Virus record (IMG/VR): IMGVR_UViG_3300020394_000003
Coordinates: 62,001 to 126,000 of that record
Strand: one strand, 5' to 3'
Source of the DNA: a virus
Length of the DNA: 64,000 nt
Positions 1 through 64,000 of the stretch are shown here, piece by piece. Under the pieces are notes generated by a model. It was not told the DNA's origin and made no database searches. It worked only from the letters and a program-made list of their open reading frames with translations. Made by a program: the position numbers and the translations under genes. The first letter of the stretch is position 1. Each line of letters starts with the position of its first letter.

Positions 1-2
1 AT

Positions 3-3000
3 GGAACTGAAGAAAATCCAATTGTTATTGAGGGCGAAAAAGAACCCGATTTAATTTTGGAATTCCGAGATAATAATAAGGGTGTAGAACTAGATTACAT
101 TACATCAACAGATTATCAATTTTCTGAAGGGTTTAATATAGAATACGGCTCTTATATCATAAATGAAGATGAAGATGGAAATCCTGTACCAAATACAGAT
201 AACATTTATAAATTAAAAATTCTTGATGTCACAAATCAACTAGCAGATTTGCCTCGCCGCGCACGAAAGATCAAAGTAGATGAGCCACCAGATTTTAATA
301 TGGATGAAGAGATCGCTTTAGAAGATGAGGTAATTGATCTAGAGATCTATGGCTCGTTATCTACTGAGGCAGAAGAACTTAGGCAACAATATGATCTCGG
401 AGCGAACACTTCGGCTAGTCCTCAAAATAATCTGTGGAGCCAATACATGGCTGAAAAGTTTGCGTCGTTAGGGCTTAATGACGAGCAACAGGCCTTGTTC
501 CAGACTAGCACATTGTTCTCTCCAGAGAATGCAAATCAAACATATGATAAAATTGTAAACTCTTTGATGGCATTTATGGGTCAAAACATCGCCGATAACA
601 CACCGGCATGGTCATTTGGTTTTGACCCAGAAGACGACGGTGATTTAAATACATTTGATAAAGCATACATGTCGCCGGACTACCCTGAAGACAATAGATT
701 GTTTCTTGAATGGGCTGGAACTACCTTGGTTGATCAACTTCATACTGAAGATAATAGGTACCGTCGCAATAATGGTAAACCAATTTGGTGGAAAATTAAA
801 AGATACATCAAAGAAAATCAAATTATGGGCAAGTCAGCACATGACCGCATGTTTTTCTTAAGTCCTGCAGAATTTGGCGGAAGCTGGATGTGGCCACCAT
901 ACTACATCGAGCCACCAAAATCTGAAGGCTGGCTAGCCATCCGCGAGGCTCTGGTTCCTGAGATTGATGGAAAAGAGCCAAAAAGAACTTCCGTATGTGG
1001 ATTTCAAGATATTAAAGATCGAGTAGACGAGCTAACAAAAAAGATGCCTGACGATCCTAGATTGTCAGAATGTCCAGACTGTGTTGTTGAGCTTCCGTAT
1101 TCTAGGATTCTTGACCGCGCCGCGGCATCAGGAATGGAAGGCCCTATTTTATCTATAATTAGAATTTATGTGCTCGAAGAAATGTTAAAGGCGATGCCTG
1201 TGTTCTCTAACTTCAAAGCAGTGATCCCAGATGTCATGGACTATACATATGTTGAATATATTATTGCAAAGATGAAAATTGATTTTACTGAAAATCTCGG
1301 CAGAAAACGTGGTTTCTTAAAAGGCGATGCACTATGGTACACCTTCCTAGAACAGTGTGTGCAATCTTACGGGCGCAGAATTCAGCTTGATGGCCTTGAA
1401 CCAACTGAGGATATTATGCAAGCCATGAATGCGCTTAACATTGTCCAAAAAGATTTTCACTATCCCGACGAAGAAGACCTAGCAAGAGCAAAATTCGCTG
1501 CTGGCTTAAACCCATGGGCCGACTTTGGCGTTGAGGTTGACGAGACTACACCTGAAATTATTTTTGGAAGAGAAGTCAAGTTGTTTACTAAGCTGGAACA
1601 CTACCGTCGATGGCACTTATTACAAGCTGTGAAAGACTCAGAGCAACACGCAAATGTAATTGTTCGTGCTCTTGTTGAAGAACAACTGGAATACATGGCA
1701 GAAAAGTTTGAAGAAGCATTAAAAAAGGTTGATCTTGCACCTGAAATCAAAGATATTCATCAATATTTTGTGGGCTCTAGTAACTTTGTTGCTGGTAATA
1801 ATGGTTTTGCGCCTGACCTGATGTCTTATACGGGCAACGGGGATGTTCTTAATGTTGCTGAAAACCTAGAAGATAATCCATTCAACACATATCAATCAGA
1901 GGATTGGGCACCACTACCAGTTGATGTGCAAGTTACTGATCAGGGTGAAACTCAAGCAGCGTCCATTAATCTTAGTTCTAGGATTGTAACGGGTGATTTT
2001 ATTCTAGAAAAATATATCAGAGTAGAGGATAAAAGCGAACTAGGGATCACAGACGAGATACCAGAGCCAATCCTCACACGTAGTGATTCTACCCGCGGCG
2101 TTGTGAATATAAATATTTGGAAGCAATTTTTAGAAAGTGCTCTGTTGACAGAACATAAAGATAAAAAGCTTTCTGAATTTTTCGGCGACCTAGAACTTAC
2201 TTACAATTACGATGAAGAGGGTAACCCAACAGGTGAGCCTACCGGAATTGATGGTTCAACAGGGGTAAGGTATGGTCTCAGATTGAGCTATGTACCGCCG
2301 GAAGATATGGCAAATGAATTAGAGCAAGCTTTCGAAGCCATGGCAGAAAGTGAATCTTGGGCAGATATTGAAGCAAAAGCATCTAAAGAGAAGGCCTTTT
2401 TTCTAGCGCCTCCAAATCTTACTATAGAAAACAATGGAATGTCTGTTAATTCTACTATATTGACTGATGATAGCGGCGATGAAGTGACGGCTACTAATGC
2501 TTCTGCAAGGGCACAAGATGTTTATAACAATGTTGAGGCTAGACTCGCGTCGGGCACCTATAATGGATATAGTCCAAAAGGCGCTAGATTCGTAATCCCA
2601 ATTGCTTATGCGGAATATGACGCGCTAGACCACACTCTAGAGCAGCACAAAGATAGCATTGATCAAGAAATGGATCTCAAGTGTCTTGTAAACGACCTAG
2701 TAGCAACTCCAGACTTTGAGCTTATTTTTAGATATGTCTTCCCGCTAAATAGAATTACATCTTTGATGAGTATCTATGTTGGTCGTGCATTCCTAGCGTC
2801 AATTGGTGAAAAAACTATGTCCACAACACAAGATAAATTAAAAGATGTCCTTAGCAACGGATACCCCAAGCCAGATCCTGAATCAGGAGAGTGGCAAATT
2901 TACAATATCAGAAAGTTTGTAGGCCGCGGCGGAGTTTCTTATGATCGATGGGACGACGATTTCTTGTTTCGAAGATCTAAGAGGCGACTAGTAAGAATGT

Positions 3001-3191
3001 TTAGGACCTATTATAAATCTAGAGACTTCTTATCAGGTGGAGATGACGAGGGCGATGGTCAAAGTGACTTCACCGCATCCGAGAAGGAACAAAAAAGAGA
3101 AAGAAAGAGAGGGGATAAGGGCTCTAAGAGATACTTCCGACGCTTACGCAGACGAGAACGAGACCGTCCTTTTGATAAAAATGGCGAATGA
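3..3191 (+). CDS. Large structural protein of unknown function, 5' end outside the window
   Basis: The reading frame is already open at base 3 with no stop before the window edge, so the true start lies upstream; 1062 residues are visible. I do not recognise the family. It sits directly before gp25 and gp6, so a baseplate or tail role is inferred from position only. The protein is mixed alpha/beta with aromatic-rich stretches, a CPDC cysteine pair near residue 345, and a strongly basic last 40 residues full of KR and RR pairs following an acidic DDEGDG patch. No signal peptide or membrane segment is seen. The next gene starts 53 bases downstream, and that gap holds a candidate late-promoter motif. 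Confidence in the gene is high and in the role low. Confidence 0.8.
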   Translation, partial: GTEENPIVIEGEKEPDLILEFRDNNKGVELDYITSTDYQFSEGFNIEYGSYIINEDEDGNPVPNTDNIYKLKILDVTNQLADLPRRARKIKVDEPPDFNMDEEIALEDEVIDLEIYGSLSTEAEELRQQYDLGANTSASPQNNLWSQYMAEKFASLGLNDEQQALFQTSTLFSPENANQTYDKIVNSLMAFMGQNIADNTPAWSFGFDPEDDGDLNTFDKAYMSPDYPEDNRLFLEWAGTTLVDQLHTEDNRYRRNNGKPIWWKIKRYIKENQIMGKSAHDRMFFLSPAEFGGSWMWPPYYIEPPKSEGWLAIREALVPEIDGKEPKRTSVCGFQDIKDRVDELTKKMPDDPRLSECPDCVVELPYSRILDRAAASGMEGPILSIIRIYVLEEMLKAMPVFSNFKAVIPDVMDYTYVEYIIAKMKIDFTENLGRKRGFLKGDALWYTFLEQCVQSYGRRIQLDGLEPTEDIMQAMNALNIVQKDFHYPDEEDLARAKFAAGLNPWADFGVEVDETTPEIIFGREVKLFTKLEHYRRWHLLQAVKDSEQHANVIVRALVEEQLEYMAEKFEEALKKVDLAPEIKDIHQYFVGSSNFVAGNNGFAPDLMSYTGNGDVLNVAENLEDNPFNTYQSEDWAPLPVDVQVTDQGETQAASINLSSRIVTGDFILEKYIRVEDKSELGITDEIPEPILTRSDSTRGVVNINIWKQFLESALLTEHKDKKLSEFFGDLELTYNYDEEGNPTGEPTGIDGSTGVRYGLRLSYVPPEDMANELEQAFEAMAESESWADIEAKASKEKAFFLAPPNLTIENNGMSVNSTILTDDSGDEVTATNASARAQDVYNNVEARLASGTYNGYSPKGARFVIPIAYAEYDALDHTLEQHKDSIDQEMDLKCLVNDLVATPDFELIFRYVFPLNRITSLMSIYVGRAFLASIGEKTMSTTQDKLKDVLSNGYPKPDPESGEWQIYNIRKFVGRGGVSYDRWDDDFLFRRSKRRLVRMFRTYYKSRDFLSGGDDEGDGQSDFTASEKEQKRERKRGDKGSKRYFRRLRRRERDRPFDKNGE

Positions 3192-3204
3192 TACTGAAGC
3201 AAAA

Positions 3205-3213
3205 ACTATATAC
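3205..3213 (+). promoter_or_regulatory. Candidate late-promoter motif (ACTATATAC)
   Basis: A near match to the ACTAYWTAY motif found in most gaps of this window, 32 bases upstream of the gp25-like start. It is one of the weaker copies. Confidence 0.35.
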
Positions 3214-3244
3214 TTTATAATTAACTCAAGAGGAACACTCACCA

Positions 3245-3637
3245 ATGGCTTATGACGCTTCACTTCCATTCAGAAGAGATGAAACTACTGGATTTGCTAC
3301 AATCGATACTGTAGCCGACGCAGTACATCAGGATTTAAGAATATTGCTATTGACTACCCCGGGCGAAAGAGTCATGGACCCTTTATTCGGAGTTGGATTA
3401 AAAAGATTTTTATTTCAACCACTAGTGTTAGGTACCCTAGGAGATATTGAAGTACGTATCCGCAACCAAGTTAAGAAGTATTTAAATTTTATAACAATTG
3501 TAAATATAGACTTTTCTAGTGCACTAAGTACAGCACCGGGTACGTCAGTAACTGATATGGATGAAAACCTGCTGGGAATCACTATAAGCTATCAGTATGG
3601 TTATAATGAAGTAAGGGATTTGTATATAACAGCCTAA
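3245..3637 (+). CDS. 25: Baseplate wedge protein, T4 gp25-like (GPW/gp25 family)
   Basis: 130 residues, nearly the same length as T4 gp25 (132). The family hallmark is visible: a DLRILLLTTPGERVMDPLFG segment (residues 29-48) followed by GLKRFLF, then a predicted alpha/beta core ending in ISYQYGYNEVRDL. In contractile tails gp25 sits at the inner end of the baseplate wedge, next to gp6, and serves as the template for sheath assembly. The gp6-like gene follows after 40 bases, matching the usual pairing. An AGAGGA ribosome-binding site lies about 10 bases before the ATG. Confidence 0.92.
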   Translation: MAYDASLPFRRDETTGFATIDTVADAVHQDLRILLLTTPGERVMDPLFGVGLKRFLFQPLVLGTLGDIEVRIRNQVKKYLNFITIVNIDFSSALSTAPGTSVTDMDENLLGITISYQYGYNEVRDLYITA

Positions 3638-3655
3638 AATTTAAAAATTTAGGCT
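3631..3655 (+). other. Hairpin spanning the gp25 stop codon
   Basis: AGCCTAAA and TTTAGGCT form a perfect 8-base stem around a 9-base A/T loop, overlapping the stop codon of the gp25-like gene. No T-run follows, so it is not a standard terminator. It could be a processing site or an mRNA stability element. Confidence 0.45.
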
Positions 3656-3677
3656 AGTTAATGGATGGAGTTCTACG

Positions 3678-5483
3678 ATGTCAAAAGATAAAAGATTTAA
3701 CAGAAATATACGATACACAAACAGAGACTTTACATCTGTTAAAAATGATTTAGTAGAGCAGGCAAAGATTTACTACCCTGACACGTACAAGGACTTTAAT
3801 CAGGCTAGCTTTGGTTCAATGATGTTGGACTCAGTAGCATACGTTGCAGATCAGCTTAATTTTTATTTAGACTATCAGGCCAATGAAAGCTTTATTGATA
3901 CGGCTGTCGAATATGAGAATGTTGTAAGGCACGCTAAGAGTTTGGGATACAGATGGAAGGGCGCCCCTTCTAGCTTAGGCGTGATTTCCATGTATGTCAT
4001 TTGCCCCGCCGCAGGTCTCGGAATGGGAGTAGATTTAGATTATGTCCCAGTGCTAAAAGCCGGCGCCCAATTCACATCACAGTCGGGCGGCAGCTTTTTA
4101 TTAATGCAAGATGTGGATTTTTCTTTAAGTTCAAATGAAATCGTAGCTGCTAGAAAAGACTCCACAACAGGTTTACCTACACACTATGCGATCAAAGCAT
4201 ATGGTAAAGTCATTTCTGGCGAAATTATGAGAAAAACAGTTAATGTTGGCAGCTTTCAAAGATTTAGAAAAATTCAAGTAGGTTCGTTAAGTAACGTGTC
4301 GGAAATTTTACGTGTCACCGATGACGAAGGTCACGAATATCATCAAGTTGAATATCTATCACAAGACGTTATTTACAAAGAAGTTGTTAACAAAGATGCT
4401 CGCATCTCTGGGGTACCATCCGTGATGCGCCCTGTCTCTGTTCCTAGGAGATTTATTATTGAAACAGAAGGTAACGATCTCTATATTCAGTTTGGCCATG
4501 GCTCAGACTCAGAAGCAGCCTCTCCATCAGTGGTAGAACCTACAAACTTAACGCTGCAGCAGTTTGGAAGAAGCTATATTACGGATGAATCTTTTGATCC
4601 CAATAACTTATTATCAACGGATAAACTAGGAATTAGTCCGTCAAATACAAGAGTGTATGTGATTTATAGAATCAATAGTCAGACCACTGCAAATGCAGCA
4701 GTTGGAACAATAACAAAGGTTGGCAGCAACGAAATGTTATTTAGGGCCGAGCACGAACTGAGTCAAAAAAAGGTAAGGGAAGTAAGAAGATCTTTAGAGT
4801 CTTATAATGAAGAAGCAATCGTGGGGGCAATTACGCTTCCCGATACTGACGATATTAAAAGAATGGTGTACGATAACTTTGCAACTCAAAACAGGGCTGT
4901 CACAAAACAAGATTACTTATCACTAGCATATTCTATGGATCCAAAATTTGGCAAAATTAAACGATGTAACATCATGAGAGATCCTGATTCATTAAAAAGA
5001 AATTTAAATATGTATGTTTTAGCTGAAGCACCAAATGGAAAGTTATCGGTTGCAAATGACTCATTAAAAAGAAACTTAAAAACTTGGCTAAATCAATATA
5101 GGATGATCAATGATACAATTGATATTCTAGATGGAAAAATTTTAAATTTTAGAATTGATTTTGATGTTGTGGGGCACAGAGACTATAATAAGCACGATGT
5201 TTTAAATCAATGTGTAAAAGTGTTGAGAGATGAATTTGCACAACCAAAATATATGGGTGAACCATTTTATATTTCTGATATTCAGAATATGTTAAACGAT
5301 GTAGATGGTGTTACCGACGTTAAGATGGTTAAAGTTACATGCATGAATGGCGGAATTTATTCCGATTCTTTTCTTGACATAGCACAACAAAAGTCCGCAG
5401 ATGGAAGATATATCGTAATTCCAGAAAACTGCGCAGTAGAAATTAAATATCCAAGAAACGATATTGTGGGGACAATTACATAA
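3678..5483 (+). CDS. 6: Baseplate wedge subunit, T4 gp6-like (Baseplate_J family)
   Basis: 601 residues (T4 gp6 is 660). The N-terminal part has the gp6 pattern of NRNIRYTNRDFTSVKNDLVE followed by FGSMMLDSVAYVADQLNFYL (residues 46-65), the helix bundle that starts gp6 and gpJ proteins. A central beta domain follows (about 110-350). The C-terminal half has VTKQDYLSLAYSMDPKFGKI (about 410-429), typical of Baseplate_J proteins. gp6 dimers form the inner ring of the baseplate and join neighbouring wedges. The start has a TGGAG site 7-8 bases upstream, and the stop overlaps the next start (TAATG), suggesting translational coupling. Confidence 0.9.
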   Translation: MSKDKRFNRNIRYTNRDFTSVKNDLVEQAKIYYPDTYKDFNQASFGSMMLDSVAYVADQLNFYLDYQANESFIDTAVEYENVVRHAKSLGYRWKGAPSSLGVISMYVICPAAGLGMGVDLDYVPVLKAGAQFTSQSGGSFLLMQDVDFSLSSNEIVAARKDSTTGLPTHYAIKAYGKVISGEIMRKTVNVGSFQRFRKIQVGSLSNVSEILRVTDDEGHEYHQVEYLSQDVIYKEVVNKDARISGVPSVMRPVSVPRRFIIETEGNDLYIQFGHGSDSEAASPSVVEPTNLTLQQFGRSYITDESFDPNNLLSTDKLGISPSNTRVYVIYRINSQTTANAAVGTITKVGSNEMLFRAEHELSQKKVREVRRSLESYNEEAIVGAITLPDTDDIKRMVYDNFATQNRAVTKQDYLSLAYSMDPKFGKIKRCNIMRDPDSLKRNLNMYVLAEAPNGKLSVANDSLKRNLKTWLNQYRMINDTIDILDGKILNFRIDFDVVGHRDYNKHDVLNQCVKVLRDEFAQPKYMGEPFYISDIQNMLNDVDGVTDVKMVKVTCMNGGIYSDSFLDIAQQKSADGRYIVIPENCAVEIKYPRNDIVGTIT

Positions 5484-7027
5484 TGGCTGTTAAAAGATAT
5501 TGGGCATTGAAAGATAACACTATCACCAACGCCTACGAATCAAATTTACAATATCGAGCGACCGGCTCAAACATGGGCGGGTCAGATGTTCTTGAAGTAT
5601 TTAGTGTTTACCAGCAGGCAGGAACATCATCCTCAGATCAGGATGAGTTTGCAAGGATCCTAATTCAATTTCCAATTACAGGCTCAAACCTGCAAAATGA
5701 TTATACTTCAGTAAAAAGAGATCGAGTACTAGGGAATATTCCAGCTTCAGGAAGTGTAGAATTTTATCTTAAAATGTATAATGCACGCCATTCTTTAACC
5801 ACTCCCCGTGACTATAGTCTTGTAGTAGCTGCTCTTAACAAAGATTGGGATGAGGGCAGCGGTTTAGATATGGACAACTACACTGATGTTTTGTACGGCG
5901 ATATGAAGGGCTCTAACTGGATCTCATCTTCACTGGGAACAAAGTGGACATCAGCCGGCGGTGATTGGGATAACGATGATTCTCTAGGTGTAACCGCCTC
6001 TTTTTATACTGGCGTTGAAGATATGGAAGTTAATGTAACACCGCTTGTTGAAAACTGGATTGCAGGTACAAAGAACAACTATGGAGTAATTGTACGGCTA
6101 GCCCCCGATCTAGAGTCTGCAGAAAAATCATATTACACTAAGAAATTTTTTGGAAGAACATCTGAATTTTTCTTTAAAAGACCGGTATTGGAAGCTCGCT
6201 GGAATTCGGCCACTAGGGATGACAGAAATAATTTTTATTATAGCAGCTCAGTCGCTACATTATCAGACAATCTAAATACACTTTACTATTATAACTTTGT
6301 ACGCGGCCGCCTCCGAGCGATTCCACTCGATGCAGGCTCTGAAGTCGTAGTGAGTCTGTACACGGCTTCCCCAGATGGCACCCCAAGCGCCACGGATGGT
6401 AAAATCGCCCTCTCAAAGGGTGGAGGTGTCGTCGCTGCCGGTGATGTTAACGCAACCGCTAGCGTATCATCAACCGGAGTTTATACTGTATCATTATCTG
6501 CAACTGGTTCTAAAAGTTCGCATTCGACACTGTATGATGTGTGGCAAATTAGAAAAGCGACCGATCAGGGAGTAGATGGGTATACACAGATTTATACAGG
6601 AAGCATCAAGCCCAAATCGGATACTGGTGCGACGTGGAACAGAAATCGAACTTACGTTACAACTGTTCCAAATCTTAAGAAAACTTATCACAGAACAGAT
6701 ACAGACCGACTAAGACTTTACACTAGAGAAAAAGACTGGAGTCCAACTATTTATAATAAGGCAAACAATACGATTGAAAGATCAATCATCGAAAGTGGTT
6801 CATATAGAATTACAAGAAATATTGATAAACTAGTAGTACTACCATTTGGTACGGGATCTGAGATGCACACTCAAATGTCTTATGATGTTTCAGGCAATTA
6901 CTTTGACGTAGACTTTTCGATACTAGCATCGGGGTATTCTTACACAATGGACTTCAGTTTTTATGATGACTCAATAGGCGACTGGATAGTGCAGCCACAA
7001 AAGTTTAAGTTTAGAGTTGACGAATAG
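5483..7027 (+). CDS. Baseplate-associated protein with a DNRLRE-like beta-sandwich domain
   Basis: 514 residues. Residues 50-240 follow the pattern of DNRLRE domains seen in secreted and phage surface proteins: an early RILIQFP strand, a VEFYLKMYNA strand, a W-rich middle with GGDW, then MEVNVTPLVENWIAG (about 181-195) with GVIVRL, and a closing KRPVLEARW strand. The second half is beta-rich with a Ser/Thr/Gly-rich section at about 290-350. Its place between gp6 and a giant LamG protein, with a TAATG overlap, suggests a baseplate-periphery or fibre-attachment role analogous in position to gp7/gp8. That role is inferred, while the domain match is a pattern I can see. Confidence 0.65.
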   Translation: MAVKRYWALKDNTITNAYESNLQYRATGSNMGGSDVLEVFSVYQQAGTSSSDQDEFARILIQFPITGSNLQNDYTSVKRDRVLGNIPASGSVEFYLKMYNARHSLTTPRDYSLVVAALNKDWDEGSGLDMDNYTDVLYGDMKGSNWISSSLGTKWTSAGGDWDNDDSLGVTASFYTGVEDMEVNVTPLVENWIAGTKNNYGVIVRLAPDLESAEKSYYTKKFFGRTSEFFFKRPVLEARWNSATRDDRNNFYYSSSVATLSDNLNTLYYYNFVRGRLRAIPLDAGSEVVVSLYTASPDGTPSATDGKIALSKGGGVVAAGDVNATASVSSTGVYTVSLSATGSKSSHSTLYDVWQIRKATDQGVDGYTQIYTGSIKPKSDTGATWNRNRTYVTTVPNLKKTYHRTDTDRLRLYTREKDWSPTIYNKANNTIERSIIESGSYRITRNIDKLVVLPFGTGSEMHTQMSYDVSGNYFDVDFSILASGYSYTMDFSFYDDSIGDWIVQPQKFKFRVDE

Positions 7028-7038
7028 CGAGATAAAAT

Positions 7039-10000
7039 ATGGCAATCAAAGATTTATTTGAGAAACCACAGCAAGTACTGAGTTCGGCAGATTCCGAAAA
7101 GACAACCAAAGGAAAGGTCGAATCAATCGACAACCTTGATGCAGTACTGCGTCAAAAAGAAGAGTTTGTTCCTTATATCGATCACTCCTCTGCATCTAAT
7201 TTCGCCATCTATGGCTCTGCTGAAAAATACTATGAAGATGCTTTCACGGCAATCTATCGACAATATCCTTATGACGGTTCCGCTCACGAAAAAAAAGAGT
7301 ACGAATTAAACATAAATTATCTAACAAGGTATATTCTAGATAACAAATATCCTAGAACAAATGGTTATATTACGCTAGGACTGAATAATACGTATTCGGG
7401 CCTATCAGGTTCATACGGCAATGTAGCCTCCAGCGAATATATTAAGGTTGTAGGGGGCCCGCACACAGCATCAAACCTTCAATATGATGTTGAGGGCATG
7501 ATTGGACGCCCTCTTTACGAAACTTTCAAATACTCAAATAAGCTTGCTTCTAATCCATATGAACTAGCTGGCTTAGCTAAGGGGCAAAACTTAGGCTCAC
7601 AGCTTTCAAACTTGAGGTTTAATGCCTCAGACGGAATGACTGTTGAATTCTGGCTTAAAAAGACTGCCTTTGATCCAACAAAGACCAAAAGAGAAGTTGT
7701 ATTTGATCTTTGGAATGGAAAAAATCATGTAGGGGCAGATCCTGATTTGTCATCTGGTAGATTTTTGATTGAGCTTTCTAGTAGTGACGGTGGCCCCTTT
7801 AGGCTTACATGTGTTTCTGGTTCTACTTCTTTGGCATCCGATCTTGCAATTTGTAGCACTAGTATAACCGGCGGCATAGTTGCCAACGGCGGCTGGAATC
7901 ATTATGCTGTGTCTCTTAAATCATATCCTTCTAGCAATGAGACATTGGTTAAGTTCTATGTCAATGGCGATTTGGATAAGCAGACAACAATTAGCGGCTA
8001 CATTAACGAAGTTACAGGCGGCTTAAACGCATACATTGGTGCCCTGCAAACAGGTACCGCTCTTGGCGGCGCCGCTGGTTACGGGCTGCTTAGTGCGTCT
8101 TTAGACGAGTTTCGATACTGGAAGGAGGCACGAACATCAGAGGATATTGGTAGAAACTGGTGGACTCAAGTAAATGGAGGATCAAATACTGAAACTGCAA
8201 ACACAAGCCTAGGTGTATATTATAAATTTAATGAAGGTATTGTACAAACCTCCGCTGCAGATACCGCTGGTTATGCTTTTGATAAAAAGATTTTGGACTA
8301 CTCTGGTCGCGTATCAAACGGAGTTTGGGTTGGGTACCCGGGCCTCCCACATCGTGCTAGAAGTACAAATTCGGCCATTGTGGAAGCGAATGTGGCAGCA
8401 ACAGAATTTAAAGACCCAATTCTATACAGTACACACACTAGAGTTAAAAATTTAAGAACCGAGCTGATGGCTAGCGGTTCGATGTGGGATGATGAAAATA
8501 ACGCATCACTGTTGAACGCACTGCCATCTTTTATGCGAGAAGAAGACGAAGAGATAGGGGACGGAACATTAACGAATACATTACAAATGATGGGTGCATA
8601 TTTCGACAAGATCCATCATTTAATTGATGCATTGCCAAAAGTTAGAGCTACATCGTATCTTACAGCATCAGCAAAGCCCTATCCTTTCGCCACTCATTTG
8701 CTGGAAAGTATTGGGTTAAACGCCCCTGAACTTTTTGTACAGGCGAATGTGCTAGAGTCGTTTGCTCAAAGAGATGAAGACCGTCCGTATACGCAAGATT
8801 TAACAGAGCTTAAAAATCTTATTTATCAAAACATTTACAATAACTTAACATACATTTACAAGTCCAAGGGTACTGAAAAGTCTATTCGAAATATTGTACG
8901 TTGTTTCGGAGTAGACGAAGAACTTATTCGACTTAATTTGTATTCTAGCAATTTAACTTATGAGTTAAAAGATAATACTAGAACTAAAACAGTAAAATCA
9001 AAATGTGTTAATTTTAATGACGTTGATAAATTTGACTCTACAATATATCAAGCGGCAGATCCTGACAATGCAAATACTTCGGCGTATATTACTGGATCCG
9101 GCCCGACAACAGTAACCGCATCTTTAGGTAAAGAAGATTTGCTTGGAATGACTGTGGAGGGAGAATTCATTTTCCCAATCAAGCTTACTAGGCGAGATTT
9201 CGGATATTTTGACACCCCATTTACAAAAGTGTCTCTATTTGGCATGCATACGCCAACAAAGAATGGTAATTCATTTGACACCAAAGACTATGCAAACTTC
9301 CAAGTTCAAGCTATAAAACCGAATGCAGAATCTAACCATGCATATTTTAAGCTTACCTCAAATTATGACCCGTACCCAATTCCAGAGCTAACATCCAGCT
9401 TGTTTAATGATGTATACGACAATCAAAGATGGAACCTATCTGTTAGAATTAAACCACTTGATCCCGTAACTAACTTTGTACAAGACAATCAGGTTGATAC
9501 AACGTTTAACCCGCTAGCAAGAATGTGCCAAAACTACGAAGTTCACTTTTATGGCGTGAACATGGAAACAGGATACCCAGAGCATACCTTCCACCTTTCG
9601 GGAACCATGGAGGCACATAAAGCTAGAGATTTTCTGAGAGCTTCAAAGAAAATCTATGCCGGTGCCCACAAACAAAACTTTAACGGCGCCACAATCGATC
9701 TCTCAGATGTTAAAGTATCGAACATTAAATACTGGGCAACTTGTTTAGATAATGAAGATTTACTAGCACATGCTAGCGATCCAGAAAATCACGGTGTTAC
9801 AGATCCATACAAGAATGTTGCTTTACAGGTTGCGAGCCTTAATAAATGGCACATTCCAAAAATTGATACTTTAGCCCTTAACTGGACATTTGAAAACTGT
9901 GTTGCACCATCTTCTGATGCAGGCGACCCATCAACTGACGACTCGTTTTTCTTCGTGGACGACATCTCATCGGGCTCGTCAGAAGCGGTTGCTTCCGCAA

Positions 10001-13000
10001 AGTATGGCTGGTTCAGCAACATTATTGATCAACAACACAGTGGAAAAGGAGACAGGTTCTTACCGCCAGAAAGTGGTGACAAAAATCCAATTGATGTAAA
10101 CTACATCTCTTCTGCCCGTCGTCAGTTACCAGAGGTTGTAAATACAAACGACGCTGTTCAGATTTTAAGACAAGATGATGATAAGTTTACTAGAGAACAC
10201 AGCATAGTACAGCACTATTATGCTATCGAAAAGAGCATGTACCAGACCATTTCTGAAGAAATGATTAATATGTTCGCATCAATTGTTGATTTTAATAACT
10301 TAATTGGTGAACCGGTAAACCGCTATCGACAAGAATATAAAGACCTAGGAAAGCTTAGGCAACTGTTCTTTGACAGAATTGGAAATACACCAAGTCTAGA
10401 TAAGTACGTTCAATTTTACAAATGGCTAGACTCAGCTGTCACCACTGTTATCCAAGAACTCATCCCAGCGTCAGCCGAAGTTGCTGCAGACCTACACAAT
10501 ATGGTCGAAAGTCATGTTCTTGAGAGAAATAAATACTGGACTAAGTTTCCTACGATTGAGTTCAAGCAAGATGATCCTGAAGCGGGCCTTCGCGGTGTCA
10601 TGGAGCTTACGTATGATTGGGAGCATGGCCATCATCCTGTAAATCAAAATCAGGCAAACAACGCTCTTTATTGGAAAGAGCGCGCAGAACGAGATGATTT
10701 CCCGCTGTCAGTGACAGCTTCCGTCGGCTCGCCATTCTTTCAATTAGATGGTAACCCAGTAGATGGTAACAAAAATACAATTCGTCGCACCCTAAACACT
10801 CACAGGGAGGCTAAGAAAAACTCTCTAGCAAGACCTGATGGTACTCTGTATGGAGGCCGTGAATACTCATTAAGAAAATTTACAAAGCCATACAAATTAG
10901 AAATGGACATGCCACTAGAAATAAAATCTGGCATCAATTTTGAAAAAAATAAAAATGTAGATATTGCGAAAAACCTTTTGCATCCAAACGCGCCGCTTAC
11001 AATAAGCTCATCGACTAACGGTCCACTAGCCGATTTACCAACAAATGTAATGTTTGTAGATGGTGACAATATTGATTCTTTTAAAGATGTTAGTGACGAT
11101 TTAGAACTGAACAAGGGCAAAAGAAAATATACTGGTACAGTTATTATGGGTCGAGAAAAAGAATTCGATCAGCACAATAATGAGACCTACGCAGAAACTA
11201 CATACGCAAAAGTACTACCAGCAACAATCGTATCCAGTTCGGTAGTAACAGGCTACAACAAGGTGTTCGCTGGTGTTGATGCTCCCGGGTTTGTTACCGG
11301 CGCTTCGATCACAAACATTCATCATGATTTTTATGGACAAGATCGAGAGATTCCGATGCAAGGTCCGTTCACAGAAAAATATGTAGGAGGACATCAATCT
11401 AGACACGTTCGCCTAAACCCCGGAACAGACGATTTCCAGAATAGGCCCGAGGCGTGGAGAATCCTAGTAGGAAAAGTCGTTCCCGGCTGCAGCCGTCAAG
11501 ATCCCGGTGCCTTTGGATTTGTGGGGCAAGATTACCCATATCCAGTTATTGGTAAAGAACCCATAGCTGCCACTGGAATAATTAATTGCCATATTGGTTC
11601 AGACTTGCCATTTTGCGATCCAGCAGATGGAGATACCATTACTATCAGTGATGGCAGGACCACATCAGTATTCGAATTTGATACTAACGGCTCCGTAGTG
11701 GCTGGAAATGTAACACTTGATATATCAGGAGTCAGTGGAGGTGCAAATAGTCGATCAAGACAGTATGCACAAATTCTTGCAAATGCTATCAATGCAGTAG
11801 CAGACTTACAAGTTCAAGCCACTGATAACGAACACACAATAACACTAGTTAACACATTATATGGTGCACCCTCTTCGAAAGCTTCGTTTTCTCTGGGAGC
11901 CAAGGGAAACGCTGCAATTGTAAAAACCCCCAAAAACAGCGGCGCAGGAATTGGCAGGTCTCACAGTGAAACAACTGTGTGGCGAGTAACTGGTATGGCC
12001 GGCGGACAAAACCCGGTTATTTTAAATCAAAAGCCGCCAAGAGCGGTCCGGTACCGAGAAGAATTGATCAAGCGACCAGTTAACTTTAAGAACATTAGGC
12101 AAACAACTGCCTCTGTCGACGTGGTTGTTGAGGCTTCAAGACAGCACGGCCCAATCGGGAACTATACACACAACTATGAAATTGTCCAATCTGCAGGTAG
12201 AACAACAAATGATCTAGATTTTAGAAAAACAAGCAGACTGGATCATCAAGATACAGCGCTAGCAAAAGGTGGTCAAGATATTGATGCTGTAACGTACAGC
12301 AGAAAACTTTTACAAAGAGAAATTACAAATGAAGACGAGCCGCAACATGCAGGCGGGAGCCTAGGAGATCCTAACTTCTGGCACAGGAATGCCCCGGGCG
12401 TAACGCACAGCACAAGAGACCTTTCGAAAAATCCTAGAAGAGGAAAAAACAAGACTGTAATTGTATCAAGATTTAGCGCACCGGGTGGCTACGAAAGCAT
12501 GTCTCGCGGATTTTTAGACCCAGCGCATGAAGAGCATTCACCATATGATGTAGTTACGTTCCGCAATAGAGCAGTTAGGGGAGAATTCCAATACATTGCT
12601 ACTAGCGGATCAGTACCAGAAAACTTTAAAGATACACTCTATCAAGACGGCTTGGATGCAACGACATTTAGAGTAGTAGATATTCACGGTGAACCGTGGG
12701 GCCTAAAGAGTCATCTTACTAGATACACTGCACCATATGGCAGAGATTCAGTGCTATCTCATGGCCCTCTTCAAGGTACCGAAGTGCTTGAAAATGAAAC
12801 TTTTTACCCGGGCTTTCATAAAGTACATCGCAATGGAGCTACTGCAAACGACTTTACTACAGATATTGATCGAGTAACACACACAACATACTACGGAGTT
12901 CCCATGAACCGCGGTATAGTGATGGCTTCCGATGTTGCAGGTTTCACTCCTTCTGCACCGGGCGGTACTAAAAACAGCTCGCGAGCCTTAAGATATGTCA

Positions 13001-16000
13001 CTCATCGCATTGGCTTTCCTATCGGCCACCCCGGTACCGGTAGAGAATTTACTATGGCCGTGTGGATTTATCCTCTTAAAAATCAATCTAACAGGACGGC
13101 AGTTTGGGCCCTTGGTGATCGCGGCCTAGGCGGTACACACATGAGAGATACCCCGAACAACAGACCGGCCTGCCATATGTCTATAGACATCGATCAAAGA
13201 ATTTACTTTAGTATCAATGACCCACTTACTCACAACCAAAAAAGAATGTGGTATACAACAGATGGAAGCAATCTCAGTGTCCAAACGAAAGTACATAATA
13301 TTGTTTTAAGTTATGACGGTAGTTCGACTAGCAATGTTCCAGTCATTTACGTTGATGGGGTAGCCAAAGCCCTCACTGAAACACCTGAAGGGGGAACAAT
13401 TGATCATAGCTATCAGATGGAACGAATCGATGAAGATCCACACCGCGCCCACGGATCAACATCCGATACCGCTAACGGCATTATTGTCGGCGGCGGACCC
13501 TCTGCAGGCGCGACTCCCTCAAACACACATCTAAGTTTTTGCGATACGATCTTTATGGAGGCTGCTCTTTGGGCAACAAACCTTAGTGCCGCGCAGGTGA
13601 CGCAAATTTATGCAAATGGTTATATGCCAGATCTTACTAGCTCAACAGGTGGTATTCCCACTATTAACGGTGGCTCAATTACATCAACAGAAGATTTGGT
13701 ATCTTGGTGGAGGTTTGGTGATCAGACCAATGACCCCGGTAACCCGTCACAGATTCGTCAATCGGGCTCCACCGCGGGCAATGGATATAGCATGCTCGGA
13801 ACGCCGGTCCTGAGAGATGTGGCGGGGCTCAACAACATTGCACCGATGTATAAGGGAAATGCAATAACAGATTCACAAAATAAAATAAATTATGCCAATA
13901 TTGTCACAGAGGAAGCTTCCTCGATTGACCTCGGTGCGCTTGACATCTCCGCCTTCCAGCCCGCAGCACAAACACCTGCATATTCCATTAGCACAACCGA
14001 GCTTCAACACACAACGAACTTCTTTACAAAATTAAAATTTGACAACTACTGGGTACAGCATCAGATCCCAAGAAATCACTCTAACTATAGTTGGATTAAG
14101 GCTTCGTTAATAACCGGATTTCAGCCTGTCGGATTTCCTACATCCAGCGATGCACTAGCATTTTTGCAACGCTCAGAAACGGGCTATAATGTACACCTTT
14201 CGGATCGACGCAGATTTGATGCCAGTCTTAACACAACCGACAACGCTGCATTCTCGGATATTCAAGGAACAAGCTTCACTGGATTAAACACTGTCATTGC
14301 AGAACCTGTAAACGTATCAACAAATACACTAGGTCATCCTGTTAAAGGAGTCTTCAGTGCTACAGATGATGACGGGACTGTTTATACATCCCTGTATGGT
14401 CCACCCCTAGCGCATGGCATGCAAAGTACACACCCAAAGAATCACCTACAATATCTAAATGGTACGTTCATCCCCCAAGTATATAAATACGTCGACAGCG
14501 ATGGAATTGTAACGGATACAGACCCCTTTATATTTAACAGCTTGATTCACAATAGACAAGGGCCATATGGTTGGCCATCGTGGAAACAAATCCGTGGAGC
14601 CGATCATCCTGTAGTCAGGGCACAAAAGAAAGAAAACATGTTTTCATTTGTGTTGCCCGATGCACTAGAGATTCATTTACAAACATCGACTGGTCACAGA
14701 GTAATTAGGCCTCGCTATGGCGATATTAATGTGTATGATAGGGTTATGCCTGTTACTTCAAAATTTAAACCTATTTCATCCACCATAAACGTTTCTACAA
14801 AAATTAGAAATAGTTTTGGAAAAGATGTATCAAAAGACATTCCTATTGATATCAGCACCACTTATGGCAACGAACTAGTTTACTTTAACAGAGAAAAGGT
14901 AAATAAAAAACTAAACTTGTCTAGAAGTAAAGTAGCGGCATACGAAGAAGTTAAAGCAATGTTTACAAAGGGTGCTTTAGAATCTTCAATATCTCCCGTT
15001 ACATCTATCAATAAATTCGTATATAAGGAAACTATCTATCCATCACACGATAACATGTATAGCGGCGACGTTCGAATTAAACAAGACTATAGTAATAACT
15101 TTTGGCGCGCCACTCACGCTGAAAGAACATCAAACAATCCAAAAACAATTCATGGTCAAGCTTTTTATGGCCGTGATCCCCAATATCTTGGAAATGATAA
15201 CCTTGGCCCCAGCCTCACTCACTTCGGCACCGGTGGTTCAGTAGGAAGACCGTCAATGTCAATATGGCCACTAGACGAAGCAACTGGCGCCATGGACAAC
15301 CTGCCAAATACTTCTTACAGAGCAAAATGGGCTAATGGAAGTTTTCATAGTGATTGGATTGGAAAGGGAGAGGGAGAACTTCTCAATAGGTGGTCATGGC
15401 CGATTAAATGGGACCAAGGATACTACACGCAAGGAACTGGTTACCCAACAAGTTCAGTCCGAGGAGATAATTCTACGAATAACCATGGCACCACAGCCAA
15501 AAATCGCCTGCTGCCTGAAGCAACAGCCTGCTATTACATGCCTCATTTTATGCATGCAACCTCTTCGATTACCTCTCCAACTGGATTACCGCTGGTTTCA
15601 TCAACGGCTTCTGCATTTCCATATACAACAAGTGAACAACTGGAAAATGTTATGTCGTTAGCCAATGCTAGCGGAATCAATCCTGCTCAAGCAGTGCAGG
15701 GCGTCCGCGTCGTAGAGGGCATTTATACTACAGAAGAATGGAACACAGATCAAGCAACTGCTGGCAATTTAACGATTCAACCTTTAAATCAAAATTCTAA
15801 TTATGCTGGATTCGTACCAATGCAAAGTGGATACACAGCGTGGCAAGCGGGTAAGCTAGCTGGAGTCATAAGAGAAGTATCTGTACCTCAAGATGGAACT
15901 GAAGAATTGGTTAATAAAGGAACGCAGTTTACCAAGTTCGTATCAGCATCAACCGACCCTTGGTACTCATCATATGATGAATTTTACAATGATATTAGAG

Positions 16001-19000
16001 TAAAAGCAAAAGACTACTCAGTGTTGCCAGAGTTTAGGATGGAAGACCACATTGGGGACTATATTAACAATAAGGGTGGAGACTTTTTAGCAGAGCAAAA
16101 TTCATTGTTTAGAATGGTGGGTATGCCCTCTGGTTCTAATGAATTAGCAGCAAACAGTTCCGAAGATAACTTTTACAAAATTTACGGTACAAGTGATTTC
16201 TTGAAACATTTTGACATACTTAAAAATGATATTGAAGAACACTTTCAACCATCGTCTCTGACGCTCAAGTGTAACGCTGTTCTTAAATTTAATCCATACG
16301 ATGGGTTCTACCCTGCACAGAGAACATTGCAACTAGCTAGTCAATTTTCTGCTTCATATGGCCGATATGTTGAGTATGAAGGCCCCGGTATGCATTTTCA
16401 TATGGCAAACGATGATGACGCCGAAACGTCAGGTGGGTATATTTTCCGTCAACATCCAATTGGCGAAACAGCCGGCGTAACTACAAATTTAGCATTTAGA
16501 AACTTTTTAAGTCCACTATTCTCGCCGGGAATTATGTTTAATACTATTAAAGCTGGTATCGCCTGTGACTGGCCTGTTATGACCGAAGGTGTTAAGATTT
16601 ATAAAACTAGGTCAGGAAAGTCAGACTATTGGGGATTAGGTTTTTCTAATCCACACCAAGATGATGAGCTTCATGACCGTTTCGACGCTCTGTACGGCGT
16701 ACCCAACAATACACACGTTTCTGCGACTAAACAACTAAACGAATCAAATGGTGTGCTACAAAGTGGAATTTTTAAGATTAGAGAAGATTTAAGAAAAGGC
16801 GCTATTTCCGAATCTTTAATTGTGCAATCTGCATCAATTGCGGGTATTTCGGACGGGTTCCGAATTATTGAGCCCGAAGGAAAGTATAACCATGGCGGTG
16901 ATGAAACGGACGGTGGATTTTATGCAACAAAGATTAATGTCGCCGATCTTCCCGGTATGCAAGCCACCAGCTATACACTCGACCCAATCCGAGATGATAA
17001 TAGTCTAGTATTTACTAGAATTAAAATTACAGCATCGTATGGTCCCGGCCCCAACATGGGTAGATGGGATAAGAGGATCCCCTTTGAGGCGATGATTAAT
17101 CCTGAAAATTATCTAAAAAATATTAAACTATTTGATTATATCGCACATCCATCTTGCTCACTAGACGTTACTGCATCTTGGCAAGGCCAAGGCGATGAAT
17201 TGTATTCCATGATGGCAAACAACTTCCTAGCCGCAGTACCCGACTTTTTCTTAAAAAATAATTCGATGACAACTATTTCTTCTAAAGCACAGGATGAATT
17301 AAATTTATATGCCGAGCAGGGGACTTCTTATGGGATGAGAATCAAGATGTATCGTTCTCTAAACAGGGAAAGGAACTACAATGCCGAGCGCGCCCGCGCA
17401 CTTCGAACTAAGCTATATGATGTTCCTCAAGATCCACGCGATGACCACGGTCTACATGAAACGTTTACTATGTATAGCCGAGCCTCCGCTTTCGGACCTC
17501 CAATTTTTGGAAGAACACACTGTGTAAGAAATGCTGGGAACCCTGTCCTTGCAACAGATCCCAACCCAGATACACTAGCGCAAGCAATCGCGTCAAAGCT
17601 GACAGCATCTTATAGTGCTTTAGAACTCGGCAATATATTCTCTGATCTTGATATAGAAATTTTGGATGCATGCGGCACGCAGCGTATTCCTGAAACACTC
17701 TTTCACACCGCTTCATTCCACGCTACCACTGGTGGAGTATTGGATAGCGTCGAGGGATACTATTGGTCACACACTCCTCCGTATTATCACGGAGAAGCAT
17801 GGTGTGATTTAATCTTTAAGCCAAAACAATCAAAAACTTACTCGCTAGCAGAAATTGTCGATCAATTAGAAGTGCGACAATATCGTGTAGACCCCGGCTT
17901 TGAAGATCCTACCGGTGCAAGCGGAGAAATGAACCCACAATTTATTCCCAACGGATTCCACAGTTCTTCACTATACTCTGCTGAAAACATTAACGCGAAT
18001 GCAATGCAGATTGACTCAAGTGTTAACTTATTTGGAATTGGAAAGGTAAAAACATATGCTTATAACAATGTTGGAGCAACAGGAAGGGCCTCAGCAACTA
18101 CGGTAAGAAGAACGACAGGGGATTCGCCGGCGTGGATTATCCAGCCTAAATTTGAAACTCCGATGCTTAACTTCAGCAGTCTAACCCCAGCACAAGGTGG
18201 AACATGCCCAAGGCCGCTTACTGACGACATTCTGGAGACTCCATTATATGGTGCGGAAGGTGCTCCTAGGGGAATGTGGCATCAATTCGGTACCTTGCCG
18301 CAAGGCAGTGAAGGCGTGTACTTGTCAGTGGGCGATATCCCTTCAGACTGGCTAAATAACCACCCATTAGCAAAAAATTCAGATATTTATGCTGGGTCTG
18401 ATGATGAAGGATCGGGTTCTCTAGCAGCATACAAGCGCGCTTTCTTGGGAGACAGAAATCAAGGAATGAAGTCTCTGTCTGATTTAGTCGGAATGGATAC
18501 TACACCACAAAGACTTGGCACAATCAAGGAGACTATGACAGTATATGAAGCAGTCGTTGCTGTTCCGTTCGTACTAAAAGACAATTTAAGATGGTTCTTT
18601 ACTCTAGACCCACATATGGTTGATGTGGCCCTAGGAGAAGAATCTTATCGTATTCAAGATGGATCTGACGAACCGGGTGTCTCAATTGCTGAACAGCTTA
18701 GAAAAATGCAAAAATATGTATTCCCGCCTCAATTTGATTTTCTTAATAATAGAGAATTGACACCAATGGCGATGTATATTTTTGAATTTAGTATGAAATT
18801 TAGTAAAGATGATTTATCATATATGTGGCAAAACTTGCTACCGCCGACCACTAAAAAATTCGAAATGGCTTCAGCCAATGTGCATCATAATTTATTGATC
18901 AATGAATTGATGGGCTATGCAAATAGAGAAGATGCACAGCCACTTAAGGACAATATTCAATGGATGGTATTCAAGGTTAAGCAACGCGCCCCTGTGAATT

Positions 19001-19992
19001 ACTACGATAAGATAATTGCAAAAACCCCTGAACTGGATAGGTTAGATCGAATCAGCAGAAGTCGTCAAGTAAATTTGGGAACAAATAGTGAAAATAGATA
19101 CAGCTTCAACTGGCCGTATGATTGTTTCTCTATTGTAGAAATGGCACAGCTAGAAGCAACAGTTGAATTTGCAGAAGCATCACCATCCGTATCACAGGCA
19201 CTCAAATTCGACCCATCAGGGGGACGACCTAGTAGACAAGGCGCATATGGGTTCCCAATAATTCCAAATCAGACGCCACCCGGCCTGATTCAAAACTTGG
19301 GAGGATTTTCTGGTGTCTCTGGAGAAGGCGGCGGCGTGATTCAAAAACTTGGCAGATCGCCATGGACACAGGAAATCCAGAGTGGCGATGGCTATAGTAT
19401 GGGTGCCGTCGTCGCCGATAACCCCTTCGGCTCAATCCGCGAAGGTTTTGGTTATGAACCCGGTGGAACAGGAGTAACACCATATGAGCTAGAAGGATAT
19501 GGCACCGTCGATAGTTTAGGCGGCGTTCTAGGCACCGTAGAACAGGGGGCTTATAATATGCGTTCGCTAGATGTAAGGACTTACGAAACAGGTGTTGACG
19601 CATTGTCAACTGAGTTCCGAAATCTTGCTTTAGAAGGATCGTCTGGACCAATTTTCCAAGGGCCGGCCGCAGGTCAAGCACTAGCTTTCGAGTACGACTT
19701 TCAACAAGGCGCCGTGCAAATGAACTCTGGAATGTCAGGCATTAATAGTGTACAAAGTCTTGCTACGAATCCCGCAACAAATGCGCTTCAATTCCAAGCT
19801 AATTCTGGTGTCGGTGCTTCAACCAATCTCGCAAGTCAATACGGAGGACTCAGCACTGCTGGTTCGCTATCAATATTGAACAACTCTACGTTCAATGCTG
19901 CTGCAGGGGCAGCAACACAGCAAGTAACGCAAGTAAACAATAGCGCAGCACAGTATCAGCCAATTTCAACATTCTTCACGTTTACGATTTAG
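7039..19992 (+). CDS. Giant (4317-residue) LamG-domain baseplate or tail structural protein
   Basis: One uninterrupted reading frame of 4317 residues, about a fifth of the window. Two concanavalin/LamG-like modules are visible: residues about 195-375 (DGMTVEFWLKK through LDEFRYWKEARTSEDI) and about 2000-2200 (FTMAVWIYPLKNQ, then HNIVLSYDG and VIYVDGVAKAL, ending in AALWATNLSAAQVTQIYANG). Around residue 610 the segment YKSKGTEKSIRNIVRCFGVD resembles motifs in tail protein I-like and large baseplate proteins. Around 1512-1590 is a DGDTITISDGRTTSVFEFD-type beta module. The last 200 residues are Gly/Ser/Asn/Gln-rich and repetitive. Position after gp6 suggests a gp7-like wedge arm fused to carbohydrate-binding modules, or a tail-fibre network protein. 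LamG folds usually bind glycans, so host-surface contact is plausible. The exact role is unknown. Confidence 0.75.
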   Translation: MAIKDLFEKPQQVLSSADSEKTTKGKVESIDNLDAVLRQKEEFVPYIDHSSASNFAIYGSAEKYYEDAFTAIYRQYPYDGSAHEKKEYELNINYLTRYILDNKYPRTNGYITLGLNNTYSGLSGSYGNVASSEYIKVVGGPHTASNLQYDVEGMIGRPLYETFKYSNKLASNPYELAGLAKGQNLGSQLSNLRFNASDGMTVEFWLKKTAFDPTKTKREVVFDLWNGKNHVGADPDLSSGRFLIELSSSDGGPFRLTCVSGSTSLASDLAICSTSITGGIVANGGWNHYAVSLKSYPSSNETLVKFYVNGDLDKQTTISGYINEVTGGLNAYIGALQTGTALGGAAGYGLLSASLDEFRYWKEARTSEDIGRNWWTQVNGGSNTETANTSLGVYYKFNEGIVQTSAADTAGYAFDKKILDYSGRVSNGVWVGYPGLPHRARSTNSAIVEANVAATEFKDPILYSTHTRVKNLRTELMASGSMWDDENNASLLNALPSFMREEDEEIGDGTLTNTLQMMGAYFDKIHHLIDALPKVRATSYLTASAKPYPFATHLLESIGLNAPELFVQANVLESFAQRDEDRPYTQDLTELKNLIYQNIYNNLTYIYKSKGTEKSIRNIVRCFGVDEELIRLNLYSSNLTYELKDNTRTKTVKSKCVNFNDVDKFDSTIYQAADPDNANTSAYITGSGPTTVTASLGKEDLLGMTVEGEFIFPIKLTRRDFGYFDTPFTKVSLFGMHTPTKNGNSFDTKDYANFQVQAIKPNAESNHAYFKLTSNYDPYPIPELTSSLFNDVYDNQRWNLSVRIKPLDPVTNFVQDNQVDTTFNPLARMCQNYEVHFYGVNMETGYPEHTFHLSGTMEAHKARDFLRASKKIYAGAHKQNFNGATIDLSDVKVSNIKYWATCLDNEDLLAHASDPENHGVTDPYKNVALQVASLNKWHIPKIDTLALNWTFENCVAPSSDAGDPSTDDSFFFVDDISSGSSEAVASAKYGWFSNIIDQQHSGKGDRFLPPESGDKNPIDVNYISSARRQLPEVVNTNDAVQILRQDDDKFTREHSIVQHYYAIEKSMYQTISEEMINMFASIVDFNNLIGEPVNRYRQEYKDLGKLRQLFFDRIGNTPSLDKYVQFYKWLDSAVTTVIQELIPASAEVAADLHNMVESHVLERNKYWTKFPTIEFKQDDPEAGLRGVMELTYDWEHGHHPVNQNQANNALYWKERAERDDFPLSVTASVGSPFFQLDGNPVDGNKNTIRRTLNTHREAKKNSLARPDGTLYGGREYSLRKFTKPYKLEMDMPLEIKSGINFEKNKNVDIAKNLLHPNAPLTISSSTNGPLADLPTNVMFVDGDNIDSFKDVSDDLELNKGKRKYTGTVIMGREKEFDQHNNETYAETTYAKVLPATIVSSSVVTGYNKVFAGVDAPGFVTGASITNIHHDFYGQDREIPMQGPFTEKYVGGHQSRHVRLNPGTDDFQNRPEAWRILVGKVVPGCSRQDPGAFGFVGQDYPYPVIGKEPIAATGIINCHIGSDLPFCDPADGDTITISDGRTTSVFEFDTNGSVVAGNVTLDISGVSGGANSRSRQYAQILANAINAVADLQVQATDNEHTITLVNTLYGAPSSKASFSLGAKGNAAIVKTPKNSGAGIGRSHSETTVWRVTGMAGGQNPVILNQKPPRAVRYREELIKRPVNFKNIRQTTASVDVVVEASRQHGPIGNYTHNYEIVQSAGRTTNDLDFRKTSRLDHQDTALAKGGQDIDAVTYSRKLLQREITNEDEPQHAGGSLGDPNFWHRNAPGVTHSTRDLSKNPRRGKNKTVIVSRFSAPGGYESMSRGFLDPAHEEHSPYDVVTFRNRAVRGEFQYIATSGSVPENFKDTLYQDGLDATTFRVVDIHGEPWGLKSHLTRYTAPYGRDSVLSHGPLQGTEVLENETFYPGFHKVHRNGATANDFTTDIDRVTHTTYYGVPMNRGIVMASDVAGFTPSAPGGTKNSSRALRYVTHRIGFPIGHPGTGREFTMAVWIYPLKNQSNRTAVWALGDRGLGGTHMRDTPNNRPACHMSIDIDQRIYFSINDPLTHNQKRMWYTTDGSNLSVQTKVHNIVLSYDGSSTSNVPVIYVDGVAKALTETPEGGTIDHSYQMERIDEDPHRAHGSTSDTANGIIVGGGPSAGATPSNTHLSFCDTIFMEAALWATNLSAAQVTQIYANGYMPDLTSSTGGIPTINGGSITSTEDLVSWWRFGDQTNDPGNPSQIRQSGSTAGNGYSMLGTPVLRDVAGLNNIAPMYKGNAITDSQNKINYANIVTEEASSIDLGALDISAFQPAAQTPAYSISTTELQHTTNFFTKLKFDNYWVQHQIPRNHSNYSWIKASLITGFQPVGFPTSSDALAFLQRSETGYNVHLSDRRRFDASLNTTDNAAFSDIQGTSFTGLNTVIAEPVNVSTNTLGHPVKGVFSATDDDGTVYTSLYGPPLAHGMQSTHPKNHLQYLNGTFIPQVYKYVDSDGIVTDTDPFIFNSLIHNRQGPYGWPSWKQIRGADHPVVRAQKKENMFSFVLPDALEIHLQTSTGHRVIRPRYGDINVYDRVMPVTSKFKPISSTINVSTKIRNSFGKDVSKDIPIDISTTYGNELVYFNREKVNKKLNLSRSKVAAYEEVKAMFTKGALESSISPVTSINKFVYKETIYPSHDNMYSGDVRIKQDYSNNFWRATHAERTSNNPKTIHGQAFYGRDPQYLGNDNLGPSLTHFGTGGSVGRPSMSIWPLDEATGAMDNLPNTSYRAKWANGSFHSDWIGKGEGELLNRWSWPIKWDQGYYTQGTGYPTSSVRGDNSTNNHGTTAKNRLLPEATACYYMPHFMHATSSITSPTGLPLVSSTASAFPYTTSEQLENVMSLANASGINPAQAVQGVRVVEGIYTTEEWNTDQATAGNLTIQPLNQNSNYAGFVPMQSGYTAWQAGKLAGVIREVSVPQDGTEELVNKGTQFTKFVSASTDPWYSSYDEFYNDIRVKAKDYSVLPEFRMEDHIGDYINNKGGDFLAEQNSLFRMVGMPSGSNELAANSSEDNFYKIYGTSDFLKHFDILKNDIEEHFQPSSLTLKCNAVLKFNPYDGFYPAQRTLQLASQFSASYGRYVEYEGPGMHFHMANDDDAETSGGYIFRQHPIGETAGVTTNLAFRNFLSPLFSPGIMFNTIKAGIACDWPVMTEGVKIYKTRSGKSDYWGLGFSNPHQDDELHDRFDALYGVPNNTHVSATKQLNESNGVLQSGIFKIREDLRKGAISESLIVQSASIAGISDGFRIIEPEGKYNHGGDETDGGFYATKINVADLPGMQATSYTLDPIRDDNSLVFTRIKITASYGPGPNMGRWDKRIPFEAMINPENYLKNIKLFDYIAHPSCSLDVTASWQGQGDELYSMMANNFLAAVPDFFLKNNSMTTISSKAQDELNLYAEQGTSYGMRIKMYRSLNRERNYNAERARALRTKLYDVPQDPRDDHGLHETFTMYSRASAFGPPIFGRTHCVRNAGNPVLATDPNPDTLAQAIASKLTASYSALELGNIFSDLDIEILDACGTQRIPETLFHTASFHATTGGVLDSVEGYYWSHTPPYYHGEAWCDLIFKPKQSKTYSLAEIVDQLEVRQYRVDPGFEDPTGASGEMNPQFIPNGFHSSSLYSAENINANAMQIDSSVNLFGIGKVKTYAYNNVGATGRASATTVRRTTGDSPAWIIQPKFETPMLNFSSLTPAQGGTCPRPLTDDILETPLYGAEGAPRGMWHQFGTLPQGSEGVYLSVGDIPSDWLNNHPLAKNSDIYAGSDDEGSGSLAAYKRAFLGDRNQGMKSLSDLVGMDTTPQRLGTIKETMTVYEAVVAVPFVLKDNLRWFFTLDPHMVDVALGEESYRIQDGSDEPGVSIAEQLRKMQKYVFPPQFDFLNNRELTPMAMYIFEFSMKFSKDDLSYMWQNLLPPTTKKFEMASANVHHNLLINELMGYANREDAQPLKDNIQWMVFKVKQRAPVNYYDKIIAKTPELDRLDRISRSRQVNLGTNSENRYSFNWPYDCFSIVEMAQLEATVEFAEASPSVSQALKFDPSGGRPSRQGAYGFPIIPNQTPPGLIQNLGGFSGVSGEGGGVIQKLGRSPWTQEIQSGDGYSMGAVVADNPFGSIREGFGYEPGGTGVTPYELEGYGTVDSLGGVLGTVEQGAYNMRSLDVRTYETGVDALSTEFRNLALEGSSGPIFQGPAAGQALAFEYDFQQGAVQMNSGMSGINSVQSLATNPATNALQFQANSGVGASTNLASQYGGLSTAGSLSILNNSTFNAAAGAATQQVTQVNNSAAQYQPISTFFTFTI

Positions 19993-20006
19993 AATAGGGT
20001 GAGCGA

Positions 20007-20015
20007 ACTATATAT
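20007..20015 (+). promoter_or_regulatory. Candidate late-promoter motif (ACTATATAT)
   Basis: Lies in the 47-base gap after the giant gene, 25 bases before the next ATG. It matches the ACTAYWTAY consensus. Confidence 0.4.
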
Positions 20016-20039
20016 TTTGAAAACTAGGTAACAAACAAT

Positions 20040-21134
20040 ATGGCATTTTTTAATAAAAAAGAAGAAGTTATCGACATCCAATTAACACAGTATGGAAAAC
20101 ATTTGCTGTCAAAAGGTGTTTTTCGCCCTGTGTCGTATGCTTTTTTTGACGATAATGTGTTATACGATAGCACCTATGCCGGCTTATCAACTGAAAATCA
20201 AAACTCAATAGAGCCAAGAATTCAAGAGGATACCCCTGCGCTAAAAACGCAGCACATGTTTTATGGTGCTGAAACAGAAATTTTAAGAATCGCAAATGAA
20301 ATCAGGGGCACAAATGGAAAAGTCCCTTCTATGCAGCCCGTAGCTGATAAACATTATGCCTTATCAGCGCCTCTGGGAACTAGCGCACTTCATACAGACA
20401 AACTGCCTTCTTGGAGTGTAAGATATTTTGCAGCCGAGTTAGATGATTCGGTGCAGTATGTTACAGGCGCCCATCCTACAATGAAAATTCCACAACTTGA
20501 GTCTACAGTTACATACAAAACAGAAATATATGATGATAGAAGTACAAACCCTGCGCTGCGGTCTGCAACATCTGGATTTGGCAGCGGGATTGAACAAAAC
20601 ATTTCTAGCGAGTCAGAGTACATGATGGCATCTAGCAAATTTGATGACGGTTCGTATTTTATCACTAGAGGCGACCAACTGCTTATTGAAATTGATGAGA
20701 AGAACACAGACTTTTTTAAAGAAAATTTTGATATAGAGGTGTTTGTCATTGAAGAGGTCGATGTCACGGGATCAGTTAAAACCCCGGGCCTTAATGGTTC
20801 TAAAAATAAAAAAGAAATATTGCGACCTCTGAACTTCCCCGCCATAAATTCCCCGGTTGTAAATGGTATTTTAACAGATCCACAAAACAGCCCTTCTGTT
20901 ACACTAGACGCAGATGATGTGGCATACTATTTTGACGTTAAAGTGGACAGTGAGATACCCCCGGAGACTTTGTGTGCGATTATTGCAGAGCTTAAATCAC
21001 AAGGGCAAGAATTGGGATACCTGTCAGACTTAGATCTTAACTGCCCAGACGTGTATGTTGCTGGTGCAAACGTGCCGTTCAACTTATATGGCAGTAATGT
21101 TACCGATGAGGATATCGAAGAATGTCTAGATTAA
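20040..21134 (+). CDS. Structural protein of unknown function with an ITLTxxGKxxLxKG-type N-terminus
   Basis: 364 residues. The N-terminus (IDIQLTQYGKHLLSKGVFRP, residues 12-31, then YAFFDDNVLYD) is of a kind I associate with large marine myoviruses and is shared in outline with the gene at 27658 (LTDTGRFRLAKG, then ALGDDEIDY). Both then have a short stretch containing LQTP- or EDTPALK-type residues. The remainder is beta-rich and acidic, with residues 290-364 very acidic. No catalytic motif is seen. It overlaps the next gene by 13 bases. A virion role in the baseplate or tail-fibre region is inferred from context. Confidence 0.65.
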   Translation: MAFFNKKEEVIDIQLTQYGKHLLSKGVFRPVSYAFFDDNVLYDSTYAGLSTENQNSIEPRIQEDTPALKTQHMFYGAETEILRIANEIRGTNGKVPSMQPVADKHYALSAPLGTSALHTDKLPSWSVRYFAAELDDSVQYVTGAHPTMKIPQLESTVTYKTEIYDDRSTNPALRSATSGFGSGIEQNISSESEYMMASSKFDDGSYFITRGDQLLIEIDEKNTDFFKENFDIEVFVIEEVDVTGSVKTPGLNGSKNKKEILRPLNFPAINSPVVNGILTDPQNSPSVTLDADDVAYYFDVKVDSEIPPETLCAIIAELKSQGQELGYLSDLDLNCPDVYVAGANVPFNLYGSNVTDEDIEECLD

Positions 21135-24100
21135 TAAACACCATGGTTGGTGAATTATTCCAAGGAGTACTACCAACGCCAAAAATAAGATCTGTGAGTC
21201 TTAAATTATCGCCACTACCTCCTCCTGTTAATAATCCCCATATTGATCATGTTAGAGAAACTGTCATATATAAAGGAAGGGACGGCAAAAGAAAATTCGC
21301 TCCTAGTCAAGCAGCTGGAATTACAAAAGATCCTAGAAACTTATTAGTAGAAGTTTCTGTTGTATTGCTGGATATTATTGAGGATAATGGTGATTCAAGA
21401 TGGTTTAAAAATCAAAATCTAATGAAGTACTTGAGGCTACAGATAGTACACTCAGAAGATCCAGACTTTACTGCTAAATTAACTAACAAAGAAATTAGCC
21501 CTATACCATCTCAAATTAATAAATTTAAAAAAATGGACAATAGAGTTGTTAGTACCATTGTTGCTTTAGATACAAAAATTGATCAATTTTATGAAAAACA
21601 AAGGCTAGACAAAGAAATCAGAGAGTTTGTACAAAAATTTACATTTGCAGTAAACACAACTACGCCCGAGCATTTGACTTATTTTGCTAATGTATACCTT
21701 GACACAGAACAAATGATGCAAGATTATTCCCTAGATTTACCAGTAACAATGTTAGGTCAAGCATGCAGCGATACTACTGTCGAAGAAGTATACAAAAACA
21801 AATCCCTTGTCAGGACAGCATCGATTTACCAAGTATCAGGGACAGATTCAATTTATCCCGGTAACGCTTATAATGTTGGTGGTGGAAAATATATCGCAAA
21901 TGATATTATTAATGATGATATGATTTCTATGGATTTATTTGAAGTTCTTAATGCTTATCCTATGGATAGAAGAGCTACAAAATTAAATAAATATCGTAGA
22001 AAAATTGAAAAGATTTTAAACAATAATCAAGAATCCAAATATGTGCAAATGGTCAAGTTGCTCTCTCAATGGTCCGACCGAAGTGGAAATGCAAAATCAG
22101 CGGCATTATACAGGATTTTGGTTGCTAGAAAAAAGATTTACGATAGCTCTATTCAGGCGGGAAAGACACTAACTCGTAGAACTGTATCGAATCCAACGAT
22201 TCGTGATCAGAGGACAATACAAGATTTATCTAATATCACAATTACTGTGGAGGATACAGACGAATCGATGGAGTCAGTGAGAGATATTAGGACCAGAAAC
22301 AACTCAACTACGTCAGAAGCAGCCGCCCAAAATCTTAAAAATGCACTGTATTTTAGCAACATCATGTTTGCTAGAGACAATGCTAATTCTGCTAGGCTAA
22401 CATTTTTTATTGATTGGCGAAAAATGATAATGAAAAATAGCAAATATGCTGGTTTATTAAAAAATGACAACCTTCAGATAAACGAAACACTCCGCTCGCA
22501 GGTTAAAATAAAAAGTGTTTCTTTGATTCGAGAGAGGCAAGATGAAAAAGGGGTTATTGAGCAGGGAGACCACCGGCACACTAGGGATCGAGATTCTGTT
22601 AGAAAGCTAATTACACGAGCCTCTGAAACAAACTCTGGAATTAGAGGCACAAGAATGGAAAACTCTCCGTTTAAAAAGAAAGATCGGCCTGTTGGTGCTA
22701 TGAAAGAGATGAAATTGACTGACATCACTACAGCTGACCTCCGCGCTTTTGAGGCTGTAGATTATGATATTTCTGAAAAAACTTCTGGTAAATATAAATA
22801 TCGTGTCGAATTTAGTATGGTTGACAATATCGGATCGTACTTGGCACAACGCGCTAAAGAATTATCATCAGCCAAGGAAGAACTTAAACAATATTACGGA
22901 ATTAGCACAATGAAGTGCAACTATAATATTGCTAGCGAAAAGTTTACAGAGTTCTTTATCTCAGCATTGTATCAAAAGTATTCAATTCCAAGTCCCGATA
23001 CCATGGCACAAATGACACCAGAAGAACTTAATATGCTGCTGAATACTAGTTCTCCGTTGGAGGCGCCTTGGATGAAGCCAATTGCTAAATATGTTGAAAT
23101 TCTTAACTTGTTCGGTAACATTACAGATTCAGACGGTGAATCTTTGGCAAAAAAAATGTATTTAAAAGTAGAGCCGTCTACTGGTTCGCCTGATGGTATT
23201 CTAGAGGTAATTAAACAATTTGAAGATTTGGAGTCTAAAATCGCAGAAGTTTTGGGCGTTACTTTAACAGACATAGCCAGCATCGATACAACAAATTCAA
23301 AAATCAAATCAATTCTAAAAGACAAGATTGTAATAAGTTACTTATTTAAAGATGAGTTAGACTGCTCTTCTCTTTCTTCGGTCAAAGCTAGATTTCTAGA
23401 ATACACTAATAGTTCAGACTTAGGGTTATCATATATTACAGCAGCTGACTTAACAACTAGAATAGTTCAAGATGAAGCAAAATATTTTAAAAATACACCA
23501 AGTTTACAACAAAATGCTTTAGCCGACATGGGTACTTACAGATTTTCTTATCTCTCTCCCTCCTATTTACAAGTTGGGGGCAAAAGATTAGAACTGTTAA
23601 ACAGAGGAGAATCGTTATACGATCCTCAGCAATATAAAGAAATGATGTTTAGTATCTCACTGTTAAAAACAAATCCTGCCGCTCGCTCAATGACCATGCC
23701 TGTACTAGCATATCAACCTACAGACCTACAACAGAGCACCGCGGCTTCGGCACAACTAGCAGGCATGAACATGCAGGCGTTACAATTATTATCAAATTAC
23801 GGCATTATCATAACAAATCAAGTCCCGGCGTCATCGGTAACTTCAATAGATGCAAAGCCACTTCAAGATGTTCGTGATATTTTAGGAGAAAATACACTAT
23901 TAGCAATCAATAACGCAATCAGAACCTCATCTGACGAAGACGGAGAGGACGACACACAAGTAACACAAAAATTGAATAGCGAAGTAATACAAGCAGATGC
24001 AACTGCTTTCGCATCATCACTGATTAACACTTTAGTTAATGTGGGGATGGCAAACTTTTCAGGGGTGAACAGTGATGTTATTAATACTAAAGAATTTAAT

Positions 24101-25093
24101 CCACTAGTCAAGCAACAAATAGAGGCATCCAAAACCTTAGACTTCTACAATATGTCCAACCCTATTAATGGTATCGATTCTAGGATAAGATCTAGTAACT
24201 CTAAAAGTTCAGCAGATTCTGATGCAAAAATCAGGACCATTCCAAATCAAATTAAATCATTGTTTTTGGTAAAATCTGGCCAAGTATCACCAGTTAAAAA
24301 TTGGTTTGAAGTAGATACAGATCCTATGGCCAACCCAGAACTTAGACCTTTGTTCGAATTGCTCTATTTTAATATTCAAAAAATTGAAGTGTTAACTGGA
24401 TTTACAAAAACAAAAGATAGTAAGACTGGCGAAGCACTATTGAGGGCGCCTAGTTTCAAACTACTGACCCCAGATATGATGGCCAAAAAAGGCTCCTTAT
24501 TGTGTAGGCTGAAAAAATATCAAAACGATTCTCTTCACATTGGCCAAACCGACATGATAGATCTTCCGGTTGTAAACGAATATTTTATCTTAAAATTAAC
24601 AGATGCAAGCCCTCAATTAGACCAAAATCCAATAGTTCAAAGTGACTTAACTACAGATGGTGGTGAATATAAGCTGCCGAATGGCACTAATTACATAGGA
24701 AAGTATCATATCCATAAAGATGGAACAGTAATGACGGGAGCCAGCATGGGCACAAATGAAAGTATCTTGACGCCTCTGAAGCAAACCGTGGGTGTCCAAG
24801 CGCGAGCGTCAGCATATGCAGCTCAAAATCTTGCTGGAATTACGGCAACTTATCAAAAACAAATATTACAAGGACTAGTGTCACACCATTATGATCAAAT
24901 TTCTGTAGAAAGTGATTATTGTAGCACCGGCAAAACAATAACTAGTGCTGGTGGGACAACAGCTAGATCAACCGCAGCATATGATAGAGCCTCAATGACG
25001 TATGCTACAGTGTCGACTACGACAGCAATGGCCCCAAGCACCGGTGTTCTTACCGGTGGCTCCAGCGGCGGCTCAGGTGGAGGGGGCTATTAA
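21122..25093 (+). CDS. Large structural protein of unknown function (1323 residues)
   Basis: Not recognised. 1323 residues with a Pro-rich N-terminal stretch (LSPLPPPVNNP), a long, largely helical and charged middle (about 130-650), and a beta-rich C-terminal third. It ends in a flexible Gly/Ser tail (GGSSGGSGGGGY), which suggests a tethered or surface-exposed end. A YHIHKDGTVMTG segment near residue 1200 is His/Asp-rich but matches no known site. The stop overlaps the next start (TAATG). The neighbours are all structural, so a baseplate or tail-tip scaffold role is the best inference. Confidence 0.6.
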   Translation: MSRLINTMVGELFQGVLPTPKIRSVSLKLSPLPPPVNNPHIDHVRETVIYKGRDGKRKFAPSQAAGITKDPRNLLVEVSVVLLDIIEDNGDSRWFKNQNLMKYLRLQIVHSEDPDFTAKLTNKEISPIPSQINKFKKMDNRVVSTIVALDTKIDQFYEKQRLDKEIREFVQKFTFAVNTTTPEHLTYFANVYLDTEQMMQDYSLDLPVTMLGQACSDTTVEEVYKNKSLVRTASIYQVSGTDSIYPGNAYNVGGGKYIANDIINDDMISMDLFEVLNAYPMDRRATKLNKYRRKIEKILNNNQESKYVQMVKLLSQWSDRSGNAKSAALYRILVARKKIYDSSIQAGKTLTRRTVSNPTIRDQRTIQDLSNITITVEDTDESMESVRDIRTRNNSTTSEAAAQNLKNALYFSNIMFARDNANSARLTFFIDWRKMIMKNSKYAGLLKNDNLQINETLRSQVKIKSVSLIRERQDEKGVIEQGDHRHTRDRDSVRKLITRASETNSGIRGTRMENSPFKKKDRPVGAMKEMKLTDITTADLRAFEAVDYDISEKTSGKYKYRVEFSMVDNIGSYLAQRAKELSSAKEELKQYYGISTMKCNYNIASEKFTEFFISALYQKYSIPSPDTMAQMTPEELNMLLNTSSPLEAPWMKPIAKYVEILNLFGNITDSDGESLAKKMYLKVEPSTGSPDGILEVIKQFEDLESKIAEVLGVTLTDIASIDTTNSKIKSILKDKIVISYLFKDELDCSSLSSVKARFLEYTNSSDLGLSYITAADLTTRIVQDEAKYFKNTPSLQQNALADMGTYRFSYLSPSYLQVGGKRLELLNRGESLYDPQQYKEMMFSISLLKTNPAARSMTMPVLAYQPTDLQQSTAASAQLAGMNMQALQLLSNYGIIITNQVPASSVTSIDAKPLQDVRDILGENTLLAINNAIRTSSDEDGEDDTQVTQKLNSEVIQADATAFASSLINTLVNVGMANFSGVNSDVINTKEFNPLVKQQIEASKTLDFYNMSNPINGIDSRIRSSNSKSSADSDAKIRTIPNQIKSLFLVKSGQVSPVKNWFEVDTDPMANPELRPLFELLYFNIQKIEVLTGFTKTKDSKTGEALLRAPSFKLLTPDMMAKKGSLLCRLKKYQNDSLHIGQTDMIDLPVVNEYFILKLTDASPQLDQNPIVQSDLTTDGGEYKLPNGTNYIGKYHIHKDGTVMTGASMGTNESILTPLKQTVGVQARASAYAAQNLAGITATYQKQILQGLVSHHYDQISVESDYCSTGKTITSAGGTTARSTAAYDRASMTYATVSTTTAMAPSTGVLTGGSSGGSGGGGY

Positions 25094-27606
25094 TGTCAAT
25101 TAGCAAAAAAGTAACATACATCCCAGCCACTATGATTGATAGTTCGATAGATTTATTAAGAAATGAAATGTCGGCGTATTGGAGAAAGTATAAAAAATCA
25201 GAAAGATTTACTAAAGGTTCGCAATTATTATATCTTGCTGATCACCCAAAAATTGATGACACAATTAAAGGAATCACTGACTTTTCATTTTCGGAAGAGC
25301 AAGATATTAGTAGCGCAACAATGCCCTTTAAACAAGTAAGCATGAGAGTATATGGTAATCCAACAATGTTTAAAAATCAACGTCATTGGCGCGCCTACTT
25401 TGAAGGCGGTGAATTTGATGGAAAAAACTACAACCCTAAAATATCGATTGGCACACAATATAACGATAATGTTTTTACATGTGAACGACCGTTTACAGAA
25501 CGAGAAGCACAAGCTTTAGGTGGAACATCACTAGTAAAAACATATGCTGTAGACCTAGAATATAACTTTTATCAAGAGGACTACGAAAAAGCATTGAACA
25601 GAAACGTGCCAGAAAATTTATTGCCTAATTTGTATACACTATATTCTTATAAGGAAGAAATAGATGATGAAAGTGTGAGAAATACACCAATCTTTCGTGC
25701 TCATGTATCTTTAAACGGAAAGTTACACAATAACAAAGTACATCAGTTTACAGACAAGGGTTCTGAAAATCCCAAAGCTTCAAATAGTTTACAATATTTA
25801 ACTTCTTTTGCCCGGGCCCTGACTTCTCGTAATAAAGAAAGTGGTACACATGCTAATATCATAGAAGCTTATCAGAACACAATATTACCTCCGTCGAATA
25901 TGGATTTACTAGCATATAATGTAAAAAAAGAAATGTTTCCAATGTTCACGGAAATAAACTTTGCAACAGATAAAACAACTCAATTTACACAAATATTAAA
26001 AGATTCAAGCACTAGTTGTATTTTTATGAAAGATGTTGCTGGATCACTGCAAGGCACTCACAACTTTCCACACACAGTAAGGGGATATACAACCCATGTA
26101 GAAACGCCGGTGATGCAAGAAAATGAACTAGGAACCAAGACATTAATGAACATAAGCAGAGTTGCAACTGGAAATGCTAGAATTTGGGATCTAAACGATT
26201 GGCTTAAAATGTTTAAGGCTTCGAATGCTTACCCAATGCAAAACAGTATTATGTTAGGTAGAACCAATGAAGACGCTAAAATGGCAACTACTAAAAATTA
26301 TGGTTTTTATAAAAAGATGATGGAGACTATTTTTGTTGGTAAACTAAGAACATTAATTAAAAGCCAACAAAGAAGGTTCGCAGACATTATTGATGGAGAC
26401 AGCAGTTATTCAGAAGAGGTGTTTTACAGAATCGACAAGTATACCCAAGGATACGATGCGCCAATTCAAACTTTTTGGATTCCAAACACTAATGAGGTTG
26501 ATGTTATGAACTACATTGATACTCAAGTAAAATATAGCAGTGAATATACATACAAAGCTTCGGTTTTCAAGTTGGTAATCGGCGCGCAGTATTCATACTC
26601 AAATTTAGCAATCACCAAAAAAGTCACAGAAGAGTGTGTGGAATTTGTATCAACCGAAGGAGAGCCAGTTGCACCTAGGGTGCCCGGGTCGGTGACAGTT
26701 AGTAACATTTCAGGCACAAGAACAGCAATCGAGGTACAGAATGATCAGAGATATATGGCTGAGTTTGATGTCATTGTATCCCCAAATATTATGCTAGTGG
26801 AGGTACCTTTCTTTTCGGTTACATCTAGAATGATTGACGATCCTCCCCTAGCACCAGAAATTGATATTTTGCCATACAGATCAGATAGCAGATTCCTAAA
26901 GTTTTTTATGCAGGGCTCTACTGGAGAAGAGGTTATTGATCCAATCATTATGACTGATAAAGATCGCAGAATGGTACAGATGATTAGAAAAGCTAGAAAT
27001 TTAGAAAAGAATGACCCTATCACTTATAAATCAGACGACTATCCTGCTTACTTTGAAGTGTATAGATTAGAAGAACCTCCGAGAACGTACAGGAGTTTTG
27101 TGGGAAATGTTAGAGCTTCAATCGCCACAGACATTTCTGATAAGACCAAACAAAAAGCCGCGGCCCTAGCATACATTGAGCAAATTGCACCTAATAAAAA
27201 ATACTACTATATGTTTCGAAGTGTTGATGTGCATGGGAAGATTGGGTATCCATCCGCAGTGTATGAAATTGAAATGCTAAACGACAAAGGGGCGTTTTAT
27301 CCTATAATTAAATTGCATGAAATGAACCCTAGGCCGGCCCGGATTACAAAAAAAACTGGAAGAAGGTTTATACAAATCATACCAAATATTGGCCAGACAC
27401 TAATTAATGAGAGCAAGTCTGGATTTGAAGATTATTCGTCAGCAAATGACATTACAGGAAAACTAACATACGGCTTCAAAGCAGAGTCTATATGGGATAA
27501 GAAATTTAAGATAAGATTAACGTCAAAAAAGACGGGTAGAAAACTAGATCTAAATCTTGATTTTGCAAACAAAAGAGTTAAAACAGATTTTGAAGAAAGT
27601 TCGTAA
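25093..27606 (+). CDS. Structural protein of unknown function with a possible FN3/Ig-like domain (837 residues)
   Basis: 837 residues, coupled by TAATG to the gene before. Residues about 640-740 look like an FN3-type beta sandwich (YPAYFEVYRLEEPPRTYRSF, then KKYYYMFRSVDVHGKIGYPS and a closing YEIEM strand). The last 60 residues are basic (KKFKIRLTSKKTGRKLDLNL). The N-terminal half is mixed with many aromatic residues. No enzyme motif is seen. It probably works with the 1323-residue protein immediately upstream, because the two are translationally coupled. I cannot name the family. Confidence 0.6.
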   Translation: MSISKKVTYIPATMIDSSIDLLRNEMSAYWRKYKKSERFTKGSQLLYLADHPKIDDTIKGITDFSFSEEQDISSATMPFKQVSMRVYGNPTMFKNQRHWRAYFEGGEFDGKNYNPKISIGTQYNDNVFTCERPFTEREAQALGGTSLVKTYAVDLEYNFYQEDYEKALNRNVPENLLPNLYTLYSYKEEIDDESVRNTPIFRAHVSLNGKLHNNKVHQFTDKGSENPKASNSLQYLTSFARALTSRNKESGTHANIIEAYQNTILPPSNMDLLAYNVKKEMFPMFTEINFATDKTTQFTQILKDSSTSCIFMKDVAGSLQGTHNFPHTVRGYTTHVETPVMQENELGTKTLMNISRVATGNARIWDLNDWLKMFKASNAYPMQNSIMLGRTNEDAKMATTKNYGFYKKMMETIFVGKLRTLIKSQQRRFADIIDGDSSYSEEVFYRIDKYTQGYDAPIQTFWIPNTNEVDVMNYIDTQVKYSSEYTYKASVFKLVIGAQYSYSNLAITKKVTEECVEFVSTEGEPVAPRVPGSVTVSNISGTRTAIEVQNDQRYMAEFDVIVSPNIMLVEVPFFSVTSRMIDDPPLAPEIDILPYRSDSRFLKFFMQGSTGEEVIDPIIMTDKDRRMVQMIRKARNLEKNDPITYKSDDYPAYFEVYRLEEPPRTYRSFVGNVRASIATDISDKTKQKAAALAYIEQIAPNKKYYYMFRSVDVHGKIGYPSAVYEIEMLNDKGAFYPIIKLHEMNPRPARITKKTGRRFIQIIPNIGQTLINESKSGFEDYSSANDITGKLTYGFKAESIWDKKFKIRLTSKKTGRKLDLNLDFANKRVKTDFEESS

Positions 27607-27613
27607 GTTATGC

Positions 27614-27622
27614 ACTATTTAT
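27614..27622 (+). promoter_or_regulatory. Candidate late promoter (ACTATTTAT), first of two copies
   Basis: An exact copy of the core motif, followed by AATAG, ending 35 bases before the ATG at 27658. A second, weaker copy (AACTATTTAAAA) lies at 27629-27640, so this gap has a doublet. Confidence 0.5.
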
Positions 27623-27657
27623 AATAGTAACTATTTAAAAAAGGAAGAGGATTACAC

Positions 27658-28569
27658 ATGGCATTTTTAGATAACTCAGGTGACATCATTCTTGATGCGG
27701 TCCTAACTGATACAGGGCGCTTCCGTTTGGCCAAAGGCGATGGAAGTTTTAAGATTACAAAATTCGCTTTAGGAGATGATGAGATTGATTATGCATTGTA
27801 TAACAAGAATCACCCATCTGGAAGCGCTTACTATGATTTAGAGTTACTACAAACGCCCGTACTCGAAGCATTCACAAATAATACGTCTATGCTTAAATCT
27901 AAACTAGTTTCGATTCCAAGAACAAATTTGCTGTACCTTCCGGTAATGAAGTTAAATGAAATCTATTCTACAAACAATGCTAGGCACACTACTGGTGCTT
28001 ATTTAGTCGCTGTTAACAAAGATACCGAAGAAGCATTGGGGGTTGACGCTAGCAGCAATGCGGTATCTGGTATTATGTACGGAGAAAATGTAGGCGCTGG
28101 TACGACAATTCGTGTAGATCAGGGTCTAGATACATCAGAGATCTCGCCCGCTTTTACAATTGACGCGGACCTAGTGGAGACTCAATATATTGTAGAGTTT
28201 GATAATAGATTTGGATCAATTGTAAACGCAACTAATGGTTCGATTACTTCACCATCTTTTATTGATGATGATAACATTGCGACATATTTTTTCTCGCTTG
28301 GAACAGATATCGGAATTGTATCTGAAAATACAGAAAGAGACGCAGCCGCGTCTACGCAAACTATTCAAGGCCCTCGCGGAACATATATAGAATTTCAAAT
28401 TCAATCATCGTTGGATTTAAACACTGGAACATTCTTGTTTACTGAGCTGGGTTCAACAACAACTGTTAACTCCACGGCCGTTTACTACATCGATACAACA
28501 GTCAGAATTACAGGTGCAACAACGGGATACAGAATTGATGTCCCGGTGAGACTAGTAAGGAAGCAATAA
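27658..28569 (+). CDS. Structural protein of unknown function, paralogue in outline of the gene at 20040
   Basis: 303 residues. The N-terminus (ILDAVLTDTGRFRLAKGDGS, residues 11-30, then KFALGDDEIDYAL) parallels the protein encoded at 20040. The rest is predicted beta-rich with Ser/Thr/Asn-rich loops, typical of a phage surface protein. An AGGAAGAGG-type ribosome-binding site precedes the ATG. Two late-promoter motifs lie upstream, so this gene probably starts a transcription unit that continues into the fibre-like genes downstream. Role unknown; a tail-fibre connector or baseplate accessory is possible. Confidence 0.65.
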   Translation: MAFLDNSGDIILDAVLTDTGRFRLAKGDGSFKITKFALGDDEIDYALYNKNHPSGSAYYDLELLQTPVLEAFTNNTSMLKSKLVSIPRTNLLYLPVMKLNEIYSTNNARHTTGAYLVAVNKDTEEALGVDASSNAVSGIMYGENVGAGTTIRVDQGLDTSEISPAFTIDADLVETQYIVEFDNRFGSIVNATNGSITSPSFIDDDNIATYFFSLGTDIGIVSENTERDAAASTQTIQGPRGTYIEFQIQSSLDLNTGTFLFTELGSTTTVNSTAVYYIDTTVRITGATTGYRIDVPVRLVRKQ

Positions 28570-28579
28570 GGAAACACAC

Positions 28580-29761
28580 ATGGCTACTACTTTTAAAACA
28601 TTTTCATCTAATGATGTAATTTCTACAAAAACTTTACTACACGAAGCAGTTCCCCTAACCGGGGCGATTGTTTCAGGTACATACGGAGACCTTAACGTTA
28701 AAAACTATTCGCATGGGATGTTTCAGTCAATCTACGACTATCCATATCTTAGTTCATCAGCGAACCATGTTTTTGATGTTTCGGTAGGATATAGCCCTCA
28801 TTCTCCGCTATCTGGTTCCAGCAATCGAGTAGCCCAGAATAAAAAGTTTAACATTTATAATCAAATGGCGCAAGTCTTGATGGGTTTTGACCACACTGGA
28901 TCGGTTCAGCGCTTCGATGAAGACGGCGATCTGCTCGCCGGAGGAACCAAAATTGATTCTGCAATTTTCCTTAGCTTTTCTCGGCTGCTGGTAAAAGATG
29001 AAATCAAGAAAGGTTCATTCTCTATAACTTTAGGAGTCAGCCCTTATGCTGCTCAGCGAGACACTGGTCTTCATGGTGACGGTAGGGTATTCGACAAAAG
29101 AATTACGCTAGCAGATACAAACGCTCAGAACGATTTTAGAGTAAACTCCCCCGCAGGAGAATATGGTATCTTGTATGCTAGTGTCGCGCAAGGAAGCAAC
29201 GTTCTTGTTGGCGATCCAGCTGCAGGTTCGACAACAGTAAAAGCTGGTTTGATTTACTATCAAGCGGGTATTGCAGTAATCACCTCTTCTGTGTTGATCA
29301 GAAGGGACGATCATGATAATCGCGACAGCAATCATAGCGGCCTTTTACATGCTAATCTAGGAGCTTTCTTGACTGGTTCAGTCTTTGGACATAAGGGCGT
29401 TAACTCAACTACTCCAGAAGGCTTTCACGGTCTTGTAACTGGCTCAAACATTTCTTCATCCTGCGATGCTGTGCGAGCTAGAATTCACAACATCTCCTTT
29501 AATAACACAACAGAACTAAACTCAACTGTGTATTTCTGCAGAGCCAATCACAACGAATTTAACTATAGTGCAAACCCAACGTATCTTAACGGCAGTAAGA
29601 TCAGGGTTAAGCAGCAAAGTACAGACCAGCCAGTGTCCTACATTACCACTGTCGGACTTTACTCTGCGGATAATGAACTCATGGGTGTTGCTAAACTTTC
29701 TGAGCCTCTGCGAAAAGATCCGACTAATGAAATGACATTGCGAGTACGTTTGGATTACTAG
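28580..29761 (+). CDS. Fibre-like structural protein, paralogue of the gene at 30460
   Basis: 393 residues. The C-terminal 75 residues share a clear pattern with the protein at 30460: FNYSANPTYLNGSKI here against LNYSNNPTFVKHG, then a VGLYSADNELMGVAKLSEPL segment against IGLYDKDNNLIAIATLANPV, and both end in a hydrophobic-charged LDY or LDF. A mid-protein KKGSFSITLGVS strand and GLIYYQAGIAVITSSV also have counterparts (KKGSVSLKY, GVILYNEGFIMLTGSW). The protein is rich in Ser and His near residues 240-290. It is probably a trimeric or modular tail-fibre or baseplate surface component. A J-domain gene starts 2 bases after its stop. Confidence 0.65.
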   Translation: MATTFKTFSSNDVISTKTLLHEAVPLTGAIVSGTYGDLNVKNYSHGMFQSIYDYPYLSSSANHVFDVSVGYSPHSPLSGSSNRVAQNKKFNIYNQMAQVLMGFDHTGSVQRFDEDGDLLAGGTKIDSAIFLSFSRLLVKDEIKKGSFSITLGVSPYAAQRDTGLHGDGRVFDKRITLADTNAQNDFRVNSPAGEYGILYASVAQGSNVLVGDPAAGSTTVKAGLIYYQAGIAVITSSVLIRRDDHDNRDSNHSGLLHANLGAFLTGSVFGHKGVNSTTPEGFHGLVTGSNISSSCDAVRARIHNISFNNTTELNSTVYFCRANHNEFNYSANPTYLNGSKIRVKQQSTDQPVSYITTVGLYSADNELMGVAKLSEPLRKDPTNEMTLRVRLDY

Positions 29762-29762
29762 C

Positions 29763-30449
29763 ATGTCTGGCAGAGACCGGGCAACTAGACGGCTTCGCGC
29801 AAAATATAAAAAACTTATTGGTGAGTTAAGGTATTTGTATACAGATTTGGAGTATTACAAAGAAGAGCATCAATACAGAAAAGAAGATTTTCATGAAGAC
29901 TTTGCGTCTTGGTGCGAAGAGATGGGTTATGATTGTACCCGACCAGAAACGCGTCAAAAATATGAAGAAAAACAAATTGACCCATACTCTCAAAAAGTCA
30001 ACAAAAAAGAGCTACAAGAAATTCAAAAAGAAGTATATAATGATGATAGTGACGAATCAGAAGATCCTGATGACGCCTATAAAGATTTGAAATCATTATA
30101 CAAAAAAATAGCAGTAGAAACTCATCCCGACAAACTCACCCGTGCAGAAAAAGCAGCGCGAGAGAGAAAAGAGAGATTGTTTATAGAAGCAAAAAAAGCA
30201 TATGATGAGAACAATTTTTTTAGGCTGTCGCAGATAGCAGAAGAATTGGGGCTAGACCTGCCACCACCATCAAAGCAACAGCTTGTATGGATGAGAGAAG
30301 AGAAGAAGAAAATAGAAAAAATCATTGCTAGCATATCTACGACATATGAATGGGTTTGTGGAGAGGAAAATCCGCTGATGCCAAAAGATGTTATGTACCA
30401 AAAATATGCAGATGCGATTGGTTGTGTAAAATTGAAGAAAGAGGGCTAA
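29763..30449 (+). CDS. J-domain (DnaJ-like) co-chaperone protein
   Basis: 228 residues, highly charged. Residues about 102-150 form a J-domain core: helix II (YKDLKSLYKKIAVETHPDKL) carries the diagnostic HPD tripeptide at about residues 120-122, followed by a helix III with FIEAKKAYDENNFF. J-domains stimulate the ATPase of Hsp70/DnaK through HPD. The first 100 residues are a charged, probably coiled-coil region, and no Gly/Phe-rich or zinc-finger DnaJ part is present, so this is a minimal class-C type J-protein. It sits between two paralogous fibre-like genes with only 1-10 bases of spacing. A role in recruiting host DnaK to fold those fibre proteins is inferred. Confidence 0.8.
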   Translation: MSGRDRATRRLRAKYKKLIGELRYLYTDLEYYKEEHQYRKEDFHEDFASWCEEMGYDCTRPETRQKYEEKQIDPYSQKVNKKELQEIQKEVYNDDSDESEDPDDAYKDLKSLYKKIAVETHPDKLTRAEKAARERKERLFIEAKKAYDENNFFRLSQIAEELGLDLPPPSKQQLVWMREEKKKIEKIIASISTTYEWVCGEENPLMPKDVMYQKYADAIGCVKLKKEG

Positions 30450-30459
30450 TTAGTACAAG

Positions 30460-31728
30460 ATGTCAGTATACAAGTTCCAGCGCGGCGATATTTTTTACAA
30501 CAGGATCAAAACGTATCCAAAGTTTGGTTATTACGTCTATAACGGGACAACATACATCAACAATAAAATCGCCTCTAGTGGCTCTTTGACTGACACACCT
30601 ATTGGACTAAAATCGGGATTTGTTAGCCTGTATGAAATGAATGTTGATAGAGTCGAAGATAAAGACTCAGGAAGAGTAATATTTGGTGGCACACCCTATG
30701 ATATTAAAGATAGGGGAGTGGTATATCCGTTTATTACAAAAGACGGCACACTGTCATCCTTTAAAACGGTTTCAGCTGGTAGTTTTGCTACATTTGGCTA
30801 TGGAACAGTCATGTCTTCTAGCTATCCTATGACAGCAAGTTTAAGAAGAGAATACTACCAGCTTGGCGAAGCACGCCCTCGCATCACAGCTTTAAGAAAC
30901 ACAATGGATTTTTACACACCGCTTAGCGATCATTACGCTTATAATTCTACTCTCGGTGATAAAAGCAGCCAAAATATGTGTTTGATTTCGATTCCGTCAA
31001 TTATGTATGGCTCGTCGATTAAAAAAGGTTCAGTTTCGTTAAAATATTACTTATCCGGTTCTCTTTTGGCAGAATTGCAAGATACAAATAGAAACGGCGA
31101 ACTAGTACAAGTGACAGGTTCGACATACGCTCAATCACAAGGGAAAGACAAAGTAGCGGGCGTTATCCTCTACAATGAAGGCTTTATCATGCTGACAGGT
31201 AGTTGGCACTTAGAACAAGAAACAGCAGTTTATGGAGGCGGTAAAACAGGTCGTGATTACCTGACTAACGGAGTTCCCGAGCCAAGTCAGTGGCGCCACT
31301 GGGGTCACACGATGGAGGGCGATAGCCAGAATCTAAAAACTGGTGACGACGCCTCTACCGAATATATTAGTTTCGGCTTAGACTATCAAGGCACCAACTA
31401 CGTGCCAGTAATGACCATGCTAGCTCATGCACCAAAGGGTGAACTTAACTATTCTAACAATCCAACTTTTGTAAAGCATGGCCAAGAGAAGAAAATGACA
31501 CCTCTAACTGGCTCTAAATTTTACAGGGAGCACGATTCGATCAGTGCTAAAAACACAATGACATCCAGTTATGCTGACCCGACTGGAAGCTACCAAAAAC
31601 AAACGTTTATATCAAAAATTGGACTTTACGACAAGGACAATAATCTTATTGCGATTGCAACTCTAGCAAATCCGGTGAAAAAATTGGAAGACTTAGATTA
31701 TACTTTTAAATTGAAATTAGATTTCTAG
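30460..31728 (+). CDS. Fibre-like structural protein, paralogue of the gene at 28580
   Basis: 422 residues. It shares the C-terminal IGLYDKDNNLIAIATLANPV pattern and the KKGSVSLKYYLSGS and ILYNEGFIMLTGSW strands with the protein at 28580. The N-terminal 100 residues differ from that paralogue (FQRGDIFYNRIKTYPKFGYY), so the two genes probably share an assembly or attachment domain and differ at the other end. No enzyme motif is seen. It is followed by AGGAGGAGGAAATG, a very strong ribosome-binding site for the cupin gene. Surface or fibre function is inferred. Confidence 0.65.
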   Translation: MSVYKFQRGDIFYNRIKTYPKFGYYVYNGTTYINNKIASSGSLTDTPIGLKSGFVSLYEMNVDRVEDKDSGRVIFGGTPYDIKDRGVVYPFITKDGTLSSFKTVSAGSFATFGYGTVMSSSYPMTASLRREYYQLGEARPRITALRNTMDFYTPLSDHYAYNSTLGDKSSQNMCLISIPSIMYGSSIKKGSVSLKYYLSGSLLAELQDTNRNGELVQVTGSTYAQSQGKDKVAGVILYNEGFIMLTGSWHLEQETAVYGGGKTGRDYLTNGVPEPSQWRHWGHTMEGDSQNLKTGDDASTEYISFGLDYQGTNYVPVMTMLAHAPKGELNYSNNPTFVKHGQEKKMTPLTGSKFYREHDSISAKNTMTSSYADPTGSYQKQTFISKIGLYDKDNNLIAIATLANPVKKLEDLDYTFKLKLDF

Positions 31729-31737
31729 GAGGAGGAA

Positions 31738-32148
31738 ATGTCAGTCAAAATACACAAGCATTCAAAATCTGCTTGGATTACAAAATGGAGTAAGCAAGAA
31801 AAACCATGGGGAACAGAGATGGTTTGGGCCAGTTTTACGGCGGGACACGGTAAATTGCTTACTTTAAGAAAAGATAATAGGACTAGTCTTAAGTATAATC
31901 CACAAAAAAGCGAATCGCTTATTGTACTTACGGGCAAGGTGCACGCTAAATATGGTGACGAGCATACTCTAAAAGACTCTATTGGTCACCCATGGCAAGA
32001 ATCAATTCTTGAACCGGGCATGACTTTAAACGTACAATCTGGTTGTCCGTATCGACTTACTGCTCTTGAGGATTCACAAATCATTGAGATCGGAAATCAT
32101 TTAGCAGATAGCCCTGTTCGCATTGAAGACGACTACGGAAGACAATAA
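31738..32148 (+). CDS. Small cupin protein (mannose-6-phosphate isomerase type II-like) with altered metal site
   Basis: 136 residues, a single cupin barrel similar to the C-terminal domain of ManC/type II phosphomannose isomerases: an N-terminal EKPWGTEMVW strand, RTSLKYNPQKSESLIVLTGK (residues 47-66), LEPGMTLNVQSGCPYRLTAL and a closing VRIEDDYGRQ, which is a strong family signature. In active members the first motif reads SLxxHxxxxE and the second has a His near PHR. Here those positions are K/N and Y (SLKYN, CPYRL), so the usual metal-binding histidines are missing. It may bind a sugar or nucleotide without catalysis. It overlaps the RuvC-like gene by one base (TAATG) and has an unusually strong AGGAGGAGG ribosome-binding site. 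Confidence 0.8.
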   Translation: MSVKIHKHSKSAWITKWSKQEKPWGTEMVWASFTAGHGKLLTLRKDNRTSLKYNPQKSESLIVLTGKVHAKYGDEHTLKDSIGHPWQESILEPGMTLNVQSGCPYRLTALEDSQIIEIGNHLADSPVRIEDDYGRQ

Positions 32149-32687
32149 TGATACTGGGACTTGACATCTCTACTAGTATCACTGGGGCTACCATACTTGA
32201 CAAAGATGGTAAAATTATCTATAATGATGCATGGGATACAAGAAAATTTAAAACAATGTTTGCTAAAGCTGAGTATGTTAAGGAAAAGTTATTAGATGCT
32301 TTTGAGAACAGCATTGACGATAGCAGTGTGATCAAACATATCTACATCGAGCAAAACCTGCAATCATTTAGAAGCGGTTTTTCGTCAGCAAAAACTTTAT
32401 CTACTCTTTCTAAATTTAATGGCATTGTGTCGTGGATGTGCTACGACTTACTAGAAATAACACCAGAGTATGTAGCAGCGCCAACGGCAAGGAAGCTAGC
32501 CGGCATAAAGATACCTCGCGGAACAAAAGCCAAAGAGGTGGTTCTTAAGTATGTTGAACAAGAAGGTTTACTTGAGATTGAGTATACGAAACACGGAAAT
32601 CCAAAACCACAATTTTATGATCGGGCAGATTCTATAATAATTGCAAAAGCAGGGCACTACTTATTGCAGGAGAAAGATGATGAATAA
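32148..32687 (+). CDS. RuvC-like Holliday-junction/branch nuclease (RNase H fold)
   Basis: 179 residues, typical of RuvC (about 170). The four acidic residues of the RNase H-fold nuclease site are visible: D6 in MILGLDISTS, E68 in IYIEQN, and D158 and D161 in FYDRADS. The core otherwise follows the RuvC layout, with the LSTLSKFNGIVSWMC helix and a C-terminal helix IIIAKAGHYLL. RuvC-type enzymes cut four-way junctions. In phages lacking gp49-type endonuclease VII, a RuvC-like protein could resolve replication/recombination branches before packaging. It is followed after an overlap by a gene of unknown function and then by the primase and Mre11-Rad50 genes, so a DNA-processing role fits. Confidence 0.82.
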   Translation: MILGLDISTSITGATILDKDGKIIYNDAWDTRKFKTMFAKAEYVKEKLLDAFENSIDDSSVIKHIYIEQNLQSFRSGFSSAKTLSTLSKFNGIVSWMCYDLLEITPEYVAAPTARKLAGIKIPRGTKAKEVVLKYVEQEGLLEIEYTKHGNPKPQFYDRADSIIIAKAGHYLLQEKDDE

Positions 32688-33561
32688 ACATATGGTCGCA
32701 GAGTGGCGAAGCTTTCTTAAAGAAAACAAGCCCGCAGCAGAAGAAGTATCTGATGAAGTAATAAGATTAATTTTTTCTGATGAAATGGATAAAATCTTAC
32801 AAGATCAAAAACTAGATGAGAGTCTGTCCAGTCGCGCTAAATCTATTGCAAAGAAGTACGGCATTCCTCTTGGAATAGCCATGGGTGTTGTTACAGGTGC
32901 AATTAGTGGCAAGCAGTTTGCTGATATGCAAAACGCCCGTAATGCAGAAGTTTCCGCTCAAGCAGATGCGCCCCAGCCCGGAGACTATTCATATCACCTA
33001 AATAAAAGCCGTCTACCCCCCGGCTATTCAGATCTCAGTAATCGAGAGGCAATTGAGAAAGCATGGCAAGACATTGAAAGACTGCCCAGAAAAAGAGCAC
33101 CGGTGTCTGGAACTGCCCCCACGTTAGTTGGCGGAGAAATAAAGGTTTTAAAATTTGGGTATATCCCCACGCAAGAAATAAATCCAGACACAGTACTGCC
33201 TATGTCAGCCATGACTGCTGAAAATTATAGAAATATGCTAGAAGCTAGATTAGCAAAATCTCCCGATGAGTTGATCTATCTTAAGGGAATGATCTTTGGT
33301 GACACTGGAAAATGGGCTAGTGGTACTGGTGAAGAAGTGTTTAGGGTAGAGGGAAACTATGCTATATTGCCTCCCGAATGGTCTATAGCTCATGAAGTGT
33401 ACGCAAGCGCAGTAGAAGAAAGACTGTTTGAAATGGTCAAGTACGTAAGAGAAAGTCCAGAGATGGCTAGCGAAGTTATTTTTAAGCAACTTAATGTAGA
33501 AAATGAAGAACAGTTTAATGAATTTGTTAGTGATCAGCTGTTTAAAATCGGCCGACAGTAA
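32680..33561 (+). CDS. Hypothetical protein with a possible N-terminal hydrophobic segment
   Basis: About 293 residues from the ATG at 32680, chosen because AGGAG at 32668-32672 lies 7 bases upstream; an ATG at 32677 is also possible. The gene overlaps the RuvC-like stop by 8 bases. The N-terminus (EWRSFLKEN) is acidic and helical. A hydrophobic GIPLGIAMGVVTGAISGKQF stretch (about residues 53-72) might insert in a membrane. The C-terminal half has IAHEVYASAVEERLFEMVKY. I recognise no family, and no catalytic motif stands out. It is the last gene before the sigma70 promoter. Confidence 0.6.
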   Translation: MNKHMVAEWRSFLKENKPAAEEVSDEVIRLIFSDEMDKILQDQKLDESLSSRAKSIAKKYGIPLGIAMGVVTGAISGKQFADMQNARNAEVSAQADAPQPGDYSYHLNKSRLPPGYSDLSNREAIEKAWQDIERLPRKRAPVSGTAPTLVGGEIKVLKFGYIPTQEINPDTVLPMSAMTAENYRNMLEARLAKSPDELIYLKGMIFGDTGKWASGTGEEVFRVEGNYAILPPEWSIAHEVYASAVEERLFEMVKYVRESPEMASEVIFKQLNVENEEQFNEFVSDQLFKIGRQ

Positions 33562-33569
33562 AAAAATAG

Positions 33570-33598
33570 TTGACAACGCCGACGACTAGTGGTATATT
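33570..33598 (+). promoter_or_regulatory. Consensus sigma70 promoter
   Basis: TTGACA at 33570-33575, exactly 17 bases of spacer, then TATATT at 33593-33598. The -35 is a perfect match and the -10 is one base off TATAAT. Transcription would start near 33605, just before an AGGAGGA ribosome-binding site. It is the only promoter of this class I see in the window, and it drives the primase and recombination genes. Confidence 0.75.
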
Positions 33599-33616
33599 GG
33601 TACTATAGGAGGACTC

Positions 33617-33787
33617 ATGGAGTCAATTAAGCTTGTTTTTGCTGGTTTTTTTATGGGGTTCGCAATCAGCTGTATTCTCGCATCAGTAGCTCGCGCCCCT
33701 AGTGTAACACATATCGACAAGGAGAAGCTACAAGACAAAGAAATCGAAGCTGTCATCTTGCTAGAGATTCCTGAAACTAATGAATGA
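33617..33787 (+). CDS. Small (56-residue) membrane-anchored protein
   Basis: ATG at 33617 preceded by AGGAGGA at 33607-33613, a near-ideal ribosome-binding site. The N-terminal FAGFFMGFAISCILASVA (about residues 8-25) is a single membrane segment, followed by a charged tail (DKEKLQDKEIEAVILLEI). The last 8 bases overlap the primase start, so the two are probably translationally coupled. It is directly downstream of the sigma70 promoter. Function unknown; it might be a membrane anchor or a host-takeover peptide expressed early. Confidence 0.65.
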   Translation: MESIKLVFAGFFMGFAISCILASVARAPSVTHIDKEKLQDKEIEAVILLEIPETNE

Positions 33788-34715
33788 GCATGAAAAATAT
33801 AAGATTGTAACAAAAGTTTTGGGTCACTCTTACAGATCTGGCACAGAACATTTGTACCATTGTCCGTATTGTAAGCATCACAAGAAAAAACTATCAGTTA
33901 ATTTTGAGCGTGATGTCTACAAGTGTTGGATATGTGATGCCCGCGGCCGCACCATTCGCCGTATTGTTAGACGTTTTGGAAATTTGACTTTATTAAGGGA
34001 GTGGGATGCAGTCGCCGGCCGCGTAGATTTGAGCGATTTTGATAATTTATTTCAAGAGTTTTACGAGCCAGAAATAGAAGAGTTGTGTACTCTTCCGCCT
34101 GAGTTTAAAACTTTGACAAACCAAAAGCTGTCGCTAGCATCTCGTCCTGCAGTTAGTTATCTTAAAAATAGAGGCATCAACAGAGAAGACTTGCTTAAAT
34201 GGAAAATAGGCTATGCGCCCGATGGAGAGTATAAAAATAGGATCATTATTCCTAGTTTCAATATGAATGGTGACGTTAACTACTTTGTAGCTCGTTCTTA
34301 TGACAATTCATATAGAAAGTACATGAACCCTAGGGCATCAAAGGATATATGCTTTAACGAATTGTATATTGATTGGGATAGCGATCTTATAATTGTCGAA
34401 GGTATCTTCGATGCTATCGTAGCAGGAAACGCAGTTCCAATTTTAGGCTCTAGCCTTCGCAAAAACTCAAAGTTAATTAAGAGAATTGTAGAAAACGATA
34501 CACCAGTTTACCTAGCTCTTGACGCCGATGCTGAAAAAAAGGCAGAAAAAGTTATTCAAACTATGCTAGAATGTGATATAGAACTTTACAAAATTGATGT
34601 CATGGGGTATGAGGATGTGGGCTCCATGACAAAAGAGCAGTTTCAATTAAGAAAACAAACCGCATCATTTGTAGACACCGACACTAGGCTTATGCAAAGT
34701 GTCATGTCAATTTAA
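33780..34715 (+). CDS. 61: DNA primase, T4 gp61-like
   Basis: 311 residues (T4 gp61 is 342). The N-terminal zinc finger has C28-x2-C31 (HCPYC) and C49-x2-C52 (KCWIC). A TOPRIM catalytic domain follows: LIIVEGIFDAIVAG near residues 202-216 carries the conserved Glu, and YLALDADAEKKA near 243 carries the DxD acidic pair. A middle NRIIIPSFNMNGDVNYFVAR segment matches the DnaG/gp61 N-terminal part of the core. The enzyme makes RNA primers for lagging-strand synthesis, working with the gp41-type helicase, which is not in this window. It lies directly before the Mre11-Rad50 fusion. Confidence 0.88.
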   Translation: MNEHEKYKIVTKVLGHSYRSGTEHLYHCPYCKHHKKKLSVNFERDVYKCWICDARGRTIRRIVRRFGNLTLLREWDAVAGRVDLSDFDNLFQEFYEPEIEELCTLPPEFKTLTNQKLSLASRPAVSYLKNRGINREDLLKWKIGYAPDGEYKNRIIIPSFNMNGDVNYFVARSYDNSYRKYMNPRASKDICFNELYIDWDSDLIIVEGIFDAIVAGNAVPILGSSLRKNSKLIKRIVENDTPVYLALDADAEKKAEKVIQTMLECDIELYKIDVMGYEDVGSMTKEQFQLRKQTASFVDTDTRLMQSVMSI

Positions 34716-34727
34716 ATTGGAGAACGA

Positions 34728-37700
34728 ATGAAGTTAGCTCATATAGCTGATACTCACATCAAAAACTTAAAGTATCATTTTGAATATCGCAAGGTTTTTG
34801 AACAACTATACGCCAAACTGAAAGAAGAGAATGTTGACTATATTATTCATTGCGGCGACATTGCGCATACGAAGACACAGATCTCGCCAGAATTCGTAGA
34901 ACTGTGTACAGACTTCTTTCGTAATCTAGCTGCGATTGCGCCAACTTACATTATTTTAGGCAATCATGATGGGAATCTTAAGAACAGCAGCCGTCAGGAT
35001 GCCTTAACGCCCATTGCGGACGCCCTAAATTGTAATAGACTACACCTGCTCAAGAACTCGGGAGAAGTAATTGTAGACGATTCTCTGACGCTTAACGTCC
35101 TTAGTGTGTTCGATCAGGATAACTGGGTTGTTCCGTCAGACGATTCTAAGATTAATATTGCTTTGTACCACGGCGCGATTAGTGGTGTGTCCACTGATAT
35201 TGGTTGGGTTATGGACCACGGTGAACATGATGTGGGAATCTTTGAGGGCCATGATTATGCATTCCTAGGCGACATCCATAAAACCAATCAGGTGCTAGAC
35301 CATGAAGGCCGTGTACGTTATTGCGGCTCAACAGTTCAGCAGAATCATGGAGAAACCAACGACAAAGGATTTTTGATCTGGGATATTCAAAGCAAAGATG
35401 ACTTTACTGTTAAGCACCATGTGCTAAAGAATCCAAAACCATTTATCACCATCGAGTTGACACCCAAGGGTCGAATGCCACGCGGGATCAGTGTGCCTAC
35501 GGGCGCCCGCTTGCGACTAGTAAGTAATAATAACTTGCCACTAACTCAGATGAAGCGCGCTTTAGACGTAGCTAAACATAGATTCAGCCCAGAAGCAATT
35601 ACTTTTCTAAATCGTGCTGCAGGACAAAGAAGCAACGTCGAGGAATTTACCGATAATCTTAAGGTTGAAGACTTGAGAAACCTTGGCGTTCAAGAAAAGC
35701 TAATCCGAGAATACTTGAAAGATTATGAAGTCGATGAAAGTCTTCTAGAAAAAGTTATTTCTTTAAATGCTGAATATAACAAGATTGTAGAACAGACTGA
35801 AGAAGTGGGCCGAAATGTAAATTGGAAGATCCATCGTGTAGAATGGGATAATCTTTTTAACTATGGCGAGGGAAACAGTATTGAATTTACCAACCTTAAC
35901 GGGATTATCGGAATTTTTGGAAAAAATTACAGCGGAAAAAGCAGCGTTATTGATTCTATTTTATACACGATGTTCAATACAACGTCAAAGAACGAAAGAA
36001 AAAATTTAAATATCATAAATCAAAATAGGCCACAATGCCGCGGCATGGTTGAGATTTCTGTAGATGATGTGCTTTATCGTATTGAAAGAACTAGCGAAAA
36101 ATATACTAAAAAATTAAAAGGCGAGGTCACGCTTGAAGCTAAGACAGATCTAGACTTTAAGAGAGTATGTCCAGTTACTGGAGATGTGGAGAGTTTGAAC
36201 GGCTTGAGTCGAATCGAGACAGACAAGAATATTCGAAAGCACTTTGGAACTTTGGAAGACTTCCTATTGTCAGCGATGGCTAGCCAGCACGGTGCCCTGC
36301 AATTTATTAATGAAGGCTCGACTAGGCGTAAAGAAATTTTTGCTAAGTTTTTAGATTTAGAAATTTTTGAACAGAAGTTTAAGTTAGCGAAAGAAGACGC
36401 ATCCGATACTCGCGGCGCTTTACGACGCTTGGAGGGTAGAAACTATAAAGAAGAAATTGAAACCGCACAGTTTGAACTACAAACAAACAATGAAGAATTG
36501 CGAAGCCAAAAGACACAGTGTAATGCACTAAAGAGTAAGATTGAAACAAACCATCAAAAAATAAATGAAATTGATAAAACGATTGAATCAATTCCGGCTG
36601 AGATTATTGATGTTGTAGATGTTAAGACAAAGATTAAAAACGCTAGGATGCGTCAAGAACGCCTAATTCAAAAAAATACTGAGCTTAGCAGTGAGCGTAC
36701 AAAAAATCAAACAATGTACTCTAAGATAATTCAGTTTCTTGATACTTTTGATATTCACGAACTTGAAAGAAAGCAAGAAGAAATTAGTACAATTAGAGAT
36801 GAAATCTCTGCTTGGCAGCGGAAGAGAGATGCTGAGCAACTAGATTTAGAGAGGTATAGGAAAAAACAAAAACTACTAGCTACTCATGAATATGATCCTA
36901 ATTGTGAGTACTGCTCTAATAATGAATTTGTAAAAGACGCTATTGCTGCGCAAAAGAAAATTCCTGCATCGACAGCACGTATGGAAGAGTATTTAGCAAA
37001 TATCACTACGCTTAATGTAGAGCTAGAAAAGTTGATGCCGGCTCAAGTAGAAAAACATGTGGAAAAATATTATAAAGTTGTTGATAAAAAAGCGACAGTA
37101 TCAGCTGCTATTGCCGATTTGAACTTAGAGATGGAAAAAAACAAGTTAGCCAAAGAGAGGTTATATCACTCCATTAAAGAGCTAAATTCAAAGCTTAATG
37201 AATATAATCAAAACAAAGAGGCTATTGAAAATCTAGAAGAATTGACGGCTAGTAAAGCTAGTCTGATGATGAAAGGCGAAGACCTTGCAGATAGTCTTGA
37301 TGTCTGCGAAGAAAAGATAATTTCACTAGTGCGCACAAACGGCTCCTTGGAACAAAAAGTAGAATCAATTAAACAAAGTAAGCAAGATTATATTGACCTA
37401 CAAGACGAGTTTGCTGCATATGATTTGTTTATGCGATGCATGCATTCTAACGGTATCGCTTACGATGTGATCAAAAGAAAGTTACCGGTAGTAAATCAAG
37501 AAATTGCTAAGGTGCTGGCTAACATTACTAACTTTGAAATTTATTTTGAAGATAATGGCAAAAAGTTTGAACTTTTTATTAAGCACCCCAAACATGAGCC
37601 GCGCCCACTAGATATGGGTTCCGGCGCAGAAAAAACTATCGCAGCTATGTCAATCAGACTAGCTCTGTTGTCTGTGTCTTCATTGCCAAAGGGAGACATT

Positions 37701-37889
37701 TTTATTCTTGATGAGCCCGGGACAGCACTTGATGAAGATAATATGGAAGGATTTATTCGTATTCTTGAACTAATTAAGATGTACTTTAAAAATATCTTGC
37801 TTATCTCTCATCTTGACTCGCTCAAAGATTGTGCCGATGTTCAAATCATGATTGATAAGAGAGAGGGGTACGCTAAAATTAATCATTAA
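34728..37889 (+). CDS. 47-46: Mre11-Rad50 single-chain fusion (T4 gp47 + gp46; SbcD + SbcC)
   Basis: 1053 residues in one frame. Residues 1-340 are an Mre11/SbcD nuclease: IADTHIK (D8, H10), HCGDIAH (about 41-47), ILGNHDG (about 80-86), YHGA and FLGDIHKTNQ. Residues about 368-1053 are Rad50/SbcC: Walker A GKNYSGKSS (about 397-405), long coiled coils, a zinc hook CEYC near 725, signature DMGSGAEKTIAAMS (about 961-974) and Walker B DIFILDEPGTALDE (about 990-1003), then ISHLDSL. In T4 gp47 (339 residues) and gp46 (560) are separate; together they resect DNA ends for recombination-dependent replication. Here the two are joined with no stop or internal ribosome-binding site that I can see, forcing a 1:1 ratio. 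Confidence 0.93.
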   Translation: MKLAHIADTHIKNLKYHFEYRKVFEQLYAKLKEENVDYIIHCGDIAHTKTQISPEFVELCTDFFRNLAAIAPTYIILGNHDGNLKNSSRQDALTPIADALNCNRLHLLKNSGEVIVDDSLTLNVLSVFDQDNWVVPSDDSKINIALYHGAISGVSTDIGWVMDHGEHDVGIFEGHDYAFLGDIHKTNQVLDHEGRVRYCGSTVQQNHGETNDKGFLIWDIQSKDDFTVKHHVLKNPKPFITIELTPKGRMPRGISVPTGARLRLVSNNNLPLTQMKRALDVAKHRFSPEAITFLNRAAGQRSNVEEFTDNLKVEDLRNLGVQEKLIREYLKDYEVDESLLEKVISLNAEYNKIVEQTEEVGRNVNWKIHRVEWDNLFNYGEGNSIEFTNLNGIIGIFGKNYSGKSSVIDSILYTMFNTTSKNERKNLNIINQNRPQCRGMVEISVDDVLYRIERTSEKYTKKLKGEVTLEAKTDLDFKRVCPVTGDVESLNGLSRIETDKNIRKHFGTLEDFLLSAMASQHGALQFINEGSTRRKEIFAKFLDLEIFEQKFKLAKEDASDTRGALRRLEGRNYKEEIETAQFELQTNNEELRSQKTQCNALKSKIETNHQKINEIDKTIESIPAEIIDVVDVKTKIKNARMRQERLIQKNTELSSERTKNQTMYSKIIQFLDTFDIHELERKQEEISTIRDEISAWQRKRDAEQLDLERYRKKQKLLATHEYDPNCEYCSNNEFVKDAIAAQKKIPASTARMEEYLANITTLNVELEKLMPAQVEKHVEKYYKVVDKKATVSAAIADLNLEMEKNKLAKERLYHSIKELNSKLNEYNQNKEAIENLEELTASKASLMMKGEDLADSLDVCEEKIISLVRTNGSLEQKVESIKQSKQDYIDLQDEFAAYDLFMRCMHSNGIAYDVIKRKLPVVNQEIAKVLANITNFEIYFEDNGKKFELFIKHPKHEPRPLDMGSGAEKTIAAMSIRLALLSVSSLPKGDIFILDEPGTALDEDNMEGFIRILELIKMYFKNILLISHLDSLKDCADVQIMIDKREGYAKINH

Positions 37890-37903
37890 GATTCGGAGGA
37901 TAT

Positions 37904-38098
37904 ATGATGGCAGTAGTAAAAGCAAGGTTAGACGCACTAGTTGAAAAAATGATTTCTCGCAAGTTTATGGTGTGGCTCACGGCAACAGGGCTCATGGTTT
38001 GGGCCGGCCTAGAATCGTCAGATTGGGTGATTATCTCAGGAATCTATATCGGTGGTCAAACCGTTATTGATGGCATTGCCAAACTCAAGGGTGTTTGA
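37904..38098 (+). CDS. Small two-helix membrane protein, holin-like
   Basis: 64 residues with a GGAGG site just upstream (ATG at 37904 or 37907). Two hydrophobic segments are visible: FMVWLTATGLMVWAGL (about 21-36) and WVIISGIYIGGQTVIDGIAK (about 41-60), with a basic N-terminus. Size and topology fit a small holin, and similar short phage proteins with an IYIGxQxxIDG motif are often annotated that way. The next two genes are also membrane-associated, so a lysis cassette is plausible, but no endolysin is found in this window. Function is inferred. Confidence 0.55.
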   Translation: MMAVVKARLDALVEKMISRKFMVWLTATGLMVWAGLESSDWVIISGIYIGGQTVIDGIAKLKGV

Positions 38099-38505
38099 TG
38101 AGCGACGAGGCACAAACAAAAAGCATGCAACAAGCAATATTAAAATTTCTGTTATCTCACTGGAAAGAGGTGTTGCTGCTGCTATTATCCGTAGGTATAT
38201 TTTTTAAAATGCAAAGTGACATTAATGAATTACAAAAAGCCTACGACGCAGCCCGAGAGAGCTACGAAACACAGATCTCGGGACTTCAAGATATTCACAA
38301 AGAAGAAATAACAATGCGTGAAAAAGCTTTACAAACTTATCGCGATGCACTCGATACACTAGAACGTCAGTACCGTGAAGAACAGGAGCGAATTAAAGAA
38401 CGCACCGAACAGCGCAGAGAAACATTGACTGAAAATCATGTTGAGCGGCCTACAGAGGTTATAAACGAAATACAAAAACAATTTGGATTTGAGTATGTGG
38501 AGTAG
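38098..38505 (+). CDS. Membrane-anchored coiled-coil protein, possible inner-membrane spanin (Rz-like)
   Basis: 135 residues from the ATG at 38098, which overlaps the preceding stop (TGATG). A single N-terminal membrane segment, VLLLLLSVGIFFKM (about residues 25-39), is followed by a long charged helix (YETQISGLQDIHKEEITMRE, EERIKERTEQRRE), predicted coiled coil. This is the layout of i-spanins such as lambda Rz: short cytoplasmic tail, one membrane helix, periplasmic coiled coil. Position after a holin-like gene supports this. It could instead be an unrelated membrane-bound scaffold. Confidence 0.5.
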   Translation: MSDEAQTKSMQQAILKFLLSHWKEVLLLLLSVGIFFKMQSDINELQKAYDAARESYETQISGLQDIHKEEITMREKALQTYRDALDTLERQYREEQERIKERTEQRRETLTENHVERPTEVINEIQKQFGFEYVE

Positions 38506-38956
38506 GATTATACAAATATTGGGCTTAAGTCTAATTTTTGGAAGCCCCGCATACGCAGACGAACTGGCAGAGACATCTAACGGCAAATTTACAATACTAG
38601 AACAGAGCGCACCCGCTCCATTTAGGGGCACACTATTTGATCCTGCAGCCACAGCCTACCTGCTGACGTTTCAAGAAACTTTAAAAGCACAGTATCAGCT
38701 AGATTTGGAGTATAGGATTAGCGAGCTAAATGCTACACATACACTAGAATTGACAAATTTAGAAATTAGATACACCGCTCTTAGTGACGAATATCAGCTT
38801 AGAATTGACGCAAAGGATTTAGAAATTCAACAGCTAAACGATTCGCTAGCAAAACTCAGCAGAAACGATAGACACTGGTTTGTCATTGGGGGGTTTGCTA
38901 TTGGCGTAGGGGTGACAGCTGGAATTGTTGCTGCGGTTAACAGTGCGAGTAAATAA
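38495..38956 (+). CDS. Exported coiled-coil protein with C-terminal membrane segment (possible spanin-type lysis protein)
   Basis: 153 residues from the ATG at 38495, which overlaps the upstream gene by 11 bases; a TTG at 38483 is less likely. The N-terminus is a signal peptide (IIQILGLSLIFGSPAYADE) with an AYA-D cleavage pattern and no lipobox cysteine. A helical charged middle follows, then a C-terminal membrane segment WFVIGGFAIGVGVTAGIVAA (about 128-147). Signal peptide plus C-terminal anchor resembles a unimolecular spanin, but the lipid-modified cysteine is missing. It lies with the two small membrane genes before it. Function is inferred. Confidence 0.5.
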   Translation: MWSRIIQILGLSLIFGSPAYADELAETSNGKFTILEQSAPAPFRGTLFDPAATAYLLTFQETLKAQYQLDLEYRISELNATHTLELTNLEIRYTALSDEYQLRIDAKDLEIQQLNDSLAKLSRNDRHWFVIGGFAIGVGVTAGIVAAVNSASK

Positions 38957-39354
38957 TGAGCGACAAAGATTGGAATCGACTAGCAGCTTTTGAGAAAGCA
39001 ATTGCTAAAAAATATGGCAAAGAAACAATTCAGAATCCCAAGTCAAATTGGGATGAGGACAAAGAGCGCGACTACGTTGAGCAACAAAAAAAATTATACC
39101 AAAAAGAGATAATTCGCAAAGAGTCTACAGAGAAGATAGAACATGATGGTATTTTGATTTCTAAAAAACTACTTAATAGAGAATCAAAACGTTCATGCCC
39201 GGTTTGTGCTAAATTATTTTTTAGATCTATGGACGATGTAACTATGACAAAGTATGATTGCTGCTTTGCTTGTTATGTTGAATATGTTGAGAATCGTGAA
39301 GAGCGTTGGTTAAAAGGATGGAGACCAAATGAAGATAACAAAAGCACAGATTAA
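38956..39354 (+). CDS. Small zinc-ribbon protein of unknown function
   Basis: 132 residues, start coupled by TAATG to the gene before. The first 60 residues are charged and helical. Near residues 80-105 are two cysteine pairs, CPVC and CCFAC, separated by about 20 residues, a typical zinc-ribbon spacing. The C-terminus has YVEYVENREERWLKGW, acidic and aromatic. I do not recognise the family. A DNA-, RNA- or protein-binding zinc finger is likely. It overlaps the next gene by 26 bases. Confidence 0.6.
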   Translation: MSDKDWNRLAAFEKAIAKKYGKETIQNPKSNWDEDKERDYVEQQKKLYQKEIIRKESTEKIEHDGILISKKLLNRESKRSCPVCAKLFFRSMDDVTMTKYDCCFACYVEYVENREERWLKGWRPNEDNKSTD

Positions 39355-39559
39355 ACAAATTATTAGAGAAGAAATGGAATCGATCATTGGCGAGCAAGAC
39401 GACGGAGCCGAGATTATGGCTGCTATCGAAGATGTCCCCCCGGCAGCTGAACAGATCGCAGACAGAATTAAAAAAGAGATTGAAAAGCTAGCAGAACCTT
39501 CAGGACTAGAGCCGCAAGTATTGGCTCAGGCAGTCGCTGCTCTTTTAACAGCAGATTAA
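39329..39559 (+). CDS. Small helical acidic protein with N-terminal KxQIKQIIREE motif
   Basis: 76 residues, preceded by GGATGGAG and overlapping the zinc-ribbon gene. The N-terminus ITKAQIKQIIREEMESII is an amphipathic helix of the same type as in the small proteins at 45430 and 46422. The remainder is Ala/Glu-rich and helical. No known domain. It may be a small virion or prohead protein whose N-terminal helix docks to a shared partner, which is inference. Confidence 0.55.
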   Translation: MKITKAQIKQIIREEMESIIGEQDDGAEIMAAIEDVPPAAEQIADRIKKEIEKLAEPSGLEPQVLAQAVAALLTAD

Positions 39560-39568
39560 AAATTACGT

Positions 39569-39577
39569 ACTATTTAT
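39569..39577 (+). promoter_or_regulatory. Candidate late promoter (ACTATTTAT)
   Basis: An exact copy of the core motif, followed by TAAAAGG, 18 bases before the ATG at 39596, in a 36-base gap. It would start the packaging/prohead transcription unit. Confidence 0.5.
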
Positions 39578-39595
39578 TAAAAGGAAAAAAATATT

Positions 39596-40141
39596 ATGGC
39601 AACAACACTAGAGATTATCCAAGGAATTCACCAAGCCGCAGCAAATGCGTATGATGGCGCATTGGATGAAAACGGAGATCCCGTAAAGGTAGGACTAAAA
39701 AGAGAAGAGGGCGATCCTCTGATCGATAGGCGAGTCATGGATGGCTTTAATGTTTCTATCCACGGAAACAAGCTGTGTGTTGCATACCATTCTGAAGTTC
39801 GTCTAAAAGAGGTGTACGGCTCTAATTTCGAATCAGATACAGAGCAAATGATCGAAGACATCGCCAGTTTTTTAAAGAAAGAATACAGGAAGGTAACAGG
39901 CGAAAGTCTATCACTCAAAGCCGTTGGCGAGTGCGATATGATCGTACAGAATACATCAAAAGTCCGGTCATGGGTTCAAGCACGAAAGCATTACGAAATT
40001 AGCTCTTTAGCCGAAGTAGAAGGTGTTCCTAGTTCCGAAGATGAGACAGCGGACACACCGGTCGATCCAGACTTCGAAAAGTTTATGAAGTTGGGAGGAT
40101 TAGGCACCAAGGCCAAAAATGATAAAAGACCTAAGTCCTGA
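39596..40141 (+). CDS. Hypothetical protein upstream of terminase (181 residues)
   Basis: 181 residues. The core has alternating strands and helices (DGFNVSIHGNKLCVAYHSEV, then IEDIASFLKKEYRKVTG), with a flexible acidic C-terminal tail ending in a basic KAKNDKRPKS. T4 has its small terminase gp16 in this position, but that protein is largely coiled-coil and this one is not, so I do not assign it. A packaging- or head-related role is inferred only from the neighbouring terminase, whose start is 14 bases downstream. An exact late-promoter motif precedes it. Confidence 0.55.
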   Translation: MATTLEIIQGIHQAAANAYDGALDENGDPVKVGLKREEGDPLIDRRVMDGFNVSIHGNKLCVAYHSEVRLKEVYGSNFESDTEQMIEDIASFLKKEYRKVTGESLSLKAVGECDMIVQNTSKVRSWVQARKHYEISSLAEVEGVPSSEDETADTPVDPDFEKFMKLGGLGTKAKNDKRPKS

Positions 40142-40155
40142 GACGATGATGATGC

Positions 40156-41742
40156 ATGAGTACGCAGCTATCCAAAAATGATAAGTTAAAAGAAATTTTA
40201 AAGTGTGGTAAAGACCCTAGCTACTTTTTAAAAAATTACGCTAAAATTTCTCATCCAATGCATGGCTTGATTCCATTTAAAACCTATGGGTTTCAAGATG
40301 AACTGCTAGAAAACTTTAATGACCACCGGTTTAATATTATCCTAAAAGCCCGTCAGTTAGGTATTTCTACTATTACGGCAGGATATATTGTATGGCTTAT
40401 GATGTTTCGTCGTGACAAGAACGTACTTGTCATGGCAACCAAGTTTGGCACCGCAGCCAACTTGGTTAAAAAAGTAAAGTCAATTGTAAATCATTTACCG
40501 CCATGGCTAAAGATAACAGATATTAAGATTGATAACCGTACCTCATTTGAGCTAGACAACGGTTCGCAGATTAAGGCCTCTTCGACCTCGTTTGACGCAG
40601 GTCGCTCAGAGGCTTTGTCTCTTTTGGTTATTGATGAGGCTGCACACGTTGATGGTCTTGAAGAACTATGGACGGGCTTATACCCCACGCTGTCCACGGG
40701 TGGTCGCTGTATCGCCCTATCCACCCCTGCAGGCGTTGGTAACTGGTTTCATCAGACATTTATTGACGCTGCCGCTGAACAAAATGACTTTCATCCAATA
40801 ACTCTTCCGTGGGACGTGCATCCAGACAGAGACCAGCAGTGGTTTGAGAAAGAGACTAGAAATATGTCTCGCCGTCAAATTGCACAAGAGCTTGAATGCA
40901 ACTTCAACACTTCCGGTGACAGCGTTGTAGATCCAGATGATATTGCTTATTTGCTCGACAACGTAAAAGAGCCTCAGTATAGAACAGGATTTGATAGAAA
41001 TTATTGGATTTGGGAGCAGAATATACCGGAAGCTAGTTATCTTTTGGTCGCAGACGTTGCCCGCGGTGACGGCATCGATAGCTCAGCATTTCATGTTATT
41101 AAGCTAGAGACTATGGAAGTTGTTGCAGAATATAAAGGAAAACCTACAATTGATACATATTCTAAGATATTATATGATACGGGAGTAGAGTATGGAAATT
41201 GCCTACTAGTCGTAGAAAATGTTGGAGTTGGCTACTCGGTGCTAGAAAAACTTATAGAGCTTGGTTATCCAAATCTTTATTACTCGGTTAAATCAACACA
41301 TGAGTATGTAGAGCAATATCAGGCAGAAACTATGAACAATGCTGTTGCCGGATTTACCACTTCTACTAAAACTAGACCATTAGTTATTGCAAAATTAGAA
41401 GAGTTCATCAGAAACAAACTAATTAGAATATATTCTAGCAGAACTGTAGAGGAGATAAAAACTTTTATTTGGTACAATGGCAAACCGCAGGCAATGCGCG
41501 GCTACTCAGACGATTTGATTATGGCACTCGCTATTGCATGTTGGATTAGAGACACCGCGTTAACAGTAAATCAAAGAGACTTAGAGTACCAAAAAGCGTT
41601 TCTAACTTCAATACAAACTACTAGTAGACAGTTGAAAACTACAATTCCCGGTATGCATGGCCACCGGCAAGGAAAGGCCGATAGAATAACAGACGAGCAA
41701 AAAAAGATGATAAAAGACTTTTTGTGGGTTTATAAGGGGTAA
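40156..41742 (+). CDS. 17: Terminase large subunit, T4 gp17-like
   Basis: 528 residues (T4 gp17 is 610). The N-terminal ATPase shows a Walker A-like KARQLGIST (about 65-73), Walker B LLVIDEAAH (about 156-164) with the catalytic Glu, and the coupling motif ALSTPAG (about 193-199). The C-terminal RNase H-fold nuclease carries its acidic residues in LLVADVARGDG (about 296-306), LLVVENVG (about 352-359) and YSDDLIMALAIACW (about 451-464). It pumps DNA into the prohead and cuts the concatemer, docking on the portal encoded 2 bases downstream. Confidence 0.95.
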   Translation: MSTQLSKNDKLKEILKCGKDPSYFLKNYAKISHPMHGLIPFKTYGFQDELLENFNDHRFNIILKARQLGISTITAGYIVWLMMFRRDKNVLVMATKFGTAANLVKKVKSIVNHLPPWLKITDIKIDNRTSFELDNGSQIKASSTSFDAGRSEALSLLVIDEAAHVDGLEELWTGLYPTLSTGGRCIALSTPAGVGNWFHQTFIDAAAEQNDFHPITLPWDVHPDRDQQWFEKETRNMSRRQIAQELECNFNTSGDSVVDPDDIAYLLDNVKEPQYRTGFDRNYWIWEQNIPEASYLLVADVARGDGIDSSAFHVIKLETMEVVAEYKGKPTIDTYSKILYDTGVEYGNCLLVVENVGVGYSVLEKLIELGYPNLYYSVKSTHEYVEQYQAETMNNAVAGFTTSTKTRPLVIAKLEEFIRNKLIRIYSSRTVEEIKTFIWYNGKPQAMRGYSDDLIMALAIACWIRDTALTVNQRDLEYQKAFLTSIQTTSRQLKTTIPGMHGHRQGKADRITDEQKKMIKDFLWVYKG

Positions 41743-41744
41743 AA

Positions 41745-43745
41745 ATGGCAGACAATACTAAAAATCCAAGAAACAATCAATCGGAACTTTTCCGTAGACT
41801 AACCAGACTCTTTTCTGGGCCAATTATTAACTACAGAAGCCAATCTGGTAGAAGAATCAAGAGGCAGCATTTAGATAAGTACTCCTCGACATTTAAGTCT
41901 GCCAGTGGCCAGCAGTTCAAGAAAAGCACATATAATCCTTTAGATAGAATTTCTCACGACGCGATTGCAAACCAGCGAAGAGCCGAAAGGTACGTAGATT
42001 TTGATCAAATGGAGTATATGCCAGAACTAGCATCTGCGTTAGATATCTATGCTGACGAGATGACTACGGCATCCGACTTATCTCCTATGATCAAGATCAA
42101 CTGTGTCAATGAAGAGATTAAGGCTGTTTTGTCAACTTTGTACACCAACATCCTTAACCTTGACGCCAACTTGTTTGGCTGGTGTCGCACTATGTGTAAG
42201 TATGGTGACTTTTTCCTGTATCTCGACTTAGACGAAAATTTTGGAATTCGAACCGTTTTGCCCATGCCCCCACAAGAAGTAGAGAGGCTAGAAGGCCAAG
42301 ATACAACGAACCCAAACTATGTCCAGTATCAGTGGAACTCTGCAGGAATGACGTTTGAAAATTGGCAGATTTCACATTTTAGAATCCTTGGTCACGACAA
42401 GTATGCTCCGTATGGAACATCAATCCTAGAGCCGGCCCGACGTATTTGGCGCCAATTAACACTTATTGAGGACGCAATGATGGCCTATAGGGTCATCAGA
42501 TCACCTGAACGCCGAGTCTTCTATATCGATGTTGGGCAGGTCAATCCGGCTGATGTAGAGCAGTACATGCAAAAAATCATCACGCAGATGAAAAGACATC
42601 AGGTTCTAGATGATTCATCCGGCCGTGTTGACTTGCGCTATAACCCTATGTCCGTAGAAGAGGATTACTATATTCCTGTCCGTGGTCAACAGTCTAACAC
42701 AAGAATTGAAAATCTTGCTGGTGGGCAGCACGCCACCGCAATTGATGATGTTAAATATCTCCGCGATAAATTATTCTCAGCGCTAAAGATTCCACAGTCT
42801 TATCTTACTATGGGCGAGGGAGCGGAAGAAGACAAAACAACGCTGGCTCAAAAAGACATTCGCTTTGCCAGAACAATTCAGAGACTTCAACGTGTTGTAA
42901 TCAGCGAACTAGAAAAGATTGGTATTGTTCACCTGTATACACTAGGCTTTAGAGGGGATGACCTTTTAAGTTTTAAAATTTCATTAAACAACCCATCACG
43001 AATTGCAGAGTTACAAGAGCTTGAGCACTGGAGAACTAAGTTCGAAGTTGCCGGCGGCGCTACAGAAGGATACTTTTCTCGTCGCTGGGTAGCCCAACAC
43101 CTATTTTCAATGTCAGAAGAAGAGTTTCTTCGCAATCAACGTGAAATCTTCTATGATAGAAAATACGACGCAGGACTGCAAGCAGTTGCAGAATCCGCTG
43201 CTGCAGAGGCGGCTGGCATGGGAGGCATGCCGCCAGCCGGGGGTGAGCCCGGAGGTCTTGGTGGAGGCGATGAAGGTGGCCTAGGCGCCGATCCCGGCGG
43301 CGCGGCTCCATTAGGCGGCGAAACAGAAATGCCCCCAGACGCCGCGGCCGATCCCGGCGCAGAACCCGCCCCAGAGCCCGAAACTGGTGATCTCTTGGCC
43401 GCTCCCCCCGGCTCCAGACCTTCGCCTAGAATGCATCAAGGTCCGCGCAGCCACAGCCCCAAGAGATATGACCCCGTAAAGGTCGATGGGCGTGATATGG
43501 GTGCTAGAAAAAGATCTTATAATAGTATTGGCCGACCAGAGTTTGGCACTTATAGAACAACAAACTTGGGAGCTTCAGAGTTGCGAAGCTTATCTAAAGG
43601 TGTATTTACTGAAGAACGTTCTAATTATACAGACACAGATGTGCTCGAAGAGAGTCGATTGTTTGAGATTAATCATGAGGTTAGGACACTAATCAACAAC
43701 TTAGAAAGAAATTCGGAGCATTCAAAAGATGAAAATGAAGCATAA
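41745..43745 (+). CDS. 20: Portal protein, T4 gp20-like
   Basis: 666 residues (T4 gp20 is 524). Recognisable gp20 segments are NPLDRISHDAIANQRRAERY and ALDIYADEMTTASDLSPMIK near residues 65-125, FFLYLDLDENFGI, HFRILGHDKYAPYGTSILEP (about 210-229), RSPERRVFYIDVG, and KIPQSYLTMGEGAEEDKTTL near 350. The portal forms the twelve-subunit ring at the capsid vertex for packaging and tail attachment. The extra length is a Gly/Pro/Glu/Ala-rich low-complexity stretch at about residues 480-560 followed by a basic linker, unlike T4. The stop overlaps the next gene by 17 bases. Confidence 0.93.
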   Translation: MADNTKNPRNNQSELFRRLTRLFSGPIINYRSQSGRRIKRQHLDKYSSTFKSASGQQFKKSTYNPLDRISHDAIANQRRAERYVDFDQMEYMPELASALDIYADEMTTASDLSPMIKINCVNEEIKAVLSTLYTNILNLDANLFGWCRTMCKYGDFFLYLDLDENFGIRTVLPMPPQEVERLEGQDTTNPNYVQYQWNSAGMTFENWQISHFRILGHDKYAPYGTSILEPARRIWRQLTLIEDAMMAYRVIRSPERRVFYIDVGQVNPADVEQYMQKIITQMKRHQVLDDSSGRVDLRYNPMSVEEDYYIPVRGQQSNTRIENLAGGQHATAIDDVKYLRDKLFSALKIPQSYLTMGEGAEEDKTTLAQKDIRFARTIQRLQRVVISELEKIGIVHLYTLGFRGDDLLSFKISLNNPSRIAELQELEHWRTKFEVAGGATEGYFSRRWVAQHLFSMSEEEFLRNQREIFYDRKYDAGLQAVAESAAAEAAGMGGMPPAGGEPGGLGGGDEGGLGADPGGAAPLGGETEMPPDAAADPGAEPAPEPETGDLLAAPPGSRPSPRMHQGPRSHSPKRYDPVKVDGRDMGARKRSYNSIGRPEFGTYRTTNLGASELRSLSKGVFTEERSNYTDTDVLEESRLFEINHEVRTLINNLERNSEHSKDENEA

Positions 43746-44550
43746 CAAAAAAAGAAATACAGCAATTTTGTATGAAATCTTAACACAACAATTTACGCAC
43801 GCTATTGTCAACAAAGATGCTAGCAAGAAAAATGAGATTGCTCAAATTTTAAAAAAGTATTTTAGACAAGGAACTGTACTAGCTGAAGAATTAGAGCTTT
43901 ACAAAGCACTATATGAAACTAAAGGATTAGAAAAAGGCTTATGTGAAAGACTGGTTACAGAGGTCTCACGCGCACACGCCTCAATTGATAAGACTAAAGT
44001 CTACGAACAACAGTCAGAGTTGATTAGCACAATTAATAAAAGAATTTCCCCAAACGCCTTCAAGACGTTTGTTCCAAATTATAAAAGCTTAGCTTCAATT
44101 GCCCAGCTATTTAGTCCAGAAGTTACTATCAAAAATAAAGTTCTTCTCGAACAAAATCTTGTTAATATCATGTCAGAGATGGTTGACGAGAAAAAAGAAG
44201 AACTGCTGCCAATCGATAATATTGTTTATAGCAAGTTTGTCGAGCGTTTTAACGAAAAATATTCTGATGGCTTGCTGCAGGAGCAGAAAGAACTGATAAG
44301 TAATTATATCTCCTCGTTCGCAGATAATGGAGTCGGTCTCAAGGTATATTTAAACGAAGAGATCACCCGTCTTAAAGAAGAACTAGGTCAGGCCTTAAAT
44401 TCAGAAATGTTTACACAAGATAGTGACATGAAAGAAAAAGCTGAAAAAGTTTATACTATTTTAGAACAATCAAACAAGACCAAGGTTGATAAAGCGTTTG
44501 TGCAAAAAATTGCAAAAATTCAATCCTTAGTTAAGGAGTTAGTTGATTAA
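43729..44550 (+). CDS. Helical hypothetical protein between portal and protease
   Basis: 273 residues, start inside the portal end with GGAG 10 bases upstream of the ATG at 43729. It is almost entirely helical and charged (AQILKKYFRQGTVLAEELEL, KVYTILEQSNKTKVDKAF), with no cysteine cluster or enzyme motif. The position between portal and prohead protease is where T4 has the prohead core proteins gp67 and gp68, so a core or scaffold role is possible. Length and sequence do not match those proteins, so this is inference. Confidence 0.6.
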   Translation: MKMKHNKKRNTAILYEILTQQFTHAIVNKDASKKNEIAQILKKYFRQGTVLAEELELYKALYETKGLEKGLCERLVTEVSRAHASIDKTKVYEQQSELISTINKRISPNAFKTFVPNYKSLASIAQLFSPEVTIKNKVLLEQNLVNIMSEMVDEKKEELLPIDNIVYSKFVERFNEKYSDGLLQEQKELISNYISSFADNGVGLKVYLNEEITRLKEELGQALNSEMFTQDSDMKEKAEKVYTILEQSNKTKVDKAFVQKIAKIQSLVKELVD

Positions 44551-45092
44551 TGGCTATTAAGATCAAAATTGGAACAAAGAATAAACCAGAGCCAGTAAGT
44601 CGAAAATTTGAATTAAAAATTCGAAAGTCACTTGATGGAAATTTGATGATCTTTGATCATGCCGATATTGATATTGTAATCATGCCATCAAAAAAGAAAA
44701 TTTTGGCTCTACCAAAAGAGACAATGAATGACGCCGCATACGGAGCACAGAACCGCCTAATGGCTCACCTTAGAAGAAAGGGTCTAATAGATCTAGCTTC
44801 AGTACAGGGTGGCAACATTTATGGCTCAATGGAGGCAATCCTAGCAGAAAGCGTCGATGGTCTTGACTCTGTAAAGATGACACTCTTAAATGTAGATAAG
44901 TTTATTGATGAAGAGCGTCCTTACTTTGATTTTGTACGCGCTGCTGTTGATCAGGCGGAAGACATGTACACAGATCCAGAAGATCTGCATTCTACTGAGC
45001 TTGGCGATGTGCCACACGCAGATACCAAAGGCTCGCTACAACCGGGCTATGTTAGAGATCCTTATGGATTATCGTCACTTTACAAAATTTAG
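44550..45092 (+). CDS. Hypothetical protein of the prohead gene cluster (180 residues)
   Basis: 180 residues, start coupled by TAATG. The N-terminal half is beta-rich (RKFELKIRKSLDGNLMIFDH, IDIVIMPSKKKILALPKE), the middle is helical (AYGAQNRLMAHLRRKGLID), and the C-terminal 40 residues are acidic and extended. I do not recognise the family. Context suggests a head-assembly role. No signal or membrane segment is seen. Confidence 0.58.
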   Translation: MAIKIKIGTKNKPEPVSRKFELKIRKSLDGNLMIFDHADIDIVIMPSKKKILALPKETMNDAAYGAQNRLMAHLRRKGLIDLASVQGGNIYGSMEAILAESVDGLDSVKMTLLNVDKFIDEERPYFDFVRAAVDQAEDMYTDPEDLHSTELGDVPHADTKGSLQPGYVRDPYGLSSLYKI

Positions 45093-45101
45093 AGGTGAAA
45101 A

Positions 45102-45440
45102 TTGGGTAGCTTATATGTAATGAACCTAGTATGGTTCATCTTATGTGCCTACGGGCTAACACAGATTATTGTATACGGCAGTATATTCAATAAGATAAGA
45201 CCTTCTAAGACATGGCTTGCCGGGTTTGGTGAATTATTTCACTGCCCAATGTGTATGGGATTCTGGGTTGGTGTTTTTTTGTTTTGCATTTCTCCGTATA
45301 CTGAACTATTTACCTTTGAGCAAACTATGGCAAATATTTTTATTTGTGGCTGGGTTTCATCTGGGACCTCATACATAATGAATGTTTTATTTTGTGATAA
45401 CGGAGTTCAACTGGGGGTAAACAGTAAAAATGAAAATTGA
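45102..45440 (+). CDS. DUF1360-like membrane protein
   Basis: 112 residues. The start is taken as the TTG at 45102 because AGAGG lies 6 bases upstream; the in-frame ATG at 45120 has no ribosome-binding site. Three hydrophobic segments are visible: LVWFILCAYGLTQIIVYG, a middle one beginning at the CPMCMGFWVGVFLFCIS motif, and a C-terminal IFICGWVSSGTSYIMNVLF. The CPxCxGFW motif between helices is the hallmark of DUF1360 phage and sporulation-associated membrane proteins. Function is unknown in the family. It is the only integral membrane protein inside the prohead cluster, and its end overlaps the next gene by 11 bases. Confidence 0.7.
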   Translation: MGSLYVMNLVWFILCAYGLTQIIVYGSIFNKIRPSKTWLAGFGELFHCPMCMGFWVGVFLFCISPYTELFTFEQTMANIFICGWVSSGTSYIMNVLFCDNGVQLGVNSKNEN

Positions 45441-45729
45441 TAAAGAAGAGCTAGAAAAAATTATTTTAGAAGAAGTTATGAAAGAAATGGATACCTCCGC
45501 TACTGCTATTAAAAAAGGCATGAGAGGCCAGCAGATGCAGAAAAATGTTTCTTCAGCAGGCACCGGCGGCCGCGAAACCATTGCGCGACTTCAAAGAGTA
45601 ATTCAAACAATTGGTCAACAAAAAATGTCGACCGTGCCAGCACAAGTAAAGATGGCTTTGCAAAAATTAGAAGCGGCTTTGGGCATTCAATCCAATGCCG
45701 GTGCTACACAACAAGGAGATGCACAATGA
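45430..45729 (+). CDS. Small helical protein with N-terminal KxELEKIILEE motif
   Basis: 99 residues. The N-terminal helix (IDKEELEKIILEEVMKEMD) is the same type as in the proteins at 39329 and 46422. The rest is Gln/Ala/Gly-rich with a second basic helix (IARLQRVIQTIGQQKM). It ends with ATGA overlapping a 29-codon reading frame. Prohead core or accessory function is plausible from position before the protease but unproven. Confidence 0.55.
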   Translation: MKIDKEELEKIILEEVMKEMDTSATAIKKGMRGQQMQKNVSSAGTGGRETIARLQRVIQTIGQQKMSTVPAQVKMALQKLEAALGIQSNAGATQQGDAQ

Positions 45730-45815
45730 GAAACATTTGGACTAGTAAGTGGCTTCTGCAGCCTGTTCGACGCTGCTGCAAGGGCTCCATATTCACGCGG
45801 GTGGTGCCCGCATAG
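45726..45815 (+). CDS. Possible 29-residue micropeptide
   Basis: ATG at 45726 overlaps the preceding stop (ATGA), with AAGGAG at 45713-45718, an ideal 7 bases away. The peptide is short, basic and Cys-containing (RNIWTSKWLLQPVRRCCKGS). Its stop falls 10 bases before the protease start, and the end overlaps a GCGGG-TGGTG-CCCGC hairpin (45798-45812). It could be a real micropeptide or a leader whose translation opens the protease start, which itself has a weak ribosome-binding site. Confidence 0.4.
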   Translation: MRNIWTSKWLLQPVRRCCKGSIFTRVVPA

Positions 45816-45825
45816 GTTATAGGTT

Positions 45826-46425
45826 ATGAAAAAGGTACTTTTAAGAGAATATTACGAACTTTGTGAGGGTGGTGTCTGCCAAGATCTCCTCACAGAGGAA
45901 GAAAAAAGATTTGTTGCAGACGGAGGTATGATCCTGTCTGGCGTAATGCAGCGCGCTGACGCACAGAACGGTAATGGAAGAGTGTACCCACAAAAAGTTT
46001 TGATGAGAGAAGTTGAAAACTATGGAAAGTTAGTTAAAGAACGCCGTGCCCTAGGCGAACTCGACCACCCAGAGGACTCAGTTATTAATCTCAAAAACGC
46101 ATCTCACCTTGTAACTGATATTTGGTGGGATAACAAAGATGTCATGGGCAAAGTAAAGGTATTAAATACGCCCTCTGGTAAAGTGTTGCAAGAGTTGGTA
46201 AACAGCGGCGTCAAGCTTGGAATATCTTCTCGCGGCTTGGGTTCCGTACACGAATCCACGGGCGGCACTATCGTGGAAGACGACTTCCAGCTAATTTGTT
46301 TCGATTTTGTGTCAGAACCATCTACTGTTGGAGCATTTATGATGAAAGAGCATAAGGAGCCCAACGTTTTTACAAAAGCAGATAAAGTTAACCGCATCTT
46401 AAATGATATTTTGAGTGAAAAATGA
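45826..46425 (+). CDS. 21: Prohead maturation protease, T4 gp21-like
   Basis: 199 residues (T4 gp21 is 212). The herpesvirus-assemblin-like fold is recognised from ADAQNGNGRVYP (about 44-55), the His of LGELDHPED (H81), the Ser of LGISSRGLGS (S134 or S135) and the DFVSEPSTVGAF block (about 160-171), consistent with a His-Ser-Asp type active site. The enzyme cleaves the scaffold and the capsid protein N-terminus during head maturation. In T4 it lies next to gp22 and gp23, but here those genes are about 11 kb downstream. The upstream ribosome-binding site is weak. Confidence 0.9.
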   Translation: MKKVLLREYYELCEGGVCQDLLTEEEKRFVADGGMILSGVMQRADAQNGNGRVYPQKVLMREVENYGKLVKERRALGELDHPEDSVINLKNASHLVTDIWWDNKDVMGKVKVLNTPSGKVLQELVNSGVKLGISSRGLGSVHESTGGTIVEDDFQLICFDFVSEPSTVGAFMMKEHKEPNVFTKADKVNRILNDILSEK

Positions 46426-46865
46426 ATAAGAAAGAATTGAAAGCAGCCCTGAAGCCATTAATCAAAGAGTGCATCAAGGAGGTGATGTTTGAAGAAGGCG
46501 TGTTATCCTCGGTCATCCAAGAAGTTGTCAAGGGAACGTCTGCACAAATGGTAACAGAGGTAGAGAGGAAGGTGGCACCTGCACGGACTCAAAAAGAACG
46601 AGTCCGTACAGGTCGCCCCGATCCGGCTCAAGCACTACAAGAAAGAAAAAGTAAATTATTAAATGCTATTGGGGCTGACGCATTCAATGGCATCGATATT
46701 TTTGAGGGTACAACCCCGGCCTCGCAGGGGAGAACAGTGGGTGAAGGAAAACACATGCCGGATGTACTAGGCGATGATCCAACTGATGCGGGGGTTGATA
46801 TCAGCAATCTTTTCGCTTCATCAGGACACTCATGGGATATCCTTGCTAGAGGAAATAAAAAATAA
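46422..46865 (+). CDS. Hypothetical protein with helical N-terminus, between protease and bS21
   Basis: 147 residues, overlapping the protease stop by 4 bases (ATGA). The N-terminus (NKKELKAALKPLIKECIKEV) is the same charged-hydrophobic helix pattern as at 39329 and 45430. A conserved-looking block LLNAIGADAFNGIDIFEGTT (about 74-93) and a C-terminal VDISNLFASSG segment follow. I do not recognise the family. A head-associated role is inferred from the cluster. Confidence 0.55.
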   Translation: MNKKELKAALKPLIKECIKEVMFEEGVLSSVIQEVVKGTSAQMVTEVERKVAPARTQKERVRTGRPDPAQALQERKSKLLNAIGADAFNGIDIFEGTTPASQGRTVGEGKHMPDVLGDDPTDAGVDISNLFASSGHSWDILARGNKK

Positions 46866-47101
46866 TGGCAGTTAATGTTTCAGTTAAAGCTCGTAGAAAT
46901 GAGCACTCCGATAGGTTAATCCGTCGGTTTATTAAAAAGTGTAAGAAAGAAAAGGTTGTTGAGAAGTATCGTGAGCGCACTGATTTTTACCAAAAGCCTT
47001 CTGTTAAAAGAAGAAATAAAAAAAGACGAGCCGAGCGCATGCGAGAGATCGAACGATTAAAGCGTGAAAAATATACACAACGCGCTAAATACAGAAAGTA
47101 A
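46865..47101 (+). CDS. rpsU: Phage-encoded ribosomal protein bS21
   Basis: 78 residues, strongly basic. It follows bS21 along almost the whole length: N-terminal VSVKARRNEHSDRLIRRFIK (residues 4-23), KKCKKEKVVEKYRERTDFYQ (22-41), then KPSVKRRNKKRRAER, corresponding to the bacterial pattern of a single-strand start, helix with RRF-KKC, a Y-KPS turn and a basic helix. bS21 sits on the 30S platform near the anti-Shine-Dalgarno helix and affects mRNA selection. Phage bS21 copies are known from marine phages. It is coupled by TAATG to the gene before it, in the late head-gene cluster. Confidence 0.9.
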   Translation: MAVNVSVKARRNEHSDRLIRRFIKKCKKEKVVEKYRERTDFYQKPSVKRRNKKRRAERMREIERLKREKYTQRAKYRK

Positions 47102-47135
47102 ATGTTTGAAGAGTTGGATATCTTCTCAATCGCAT

Positions 47136-47144
47136 ACTATTTAC
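47136..47144 (+). promoter_or_regulatory. Candidate late promoter (ACTATTTAC)
   Basis: Matches the core motif with C as the last base, followed by AAAAAG, 34 bases before the ATG at 47179. It separates the head cluster from the fibre island. Confidence 0.45.
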
Positions 47145-47178
47145 AAAAAGCACATATTGCAATTTAGGAGATTAAATA

Positions 47179-47571
47179 ATGTCAATCAAACAGCCCTATT
47201 CAACTAGCATACGAAACGTTGGCTCGTATCAGTCCTCTGGCCGGCCATGGTGCCAAGGGAATATTAACGCGAGTACCGTCCAGCAAGTCGATTTTCCATT
47301 TGTAACACGATGGATTTGTATCATCAACAATCACGCCACACAAGATCTTAAAGTAGGATTTTCGTCCGCCGGCGTAGCTGGATCAAATTATTTTACTGTT
47401 CCCGCCGCTGGCACCACCACCACACCCGGACCCGCATCTTCAATTAGACTAGAACTCAAATGTGCGTCCATTTACCTATTAGGCTCTGGTGAAGTCGATG
47501 TTGTTGCGGGATTGACAAATATTCCAAGAGATCAAATGCCTTCCTTAGCGGGCGCAGACGGTATCGGCTAA
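47179..47571 (+). CDS. Small beta-rich structural protein (possible decoration or fibre-base protein)
   Basis: 130 residues, with TTAGGAG upstream. It is beta-rich throughout: WICIINNHATQDLKVGFSSA (about 51-70), NYFTVPAAGTTTTPG, SIRLELKCASIYLLGSGEVD (about 92-111). The pattern suggests a single beta-sandwich of the type used in virion surface proteins. Function unknown. It starts the fibre island and is followed after 14 bases by a fibre-like gene. Confidence 0.55.
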   Translation: MSIKQPYSTSIRNVGSYQSSGRPWCQGNINASTVQQVDFPFVTRWICIINNHATQDLKVGFSSAGVAGSNYFTVPAAGTTTTPGPASSIRLELKCASIYLLGSGEVDVVAGLTNIPRDQMPSLAGADGIG

Positions 47572-47585
47572 TAGGAGTTCAATAA

Positions 47586-48440
47586 ATGAGTTTCGGATGG
47601 GCATACATCAACTGCGAAGATATCGCCATTACAAATATGAGCGGACCTACGGGTTCGATTTTAGTTCGTTCTGATACGTTTGAGGTTTCTGGTACACAGA
47701 ACTTCATGCTATATCATGAGCCTAGTACCGGAGGCCCACGGCATAATTTGTCTCTAACGGGCTCGTTTAGACAGCTAGGAGATTATAACGTCACAGGAGC
47801 AGTGTCGGTTACAGGTTCTGTAAATGTACTAGGTCCTGTAAAAATGTGGTCTGATTTGGTTGTAGAGGGCAACGTTGTCGCCAATACCTTCGATGTTGTG
47901 CACACAACTTTGACCGAAGTACAGTCTTCTGGTAGCACACGTTTCGGCAATGATACTAATGATACCCATGTGATCACAGGTAGGACCACATTTGCTGGCG
48001 CCGGCGCTGACCCTTACCCTGCTATGGTTGTTACTGCATCAGCCGCAGCACCCGGCTCCGGTAATACATCTTATATTGGTTTAAGAACAAAGCGCCCTCC
48101 TACAACTCTAGCCGTTAGTGGGAGCTTTTCAAAGCAATATGATCCGCACTATATTGGCACAACTACAATTAATTTAACAAACAATATTACAGGTTCAATT
48201 ATTGGCGTTAAGAATGGCGGAGCAGTTAACATTACGCTACCTACAGCCCATGCTACACCCGGTAGAATTTTAATTATTAAAGACGAATCCCTAACCCAAC
48301 CAAGAACTAGCGGTAACAAGATAACAGTTTCTTGTCAGTCTGGTGAACAAATTGATGATCAAAACGAATATTACATAATGGGTTCACGCGCTGCCCTGAC
48401 TCTGTATGCAGACGGAGTAAATCAGTGGTTTATCTTCTAA
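47586..48440 (+). CDS. Fibre-like structural protein with shared C-terminal module
   Basis: 284 residues. The middle has short beta repeats of the triple-stranded fibre type (VTGAVSVTGSVNVLGPVKMW, VEGNVVANTFDV). Residues about 195-284 form a module also found in the proteins at 52606 and 53885: INLTNNITGSIIGV, then VNITLPTAHATPGRILIIKD, ITVSCQSGEQIDD and a closing LTLYADGVNQWFIF. This module probably folds as a C-terminal trimer cap or head domain. AGGAG precedes the ATG. Tail-fibre or capsid-fibre function is inferred. Confidence 0.62.
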   Translation: MSFGWAYINCEDIAITNMSGPTGSILVRSDTFEVSGTQNFMLYHEPSTGGPRHNLSLTGSFRQLGDYNVTGAVSVTGSVNVLGPVKMWSDLVVEGNVVANTFDVVHTTLTEVQSSGSTRFGNDTNDTHVITGRTTFAGAGADPYPAMVVTASAAAPGSGNTSYIGLRTKRPPTTLAVSGSFSKQYDPHYIGTTTINLTNNITGSIIGVKNGGAVNITLPTAHATPGRILIIKDESLTQPRTSGNKITVSCQSGEQIDDQNEYYIMGSRAALTLYADGVNQWFIF

Positions 48441-48466
48441 GTCATGATTTCAGGAGGGCTGCATAA

Positions 48467-51400
48467 GTGGGATACAACGTTCTATCAGGTTCGATTACAC
48501 TCGGCAATTCCGGCTCAATCGAGATCACCGGATCGTTTTATGGATCATTAGAGGGCCGAGTAACAGCGAACAGTACGATTCCTCACGGTACTGTTTATTC
48601 AATCACCAATGCTGATACTGATCGGCTAATAACGGCGAATAACGGAACCGGAAACGCGTTTAACGCGGAAGAGGCCCTGACATTTAGCTCGGCAGATCGA
48701 AAGCTTACAGTTAGAGGCCTTGACGGTCAGGCGACTACAACTGTTGAAATTACTGGTGCAACAGAAAATAAACTTTTTCATGTAAGAAGCCCCACAAATC
48801 AAAATTTAATTTTTGCTACTGGATCTGGCCTCGTAGGGTTTGGTACTAATGCCCCTGAATATTTGGTCACAATCTCAGCGTCCACTAATCCGCTTGCATT
48901 GCACGGCCTTCAGACGGTAGAACTTGCTAATACTTCTAGCTACCTTGCTGTAGAACCCTCCACAGGAAGATTGGTTTTAACTAGCTCGGCTCAAGGCAGC
49001 GGCGGCGGTGGCGCCGGCGGAACTATAGGTAGTGCCGAAGACGGTGATTATACAGACGGACTGTATACTGATTTTACAACATCTACTGCAATTGGTACAG
49101 CGGTTGATAGATTTAATGAAGTTTTAAAAATTCTAGCACCATCACCGGCCCCAGCGCTATCGGCAATTAATGAAAATGTGACTGATGGTGTTACTGCCAA
49201 ATTATCTTTTGGTGCTTCTGGCCCTATCTCAACATTCTCATCGGTAGGAACCGCCGCGGGCTTTAGCGCTGTTGACCGTGCTGCTTCATATGCTGCTGGA
49301 ACTAGTGGTGCTAATATAAGATTAGGGGTTTACGACGGTACGACTGACATTTCAGGACTGCTAAATCCTGATGTTGCACAGAGTATCACAAACGGACACA
49401 TTGCATTTTCTAATGACGCATTTGGTAATGCAAACGAAGGCACGTTAAAATTAGAGGTCAACGGGGCTACGCTGCACACAGCATCTTTAGCGGCTCTAAC
49501 GGGCAGAGGCAACCCAGCTTCAGGAGCGGATGATAACTTATCGACAGACTCTGGATTCACGGATGTTTCTGTTGCAGCATCTAGTTTTGACGGCAATGGT
49601 TCTGAGTGGTATATTTTTAAGCACAGGACAGCAGCGTATAAGGTCGATGCCAACGACATGAGAAATGGCTGGAACTACGCCCGTGTAATTCACACCGTTG
49701 GCGGCGTAGACCGCATAACTAACTTTGTCGAATGGGTCGTCGACCCATCAGGATCGTCTAACAACCTAGCAGCGAGCAATGCTAGAATTGAGAATATATC
49801 TACAGCCGGATCAAAGTATTTATCTGGTGTTCAATACAATACAAGCGCCCAAGCTAGCTATAAAGTAGACGTTGAGAACTACTATCAAAATGTATACCCA
49901 GCCTCGGGAACACCTATATCATTTGGAGTAACGAATGTCGCGACTCCATCTGCACAGGCTGCACCAGATATCGCAAGCGATGAAGATTTTAGTAAACTTT
50001 TACGAGTCACTGGTAGTTTGGTCCTGAACGTTGATAATCTTCTAAGCGGAGCGATCACTGCAAATATAACTGCCACACACCCTCTTAAAAACACTCTTAG
50101 CAACGCCGGCGCAGCGACAACAGGTAATGGCTTCTTAATTGATAACAGGACGTTAGCCAGCACGAACTTAATTGAAAGATTTCACGATGAATCTTACAGA
50201 AAACAGTCCGGTAGTTATGACAGCCAAGCCTTAGCATCAGGAAATGCTACTGACTGGACTTCAAGTAATCACATGGTTGCAACAGGATCGGCAGGGCATA
50301 CCGATGGGTTGCTCATGTACAACCAGCAATTACGTAGCCCCAGTGCATCAGACCTTCCTAATGCTGGAAACTTTAGTAAACTTATAAATGTTAATGCTGG
50401 CCAACCAGATTATTCATCTGTATCGGGCAAGCGCACTTTTTACCGTAAGTTTCAAAACACAAGCGGTGCCACCATCCGCGATATAAAAATTACTTCTGAT
50501 AAAGCTAGTGCACAAATCATCAGCACTCATGATGCCCTAACGCATAACAAAATTAAAGTATTTACTAAAATTCCTGAAACTACGGGCTGGATGGACATCT
50601 CACAAAATTTTGTGTATGGTAGCACGTCGGACGATGCAGGTGCCCTTATTGATGGCGCTACTGACAACGCTAACCTTGCCAACACAAACGATAGCATTCA
50701 TTGTATTACATTTGGAACAGTTGGCGTAGCTAATAATGACTATGTGATGGTAAAGGTCGAAGCTGACGCAAGCTGGGTAGGTGCATATAACACGTTAAAT
50801 TTACAATTAGGAGCCTCAGATGTGTCAGCACCAACAGAGGCTCCGCAGCTGGATGATATCGAAACGGACGCTTCTGGTGTTTCTGATGCAAAGTTATCAT
50901 TTGGAGCCGCAAACGCGATTGACGACTACACACCCGCTACAGGCTCCGCGTTAGGATTATCAGACTTTAATTCGAATGTAAACTATCCAGAAAGTGGCGA
51001 CCGTCTTGGCGTATTCAGCTCTAAATCTAATATTGTTGGAGACCTTAACGACGACATTGGAAGCAACGGTCAAAATTACCCAGCGGATTCATTTAAGGAC
51101 GCCTACACTGGTACTCTAGAGTTGCATGTTAACGGTCGCAAGGTTCATGAGATTAATTTAGCATCCACCCTTAATGCGATCACAAATGATTTTAACGGCA
51201 ACAACTCTGGATTTAGTGTTTCGGCTGTAGCGTTTAGCAAAACAACAGATCTGATCCCTGACTATACAAAACCATACAGAACAGGTACATTTCAAATTGG
51301 CGCAGCCGATCAGGATTTAGGATTTAACACCGCTAGGGTCGTGCATAAGCGCTCGGGTCTAAGCGATGTTAATACAAACTATATCGAGTGGGTTGTCGAT

Positions 51401-52606
51401 ACTGATGCTAATGCTCTAGCGGCTTCTGATGTTGTTTTAAATAACTTTAGTCATGCAGACATATATTATCAATCGGGAGTCCGATACTTTGCGGCGCAAC
51501 CAAGCGCTTCATTTGCTTACAGGGCCTCTAACGTTTACAGAAACGTATATCAAAATGGCACCGCTGTTTCTTACCCAATAACTACAAATTGTTTTGTAAA
51601 TAATGTTCAAATTGTCGGCACTGGCGTGAATTCTTTAAGCGCCGACGCCGCTAGTGTTTCACTCCCTGCATTGAACAACGGAGCATTTTGTGAAGCTGCC
51701 GATATTCATGTTACAGGCAATGTCGTGCTTGACAATACCACATCTATTAAGGGCGGACTAGGCCTGTTTACAGATATCGATGCTTCAGTAAACTCACAAA
51801 TTTTGCATCCGCTCAAATCAAATTTAGTATCTAGCACACTAAGCAAAACTGACTTCATGCATTACTCTGGCACAATTGGCAGTACCACATTGGCAGCACA
51901 GGAATACTTTGGTCTAGAAACTTATAGACTACAGTCGTCAAGCTACAACAACCAGACAAATGTGACTGATACAAACTTAAGTTGGGATTCGCAAATTTCA
52001 GTTAATGACGCGGGATCTTACGCTAACTATGCAGACGGCCTTGTGACTGCAAACGGGTATGTTATTTCCCCGTTGCAAATTGGTAATTCTGGAGATACCA
52101 GAAACTCCGCAGAAGGGGGGTCGCTTCAGGCTCCAAACGGAAGTCCAAACTACTCAACACTCACTAACTCAACTAGAACATACTACAGATACTTTAGAAA
52201 CACTACTGGTCTTGCAAAAGCTACATTTACAATTACATTATACGGAGATGCATATTTATGTGCTAAATCAGGCGCATTTTATACTGGCGCCCTAGGAGCG
52301 AATAAGAATATCAATGTTGAATTAAGAGTTCCGTTTGACTCCGGGTTTACGGGCCCCGACGATACTTCAACAGATTGGGCTGATTGTATTAAACCATATG
52401 CTGCGGGAACACAACCAACCGAAGATGGTGTAGGTGTCTTTAATGGCGGCGGCTCGGATTTGACTCAAACAGTCCCCACCGGCGGCCGCAACATACCAAT
52501 TCAATTACAAGCCAGACAAATAAGAAACAATCAGTATTTTGTTTTGAAGATCACTGCACACAAGGATTGGACTGGATACTTATCTAGGATCGGGATCACT
52601 TACTAA
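48467..52606 (+). CDS. Large fibre protein with two tandem homologous modules (1379 residues)
   Basis: The start is GTG at 48467, supported by AGGAGGG 8-9 bases upstream. The N-terminus (GYNVLSGSITLG) matches that of the protein at 55614 (SYNLLSGSVEF). Residues about 225-785 and about 788-1379 are two diverged copies of one module. Matching pairs include TLKLEVNGATLHTASLA with TLELHVNGRKVHEINLA, NFVEWVVDPSG with NYIEWVVDTDA, YLSGVQYNTSAQASY with YQSGVRYFAAQPSASF, and PDYSSVSGKRTFYRKFQNTS with PNYSTLTNSTRTYYRYFRNT. The modules are beta-rich with many Asn/Gly/Ser/Thr residues. A receptor-binding or long-fibre role is inferred. The stop overlaps the next start (TAATG). Confidence 0.7.
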   Translation: MGYNVLSGSITLGNSGSIEITGSFYGSLEGRVTANSTIPHGTVYSITNADTDRLITANNGTGNAFNAEEALTFSSADRKLTVRGLDGQATTTVEITGATENKLFHVRSPTNQNLIFATGSGLVGFGTNAPEYLVTISASTNPLALHGLQTVELANTSSYLAVEPSTGRLVLTSSAQGSGGGGAGGTIGSAEDGDYTDGLYTDFTTSTAIGTAVDRFNEVLKILAPSPAPALSAINENVTDGVTAKLSFGASGPISTFSSVGTAAGFSAVDRAASYAAGTSGANIRLGVYDGTTDISGLLNPDVAQSITNGHIAFSNDAFGNANEGTLKLEVNGATLHTASLAALTGRGNPASGADDNLSTDSGFTDVSVAASSFDGNGSEWYIFKHRTAAYKVDANDMRNGWNYARVIHTVGGVDRITNFVEWVVDPSGSSNNLAASNARIENISTAGSKYLSGVQYNTSAQASYKVDVENYYQNVYPASGTPISFGVTNVATPSAQAAPDIASDEDFSKLLRVTGSLVLNVDNLLSGAITANITATHPLKNTLSNAGAATTGNGFLIDNRTLASTNLIERFHDESYRKQSGSYDSQALASGNATDWTSSNHMVATGSAGHTDGLLMYNQQLRSPSASDLPNAGNFSKLINVNAGQPDYSSVSGKRTFYRKFQNTSGATIRDIKITSDKASAQIISTHDALTHNKIKVFTKIPETTGWMDISQNFVYGSTSDDAGALIDGATDNANLANTNDSIHCITFGTVGVANNDYVMVKVEADASWVGAYNTLNLQLGASDVSAPTEAPQLDDIETDASGVSDAKLSFGAANAIDDYTPATGSALGLSDFNSNVNYPESGDRLGVFSSKSNIVGDLNDDIGSNGQNYPADSFKDAYTGTLELHVNGRKVHEINLASTLNAITNDFNGNNSGFSVSAVAFSKTTDLIPDYTKPYRTGTFQIGAADQDLGFNTARVVHKRSGLSDVNTNYIEWVVDTDANALAASDVVLNNFSHADIYYQSGVRYFAAQPSASFAYRASNVYRNVYQNGTAVSYPITTNCFVNNVQIVGTGVNSLSADAASVSLPALNNGAFCEAADIHVTGNVVLDNTTSIKGGLGLFTDIDASVNSQILHPLKSNLVSSTLSKTDFMHYSGTIGSTTLAAQEYFGLETYRLQSSSYNNQTNVTDTNLSWDSQISVNDAGSYANYADGLVTANGYVISPLQIGNSGDTRNSAEGGSLQAPNGSPNYSTLTNSTRTYYRYFRNTTGLAKATFTITLYGDAYLCAKSGAFYTGALGANKNINVELRVPFDSGFTGPDDTSTDWADCIKPYAAGTQPTEDGVGVFNGGGSDLTQTVPTGGRNIPIQLQARQIRNNQYFVLKITAHKDWTGYLSRIGITY

Positions 52607-53706
52607 TGAGCACTGGAAAGACCAATATAACCTCGACCCAGTTTGCAGCCAAGAAGCTTCTTGGTAAGGCGCATACCTCTAATTTAAAATCAGATGTTAA
52701 TGAATCAGTACCCTCTAACGTATCGATGCCCTTTGAATCAATCTTTGGAGAGTCAATTCCTAATGACCCGGGCACTGATTTTTACACTGTTTATGGAACC
52801 CCGGGAACTGTTGAGCAAGTATACTTTGATGTGGTATCCATCAGCGATACCATTTATGACGCCGATGACACCGGCGGTGGTGGCGACGAATCCTCTACCT
52901 CCGGTCCCCACGGCTACTACCTGAAGCTACCAGCAGCTTATGAGACGACATCTTCTAATCCTAGTAGAGGAACTGGCGAGTTTACAAATGGCAAACGAGT
53001 ATACGATTCTCGCGGTGGCTTACAATTGGTTCCACCCTTAGTTTCAAACGCTAGCCCAAACAGATACTTCTTAAAGCTATACAAGGGAGATCCAACAGAT
53101 CCAGCGAATGAAATTACTTCTGGAGATAGCGTCGACTGGCAGGTTGATTATTACTCAGGGATCATCTTTATTCAAGATTATAACTCCGCACGCGTCCCAG
53201 TAACAGCATCAGCATATCTATATGTGGGTAAATATCTAGATGAAAGAATTGTACAAATTTCAGGTTCTGGCGGCGGCGGCTCCGGCGCCGGAATATTTAC
53301 AGAAATTGATAATAACGAAGCTTTTGTTACTAGTAGTTTGACAATTGGGGCAAATACTAATCCAACTCATACGTTAACATTAGTTGGAAACTCCCACTTA
53401 TCTGGTGGAATATCTCACAAGCGCCACCACACAACAGAGAATTACACTGTGACACTATCGGATTATTATATTGGCGTAGATACAAATTCAAGTCAGGTTA
53501 CTTTGACGTTGCCATCCGCTGGATCTACAACTAGCGGTCAGACATTCGTCGTAAAGGACGAGGGCGGAAACGCAGGTACTAATAATATTACAGTTCATAT
53601 TGCTGGTAGTGACACCATCGACGGAGGACACTCAGTAGTGCTAGAATCAGCATATGCTGCAGTGTCGATATATAGCAATGGTCTTTCGGGCTATTTTGTT
53701 TATTGA
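52606..53706 (+). CDS. Fibre-like structural protein with shared C-terminal module
   Basis: 366 residues. The N-terminal 130 residues are extended and acidic. A GYYLKLPAAYETTS strand and a FLKLYKGDPTDPANEI segment follow, then VDWQVDYYSGIIFIQDY (about 185-201) and YLYVGKYLDERIVQISG. A Gly/Ser hinge (SGGGGSGAG) leads into the C-terminal module (about 275-366): YTVTLSDYYIGV, VTLTLPSAGSTTSGQTFVVK, ITVHIAGSDTIDGG, AAVSIYSNGLSGYFVY. This is the same module as in the proteins at 47586 and 53885. It is probably a fibre or adhesin subunit. Confidence 0.65.
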   Translation: MSTGKTNITSTQFAAKKLLGKAHTSNLKSDVNESVPSNVSMPFESIFGESIPNDPGTDFYTVYGTPGTVEQVYFDVVSISDTIYDADDTGGGGDESSTSGPHGYYLKLPAAYETTSSNPSRGTGEFTNGKRVYDSRGGLQLVPPLVSNASPNRYFLKLYKGDPTDPANEITSGDSVDWQVDYYSGIIFIQDYNSARVPVTASAYLYVGKYLDERIVQISGSGGGGSGAGIFTEIDNNEAFVTSSLTIGANTNPTHTLTLVGNSHLSGGISHKRHHTTENYTVTLSDYYIGVDTNSSQVTLTLPSAGSTTSGQTFVVKDEGGNAGTNNITVHIAGSDTIDGGHSVVLESAYAAVSIYSNGLSGYFVY

Positions 53707-53739
53707 TAACCACTTCATCTAGCTCTTTTTAAATAAGTC

Positions 53740-53757
53740 AAGTATTTTAAAATACTT
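53740..53757. repeat. Perfect 18-base palindrome (AAGTATTTTAAAATACTT)
   Basis: A perfect inverted repeat with no spacer, 34 bases after the stop of the fibre gene. As RNA it could form a weak A/U hairpin. As DNA it could be a protein-binding site. It is A/T only except for one G/C pair per arm and lacks a GC stem, so it is a poor terminator. Confidence 0.5.
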
Positions 53758-53790
53758 AAAAGAATATACCCTAAAAACGCATAAAAGCAC

Positions 53791-53799
53791 ACTATATAG
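53791..53799 (+). promoter_or_regulatory. Candidate late promoter (ACTATATAG) inside an imperfect palindrome
   Basis: The motif lies in GCAC-ACTATATAGA-GTGC (53787-53804), in the 178-base gap before the 53885 gene. Downstream the leader contains a GCCCT/AGGGC hairpin (53822-53843) with an inner GC/GC extension and a strong GGAGGG ribosome-binding site at 53871. Nothing else is seen in the gap. Confidence 0.4.
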
Positions 53800-53884
53800 A
53801 GTGCACGCTTCAGAAACATTAGCCCTGCTATATGCGGAAGGGCGTGCTAAAGCAATTTTAAATACATTTTGGAGGGTATAAATA

Positions 53885-55480
53885 ATGGCTTATAAATTTC
53901 AATTAGGAAGCTTTACAGCTTCGGGCTCCATTAAGGTTGAGGATACGCTTGACGCGGCTTCAACTTTGCAAATTGGTGGAGTTGGGGTCACAGCAACCGC
54001 AGCTGAGATTAACCTCATTGATGGTGGTACCGCTCGCGGAACCACTGCTGTAGCATCCGGCGACGGATTCTTACACAATGATGCTGGAACCATGAGAATG
54101 ACTAGTGTCGATAAGATGGCGGATCTTTTCGCTGGAAACGCGCTATCAGCCTCTTCTGGTGTTCTCAGTGTTAAAGCTGATGACGCATCTTTGGAGATCA
54201 ACTCTGACGCACTTAGAGTTAAAGAAGGTGGTGTTACCAACGCAATGCTTGCTGGCTCTATTGCCAACGCTAAGCTTAGCAACAGTGCTATCACACTAAA
54301 CCCCGGTGCAGGATTAGGTGCATTGGGTTCTGTTTCACTCGGTGGTTCTATCAGTATTGCTGTTGACGGCGTTCTTGAGGACCTTGACACCCTTGGTGCT
54401 CCAAGCGCTGATGGTGAATTCCTTGTTGCTACAGGTGCTGGCGCTTTCGCTTACGAAAGTGGTGCAACTGCTCGTACTAGCATTGGTCTTGGTACCGGTG
54501 ATAACGCTCAGTTCAACGCCGTCATCATTGCTGATGACGCAGCATTTGGTGCAGTTGGTGATACCGACATGTTAACCATGGACGCTGGTAGTGACATCAC
54601 AGTTGCTGCCGATCTCGACTTTGTTATCGGAAAAGCAGGTGGTCTTACTCTTGCTGACGGTGCTGTCCAGTCAACCGCTGCAGAGCTTAACTTACTCGAC
54701 GGTGCAGGTGCCGGTTCTGTTGTCAACAACAAAGCTGTAATCTACAACGGCGGCGGTGTTGTTATCGGTCAGTCTCTCGCGACTGCTGATGATGGCCACC
54801 TCGGTAACCAAACAACCCCACAGATGATTCAGATGAAGGCTACTCGCGTTGAGTTCAACCAAGCTGTTGTGTTCAACGATGACATCTTCGTATCTGGCTC
54901 TACAGTGACAATGGATCAACAGCATCTTGTTATTCAAGATAAGCTTATTGGTCTTGGTTTCGTTTCTGGTTCTGTCACAGATGACAATGTTTCCGCCCCC
55001 GGCGACCGCGGATTTATCTTCGGTATGCACGGCGAAGACAACGTTGCTATGCACTGGGATGAAGGTTCGTCTAGATTCAAGTTTATCAAAACGGACTCAC
55101 TTCCTACCGCTACTACGGTTAACGAAGTTTCCAAGGCTGACCTTGAGGTTGGTGTGCTTCACGCTTCCAGCGTTGTCGCCCCGCTTTCACTCAGCATTGA
55201 TGCACAAGCTCAAGACGCAATTAACCTTTCTTCTGCTGCAGGTAAGGTTGTATACGTCACTGGCACCTTGGCCGCTAGCCGAAGCACTACGCTTCCAGCT
55301 GCGCCAAACGTCGGTGATCAAATTGATGTCAAGCTAGCTGCCACTGGTGGTAACTCACTTACAATCGAAAAGGGTGCCGATGGGCACAACATCGATGGTG
55401 GTGATTCAATCATCCTTGAGTCAGACTTCGCTGCTGTCAAGCTCGTTTACGTTGCTGCTAACACATGGAGAGTCTTCTAA
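53885..55480 (+). CDS. Abundant fibre-like virion protein with shared C-terminal module
   Basis: 531 residues, low in aromatics and rich in Ala/Gly/Ser/Asp. The first 300 residues have fibre-type repeats (two AAEINLIDG/AAELNLLDG segments at about 38-46 and 266-274). A middle IFVSGSTVTMDQQHLVIQDK block follows. The C-terminal module (about 440-531) ends in SIILESDFAAVKLVYVAANT as in the proteins at 47586 and 52606. Codon choice shifts toward AAC, GAC, CTT, GGT and CGT relative to neighbours, and it has its own structured leader and a strong terminator, which together suggest very high expression. A major fibre, whisker or capsid-decorating role is inferred. Confidence 0.68.
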   Translation: MAYKFQLGSFTASGSIKVEDTLDAASTLQIGGVGVTATAAEINLIDGGTARGTTAVASGDGFLHNDAGTMRMTSVDKMADLFAGNALSASSGVLSVKADDASLEINSDALRVKEGGVTNAMLAGSIANAKLSNSAITLNPGAGLGALGSVSLGGSISIAVDGVLEDLDTLGAPSADGEFLVATGAGAFAYESGATARTSIGLGTGDNAQFNAVIIADDAAFGAVGDTDMLTMDAGSDITVAADLDFVIGKAGGLTLADGAVQSTAAELNLLDGAGAGSVVNNKAVIYNGGGVVIGQSLATADDGHLGNQTTPQMIQMKATRVEFNQAVVFNDDIFVSGSTVTMDQQHLVIQDKLIGLGFVSGSVTDDNVSAPGDRGFIFGMHGEDNVAMHWDEGSSRFKFIKTDSLPTATTVNEVSKADLEVGVLHASSVVAPLSLSIDAQAQDAINLSSAAGKVVYVTGTLAASRSTTLPAAPNVGDQIDVKLAATGGNSLTIEKGADGHNIDGGDSIILESDFAAVKLVYVAANTWRVF

Positions 55481-55513
55481 GATATTATCTTGGAATTCTA
55501 TTCCTCAAACTTT

Positions 55514-55542
55514 GGGGGCCCTCTTCGGGGGGCTCCCTTTTT
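55514..55542 (+). terminator. Intrinsic terminator with UUCG tetraloop
   Basis: GGGGGCCCTC-TTCG-GGGGGCTCCC forms a 10-pair stem (two G-U pairs) capped by TTCG and is followed by TTTTT. It ends transcription after the 53885 gene. Confidence 0.88.
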
Positions 55543-55566
55543 GTTTGGAACATTCCCAAACAGTCT

Positions 55567-55575
55567 ACTATTTAT
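55567..55575 (+). promoter_or_regulatory. Candidate late promoter (ACTATTTAT)
   Basis: An exact copy of the core motif, extended as ACTATTTATAAAAG, lying between a strong terminator (ends 55542) and the next ATG (55614). Transcription must restart here, which makes this one of the best-supported copies. Confidence 0.6.
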
Positions 55576-55613
55576 AAAAGACCTCGTAACATGCACAATT
55601 GGAAGGTATTTAA

Positions 55614-57434
55614 ATGTCATATAACTTATTGTCGGGTAGCGTTGAATTTATTGGCGAAACCCTAGGTACCGCGGAAGACCTAGTTAACACGCACGCAACG
55701 CAAACAATTACTGGTGCGAAAACATTCACCAACCTCACGGCCTCATCTGAGGGCGATGGCACCGTTGGACTCACCGTAACAGGGGATCTAAATGTTTCTA
55801 ACGATCTTTCTGTTGCTGGTAACGATCTTACTTTGGCAGAGTATATCAAGCACATTGGTGACACAGACACGAACATACGTTTTCAAGATAATCGAATCGA
55901 TTTTACGGCCGGCAATAATGTTCTTCTAATGCTCGACTCGGCCGGAGGAACGATTGCAATCAACAACACAGCCGGTAACAGAAACTTTGTATTGAAAAGT
56001 GCAACTTCTAACCAAGGGATGTACCATTCAGCGGCCAACCGCTCATTTTTATTTGGAGATATAAACGTAGTGCCGCAAGATAGTGAAGCACTAGTTCACA
56101 TTACAAGCTCATACCATGAGCACTCGCTGCTTACAGTTGGAAATAAGAAAAACCCAATTTTTGCAATATCGGGCTCCACAGGAGATATCGGCCAAGGCCC
56201 AAGGGTTATAATTACAGGAAGTCTTCTTGTTGGCGGATCCGATGCTGGCTCTGTAGAAACTAGGTTCGCCGGCGGTAATGTTATTGCCGCTGGTATTGTC
56301 ACAGGGTCATACGGATTGAGGGGAGAGTTATTAAACGTCCATTCAGGATTAGAGCATGTCACTAATGGTGGTGAAAAGAAATTAGCTGTCAAGGCACACA
56401 CTGGCATTTCTGTTGATAATAACGGCGTTGCAGTCGATGTAAATGGATTAACAGATGTGGGCTCAATCAACACTAGTACTACCAATCAAGATTTCATATG
56501 TGTCTCAGATTATTCTAACAGTAATGCCACAGCAAAAATGGGCGTTGGTGACCTGCTGGCACAGACCGTTGGATCAGTAGCCAATGTGGGCTCAGGCACC
56601 GGCCAGATTTATAAGACAACACTCAGTAGAGAAGTTAAACTTAAAAGAATTGCCCAAGGTTCGAATATCACAGTTACCAATGGTGCAGATGATATTACTA
56701 TTGCCGCTACTGTTCCTACCGTCCCAATTACGACTTACAACTTTACCAATAACGAGCGACTGATTACATCAGTAAGCAATAATACTGTTAAAACAGAAGC
56801 CAACCTTCACTGGAACTCGGAGAGGCTAATGGTGACAGGCTCTGTTTCTGCTACACAAGAACTAACTGGATTCCAACTACAAGTTGGCAGTGAAGAGGCT
56901 GGAGATGATTGTATGGCAAAAATTAAGACAGAAGATGCCAACAAAACCCTCCTGTTATGTAAAAGTTCAGCACATGAAGTTATACTAGGTGTTACTGGCT
57001 CAAACAAGGTTGTGGTCGGTGGAGCCCACTTTGATGGGGTTTTTAACGTATCGGGCTCAAACAATGTCCATTTGATTTCGCTTAAATCTGATAGCGAAAA
57101 CCCAGCATTTTATGTAAGTGGCTCAGGTGATGCTGCTCTTTCTGGCAGATTGGCATTGAAATCCGACGGCACAGCAGATCCTACCGTATTAGCCAATCAT
57201 GCACACATATATGCAAAAGATGTAGCAACTTCAGCCGAGGTTTTTGTTCGTGATGAAGCTGGCAACATAACACAAATCTCGCCTCATAACGAGGAAGGCG
57301 AGTGGCAATACTTCTCTAGAAACACACGCACTGGCAAAGTTGTCAGGGTAAATATGGAAAGAATGATTAGAAAATTAGAACAAATTACTGGTGAGTCCTT
57401 TATGGAAGAATGGTATGAGGACCCTACCGATTAA
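55614..57434 (+). CDS. Tail-fibre-like protein (606 residues)
   Basis: 606 residues with a GGAAGG-type ribosome-binding site. The N-terminus SYNLLSGSVEFIG matches the start of the 1379-residue fibre protein. A short-repeat beta shaft follows (NLTASSEGDGTVGLTVTGDL, then many VSGS/VTGS steps). The C-terminus is distinctive: HIYAKDVATSAEVFVRDEAG (about 530-549), EEGEWQYFSRNTRTGKVVRV and a final helix MERMIRKLEQITGESFMEEW, which may form a trimerising tip or chaperone-like end. It is probably a tail fibre or capsid fibre. The first 45 residues, LVNTHATQTITGAKTFTNL included, resemble fibre repeat units in many phages. Confidence 0.65.
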   Translation: MSYNLLSGSVEFIGETLGTAEDLVNTHATQTITGAKTFTNLTASSEGDGTVGLTVTGDLNVSNDLSVAGNDLTLAEYIKHIGDTDTNIRFQDNRIDFTAGNNVLLMLDSAGGTIAINNTAGNRNFVLKSATSNQGMYHSAANRSFLFGDINVVPQDSEALVHITSSYHEHSLLTVGNKKNPIFAISGSTGDIGQGPRVIITGSLLVGGSDAGSVETRFAGGNVIAAGIVTGSYGLRGELLNVHSGLEHVTNGGEKKLAVKAHTGISVDNNGVAVDVNGLTDVGSINTSTTNQDFICVSDYSNSNATAKMGVGDLLAQTVGSVANVGSGTGQIYKTTLSREVKLKRIAQGSNITVTNGADDITIAATVPTVPITTYNFTNNERLITSVSNNTVKTEANLHWNSERLMVTGSVSATQELTGFQLQVGSEEAGDDCMAKIKTEDANKTLLLCKSSAHEVILGVTGSNKVVVGGAHFDGVFNVSGSNNVHLISLKSDSENPAFYVSGSGDAALSGRLALKSDGTADPTVLANHAHIYAKDVATSAEVFVRDEAGNITQISPHNEEGEWQYFSRNTRTGKVVRVNMERMIRKLEQITGESFMEEWYEDPTD

Positions 57435-57484
57435 CACAACAAAGAATTCACTAAAGCAAAAAATGTCATTTACGCTTTCTGCAT

Positions 57485-57493
57485 ACTAATTAA
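57485..57493 (+). promoter_or_regulatory. Weak late-promoter-like motif (ACTAATTAA)
   Basis: An imperfect match to the ACTAYWTAY motif, 35 bases before the scaffold ATG at 57529. No other promoter candidate is seen in this 94-base gap, and the scaffold-capsid operon must be transcribed somehow. Confidence 0.25.
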
Positions 57494-57528
57494 CATATGA
57501 AAAAATATTTTTTTATAGGAGTAACTTT

Positions 57529-58641
57529 ATGTCTTCACTGTTAGAACAGGCTATTATCGATGCCACTGCATTAAAAGAGGCTGCATTGAAAAATGCCGAA
57601 GCTGCCGTGCTAGAGAAATACGCACCAGAAGTAAAGAAAGCTGTCGAAGCTCTTTTGGAGCAACCCGAAGACCCAATGGCAGACCCAACAGCTGCCATGC
57701 CCGGTGCAATGGAAGAGCCCGCCGGCATGGAAACGGATGTTGAACCAGACCTAGCGGCCACAGAGGGAGAGGACATGTGCCCCTGCCCAGATGAAGAGGA
57801 AAGCACTGAAATGGTTATTGACTTTGATGAGCTATCTAGTTTTGTAAAAGGTGAGAAACCTGCCCAAGATCAACAAGATCTTGCAGCTGCCATGCCTCCC
57901 ATGCAAGAAGAGGTCGAGATTTCAGACGATTTGCTAGATAATATCTTAAGCGCTCTTACTGAAGAAAAAGGTGAGAAGGGAGATGCTGATCCTCTTGATG
58001 GCGAACGTGCTAAATTCGACAAGGACCACGATGGGGTTCCTGACGGAGCAGATAAAGATAAGGACGATCCTGATGTCAAGGAGTCCATTGATGAAGACGA
58101 GCTTACTGCCATGGTTGAAAAGATGGTGGTAGATATGGCTTCTAAGAAAACAGGGTGGCTAGGCGTTTCAGAGGGTGACATGGCCCACGAAGCTGAACTT
58201 GAACTAGCTCGCCGTCAATCAACAGAATTTAAAGAGGAAAACGAAGCTCTGAAGAAAGCTACTGCAGAATTGCAGGAAAAGCTTACTCGCTACGAAGATA
58301 CTCTAAACAAGTTAAAGAATAAATTAGATGAAACCAATCTTAATAATGCAAGATTGTTTTACGCGAACCGCGTTTTGAAAAGTGGCTCCTTGAATGAGCG
58401 GCAAAAAAATAAAGTTGTCAATGCTATTTCAAAGGCAGGTTCAGTTAAAGAAGCGAAGGTCATTTATGAAACCCTTCAAGACACAGTGGGCTCCACGCCG
58501 GATCGCCGCGGACCACAATCACTGCGTGAAGCTGTTACTAGACCCTCTTCTATTATGTCATTGCGAGAAAATCGTGACCGACATGAAAAAGCTGATCCAG
58601 TTTCTGAGAGAATGAAACTTCTCGCAGGTATTAAAAAATAA
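57529..58641 (+). CDS. 22: Prohead core scaffolding protein, T4 gp22-like
   Basis: 370 residues (T4 gp22 is 269). It directly precedes the major capsid gene, as gp22 does. It is very acidic and helical. Residues 1-45 are an Ala/Glu helix, 48-90 a Pro/Met/Glu-rich stretch with CPCP at 84-87, and about 163-182 an Asp-rich repeat (FDKDHDGVPDGADKDKDDPD) that looks like calcium-binding thrombospondin type-3 or dockerin loops. Residues about 215-275 form a coiled coil (EFKEENEALKKATAELQEKL). The C-terminus is basic and resembles gp22-type ends (ANRVLKSGSLNERQKNKVVN). It would be cleaved by gp21 and released during head maturation. Confidence 0.78.
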   Translation: MSSLLEQAIIDATALKEAALKNAEAAVLEKYAPEVKKAVEALLEQPEDPMADPTAAMPGAMEEPAGMETDVEPDLAATEGEDMCPCPDEEESTEMVIDFDELSSFVKGEKPAQDQQDLAAAMPPMQEEVEISDDLLDNILSALTEEKGEKGDADPLDGERAKFDKDHDGVPDGADKDKDDPDVKESIDEDELTAMVEKMVVDMASKKTGWLGVSEGDMAHEAELELARRQSTEFKEENEALKKATAELQEKLTRYEDTLNKLKNKLDETNLNNARLFYANRVLKSGSLNERQKNKVVNAISKAGSVKEAKVIYETLQDTVGSTPDRRGPQSLREAVTRPSSIMSLRENRDRHEKADPVSERMKLLAGIKK

Positions 58642-58667
58642 CATTACATTCAAGGAGAAAATAAAAA

Positions 58668-60503
58668 ATGTCTATTCTTAATAAACTTACTGAAGGCATT
58701 GTCGAGCGTGACCTCTCCCGAGAGTCACATGCGCTTCTCACCAAGTGGGAGCGTACAGGCCTTCTTGAAGGTTTGACCAACGACCGCGACCGTAACGCCA
58801 TGGCCCGTCTCTTAGAGAACCAAGCCAAGGAGCTACTTCGTGAGTCTACCAGCATGAGCGCTGGTGATGTTGAGGGTTTTGCCTCTGTTGCATTCCCCAT
58901 CGTCCGTCGCGTTTTTGCGGGACTCGTTGCTAACGAGCTAGTCTCTGTTCAGCCAATGAGCCTCCCATCTGGTCTCATCTTCTTCCTCGACTTCAAGTTC
59001 AGCCCCAACATTGCTGACGCAAACGACCTTTCGACTGATGTTCGTACTGATGGTCTTTTTGGACAATCTAACGACAAGTCGATCTATGGTACAGACAAGG
59101 TAGGTAGCCAGATCACTGGTGGTGTCAACCTAGTCGGAACTTACGGTGATGATCAGTCTGGTCCTCGTACAACCGTTGGTTACGCATATGGTAGCCCCTC
59201 TGGTTCTGCAATTCTCGACGCCGCGGATTCTGATGTAAACCATCACCACGTTCGCGCTTGCTTCGCACTTAACAACGTTACTGAAGCTCAGAAGAAACTG
59301 ATCATGTACGATCCCGATCTTCTTGCCCTTTCAGGCTCTGGCACAGCTGCTGCTGTTCTCGTTGTTTCGGTCGACAAGAGCATTCTCACTAGTTCTGCTG
59401 GTGCGGAAGCTGACTTCGATAACCTTGGAGCGTTTAGCCTTCATGATATCAACAACTTTACTCAAGTTGGTACCGGAGCTAGGCAGGTTCGTCGCCTTAC
59501 TCGTATGCAGGATTCCGACGAGACCACCACAGAACGTGTTCTTTTCACTGTCGTAGGTGCAAACGGCGCCGCTGGTGTTAACCAATCTGGCGTAGCTGCT
59601 TCCGGTTCTATTGTTGGCGGATCTGACGTTACTATCCGATTCCCAATCCGTGATCAGCTTACTGCTTCCGACGCCCTCGGCGCGGTTGTTGGTGCTACAC
59701 CTTGGGGACTTGAGAACGAAGCGTCGATTCCAGAAATCGACATTCAGGTTGACAGCATCGCTGTTACCGCACAGACCAAGAAGCTCAAGGCGAAGTGGAC
59801 CCCCGAACTCGGTCAGGACCTCAACGCTTATCACAACCTCGATGCTGAGGTTGAGCTTACCAGCATTCTCTCTGAGCAGATCGCTCTTGAGATTGATCGT
59901 GAGATCCTTGCTGACTTGGTTCGCGGCGCAACCGCTGCAACATACTACTGGTCACGTTCACCCGGTATGTTCCTGAACCGCGAAACTGGCCTTGAGGTTG
60001 GTGCTGCTTCTGCTGCCCCTGACTTCACCGGTACTGTTTCCGAGTGGTACGAGACTCTTGTCGAGACCATTAACGACGTATCTGCTCAGATCCATCGTAA
60101 GACTCTCCGTGGTGGAGCGAACTTCATTGTGTGTTCACCTGAAGCCGCTAACATCCTTGAGTTTACCGCTGGATTCCGTGCTAGCGTCACAGCCGATGAC
60201 GAGCGCGGCACCGTTGGTGCTGTCAAGGTTGGCTCCCTGTCCAAGAAGTGGGACATCCATGTGGATCCTTACTTCCCACGTCAGGTCATCCTTGTCGGTC
60301 GTAAGGGCGGATCATTCCTCGAAAGTGGATATGTGTATGCTCCATACGTCCCGCTGCAAGTCACTCCCACCATCTTTGGACCAGAGGACTTCGTGCCCCG
60401 TAAGGGCGTGATGACTCGTTACGCCAAGAAGATGGTGCGTCCTGATATGTATGGCTTAGTTGTCATCCGTGGAATGGTCGGAGAGTCTGGCGCTACTAGC
60501 TAA
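58668..60503 (+). CDS. 23: Major capsid protein, T4 gp23-like
   Basis: 611 residues (T4 gp23 is 521), HK97-type fold. gp23 hallmarks are visible: FPIVRRVFAGLVANELVSVQ and PMSLPSGLIFFLDFKF (about residues 75-112), ETINDVSAQIHRKTLRGGAN (about 464-483), and the C-terminal run GYVYAPYVPLQVTPTIFGPE and PRKGVMTRYAKKMVRPDMYG (about 557-597). A gp21-type cleavage near SAGDVE-GF (about 67-72) is plausible from the position of the T4 site. Codon use differs from neighbouring genes (CGT/CGC instead of AGA; AAC, GAC, ATC, GAG favoured), fitting very high expression. AAGGAG precedes the ATG, and a strong terminator follows the gene. Confidence 0.96.
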   Translation: MSILNKLTEGIVERDLSRESHALLTKWERTGLLEGLTNDRDRNAMARLLENQAKELLRESTSMSAGDVEGFASVAFPIVRRVFAGLVANELVSVQPMSLPSGLIFFLDFKFSPNIADANDLSTDVRTDGLFGQSNDKSIYGTDKVGSQITGGVNLVGTYGDDQSGPRTTVGYAYGSPSGSAILDAADSDVNHHHVRACFALNNVTEAQKKLIMYDPDLLALSGSGTAAAVLVVSVDKSILTSSAGAEADFDNLGAFSLHDINNFTQVGTGARQVRRLTRMQDSDETTTERVLFTVVGANGAAGVNQSGVAASGSIVGGSDVTIRFPIRDQLTASDALGAVVGATPWGLENEASIPEIDIQVDSIAVTAQTKKLKAKWTPELGQDLNAYHNLDAEVELTSILSEQIALEIDREILADLVRGATAATYYWSRSPGMFLNRETGLEVGAASAAPDFTGTVSEWYETLVETINDVSAQIHRKTLRGGANFIVCSPEAANILEFTAGFRASVTADDERGTVGAVKVGSLSKKWDIHVDPYFPRQVILVGRKGGSFLESGYVYAPYVPLQVTPTIFGPEDFVPRKGVMTRYAKKMVRPDMYGLVVIRGMVGESGATS

Positions 60504-60535
60504 TAGTAACGTTTAGACCTTAGAGTCCAAAATTT

Positions 60536-60567
60536 AAAGCCCTCTTTCTTCGGAAAGAGGGCTTTTG
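60536..60567 (+). terminator. Intrinsic terminator with UUCG tetraloop after the capsid gene
   Basis: AGCCCTCTTTC-TTCG-GAAAGAGGGCT is a perfect 11-pair stem capped by TTCG, with further A-T pairs at the base and TTTTGTTTT after it. It is the clearest terminator in the window. Confidence 0.95.
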
Positions 60568-60579
60568 TTTTGCCCTCAA

Positions 60580-60588
60580 ACTACTTAC
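60580..60588 (+). promoter_or_regulatory. Candidate late promoter (ACTACTTAC) with a structured leader
   Basis: The motif follows the capsid terminator directly and lies 98 bases before the next ATG. The leader holds GAACCT/AGGTTC (60593-60610) and CCGTA/TACGG (60643-60656) hairpins, then GGAGGG before the start. Nothing else is seen in the 183-base gap. Confidence 0.45.
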
Positions 60589-60686
60589 AGACGAACCTTG
60601 TATGAGGTTCATTCCAAGTTATTGCGCATATTAGAAATGCGGCCGTAATTTTACGGTGACACGATTATAAATGGAGGGTTTTTAAC

Positions 60687-61136
60687 ATGGGAAGTAAAAG
60701 AGTAGGACTCGCGAGAATGGAGTCTTTGGTTAAACAATTAAAAAGAGAATTGGCACTCGGCGCAAGCGCTGGTATTAAAATGGGAGCAGATGATTATCTT
60801 GTGCCCTGTTACCCTGATGCTGCATTTGAGGACGCCAGCGGATCAAATCCGGCTTTGTCAGTCGCATGCTATCACTCACGTTGGACAACAAGCGGTTCAA
60901 ATGATGATGCTACGTTGGCAGCCGGCACCGTGCTTGGTCAGATGAAAAAGATTACGCTGGTTTCCGATGGCGGTAATGGTACCGTCACAATCGCAGATCC
61001 GGTATCCGCTAGTTTGGACGTTATCTCGTTTCAAGACGTTGGTGATACAGCAGAGTTGATGTGGAATGGTTCAGCTTGGAGAATTATCTCCCTGCATAAT
61101 ACTGCTTCTGGAGATACTGGTCCAACCGTCGCCTAA
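60687..61136 (+). CDS. Small virion protein, probable capsid decoration protein
   Basis: 149 residues. The N-terminus (GSKRVGLARMESLVKQLKRE, residues 2-21) is a basic helix of a kind I associate with proteins next to gp23 in marine T4-like phages. The rest is a beta module, TLAAGTVLGQMKKITLVSDG, GTVTIADPVS, ELMWNGSAWRIISL, which resembles the C-terminal module of the fibre-island proteins. It has its own promoter-like motif, leader and terminator, like an abundant virion protein. A capsid-surface decoration or head-fibre role is inferred. Confidence 0.62.
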   Translation: MGSKRVGLARMESLVKQLKRELALGASAGIKMGADDYLVPCYPDAAFEDASGSNPALSVACYHSRWTTSGSNDDATLAAGTVLGQMKKITLVSDGGNGTVTIADPVSASLDVISFQDVGDTAELMWNGSAWRIISLHNTASGDTGPTVA

Positions 61137-61161
61137 ACAAACAAATAAGTTTTCATACTTT

Positions 61162-61194
61162 CCCCCCTTCCCATTCGGGTTGGGGGGTTTTTTT
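61162..61194 (+). terminator. Intrinsic terminator
   Basis: CCCCCC and GGGGGG pair, then a TT/TT internal mismatch, then CCC/GGG around an ATTC loop, followed by seven T. It ends the decoration-protein unit. Confidence 0.85.
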
Positions 61195-61204
61195 GATAAA
61201 GTTT

Positions 61205-61213
61205 ACTATTTAT
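61205..61213 (+). promoter_or_regulatory. Candidate late promoter (ACTATTTAT)
   Basis: An exact copy, extended as ACTATTTATAAAAG exactly as at 55567, 11 bases after a terminator and 28 bases before the next ATG. Confidence 0.6.
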
Positions 61214-61241
61214 AAAAGCACCTGTTTAAAAGGAGACTATT

Positions 61242-61613
61242 ATGGGTAAGAAAAGACGGGCACTCTCATCGCCCCAAAAATTTAAAGCTAGATACCGACA
61301 GTTGAGAGGCACCCCCTCTACTACGGCAAGTACGGACAACTCAGTAATGATTGCTAAACTAGCAGAACAAAAACAAAGGGAAGTAGAGACCCCTACCCCA
61401 GTTGTGGAAGAGGTACTAAACGCAGCAGAAGTTGAGCCAGCAGTTGAGCCAGTTGCTGAAGCTGTCGTAGAAACACCAACAGTGGCCCCTGCCGTTACAG
61501 CACCGACAATTAAGAAAACAAGCAGTACACGATCTAGAACTAGCACAAGAAAAAAATCTACGCGCACCCGTAGAACTAAGGCTAGTAAAGCAGACTCTAC
61601 CAAAGCTGAGTAA
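61242..61613 (+). CDS. Low-complexity protein with histone-tail-like basic C-terminus
   Basis: 123 residues with AGGAG upstream. It has three parts: a basic N-terminal 30 residues (KKRRALSSPQKFKARYRQLR), an acidic Val/Pro/Glu/Ala repeat region (AEVEPAVEPVAEAVVETP, about 62-79), and a Ser/Thr/Lys/Arg tail (SSTRSRTSTRKKSTRTRRTK) like histone H1 or bacterial HU-type tails. It is probably disordered. It may bind DNA inside the head or neutralise charge, or link scaffold partners. I do not recognise a named family. Confidence 0.55.
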   Translation: MGKKRRALSSPQKFKARYRQLRGTPSTTASTDNSVMIAKLAEQKQREVETPTPVVEEVLNAAEVEPAVEPVAEAVVETPTVAPAVTAPTIKKTSSTRSRTSTRKKSTRTRRTKASKADSTKAE

Positions 61614-61638
61614 AACAAGCCGGTTTCTATATTGCCTA

Positions 61639-61647
61639 ACTACTTAT
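61639..61647 (+). promoter_or_regulatory. Candidate late promoter (ACTACTTAT)
   Basis: Matches the motif, 18 bases before the ATG at 61666, and is followed closely by an AGGAGG ribosome-binding site. Confidence 0.4.
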
Positions 61648-61665
61648 GCTTAGGAGGAATCATGC

Positions 61666-62916
61666 ATGGCTTCACCAACTCTTACACCGTCGAGCAATAC
61701 TAGCGTATCGAGACTACCGCCCACTGGTACTTTGGGCGATGTAGCCTCGTCTTTACCATTTGGAATCTACTCATCAGAATCTGATTTTATTTCAGGAGCA
61801 GTAGATCAGGTGGCTTACACTTACAAAAAGCTTGGTGGTGATATTTTAGATATCGAACTTAAGGCGACGAATGTATATGCCAATTATGAAGAGGCCGTCC
61901 TTGAGTACTCATACATTATCAACACTCATCAGGCTAAAAACGTATTGTCCGATGTTTTAGGCGCTACCACTGGAACTTTTGACCATGACGGTAATTTGAA
62001 ATCAGGGCCAACCGGTGCAAACTTAAAGTTTCCTAGATTTGAATATGCATATGCAAAAAGAATTGCAGATGCTGCGTCTACAGAAGCAGGGGTCGGCGGC
62101 ATTCTGACAGAGTATTCTGCTAGCTTCCAGCTTACTGATGGTGTTCAGGACTATGACTTGCAGACCCTACTGTCTGAATCGGCCAGCGATTCAAGCTCAG
62201 CATTTAATGGCCTGATCAACGACAACAAAGTTCAGATTAGGAGAATCTATTACACCTCTCCTAGGGCAATGTGGAGATTTTATGGATATTACGGCGGTGT
62301 AAGTGTTGTGGGCAATATGAACACTTATGGCCAGTTTGCTGACGATTCAACGTTTGAAGTAATTCCAACTTGGCAGAACAAAATGCAGGCGATTCAGTAT
62401 GAAGACTCGATTTACACAAGAACCTCTCATTATTCATACGAAATTATTAACAATAAGCTAAGATTGTTTCCTGTTCCAACAACTGACTTTGGGCCTTCTA
62501 AAATGTGGGTTACGTTTACGGTCAAGAAAGACGTTTTTGAAGAATATAGCGATAGAAAATCCGGCATTGAAGGCGTAAACAACATGAACACCATGCCATT
62601 TGACAACATTCCGTATGCAAACATTAACGCAATCGGTAAACAGTGGATTCGTCGGTTCGCCTTGGCACTCTCCAAGGAGACATTGGCGCAGGTTCGTGGA
62701 AAATTTCAAACTGTTCCAATCCCGGGTGAAACAGTAACCTTAAATTCATCGGAACTAGCGAACCAAGCGCAAACAGAGCAGGAAAAATTAAGAACTGAAC
62801 TAATGCAATTGCTCGATCAAATGACATACTCTGCTCTCATGGAAGATGATCAGAAAATAGCCGATGCCGCCGCCGCAATCAATGCGACTGTGCCTTTAAA
62901 GATTTATGTGGGGTAG
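61666..62916 (+). CDS. Neck/head-completion protein (gp13-like position)
   Basis: 416 residues. The start is ATG at 61666, with AGGAGG 8 bases upstream. Residues about 40-110 (DFISGAVDQVAYTYKKLGGD, LDIELKATNVYANYEEAVLE, YSYIINTHQAKN) form a helical region I associate with neck proteins of T4-like phages. The C-terminal half includes WIRRFALALSKETLAQVRGK and ELMQLLDQMTYSALMEDDQK helices. Genes for gp14- and gp15-like proteins follow, matching the T4 gp13-gp14-gp15 order. Neck proteins seal the filled head and join the tail. Assignment to gp13 rests mostly on order and is inferred. Confidence 0.6.
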   Translation: MASPTLTPSSNTSVSRLPPTGTLGDVASSLPFGIYSSESDFISGAVDQVAYTYKKLGGDILDIELKATNVYANYEEAVLEYSYIINTHQAKNVLSDVLGATTGTFDHDGNLKSGPTGANLKFPRFEYAYAKRIADAASTEAGVGGILTEYSASFQLTDGVQDYDLQTLLSESASDSSSAFNGLINDNKVQIRRIYYTSPRAMWRFYGYYGGVSVVGNMNTYGQFADDSTFEVIPTWQNKMQAIQYEDSIYTRTSHYSYEIINNKLRLFPVPTTDFGPSKMWVTFTVKKDVFEEYSDRKSGIEGVNNMNTMPFDNIPYANINAIGKQWIRRFALALSKETLAQVRGKFQTVPIPGETVTLNSSELANQAQTEQEKLRTELMQLLDQMTYSALMEDDQKIADAAAAINATVPLKIYVG

Positions 62917-62920
62917 TTAG

Positions 62921-63418
62921 ATGGGTGATGAAAACAATAAATGGTCACAACCAGACGCACCCCCTCCACCATTATTCACGGGTAAGAAAGAAAGGGATTT
63001 AGTAAAGCAAGTAAACGACGAATTGATTGAAAGAGTGATTGGTCAAACGATTGTCTATTATCCAATCGATGTCGAGCATACTGAATTTCATGATCTATAT
63101 GGCGAAGCTCTACAGAAGTCCTTTCTGCCCCCAGTCAGAGTGTATGCGCTAGTTAATTTTGAAGGAATTGAAACAGAGTATAATGTAGGAGTTGGTTTAG
63201 ACAAGACTTCTAGTATTACAGTGCATTTTCACAAAAGAAGATTAACGGAAGACCAAGACCTTTATGTCAGAGAGGGCGATTTTGTGCGTTATGGCAATAT
63301 TTATTATGAGATTGTAACGCTTTCTGAACCGAAACAATTATTTGGACAGATAGATCACAGGATTGAAATTTCTGCTAAATGCGTTAGAGCAAGAGAGGGA
63401 TTGTTTGATGCCACCTAA
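62921..63418 (+). CDS. Neck protein, gp14-like
   Basis: 165 residues (T4 gp14 is 256). The core IYYPIDVEHTEFHDLYGEAL and FLPPVRVYALVNFEGIETEY (about 55-75, 80-100) resembles gp14/neck proteins of T4-like phages, where a D-LYGE-x5-F-PPVRVYAL pattern recurs. A beta-rich second half (REGDFVRYGNIYYEIVTLSE) is typical of head-closure connectors. It follows the gp13-like gene after 4 bases and overlaps the gp15-like gene by 11 bases. Confidence 0.62.
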   Translation: MGDENNKWSQPDAPPPPLFTGKKERDLVKQVNDELIERVIGQTIVYYPIDVEHTEFHDLYGEALQKSFLPPVRVYALVNFEGIETEYNVGVGLDKTSSITVHFHKRRLTEDQDLYVREGDFVRYGNIYYEIVTLSEPKQLFGQIDHRIEISAKCVRAREGLFDAT

Positions 63419-64000
63419 ATTTATTACGCCCAAGGGAGAAAAAAGGAAGCTCGATCTAGAGAGTAAAACGCCACCAGAGGAAGTCGAATTTGAAATGGCG
63501 CCTTCAACTTTAGAAACCATCGACAGGGCCTTTTATGGTTATGTTGACGAAAGAATCGACGCATTTGTCACAACCGGAACAACATTCAAAAAAGTCCCAG
63601 TAATTTGGCAGTCTGCCGAGCGCGCCTTTCAAATTAAAAGCGACAAGGGCGTGAGAGATAAGGACGGTAACATCAGAATGCCAGTGATCACAATTGAGAG
63701 AACTTCGGTTGTGAAAGATCCGCAGCAGCATGGTAAACTAGTTGCAACTTTGGCCCCACTAGAGACCGTTAATGGCGGGTCATGGACAGTAGCTAGAAGA
63801 ATCAATCAAGAAAAAACCGCCATGTTTGCCTCAAACGTATCTTTGAAAAAAACAGGCGGCGATATCGGCAAAGCAAGTCTCCCGAGCACAATGTCATCAA
63901 AGGCACAAAAGTATTTTCCGGTTGATAATAAGCAGATCGTGTACGAATCAATATCAGTACCCTTACCAATATACGTAAACGTTAGCTACACTGTCATTAT
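63408..64000 (+). CDS. Probable tail-completion/sheath-stabiliser protein, gp15-like, cut by window end
   Basis: ATG at 63408, frame open to the window end; 197 residues visible. T4 gp15 features seem present in outline: KKVPVIWQSAERAFQIKSDK (about 62-81) matching the gp15 K-V-PI-YAS-E segment, RMPVITIERTSVVKD, and near the end YFPVDNKQIVYESISVPLPI, matching the gp15 NPSPIKMIYELSIFTRY segment. gp15 caps the tail tube and sheath. The order gp13, gp14, gp15 supports this. Identity is by pattern and order, not by search, so it is moderate. The 3' end is outside the window. Confidence 0.5.
   Translation, partial: MPPKFITPKGEKRKLDLESKTPPEEVEFEMAPSTLETIDRAFYGYVDERIDAFVTTGTTFKKVPVIWQSAERAFQIKSDKGVRDKDGNIRMPVITIERTSVVKDPQQHGKLVATLAPLETVNGGSWTVARRINQEKTAMFASNVSLKKTGGDIGKASLPSTMSSKAQKYFPVDNKQIVYESISVPLPIYVNVSYTVI

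Follow-up and report, generated by a model that had tools for sequence, protein, structure and literature searches.

Putative late boxes across the window

The stretch of DNA analyzed (the window; 64,000 nucleotides, positions 62001–126000) belongs to a linear, 161,704-bp IMG/VR record of a marine phage, which was read from end to end and nearly all of whose genes, called by simple ORF rules, lie on the plus strand. It includes the genes for a gp23-type major capsid protein, a baseplate wedge protein, the large terminase and a neck/Ad2-like protein, and copies of a short word recur in its gaps (Table 1). At window 7039–19992 lies a 4317-aa ORF with no assigned function, and every relative read has it at the corresponding location. 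Window 38095–38956 holds two overlapping ORFs that resemble a lysis pair of the spanin type: the first has a membrane segment and a coiled coil, and the start of the second is signal-like. Such a pair would imply that the host is Gram-negative. Just past the window (record 126452–129406), the 984-aa tail sheath carries a large insertion when compared with the PHROG profile; its residues 7–982 align to profile positions 22–469. A DnaE-type (bacterial Pol III alpha-like) DNA polymerase is encoded at record 156134–159604, alongside T4-type head proteins.

Table 1. Putative late boxes and associated features (window coordinates unless marked as record)
Feature	Position	Strand	Context
Late box ACTATATA	3205..3212	+	40 nt before ORF 3245; upstream of baseplate wedge gene
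Late box ACTATATA	20007..20014	+	33 nt before ORF 20040
Late box doublet ACTATTTA, at 27614 and 27630	27614..27637	+	before ORF 27658
Late box ACTATTTA	39569..39576	+	27 nt before ORF 39596; just upstream of large terminase gene
Intragenic late box AACTATTTA, codons GAA CTA TTT Axx	45304..45312	+	upstream of ORFs 45430 and 45826
Late box ACTATTTA	47136..47143	+	43 nt before ORF 47179
Doubtful copy ACTATATA within inverted repeat	53791..53798	+	minus-strand hairpin
Intrinsic terminator	55514..55547	+	10-pair stem and T-rich tail; just upstream of box 55567
Late box ACTATTTA	55567..55574	+	47 nt before ORF 55614; exact box at 43 nt in G001
Late box ACTAATTA	57485..57492	+	44 nt before ORF 57529, the gene preceding the major capsid protein gene
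Major capsid protein, gp23 type	58668..60503	+	phrog_138, E 7.7e-68; marker for Far-T4 placement
Intrinsic terminator	60536..60575	+	13-pair stem and T-rich tail; after major capsid protein gene
Late box ACTACTTA	60580..60587	+	after capsid terminator; 107 nt before ORF 60687
Intrinsic terminator	61167..61197	+	7-pair stem and seven T; upstream of box 61205
Late box ACTATTTA	61205..61212	+	37 nt before ORF 61242
Late box ACTACTTA	61639..61646	+	27 nt before neck/Ad2-like gene 61666
gp55-type sigma, 233-aa ORF	record 54069–54770		ends ~7.2 kb before window start

The original prediction described a recurrent motif in intergenic gaps. Each of the positions it listed indeed carries the motif or a close variant, and the box is found in 11 of the 14 gaps of at least 30 nt in the window and just beyond; the copy at 55567 is additional, its gap being masked by a small ORF from the simple gene caller. 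The extension of three cores (27614, 55567, and 61205) as ACTATTTATAA and the position of three copies (55567, 60580, and 61205) after strong terminators were likewise borne out; relatives do not keep the TATTTATA extension. The list itself needs amendment. The copy at 57485, taken as merely weak, is ACTAATTA, an enriched variant that replaces ACTATTTA at an orthologous promoter (the orthologous gap has ACTATTTA in seven of eight relatives and ACTACTTA in the eighth), and the intragenic copy at 45304, which is strongly conserved, had been overlooked. At 53791 the sequence is present as listed, but the site is doubtful: it is surrounded by the inverted repeat GCACACTATATAGAGTGC (window 53787–53806), which may be a hairpin or an operator rather than a promoter, and it is not kept before the closest orthologous gene, that of relative G002.

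The exact ACTATTTAT occurs five times on the plus strand of the window and never on the minus strand; across the whole record the counts are nine and zero, with two and zero for the reversed control. When one mismatch to the bare 9-mer is allowed, the whole window yields 37 matches, scarcely above the 27.8 expected by chance, and the proper test is therefore gaps against coding DNA and sense against antisense. This comparison, which had been suggested at the outset, places the excess in gaps on the gene strand: 7.3 kb of gaps hold 16 sense and three antisense copies, and 154 kb of coding DNA hold 44 sense copies. Consistently, CTATTTA is the top enriched gap 7-mer of this genome (nine observed, 0.36 expected, zero antisense), and the wider box ACTANTTA/ACTATATA has 22 sense copies and one antisense copy in the record's gaps, compared with a mean of 1.44 and a maximum of 7 in 1000 dinucleotide shuffles of the gaps. 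The box family is best written as ACTAnTTA, mainly ACTATTTA and sometimes ACTATATA. That whole-window single-mismatch counts exceed shuffles only slightly is what an origin by chance, or by AT-rich gap composition, has in its favor; this explanation is already refuted by the gap shuffles and by the counts and frozen codons in relatives described below, and we give it practically no weight. An unseeded motif search of all upstream regions, also proposed originally, did find the late box, but mixed with sigma70 −10 sequences and outscored by ribosome-binding sites, and for these reasons it was not decisive.

Conservation and anatomy of the box

A scan with the major capsid protein provided 80 related IMG/VR contigs; a query of INPHARED with window 1–25000 found no close phage. 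CTATTTA is the top gap 7-mer in these contigs too (261 observed, 4.37 expected, nine antisense). Because the 80 loci share orthologous gaps, sites were grouped by downstream gene, which gave 25 groups, including the pre-capsid gene, the neck gene, and the tail sheath. Summed over 12 long relatives, the box lies 234 times on the gene strand and 10 times on the other strand, an antisense depletion due in part to the stop codons contained in TAAATAGT.

For a gap-by-gap comparison, eight relatives were read from end to end. In the resulting nine syntenic genomes the box stays before the same late genes, while the surrounding gaps diverge. An exact box is found in the tail sheath gap of nine out of nine genomes, ACTA[TACG]TTA stands 25–31 nt before the start of the neck gene in all nine, and the gap of 27614 carries an exact box or a one-mismatch variant, again in nine of nine. 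At the gap orthologous to 47136 the exact box is present in G001, G005, and G006; at that of 3205, ACTAATTA is found in G001, G002, and G004 and ACTATTTA in G008. The site at 20007 corresponds to GCTATATA at 28 nt in G001 and is weakly conserved in farther relatives; that at 39569 corresponds to ACTACTTA in G001, also at 27 nt, and is absent in more distant genomes; and that at 60580 corresponds to GCTATTTA at 110 nt in G002. No orthologue of the gene downstream of the 61205 box was found in the compared genomes. The 16-bp spacing of the doublet at 27614 is the same in G001, and tandem boxes 16–20 bp apart occur in this gap in three genomes (window 27614–27637; G001 89469–89492; G005 70692–70719), which suggests a conserved double start.

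The most frequent of the enriched gap words in the nine genomes is ACTATTTA (103 observed, 3.86 expected, two antisense); the variants ACTAATTA (39 observed, 3.17 expected), ACTACTTA (17 and 1.68), ACTAGTTA (15 and 0.93), and ACTATATA (13 and 1.36) are enriched as well. Changes of the box at orthologous late gaps affect mostly the fifth letter, and substitution counts point to real tolerance chiefly at letter 5, plus A at letter 6.

The intragenic copy at 45304 lies in the gene at window 45102–45440, whose product looks membrane-spanning. Among 58 distinct phages, the codons at this box are GAA in 54/54, CTA in 56/58, and TTT in 56/56; elsewhere in the gene CTA accounts for 99 of 744 leucine codons (13%), and the median top-codon share is 0.57. 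The two phages that lack CTA have SLWQ at this place. Since the protein has no need of CTA as its leucine codon, selection acts on the nucleic-acid word of the embedded box itself.

When sites are aligned, ACTATTTA is conserved, a weak T follows, and there is otherwise little in common. The register was set by placing the A of ACTA at −13, as in TATAAATA of T4 (PMC1524935), which puts +1 six bases past the box and gives A(−13) C T A n T T A(−6). The purine fraction, 0.54 in the background, is then 0.57 at −1 and 0.72 at +1 (p 1e-6), and it stays high through +4. This onset supports the T4-derived register, and part of the purine excess after +1 may come from ribosome-binding sites. The predicted layout, an 8-bp box at −13 to −6 with no −35 element, is that of a T4-type late promoter. 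The consensus is ACTAnTTA and not TATAAATA, which the same method recovers when applied to T4.

A box on the sense strand before start codons could also be an RNA-level element, involved in mRNA processing, stability, or translation, and not a promoter. However, the distance from box to start ranges from ~13 to 140 nt among the relatives' sites, many boxes come after terminators, at points where transcription must begin anew, the intragenic copy is codon-fixed at over 100 nt from the next start, and the purine onset matches the +1 of T4 in phages that carry a gp55-type sigma. We hold an RNA-level role to be quite unlikely.

Late genes, sigma70 promoters and a gp55-type sigma

In eight genomes, the box is present in 60 of 101 gaps of the late block, 4 of 54 gaps of the replication block, and 28 of 139 gaps of the left arm (Fisher p 1.4e-13); with 20% of left-arm gaps carrying it, the box is not confined to virion genes. 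The pattern TTGAC..TAnnnT follows the opposite trend in eight genomes, with 5 of 101 late gaps and 30 of 193 replication and left-arm gaps (p 0.0075). The spacing of intergenic TTGACA-TATAAT pairs in nine genomes peaks at 17 bp (67 sites), and these TTGACA-17-TATAAT pairs appear to be ordinary sigma70 promoters, mainly of non-late regions. Bacteroidetes promoters differ from the classic TTGACA-17-TATAAT type, and the promoters seen here may therefore argue against Bacteroidetes as hosts of marine Far-T4 phages. Such hosts have been proposed (PMC7198788).

With its AT-rich sequence and its resemblance to TATTTA/TATAAT, in a phage that has sigma70-type promoters elsewhere, the box might itself belong to host sigma70 promoters, as a −10 element of weak or extended type. 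Yet hairpin-free boxes have neither a conserved −35 signal nor a TG extension upstream, the box and TTGACA-type promoters are partitioned oppositely by region, and the conserved AC at −13/−12 is no sigma70 feature; we consider this origin unlikely. GGG..TTTT, found 14–20 nt upstream of the box, was rejected as a −35 element: it stems mainly from abutting terminators, and hairpin-free sites do not have it. A DNA-binding or replication/packaging signal with no role in transcription would also be a repeated DNA word with strand asymmetry, but the box tracks specific late gene starts across nine genomes and is rare in the replication block, which makes such a signal very improbable.

The search for a gp55 homologue elsewhere in the genome, called for by the original prediction, revealed a gp55-type sigma about 7 kb before the window. 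Its ORF has a weak Sigma70_r2 match, whose score does not reach the curated Pfam cut-off. It also hits the late-sigma family of PHROG, phrog_234 (E 7.5e-7), a match found in 18 of the 19 sigma family members. Alignment of the sigma family with T4-type gp55 by hhalign (prob 90.8, E 1.2e-6, 105 columns) covers a shared region-2 core, and by this homology the protein would belong to the T4 gp55 family. Relatives of the sigma are encoded by immuto, Mel-JY01, LR756508, and hundreds of IMG/VR stretches. In a fold search, the predicted model (pLDDT 78, pTM 0.44) resembles sigma factors, including sigma32 and pro-sigmaK, and viral sigma factors; among PDB folds, no match passes E 0.001.

A short hydrophobic-acidic tail of gp55 binds the sliding clamp (PMC2988020), and T4-type gp55s mostly end in such a tail. 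The C-terminal clamp-binding peptide (LDFLYE type), which is a feature of T4-type members and not of all of the wider gp55 family, is absent from the present sigma family, where a conserved helical domain (YLREITGLNTKQVVNNLNKMRKRY; model pLDDT 85, pTM 0.72) replaces it. A fold search with this domain gave no significant match, only weak ones to homeodomain/winged-helix DNA-binding domains. Its assignment as sigma region 4 was not supported: Pfam gave no match and a PDB profile search nothing relevant. No sliding clamp of gp45 or DnaN type was found in the record, which is possibly incomplete, and no DnaN scored above cut-off in nine relatives. A 102-aa ORF (record 54749–55057, just before the window) comes next after the sigma gene and overlaps its end; it is conserved in nine of nine genomes (48%–71%) and has no convincing family match. 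Its product is a candidate late co-factor, a counterpart of gp33. The multisubunit RNA polymerase family PF00623 was not found in the record, and a T7-type RNA polymerase was dismissed, the PF00940 match being sub-threshold, inside the terminase gene, and spurious.

In the mechanism we propose, early genes would be transcribed with host sigma70 from TTGACA-17-TATAAT promoters, and at the late switch the phage gp55-type sigma (233 aa) would bring host RNA polymerase to ACTATTTA, which would serve as an extended −10-like element, lying at roughly −13 to −6 and lacking a −35. From sequence and model evidence, we think it very probable that ACTAnTTA is the late promoter of this Far-T4 group, to which the sigma directs host RNA polymerase after the sigma70 early genes. 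A late promoter paired with a diverged gp55-type sigma of new specificity, as predicted, is the best-supported reading, with the sigma itself located outside the window; late timing and use by the sigma are still presumptive. While the sequence itself shows the box with its strand and conservation, its accumulation at late genes, and the family of the sigma, we infer that the sigma reads the box, that initiation occurs at the +1 of T4 geometry, and that expression is late; the link between sigma and box is correlative. More tentatively, the late sigma of Far-T4 phages may be a single protein, composed of a gp55-type domain 2 and a helix-turn-helix-like C-terminal domain of its own, that reads ACTAnTTA with neither gp33 nor a sliding clamp, so that late transcription would not be tied to replication as in T4. 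We regard this arrangement as possible but doubtful.

Far-T4 phages, T4 and Aeh1

Far-T4 phages, distant kin of T4, form a large group of ocean phages, most of them uncultured, and are widespread in aquatic environments. In a capsid tree, the phage group clusters with RM378, immuto, Mel-JY01, and LR756508, apart from T4, cyano-T4, and jumbo relatives (100/99), a tree to be read with caution given the long branch of RM378. Grouping of its gp23 capsid with RM378, the cultured Far-T4 reference (PMC4360716), indicates that the phage is a Far-T4. Roux et al. (2015) detected no T4-type transcription-regulation core genes in Far-T4 and concluded that their transcription might follow different patterns (PMC4360716). 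In the literature searched, Far-T4 and sigma factor were not mentioned jointly and no description of late transcription was found; CTATTTA together with phage and promoter returned unrelated works only. Since these phages also encode a sigma to match the box, T4-like but rebuilt, the question of how late genes are switched on is now testable, and box and sigma, conserved over dozens of genomes, offer a testable answer on Far-T4 late transcription. Late operons in many uncultured genomes become annotatable via the box, and the phages provide a natural variant for studying promoter choice by gp55-type sigmas and the need for a clamp in late transcription.

Beyond the close group, evidence for the box is partial in Flavobacterium phage immuto and Microcystis phage Mel-JY01, whose sigma is a distant homologue (26%–29%). 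TATTTAT is strand-biased in their late gaps (immuto 21:6, Mel-JY01 11:2), and CTATTTA occurs 10 times in immuto, compared with 0.2 expected; the flanking AC is, however, weaker or absent, sites are fewer, and the immuto motif is near-palindromic (TATTTATAAATA). Rhodothermus phage RM378 shares the capsid clade and encodes a sigma factor, but its annotated sigma combines an ordinary region 2 with a weak region 4. TATTTAA is enriched in RM378 with little bias between the strands, and we therefore claim no box in common. Strand bias does not support extending a TATTTA box to the whole clade with RM378, and 50 kb of LR756508 showed none.

Close parallels are also found in T4 and Aeh1. In T4, gp55 reads the late promoter TATAAATA (PMC2988020). 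The 8-bp box at −13 to −6, the lack of a −35, the gp55-type sigma, and T(−11)A(−10)..T(−7)A(−6) are common to both systems, whereas here AC replaces TA at −13/−12, −9 is variable and usually T, and −8 has T for A; the sigma, moreover, has no clamp-binding tail, and no gp45/DnaN-type clamp was found in the record. In Aeh1, a diverged gp55 is paired with the late promoter CTAAATA at −12 (PMC1524935). The present phages resemble it in C at −12, the CTAxxTA frame, and the combination of a diverged gp55 with a diverged box, and differ in TT for AA at −9/−8; Aeh1 gp55 also has a terminal tail of the LSFLED type and is a much closer relative of the T4 protein. In register, the box is related on the same strand to the late box of T4 and Aeh1, AA at −9/−8 having become n/T, and it is not an inverted T4 box. 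The earlier observation that exact copies contain the reverse complement of TATAAATA was misleading: the trailing TA is not conserved, the same-strand relative is in register, and the reverse-complement match is incidental. A review of T4 notes the absence of a fused late sigma (PMC2988020); if true, a clamp-free, single-protein late sigma in these phages would be its natural counterpart.

Follow-up and report, generated by a model that had tools for sequence, protein, structure and literature searches.

The locus studied here, at 34728..37889 on the plus strand, raises the question whether a phage carries Mre11 and Rad50 on one polypeptide and, if so, what such a chain keeps and what it alters. 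The window, i.e. the whole stretch of DNA that was analysed (64,000 nucleotides), comprises bases 62001-126000 of an IMG/VR virus record of 161,704 bp. We are largely confident that a marine T4-like phage here encodes a single-chain Mre11-Rad50 nuclease (gp47-gp46 / SbcDC), which would process DNA ends in an assembly of the usual type and whose hook apex is changeable. As a kind, Mre11-Rad50 fusions are already known and were published in 2011 (Yoshida et al., 2011; PMC3175470); the variation of the hook is apparently the new part, as it is undescribed in the literature searched.

The fused gene and its surroundings

The first-pass annotation had proposed one Mre11-Rad50 frame of 1053 residues, and both the uninterrupted ORF and its Pfam and PHROG domains confirm this proposal. 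Pfam assigns Metallophos to residues 1-184, AAA_23 to 374-612 and SMC_N to 368-1042, and the PHROG profiles give an SbcD-like match over 1-376 (E 1e-36) and an SbcC-like match over 303-1051 (E 3e-57). The fusion is the sole AAA_23 and the sole Metallophos match in the whole parent record, which rules out a second gp46/47 copy there. A defence-system identity was also discarded, since the PADLOC matches LmuB and mad3 span merely generic SMC/Rad50 or phosphoesterase regions. A scan of viral sequences (IMG/VR) returned 423 homologous stretches, the best 80 of which were fetched first: all are full-length single frames of 1035-1078 aa, 54-88% identical and with no internal stop. The search for other gp47-gp46 fusions that had been suggested earlier is therefore answered by 80 of 80 of these IMG/VR homologues, and such fusions are deposited for cultured phages as well.

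A GGAG about 6 nt before the ATG (34719..34722, plus strand as all features below; sequence 5' of the start AAATTGGAGAACGA-ATG) is the likely ribosome-binding site. Upstream, a DnaG-type zinc-ribbon primase (33780..34715) ends 12 nt 5' of the fusion gene, and a CHC2-type primase is recognisable directly 5' of the fusion, mostly less than 20 nt away, in at least 29 of the 67 relatives with enough upstream sequence. On the 3' side, an Rz-like spanin match (PHROG) at 38095-38505 lies between the fusion and the terminase, a lysis gene beside replication and packaging genes. The best matches of the terminase are Flavobacterium phage immuto and Microcystis phage Mel-JY01, and those of the portal are Mel-JY01, immuto and Rhodothermus phage RM378; the source phage is marine, T4-like and related to immuto and Mel-JY01, and probably to the Far-T4 phages.

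The second half of the chain has the make-up of Rad50/SbcC: a long antiparallel coiled coil lies between the parts of an ATPase with Walker A, signature, Walker B and D-loop. The N-terminal ATPase lobe (residues 366-560; 35823..36407), supported by Pfam, model and fold match, carries Walker A GKNYSGKS (35919-35942). In the model, an ascending coil (561-718; 36408..36881) leads to the hook apex and a descending coil (736-905; 36933..37442) leads back to the C-terminal lobe (906-1053; 37443..37886; Pfam and fold match) with the signature SGAEK (37620-37634), Walker B/D-loop (37698-37733) and an H-loop SH. The Rad50 motifs named in the first-pass annotation were all recovered (Walker A at 398, CXXC at 726-729, signature at 965, Walker B/D-loop at 991-1002). 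An AlphaFold2 model of the monomer (52-sequence alignment, mean pLDDT 80.5, pTM 0.46) arranges the chain as phosphoesterase and capping region, two helices, an eight-residue linker, the Rad50 head from residue 366 and a single long antiparallel coil, whose apex falls at about 719-735. Its Rad50 part matches the Mre11-Rad50 crystal and cryo-EM structures 3av0, 5dny and 7yzo with Z values of about 30 over 350 residues, its N-terminus matches SbcD 7dog with a Z of 23, and a Foldseek search against viral models placed full-length giant-virus and phage proteins on top.

Two kinds of hook at one apex

The window protein carries a CX2C hook (CEYC, residues 726-729; 36903-36914) within an apex of residues 719-735 (36882..36932), a segment that is exchanged for CX6C, CX7C or CX8C in most relatives. 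Across 117 distinct full-length family members (the first 81 proteins plus further loci, duplicates removed), 91 hooks are of the CX6C type, 15 are CX7C, nine CX2C and two CX8C; in the first 81 proteins, i.e. the window and the best 80 of the 423, the counts are 68 CX6C, nine CX2C and four CX7C. CX2C hooks stand in the context HEYDPxCxxC and CX6C hooks in PCGxx[FY]xxC-[KR]FI, and the Pfam zinc-hook model matches the apices of neither form. The cysteine pair itself is kept in every full-length protein; the one sequence that lacks it is a truncated frame. Since the two cysteines are always kept, zinc dimerisation is probably preserved in all hook forms, and from its sequence the CX6C hook is a putative zinc binder, too.

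The change is limited to about 17 apex residues in the 81 proteins. Among 19 representatives, residues 719-735 are 73% (CX2C) or 67% (CX6C) identical within a type versus 18% across types. In the flanks 691-718 and 736-760, identity is 25-30% in all comparisons and does not depend on hook type. A tree of the head domains (coil excluded, 81 proteins) implies about seven undirected hook changes, at least six of which are forced by strongly supported branches, with seven in the 5-95% bootstrap range. Neighbours on this tree are mixed: the CX2C proteins of the window and L002 stand beside CX6C L004, and CX2C L003 stands beside CX6C L005 and L007. Besides, CX6C occurs in the distant relatives L111 and L113, and CX2C in the other Mel-JY01 relatives and in the separate phage Rad50s checked.

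One explanation, which we put forward tentatively, is that the Rad50 apex acts as a changeable dimerisation cassette: discrete and probably mutually incompatible CX2C and CX6-8C hooks would have been swapped repeatedly with the flanking coil unchanged, perhaps so that complexes of co-infecting phages or of the host avoid cross-dimerising. Yeast Rad50 accepts an SMC hinge in place of its hook (2020 paper, PMC6969161), which makes a natural replacement of the hook plausible. A somewhat doubtful but serious alternative is that CX2C and CX6C alternate by repeated convergent substitution and not by exchange of a short apex segment. With a flanking coil that is merely 25-30% identical between lineages, 17 codons would not easily be exchanged by homologous recombination, and apex identity within a type stays near 70% whatever the distance, as constraint would give; however, each form is a discrete motif of some complexity (HEYDPxCxxC versus PCGxxFxxCKFI) and no intermediate occurs among the 117 proteins.

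The family thus has a Rad50 zinc hook that tolerates, and repeatedly adopts, a cysteine spacing other than CXXC, and if the exchangeable cassette is real, CXXC would be a non-essential feature of Rad50. A 2026 paper on T4 Rad50 (PMC13402864) describes the CXXC motifs as 'absolutely conserved', we found no description of non-CXXC Rad50 hooks in the literature searched, and the accessible text of PMC3175470 describes no hook dimorphism among Mre11/Rad50 fusions. Whether hook chemistry sets dimer specificity is now directly testable by a 17-residue swap.

An aspartate in motif V

The Mre11/SbcD phosphoesterase domain (residues 1-230; 34728..35417) is followed by a capping-domain region (231-300, approximate boundary; 35418..35627) that is placed by the model and by an alignment of SbcD 7dog to residues 1-296. 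A complete set of Mre11 motifs had been claimed for this half. This holds for motifs I-IV (D8-x-H10, GD44, GNHD at 78-81, H148), but not for motif V, which reads GDIH (181-184; 35268..35279) and not GHxH, with Asp at residue 182 in place of the His of T. maritima (GHIH in the alignment) and of separate phage Mre11s. The aspartate is common to all members sampled from the older fused clade, L088 and Rhizobium phage RHph_TM61 among them; every separate phage Mre11 examined has the histidine, and so has the fusion of Xanthomonas phage XacN1 (GHFH).

With D182 in place of the motif V histidine, the nuclease may be altered in its activity or in its use of metal. At the extreme, the fused protein would have no nuclease activity, and its main function would be that of an SMC-like tether or a sensor of DNA ends, which the invariance of D182 in the fused clade would suit. 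We consider this improbable, because the other catalytic positions (D8, H10, D44, N79, H80, H148, H184) are all invariant, the phosphoesterase domain is 82% conserved and, as established chemistry, aspartate can ligate metal. The same His to Asp change is reported for Mimivirus R555 (PMC3175470), a further point in favour of a lost nuclease.

The junction between the two halves

According to model and alignment, residues 319-357 (35682..35798) form a pair of helices, 319-333 with 337-357, and the next eight residues, EEVGRNVN (358-365; 35799..35822), make up the linker. Separate gp47s from T4, from cyanophages and from jumbo phages align to this pair with their C-terminus, which is where the helix-loop-helix that binds Rad50 is located, although an HMM match of residues 313-344 to the helix-loop-helix of T. 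maritima has a negligible score. Conservation is higher in the linker (80% on average) than in the helices (63%), and residues 313-401 show zero indels across 81 proteins. The first-pass annotation had speculated that fusion removes the need for the Mre11 helix-loop-helix. Two predicted helices that align with the gp47 C-terminus and run into a conserved linker leave this idea unsupported: helix-loop-helix and short linker appear to be retained ahead of Rad50, and the covalent link would keep the Mre11 helix-loop-helix instead of replacing it.

One might suppose that the fused frame serves expression alone and that cleavage or re-initiation yields the separate subunits that act, but this is very unlikely. 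A weak TTG at residue 316 has AAGG upstream, yet it precedes the helix-loop-helix; a GTG at 360, near which a check for an internal ribosome-binding site had been suggested, has no Shine-Dalgarno sequence, as is also the case for a TTG at 330, and an ATG at 415 lies beyond Walker A. Neither 316 nor 360 is conserved as methionine in relatives, and a search across them found no conserved methionine near the Rad50 start. Thus all four candidate starts are unfit, and an internal start giving separate Rad50 was rejected.

An error of assembly or sequencing that turned two neighbouring genes into one frame can be dismissed. Separate gp47 and gp46 genes do adjoin in related jumbo phages, and overlap in L120, so that one base error could fuse them, but all 80 homologous contigs, each assembled independently, keep the frame, the conserved linker region is free of indels and cultured phages have the fusion too. 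This also settles the check for an assembly error at the junction that the first-pass annotation had called for.

How the fused complex may work

Two chains would probably form the usual M2R2 assembly, in which the Rad50 heads depend on ATP, the helix-loop-helix of Mre11 sits on the coil base and zinc links the apices. The covalent link would set Mre11:Rad50 at 1:1, as already pointed out in the first-pass annotation and as follows from the architecture, with the short conserved linker running straight into the first Rad50 strand. At the other end of the coil, the apex would be a changeable module in which about 17 residues alternate between CX2C and CX6-8C and the cysteine pair is always kept. 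By analogy with T4 gp46/47, which act in recombination-dependent replication (PMC3175470), processing of DNA ends is the likely biological role, and the assembly may resect or trim ends for this mode of replication. For structural work on the coupling of Mre11 and Rad50, the fused chain offers a ready-made 1:1 complex.

Age and origin of the fusion

In a tree of the Mre11 and Rad50 heads from fused and separate phage complexes, the window family, the Mel-JY01 family, L111, the 735-kb phage L088 and RHph_TM61 group together and are all fused; L088 and RHph_TM61 form long branches and their placement is unsure. Judged from these sequences, the window-type fusion is old, being common, together with a GDxH motif V, to all sampled members of a broad clade. 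XacN1, which is also fused, nests among separate RaK2-like pairs (support 100/99), so that at least two fusion events took place in the phages sampled.

A profile of the fusion family found no match in immuto between 35 and 125 kb, its central 90 kb, or in RM378 1-49 kb. At the place of the window's fusion, the cultured phage immuto (L132, 24447-27130) has a primase followed by a 260-aa 'exonuclease', and a replacement of the Mre11-Rad50 complex is possible. Beyond viruses, plasmids gave two weak and partial matches, and bacterial genomes a few MAG contigs that are apparently viral or chimeric. In a WOR-3 MAG chromosome (L085, CP070664.1, 3956-6049), a fusion 64% identical over the first 627 residues runs into an N stretch and unrelated sequence, likely a chimeric join of phage DNA within a bacterial MAG. 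An Acidiferrobacteraceae MAG contig (L083, PBOB01000007.1; 24,260 bp) has the same size and match as IMG/VR contig 2802429371_000007 (L047) and appears to be phage DNA.

Some relatives have an interrupted frame. The distant L087 (LR756508.1, 2501-6666) and L113 (1501-4723) share one conserved point of interruption in their Mre11 part, right after GDIHK-x-Q, which is occupied in L087 by a zinc-finger endonuclease-like ORF of about 300 aa and in L113 by a short insert with a stop; a group I intron was considered for both and rejected, as Rfam gave no match. In Stenotrophomonas phage RAS14 (L136, OP752703, 1501-4810), what looks like a frameshift close to residue 195 breaks the XacN1-type fusion, and its annotation covers the C-terminal 898 aa only; that of phage CM1 is likewise in two pieces.

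Comparison with known systems

E. coli SbcCD and archaeal Mre11-Rad50 share the head and nuclease folds with the window protein, but consist of two polypeptides and have the canonical CXXC hook. T4 gp47/gp46, and likewise the RaK2, cyanophage and Herelleviridae pairs, have the same two activities, the same gene order and an alignable helix-loop-helix region at the gp47 C-terminus; unlike the window, they are encoded by two genes and have a GHxH motif V and a shorter coil, and their hook is CXXC. Xanthomonas phage XacN1 ORF305 is also a single-chain Mre11-Rad50, of 1099 aa and with a CX2C hook, but in contrast to the window family it is an independent fusion with GHFH as motif V. A closer counterpart is WWT39521 of Microcystis phage Mel-JY01 ('AAA domain containing protein'), a full-length fusion with about 29% identity, a CX2C hook in DPxCxxC context and a primase-like gene directly upstream; its host, in contrast, is a freshwater cyanobacterium, and a CX2C hook is the rule, with few exceptions, among the IMG/VR relatives fetched for this phage protein.

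Yoshida, Claverie and Ogata (2011; PMC3175470) described thirteen viral, plasmid and cellular Mre11/Rad50 fusions, including Mimivirus R555 and that of a Bacillus phage, and argued that helix-loop-helix and linker are retained in them. The R555 type shares with the window the domain order, the helix-loop-helix with short linker and the change in motif V (PMC3175470), but R555 is longer (1351 aa, with a longer coil, versus 1053 aa) and the window gene stands in the replication-packaging context of a T4-like phage. Their work also took in many metagenomic sequences, and the same authors inferred that the abundant R555 homologues of aquatic origin come from viruses smaller than Mimivirus, probably phages (PMC3175470). 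The window family fits this prediction of R555-like fusions in aquatic phages, so that phage genomes are now assigned to a group that was left unplaced in 2011 (PMC3175470).
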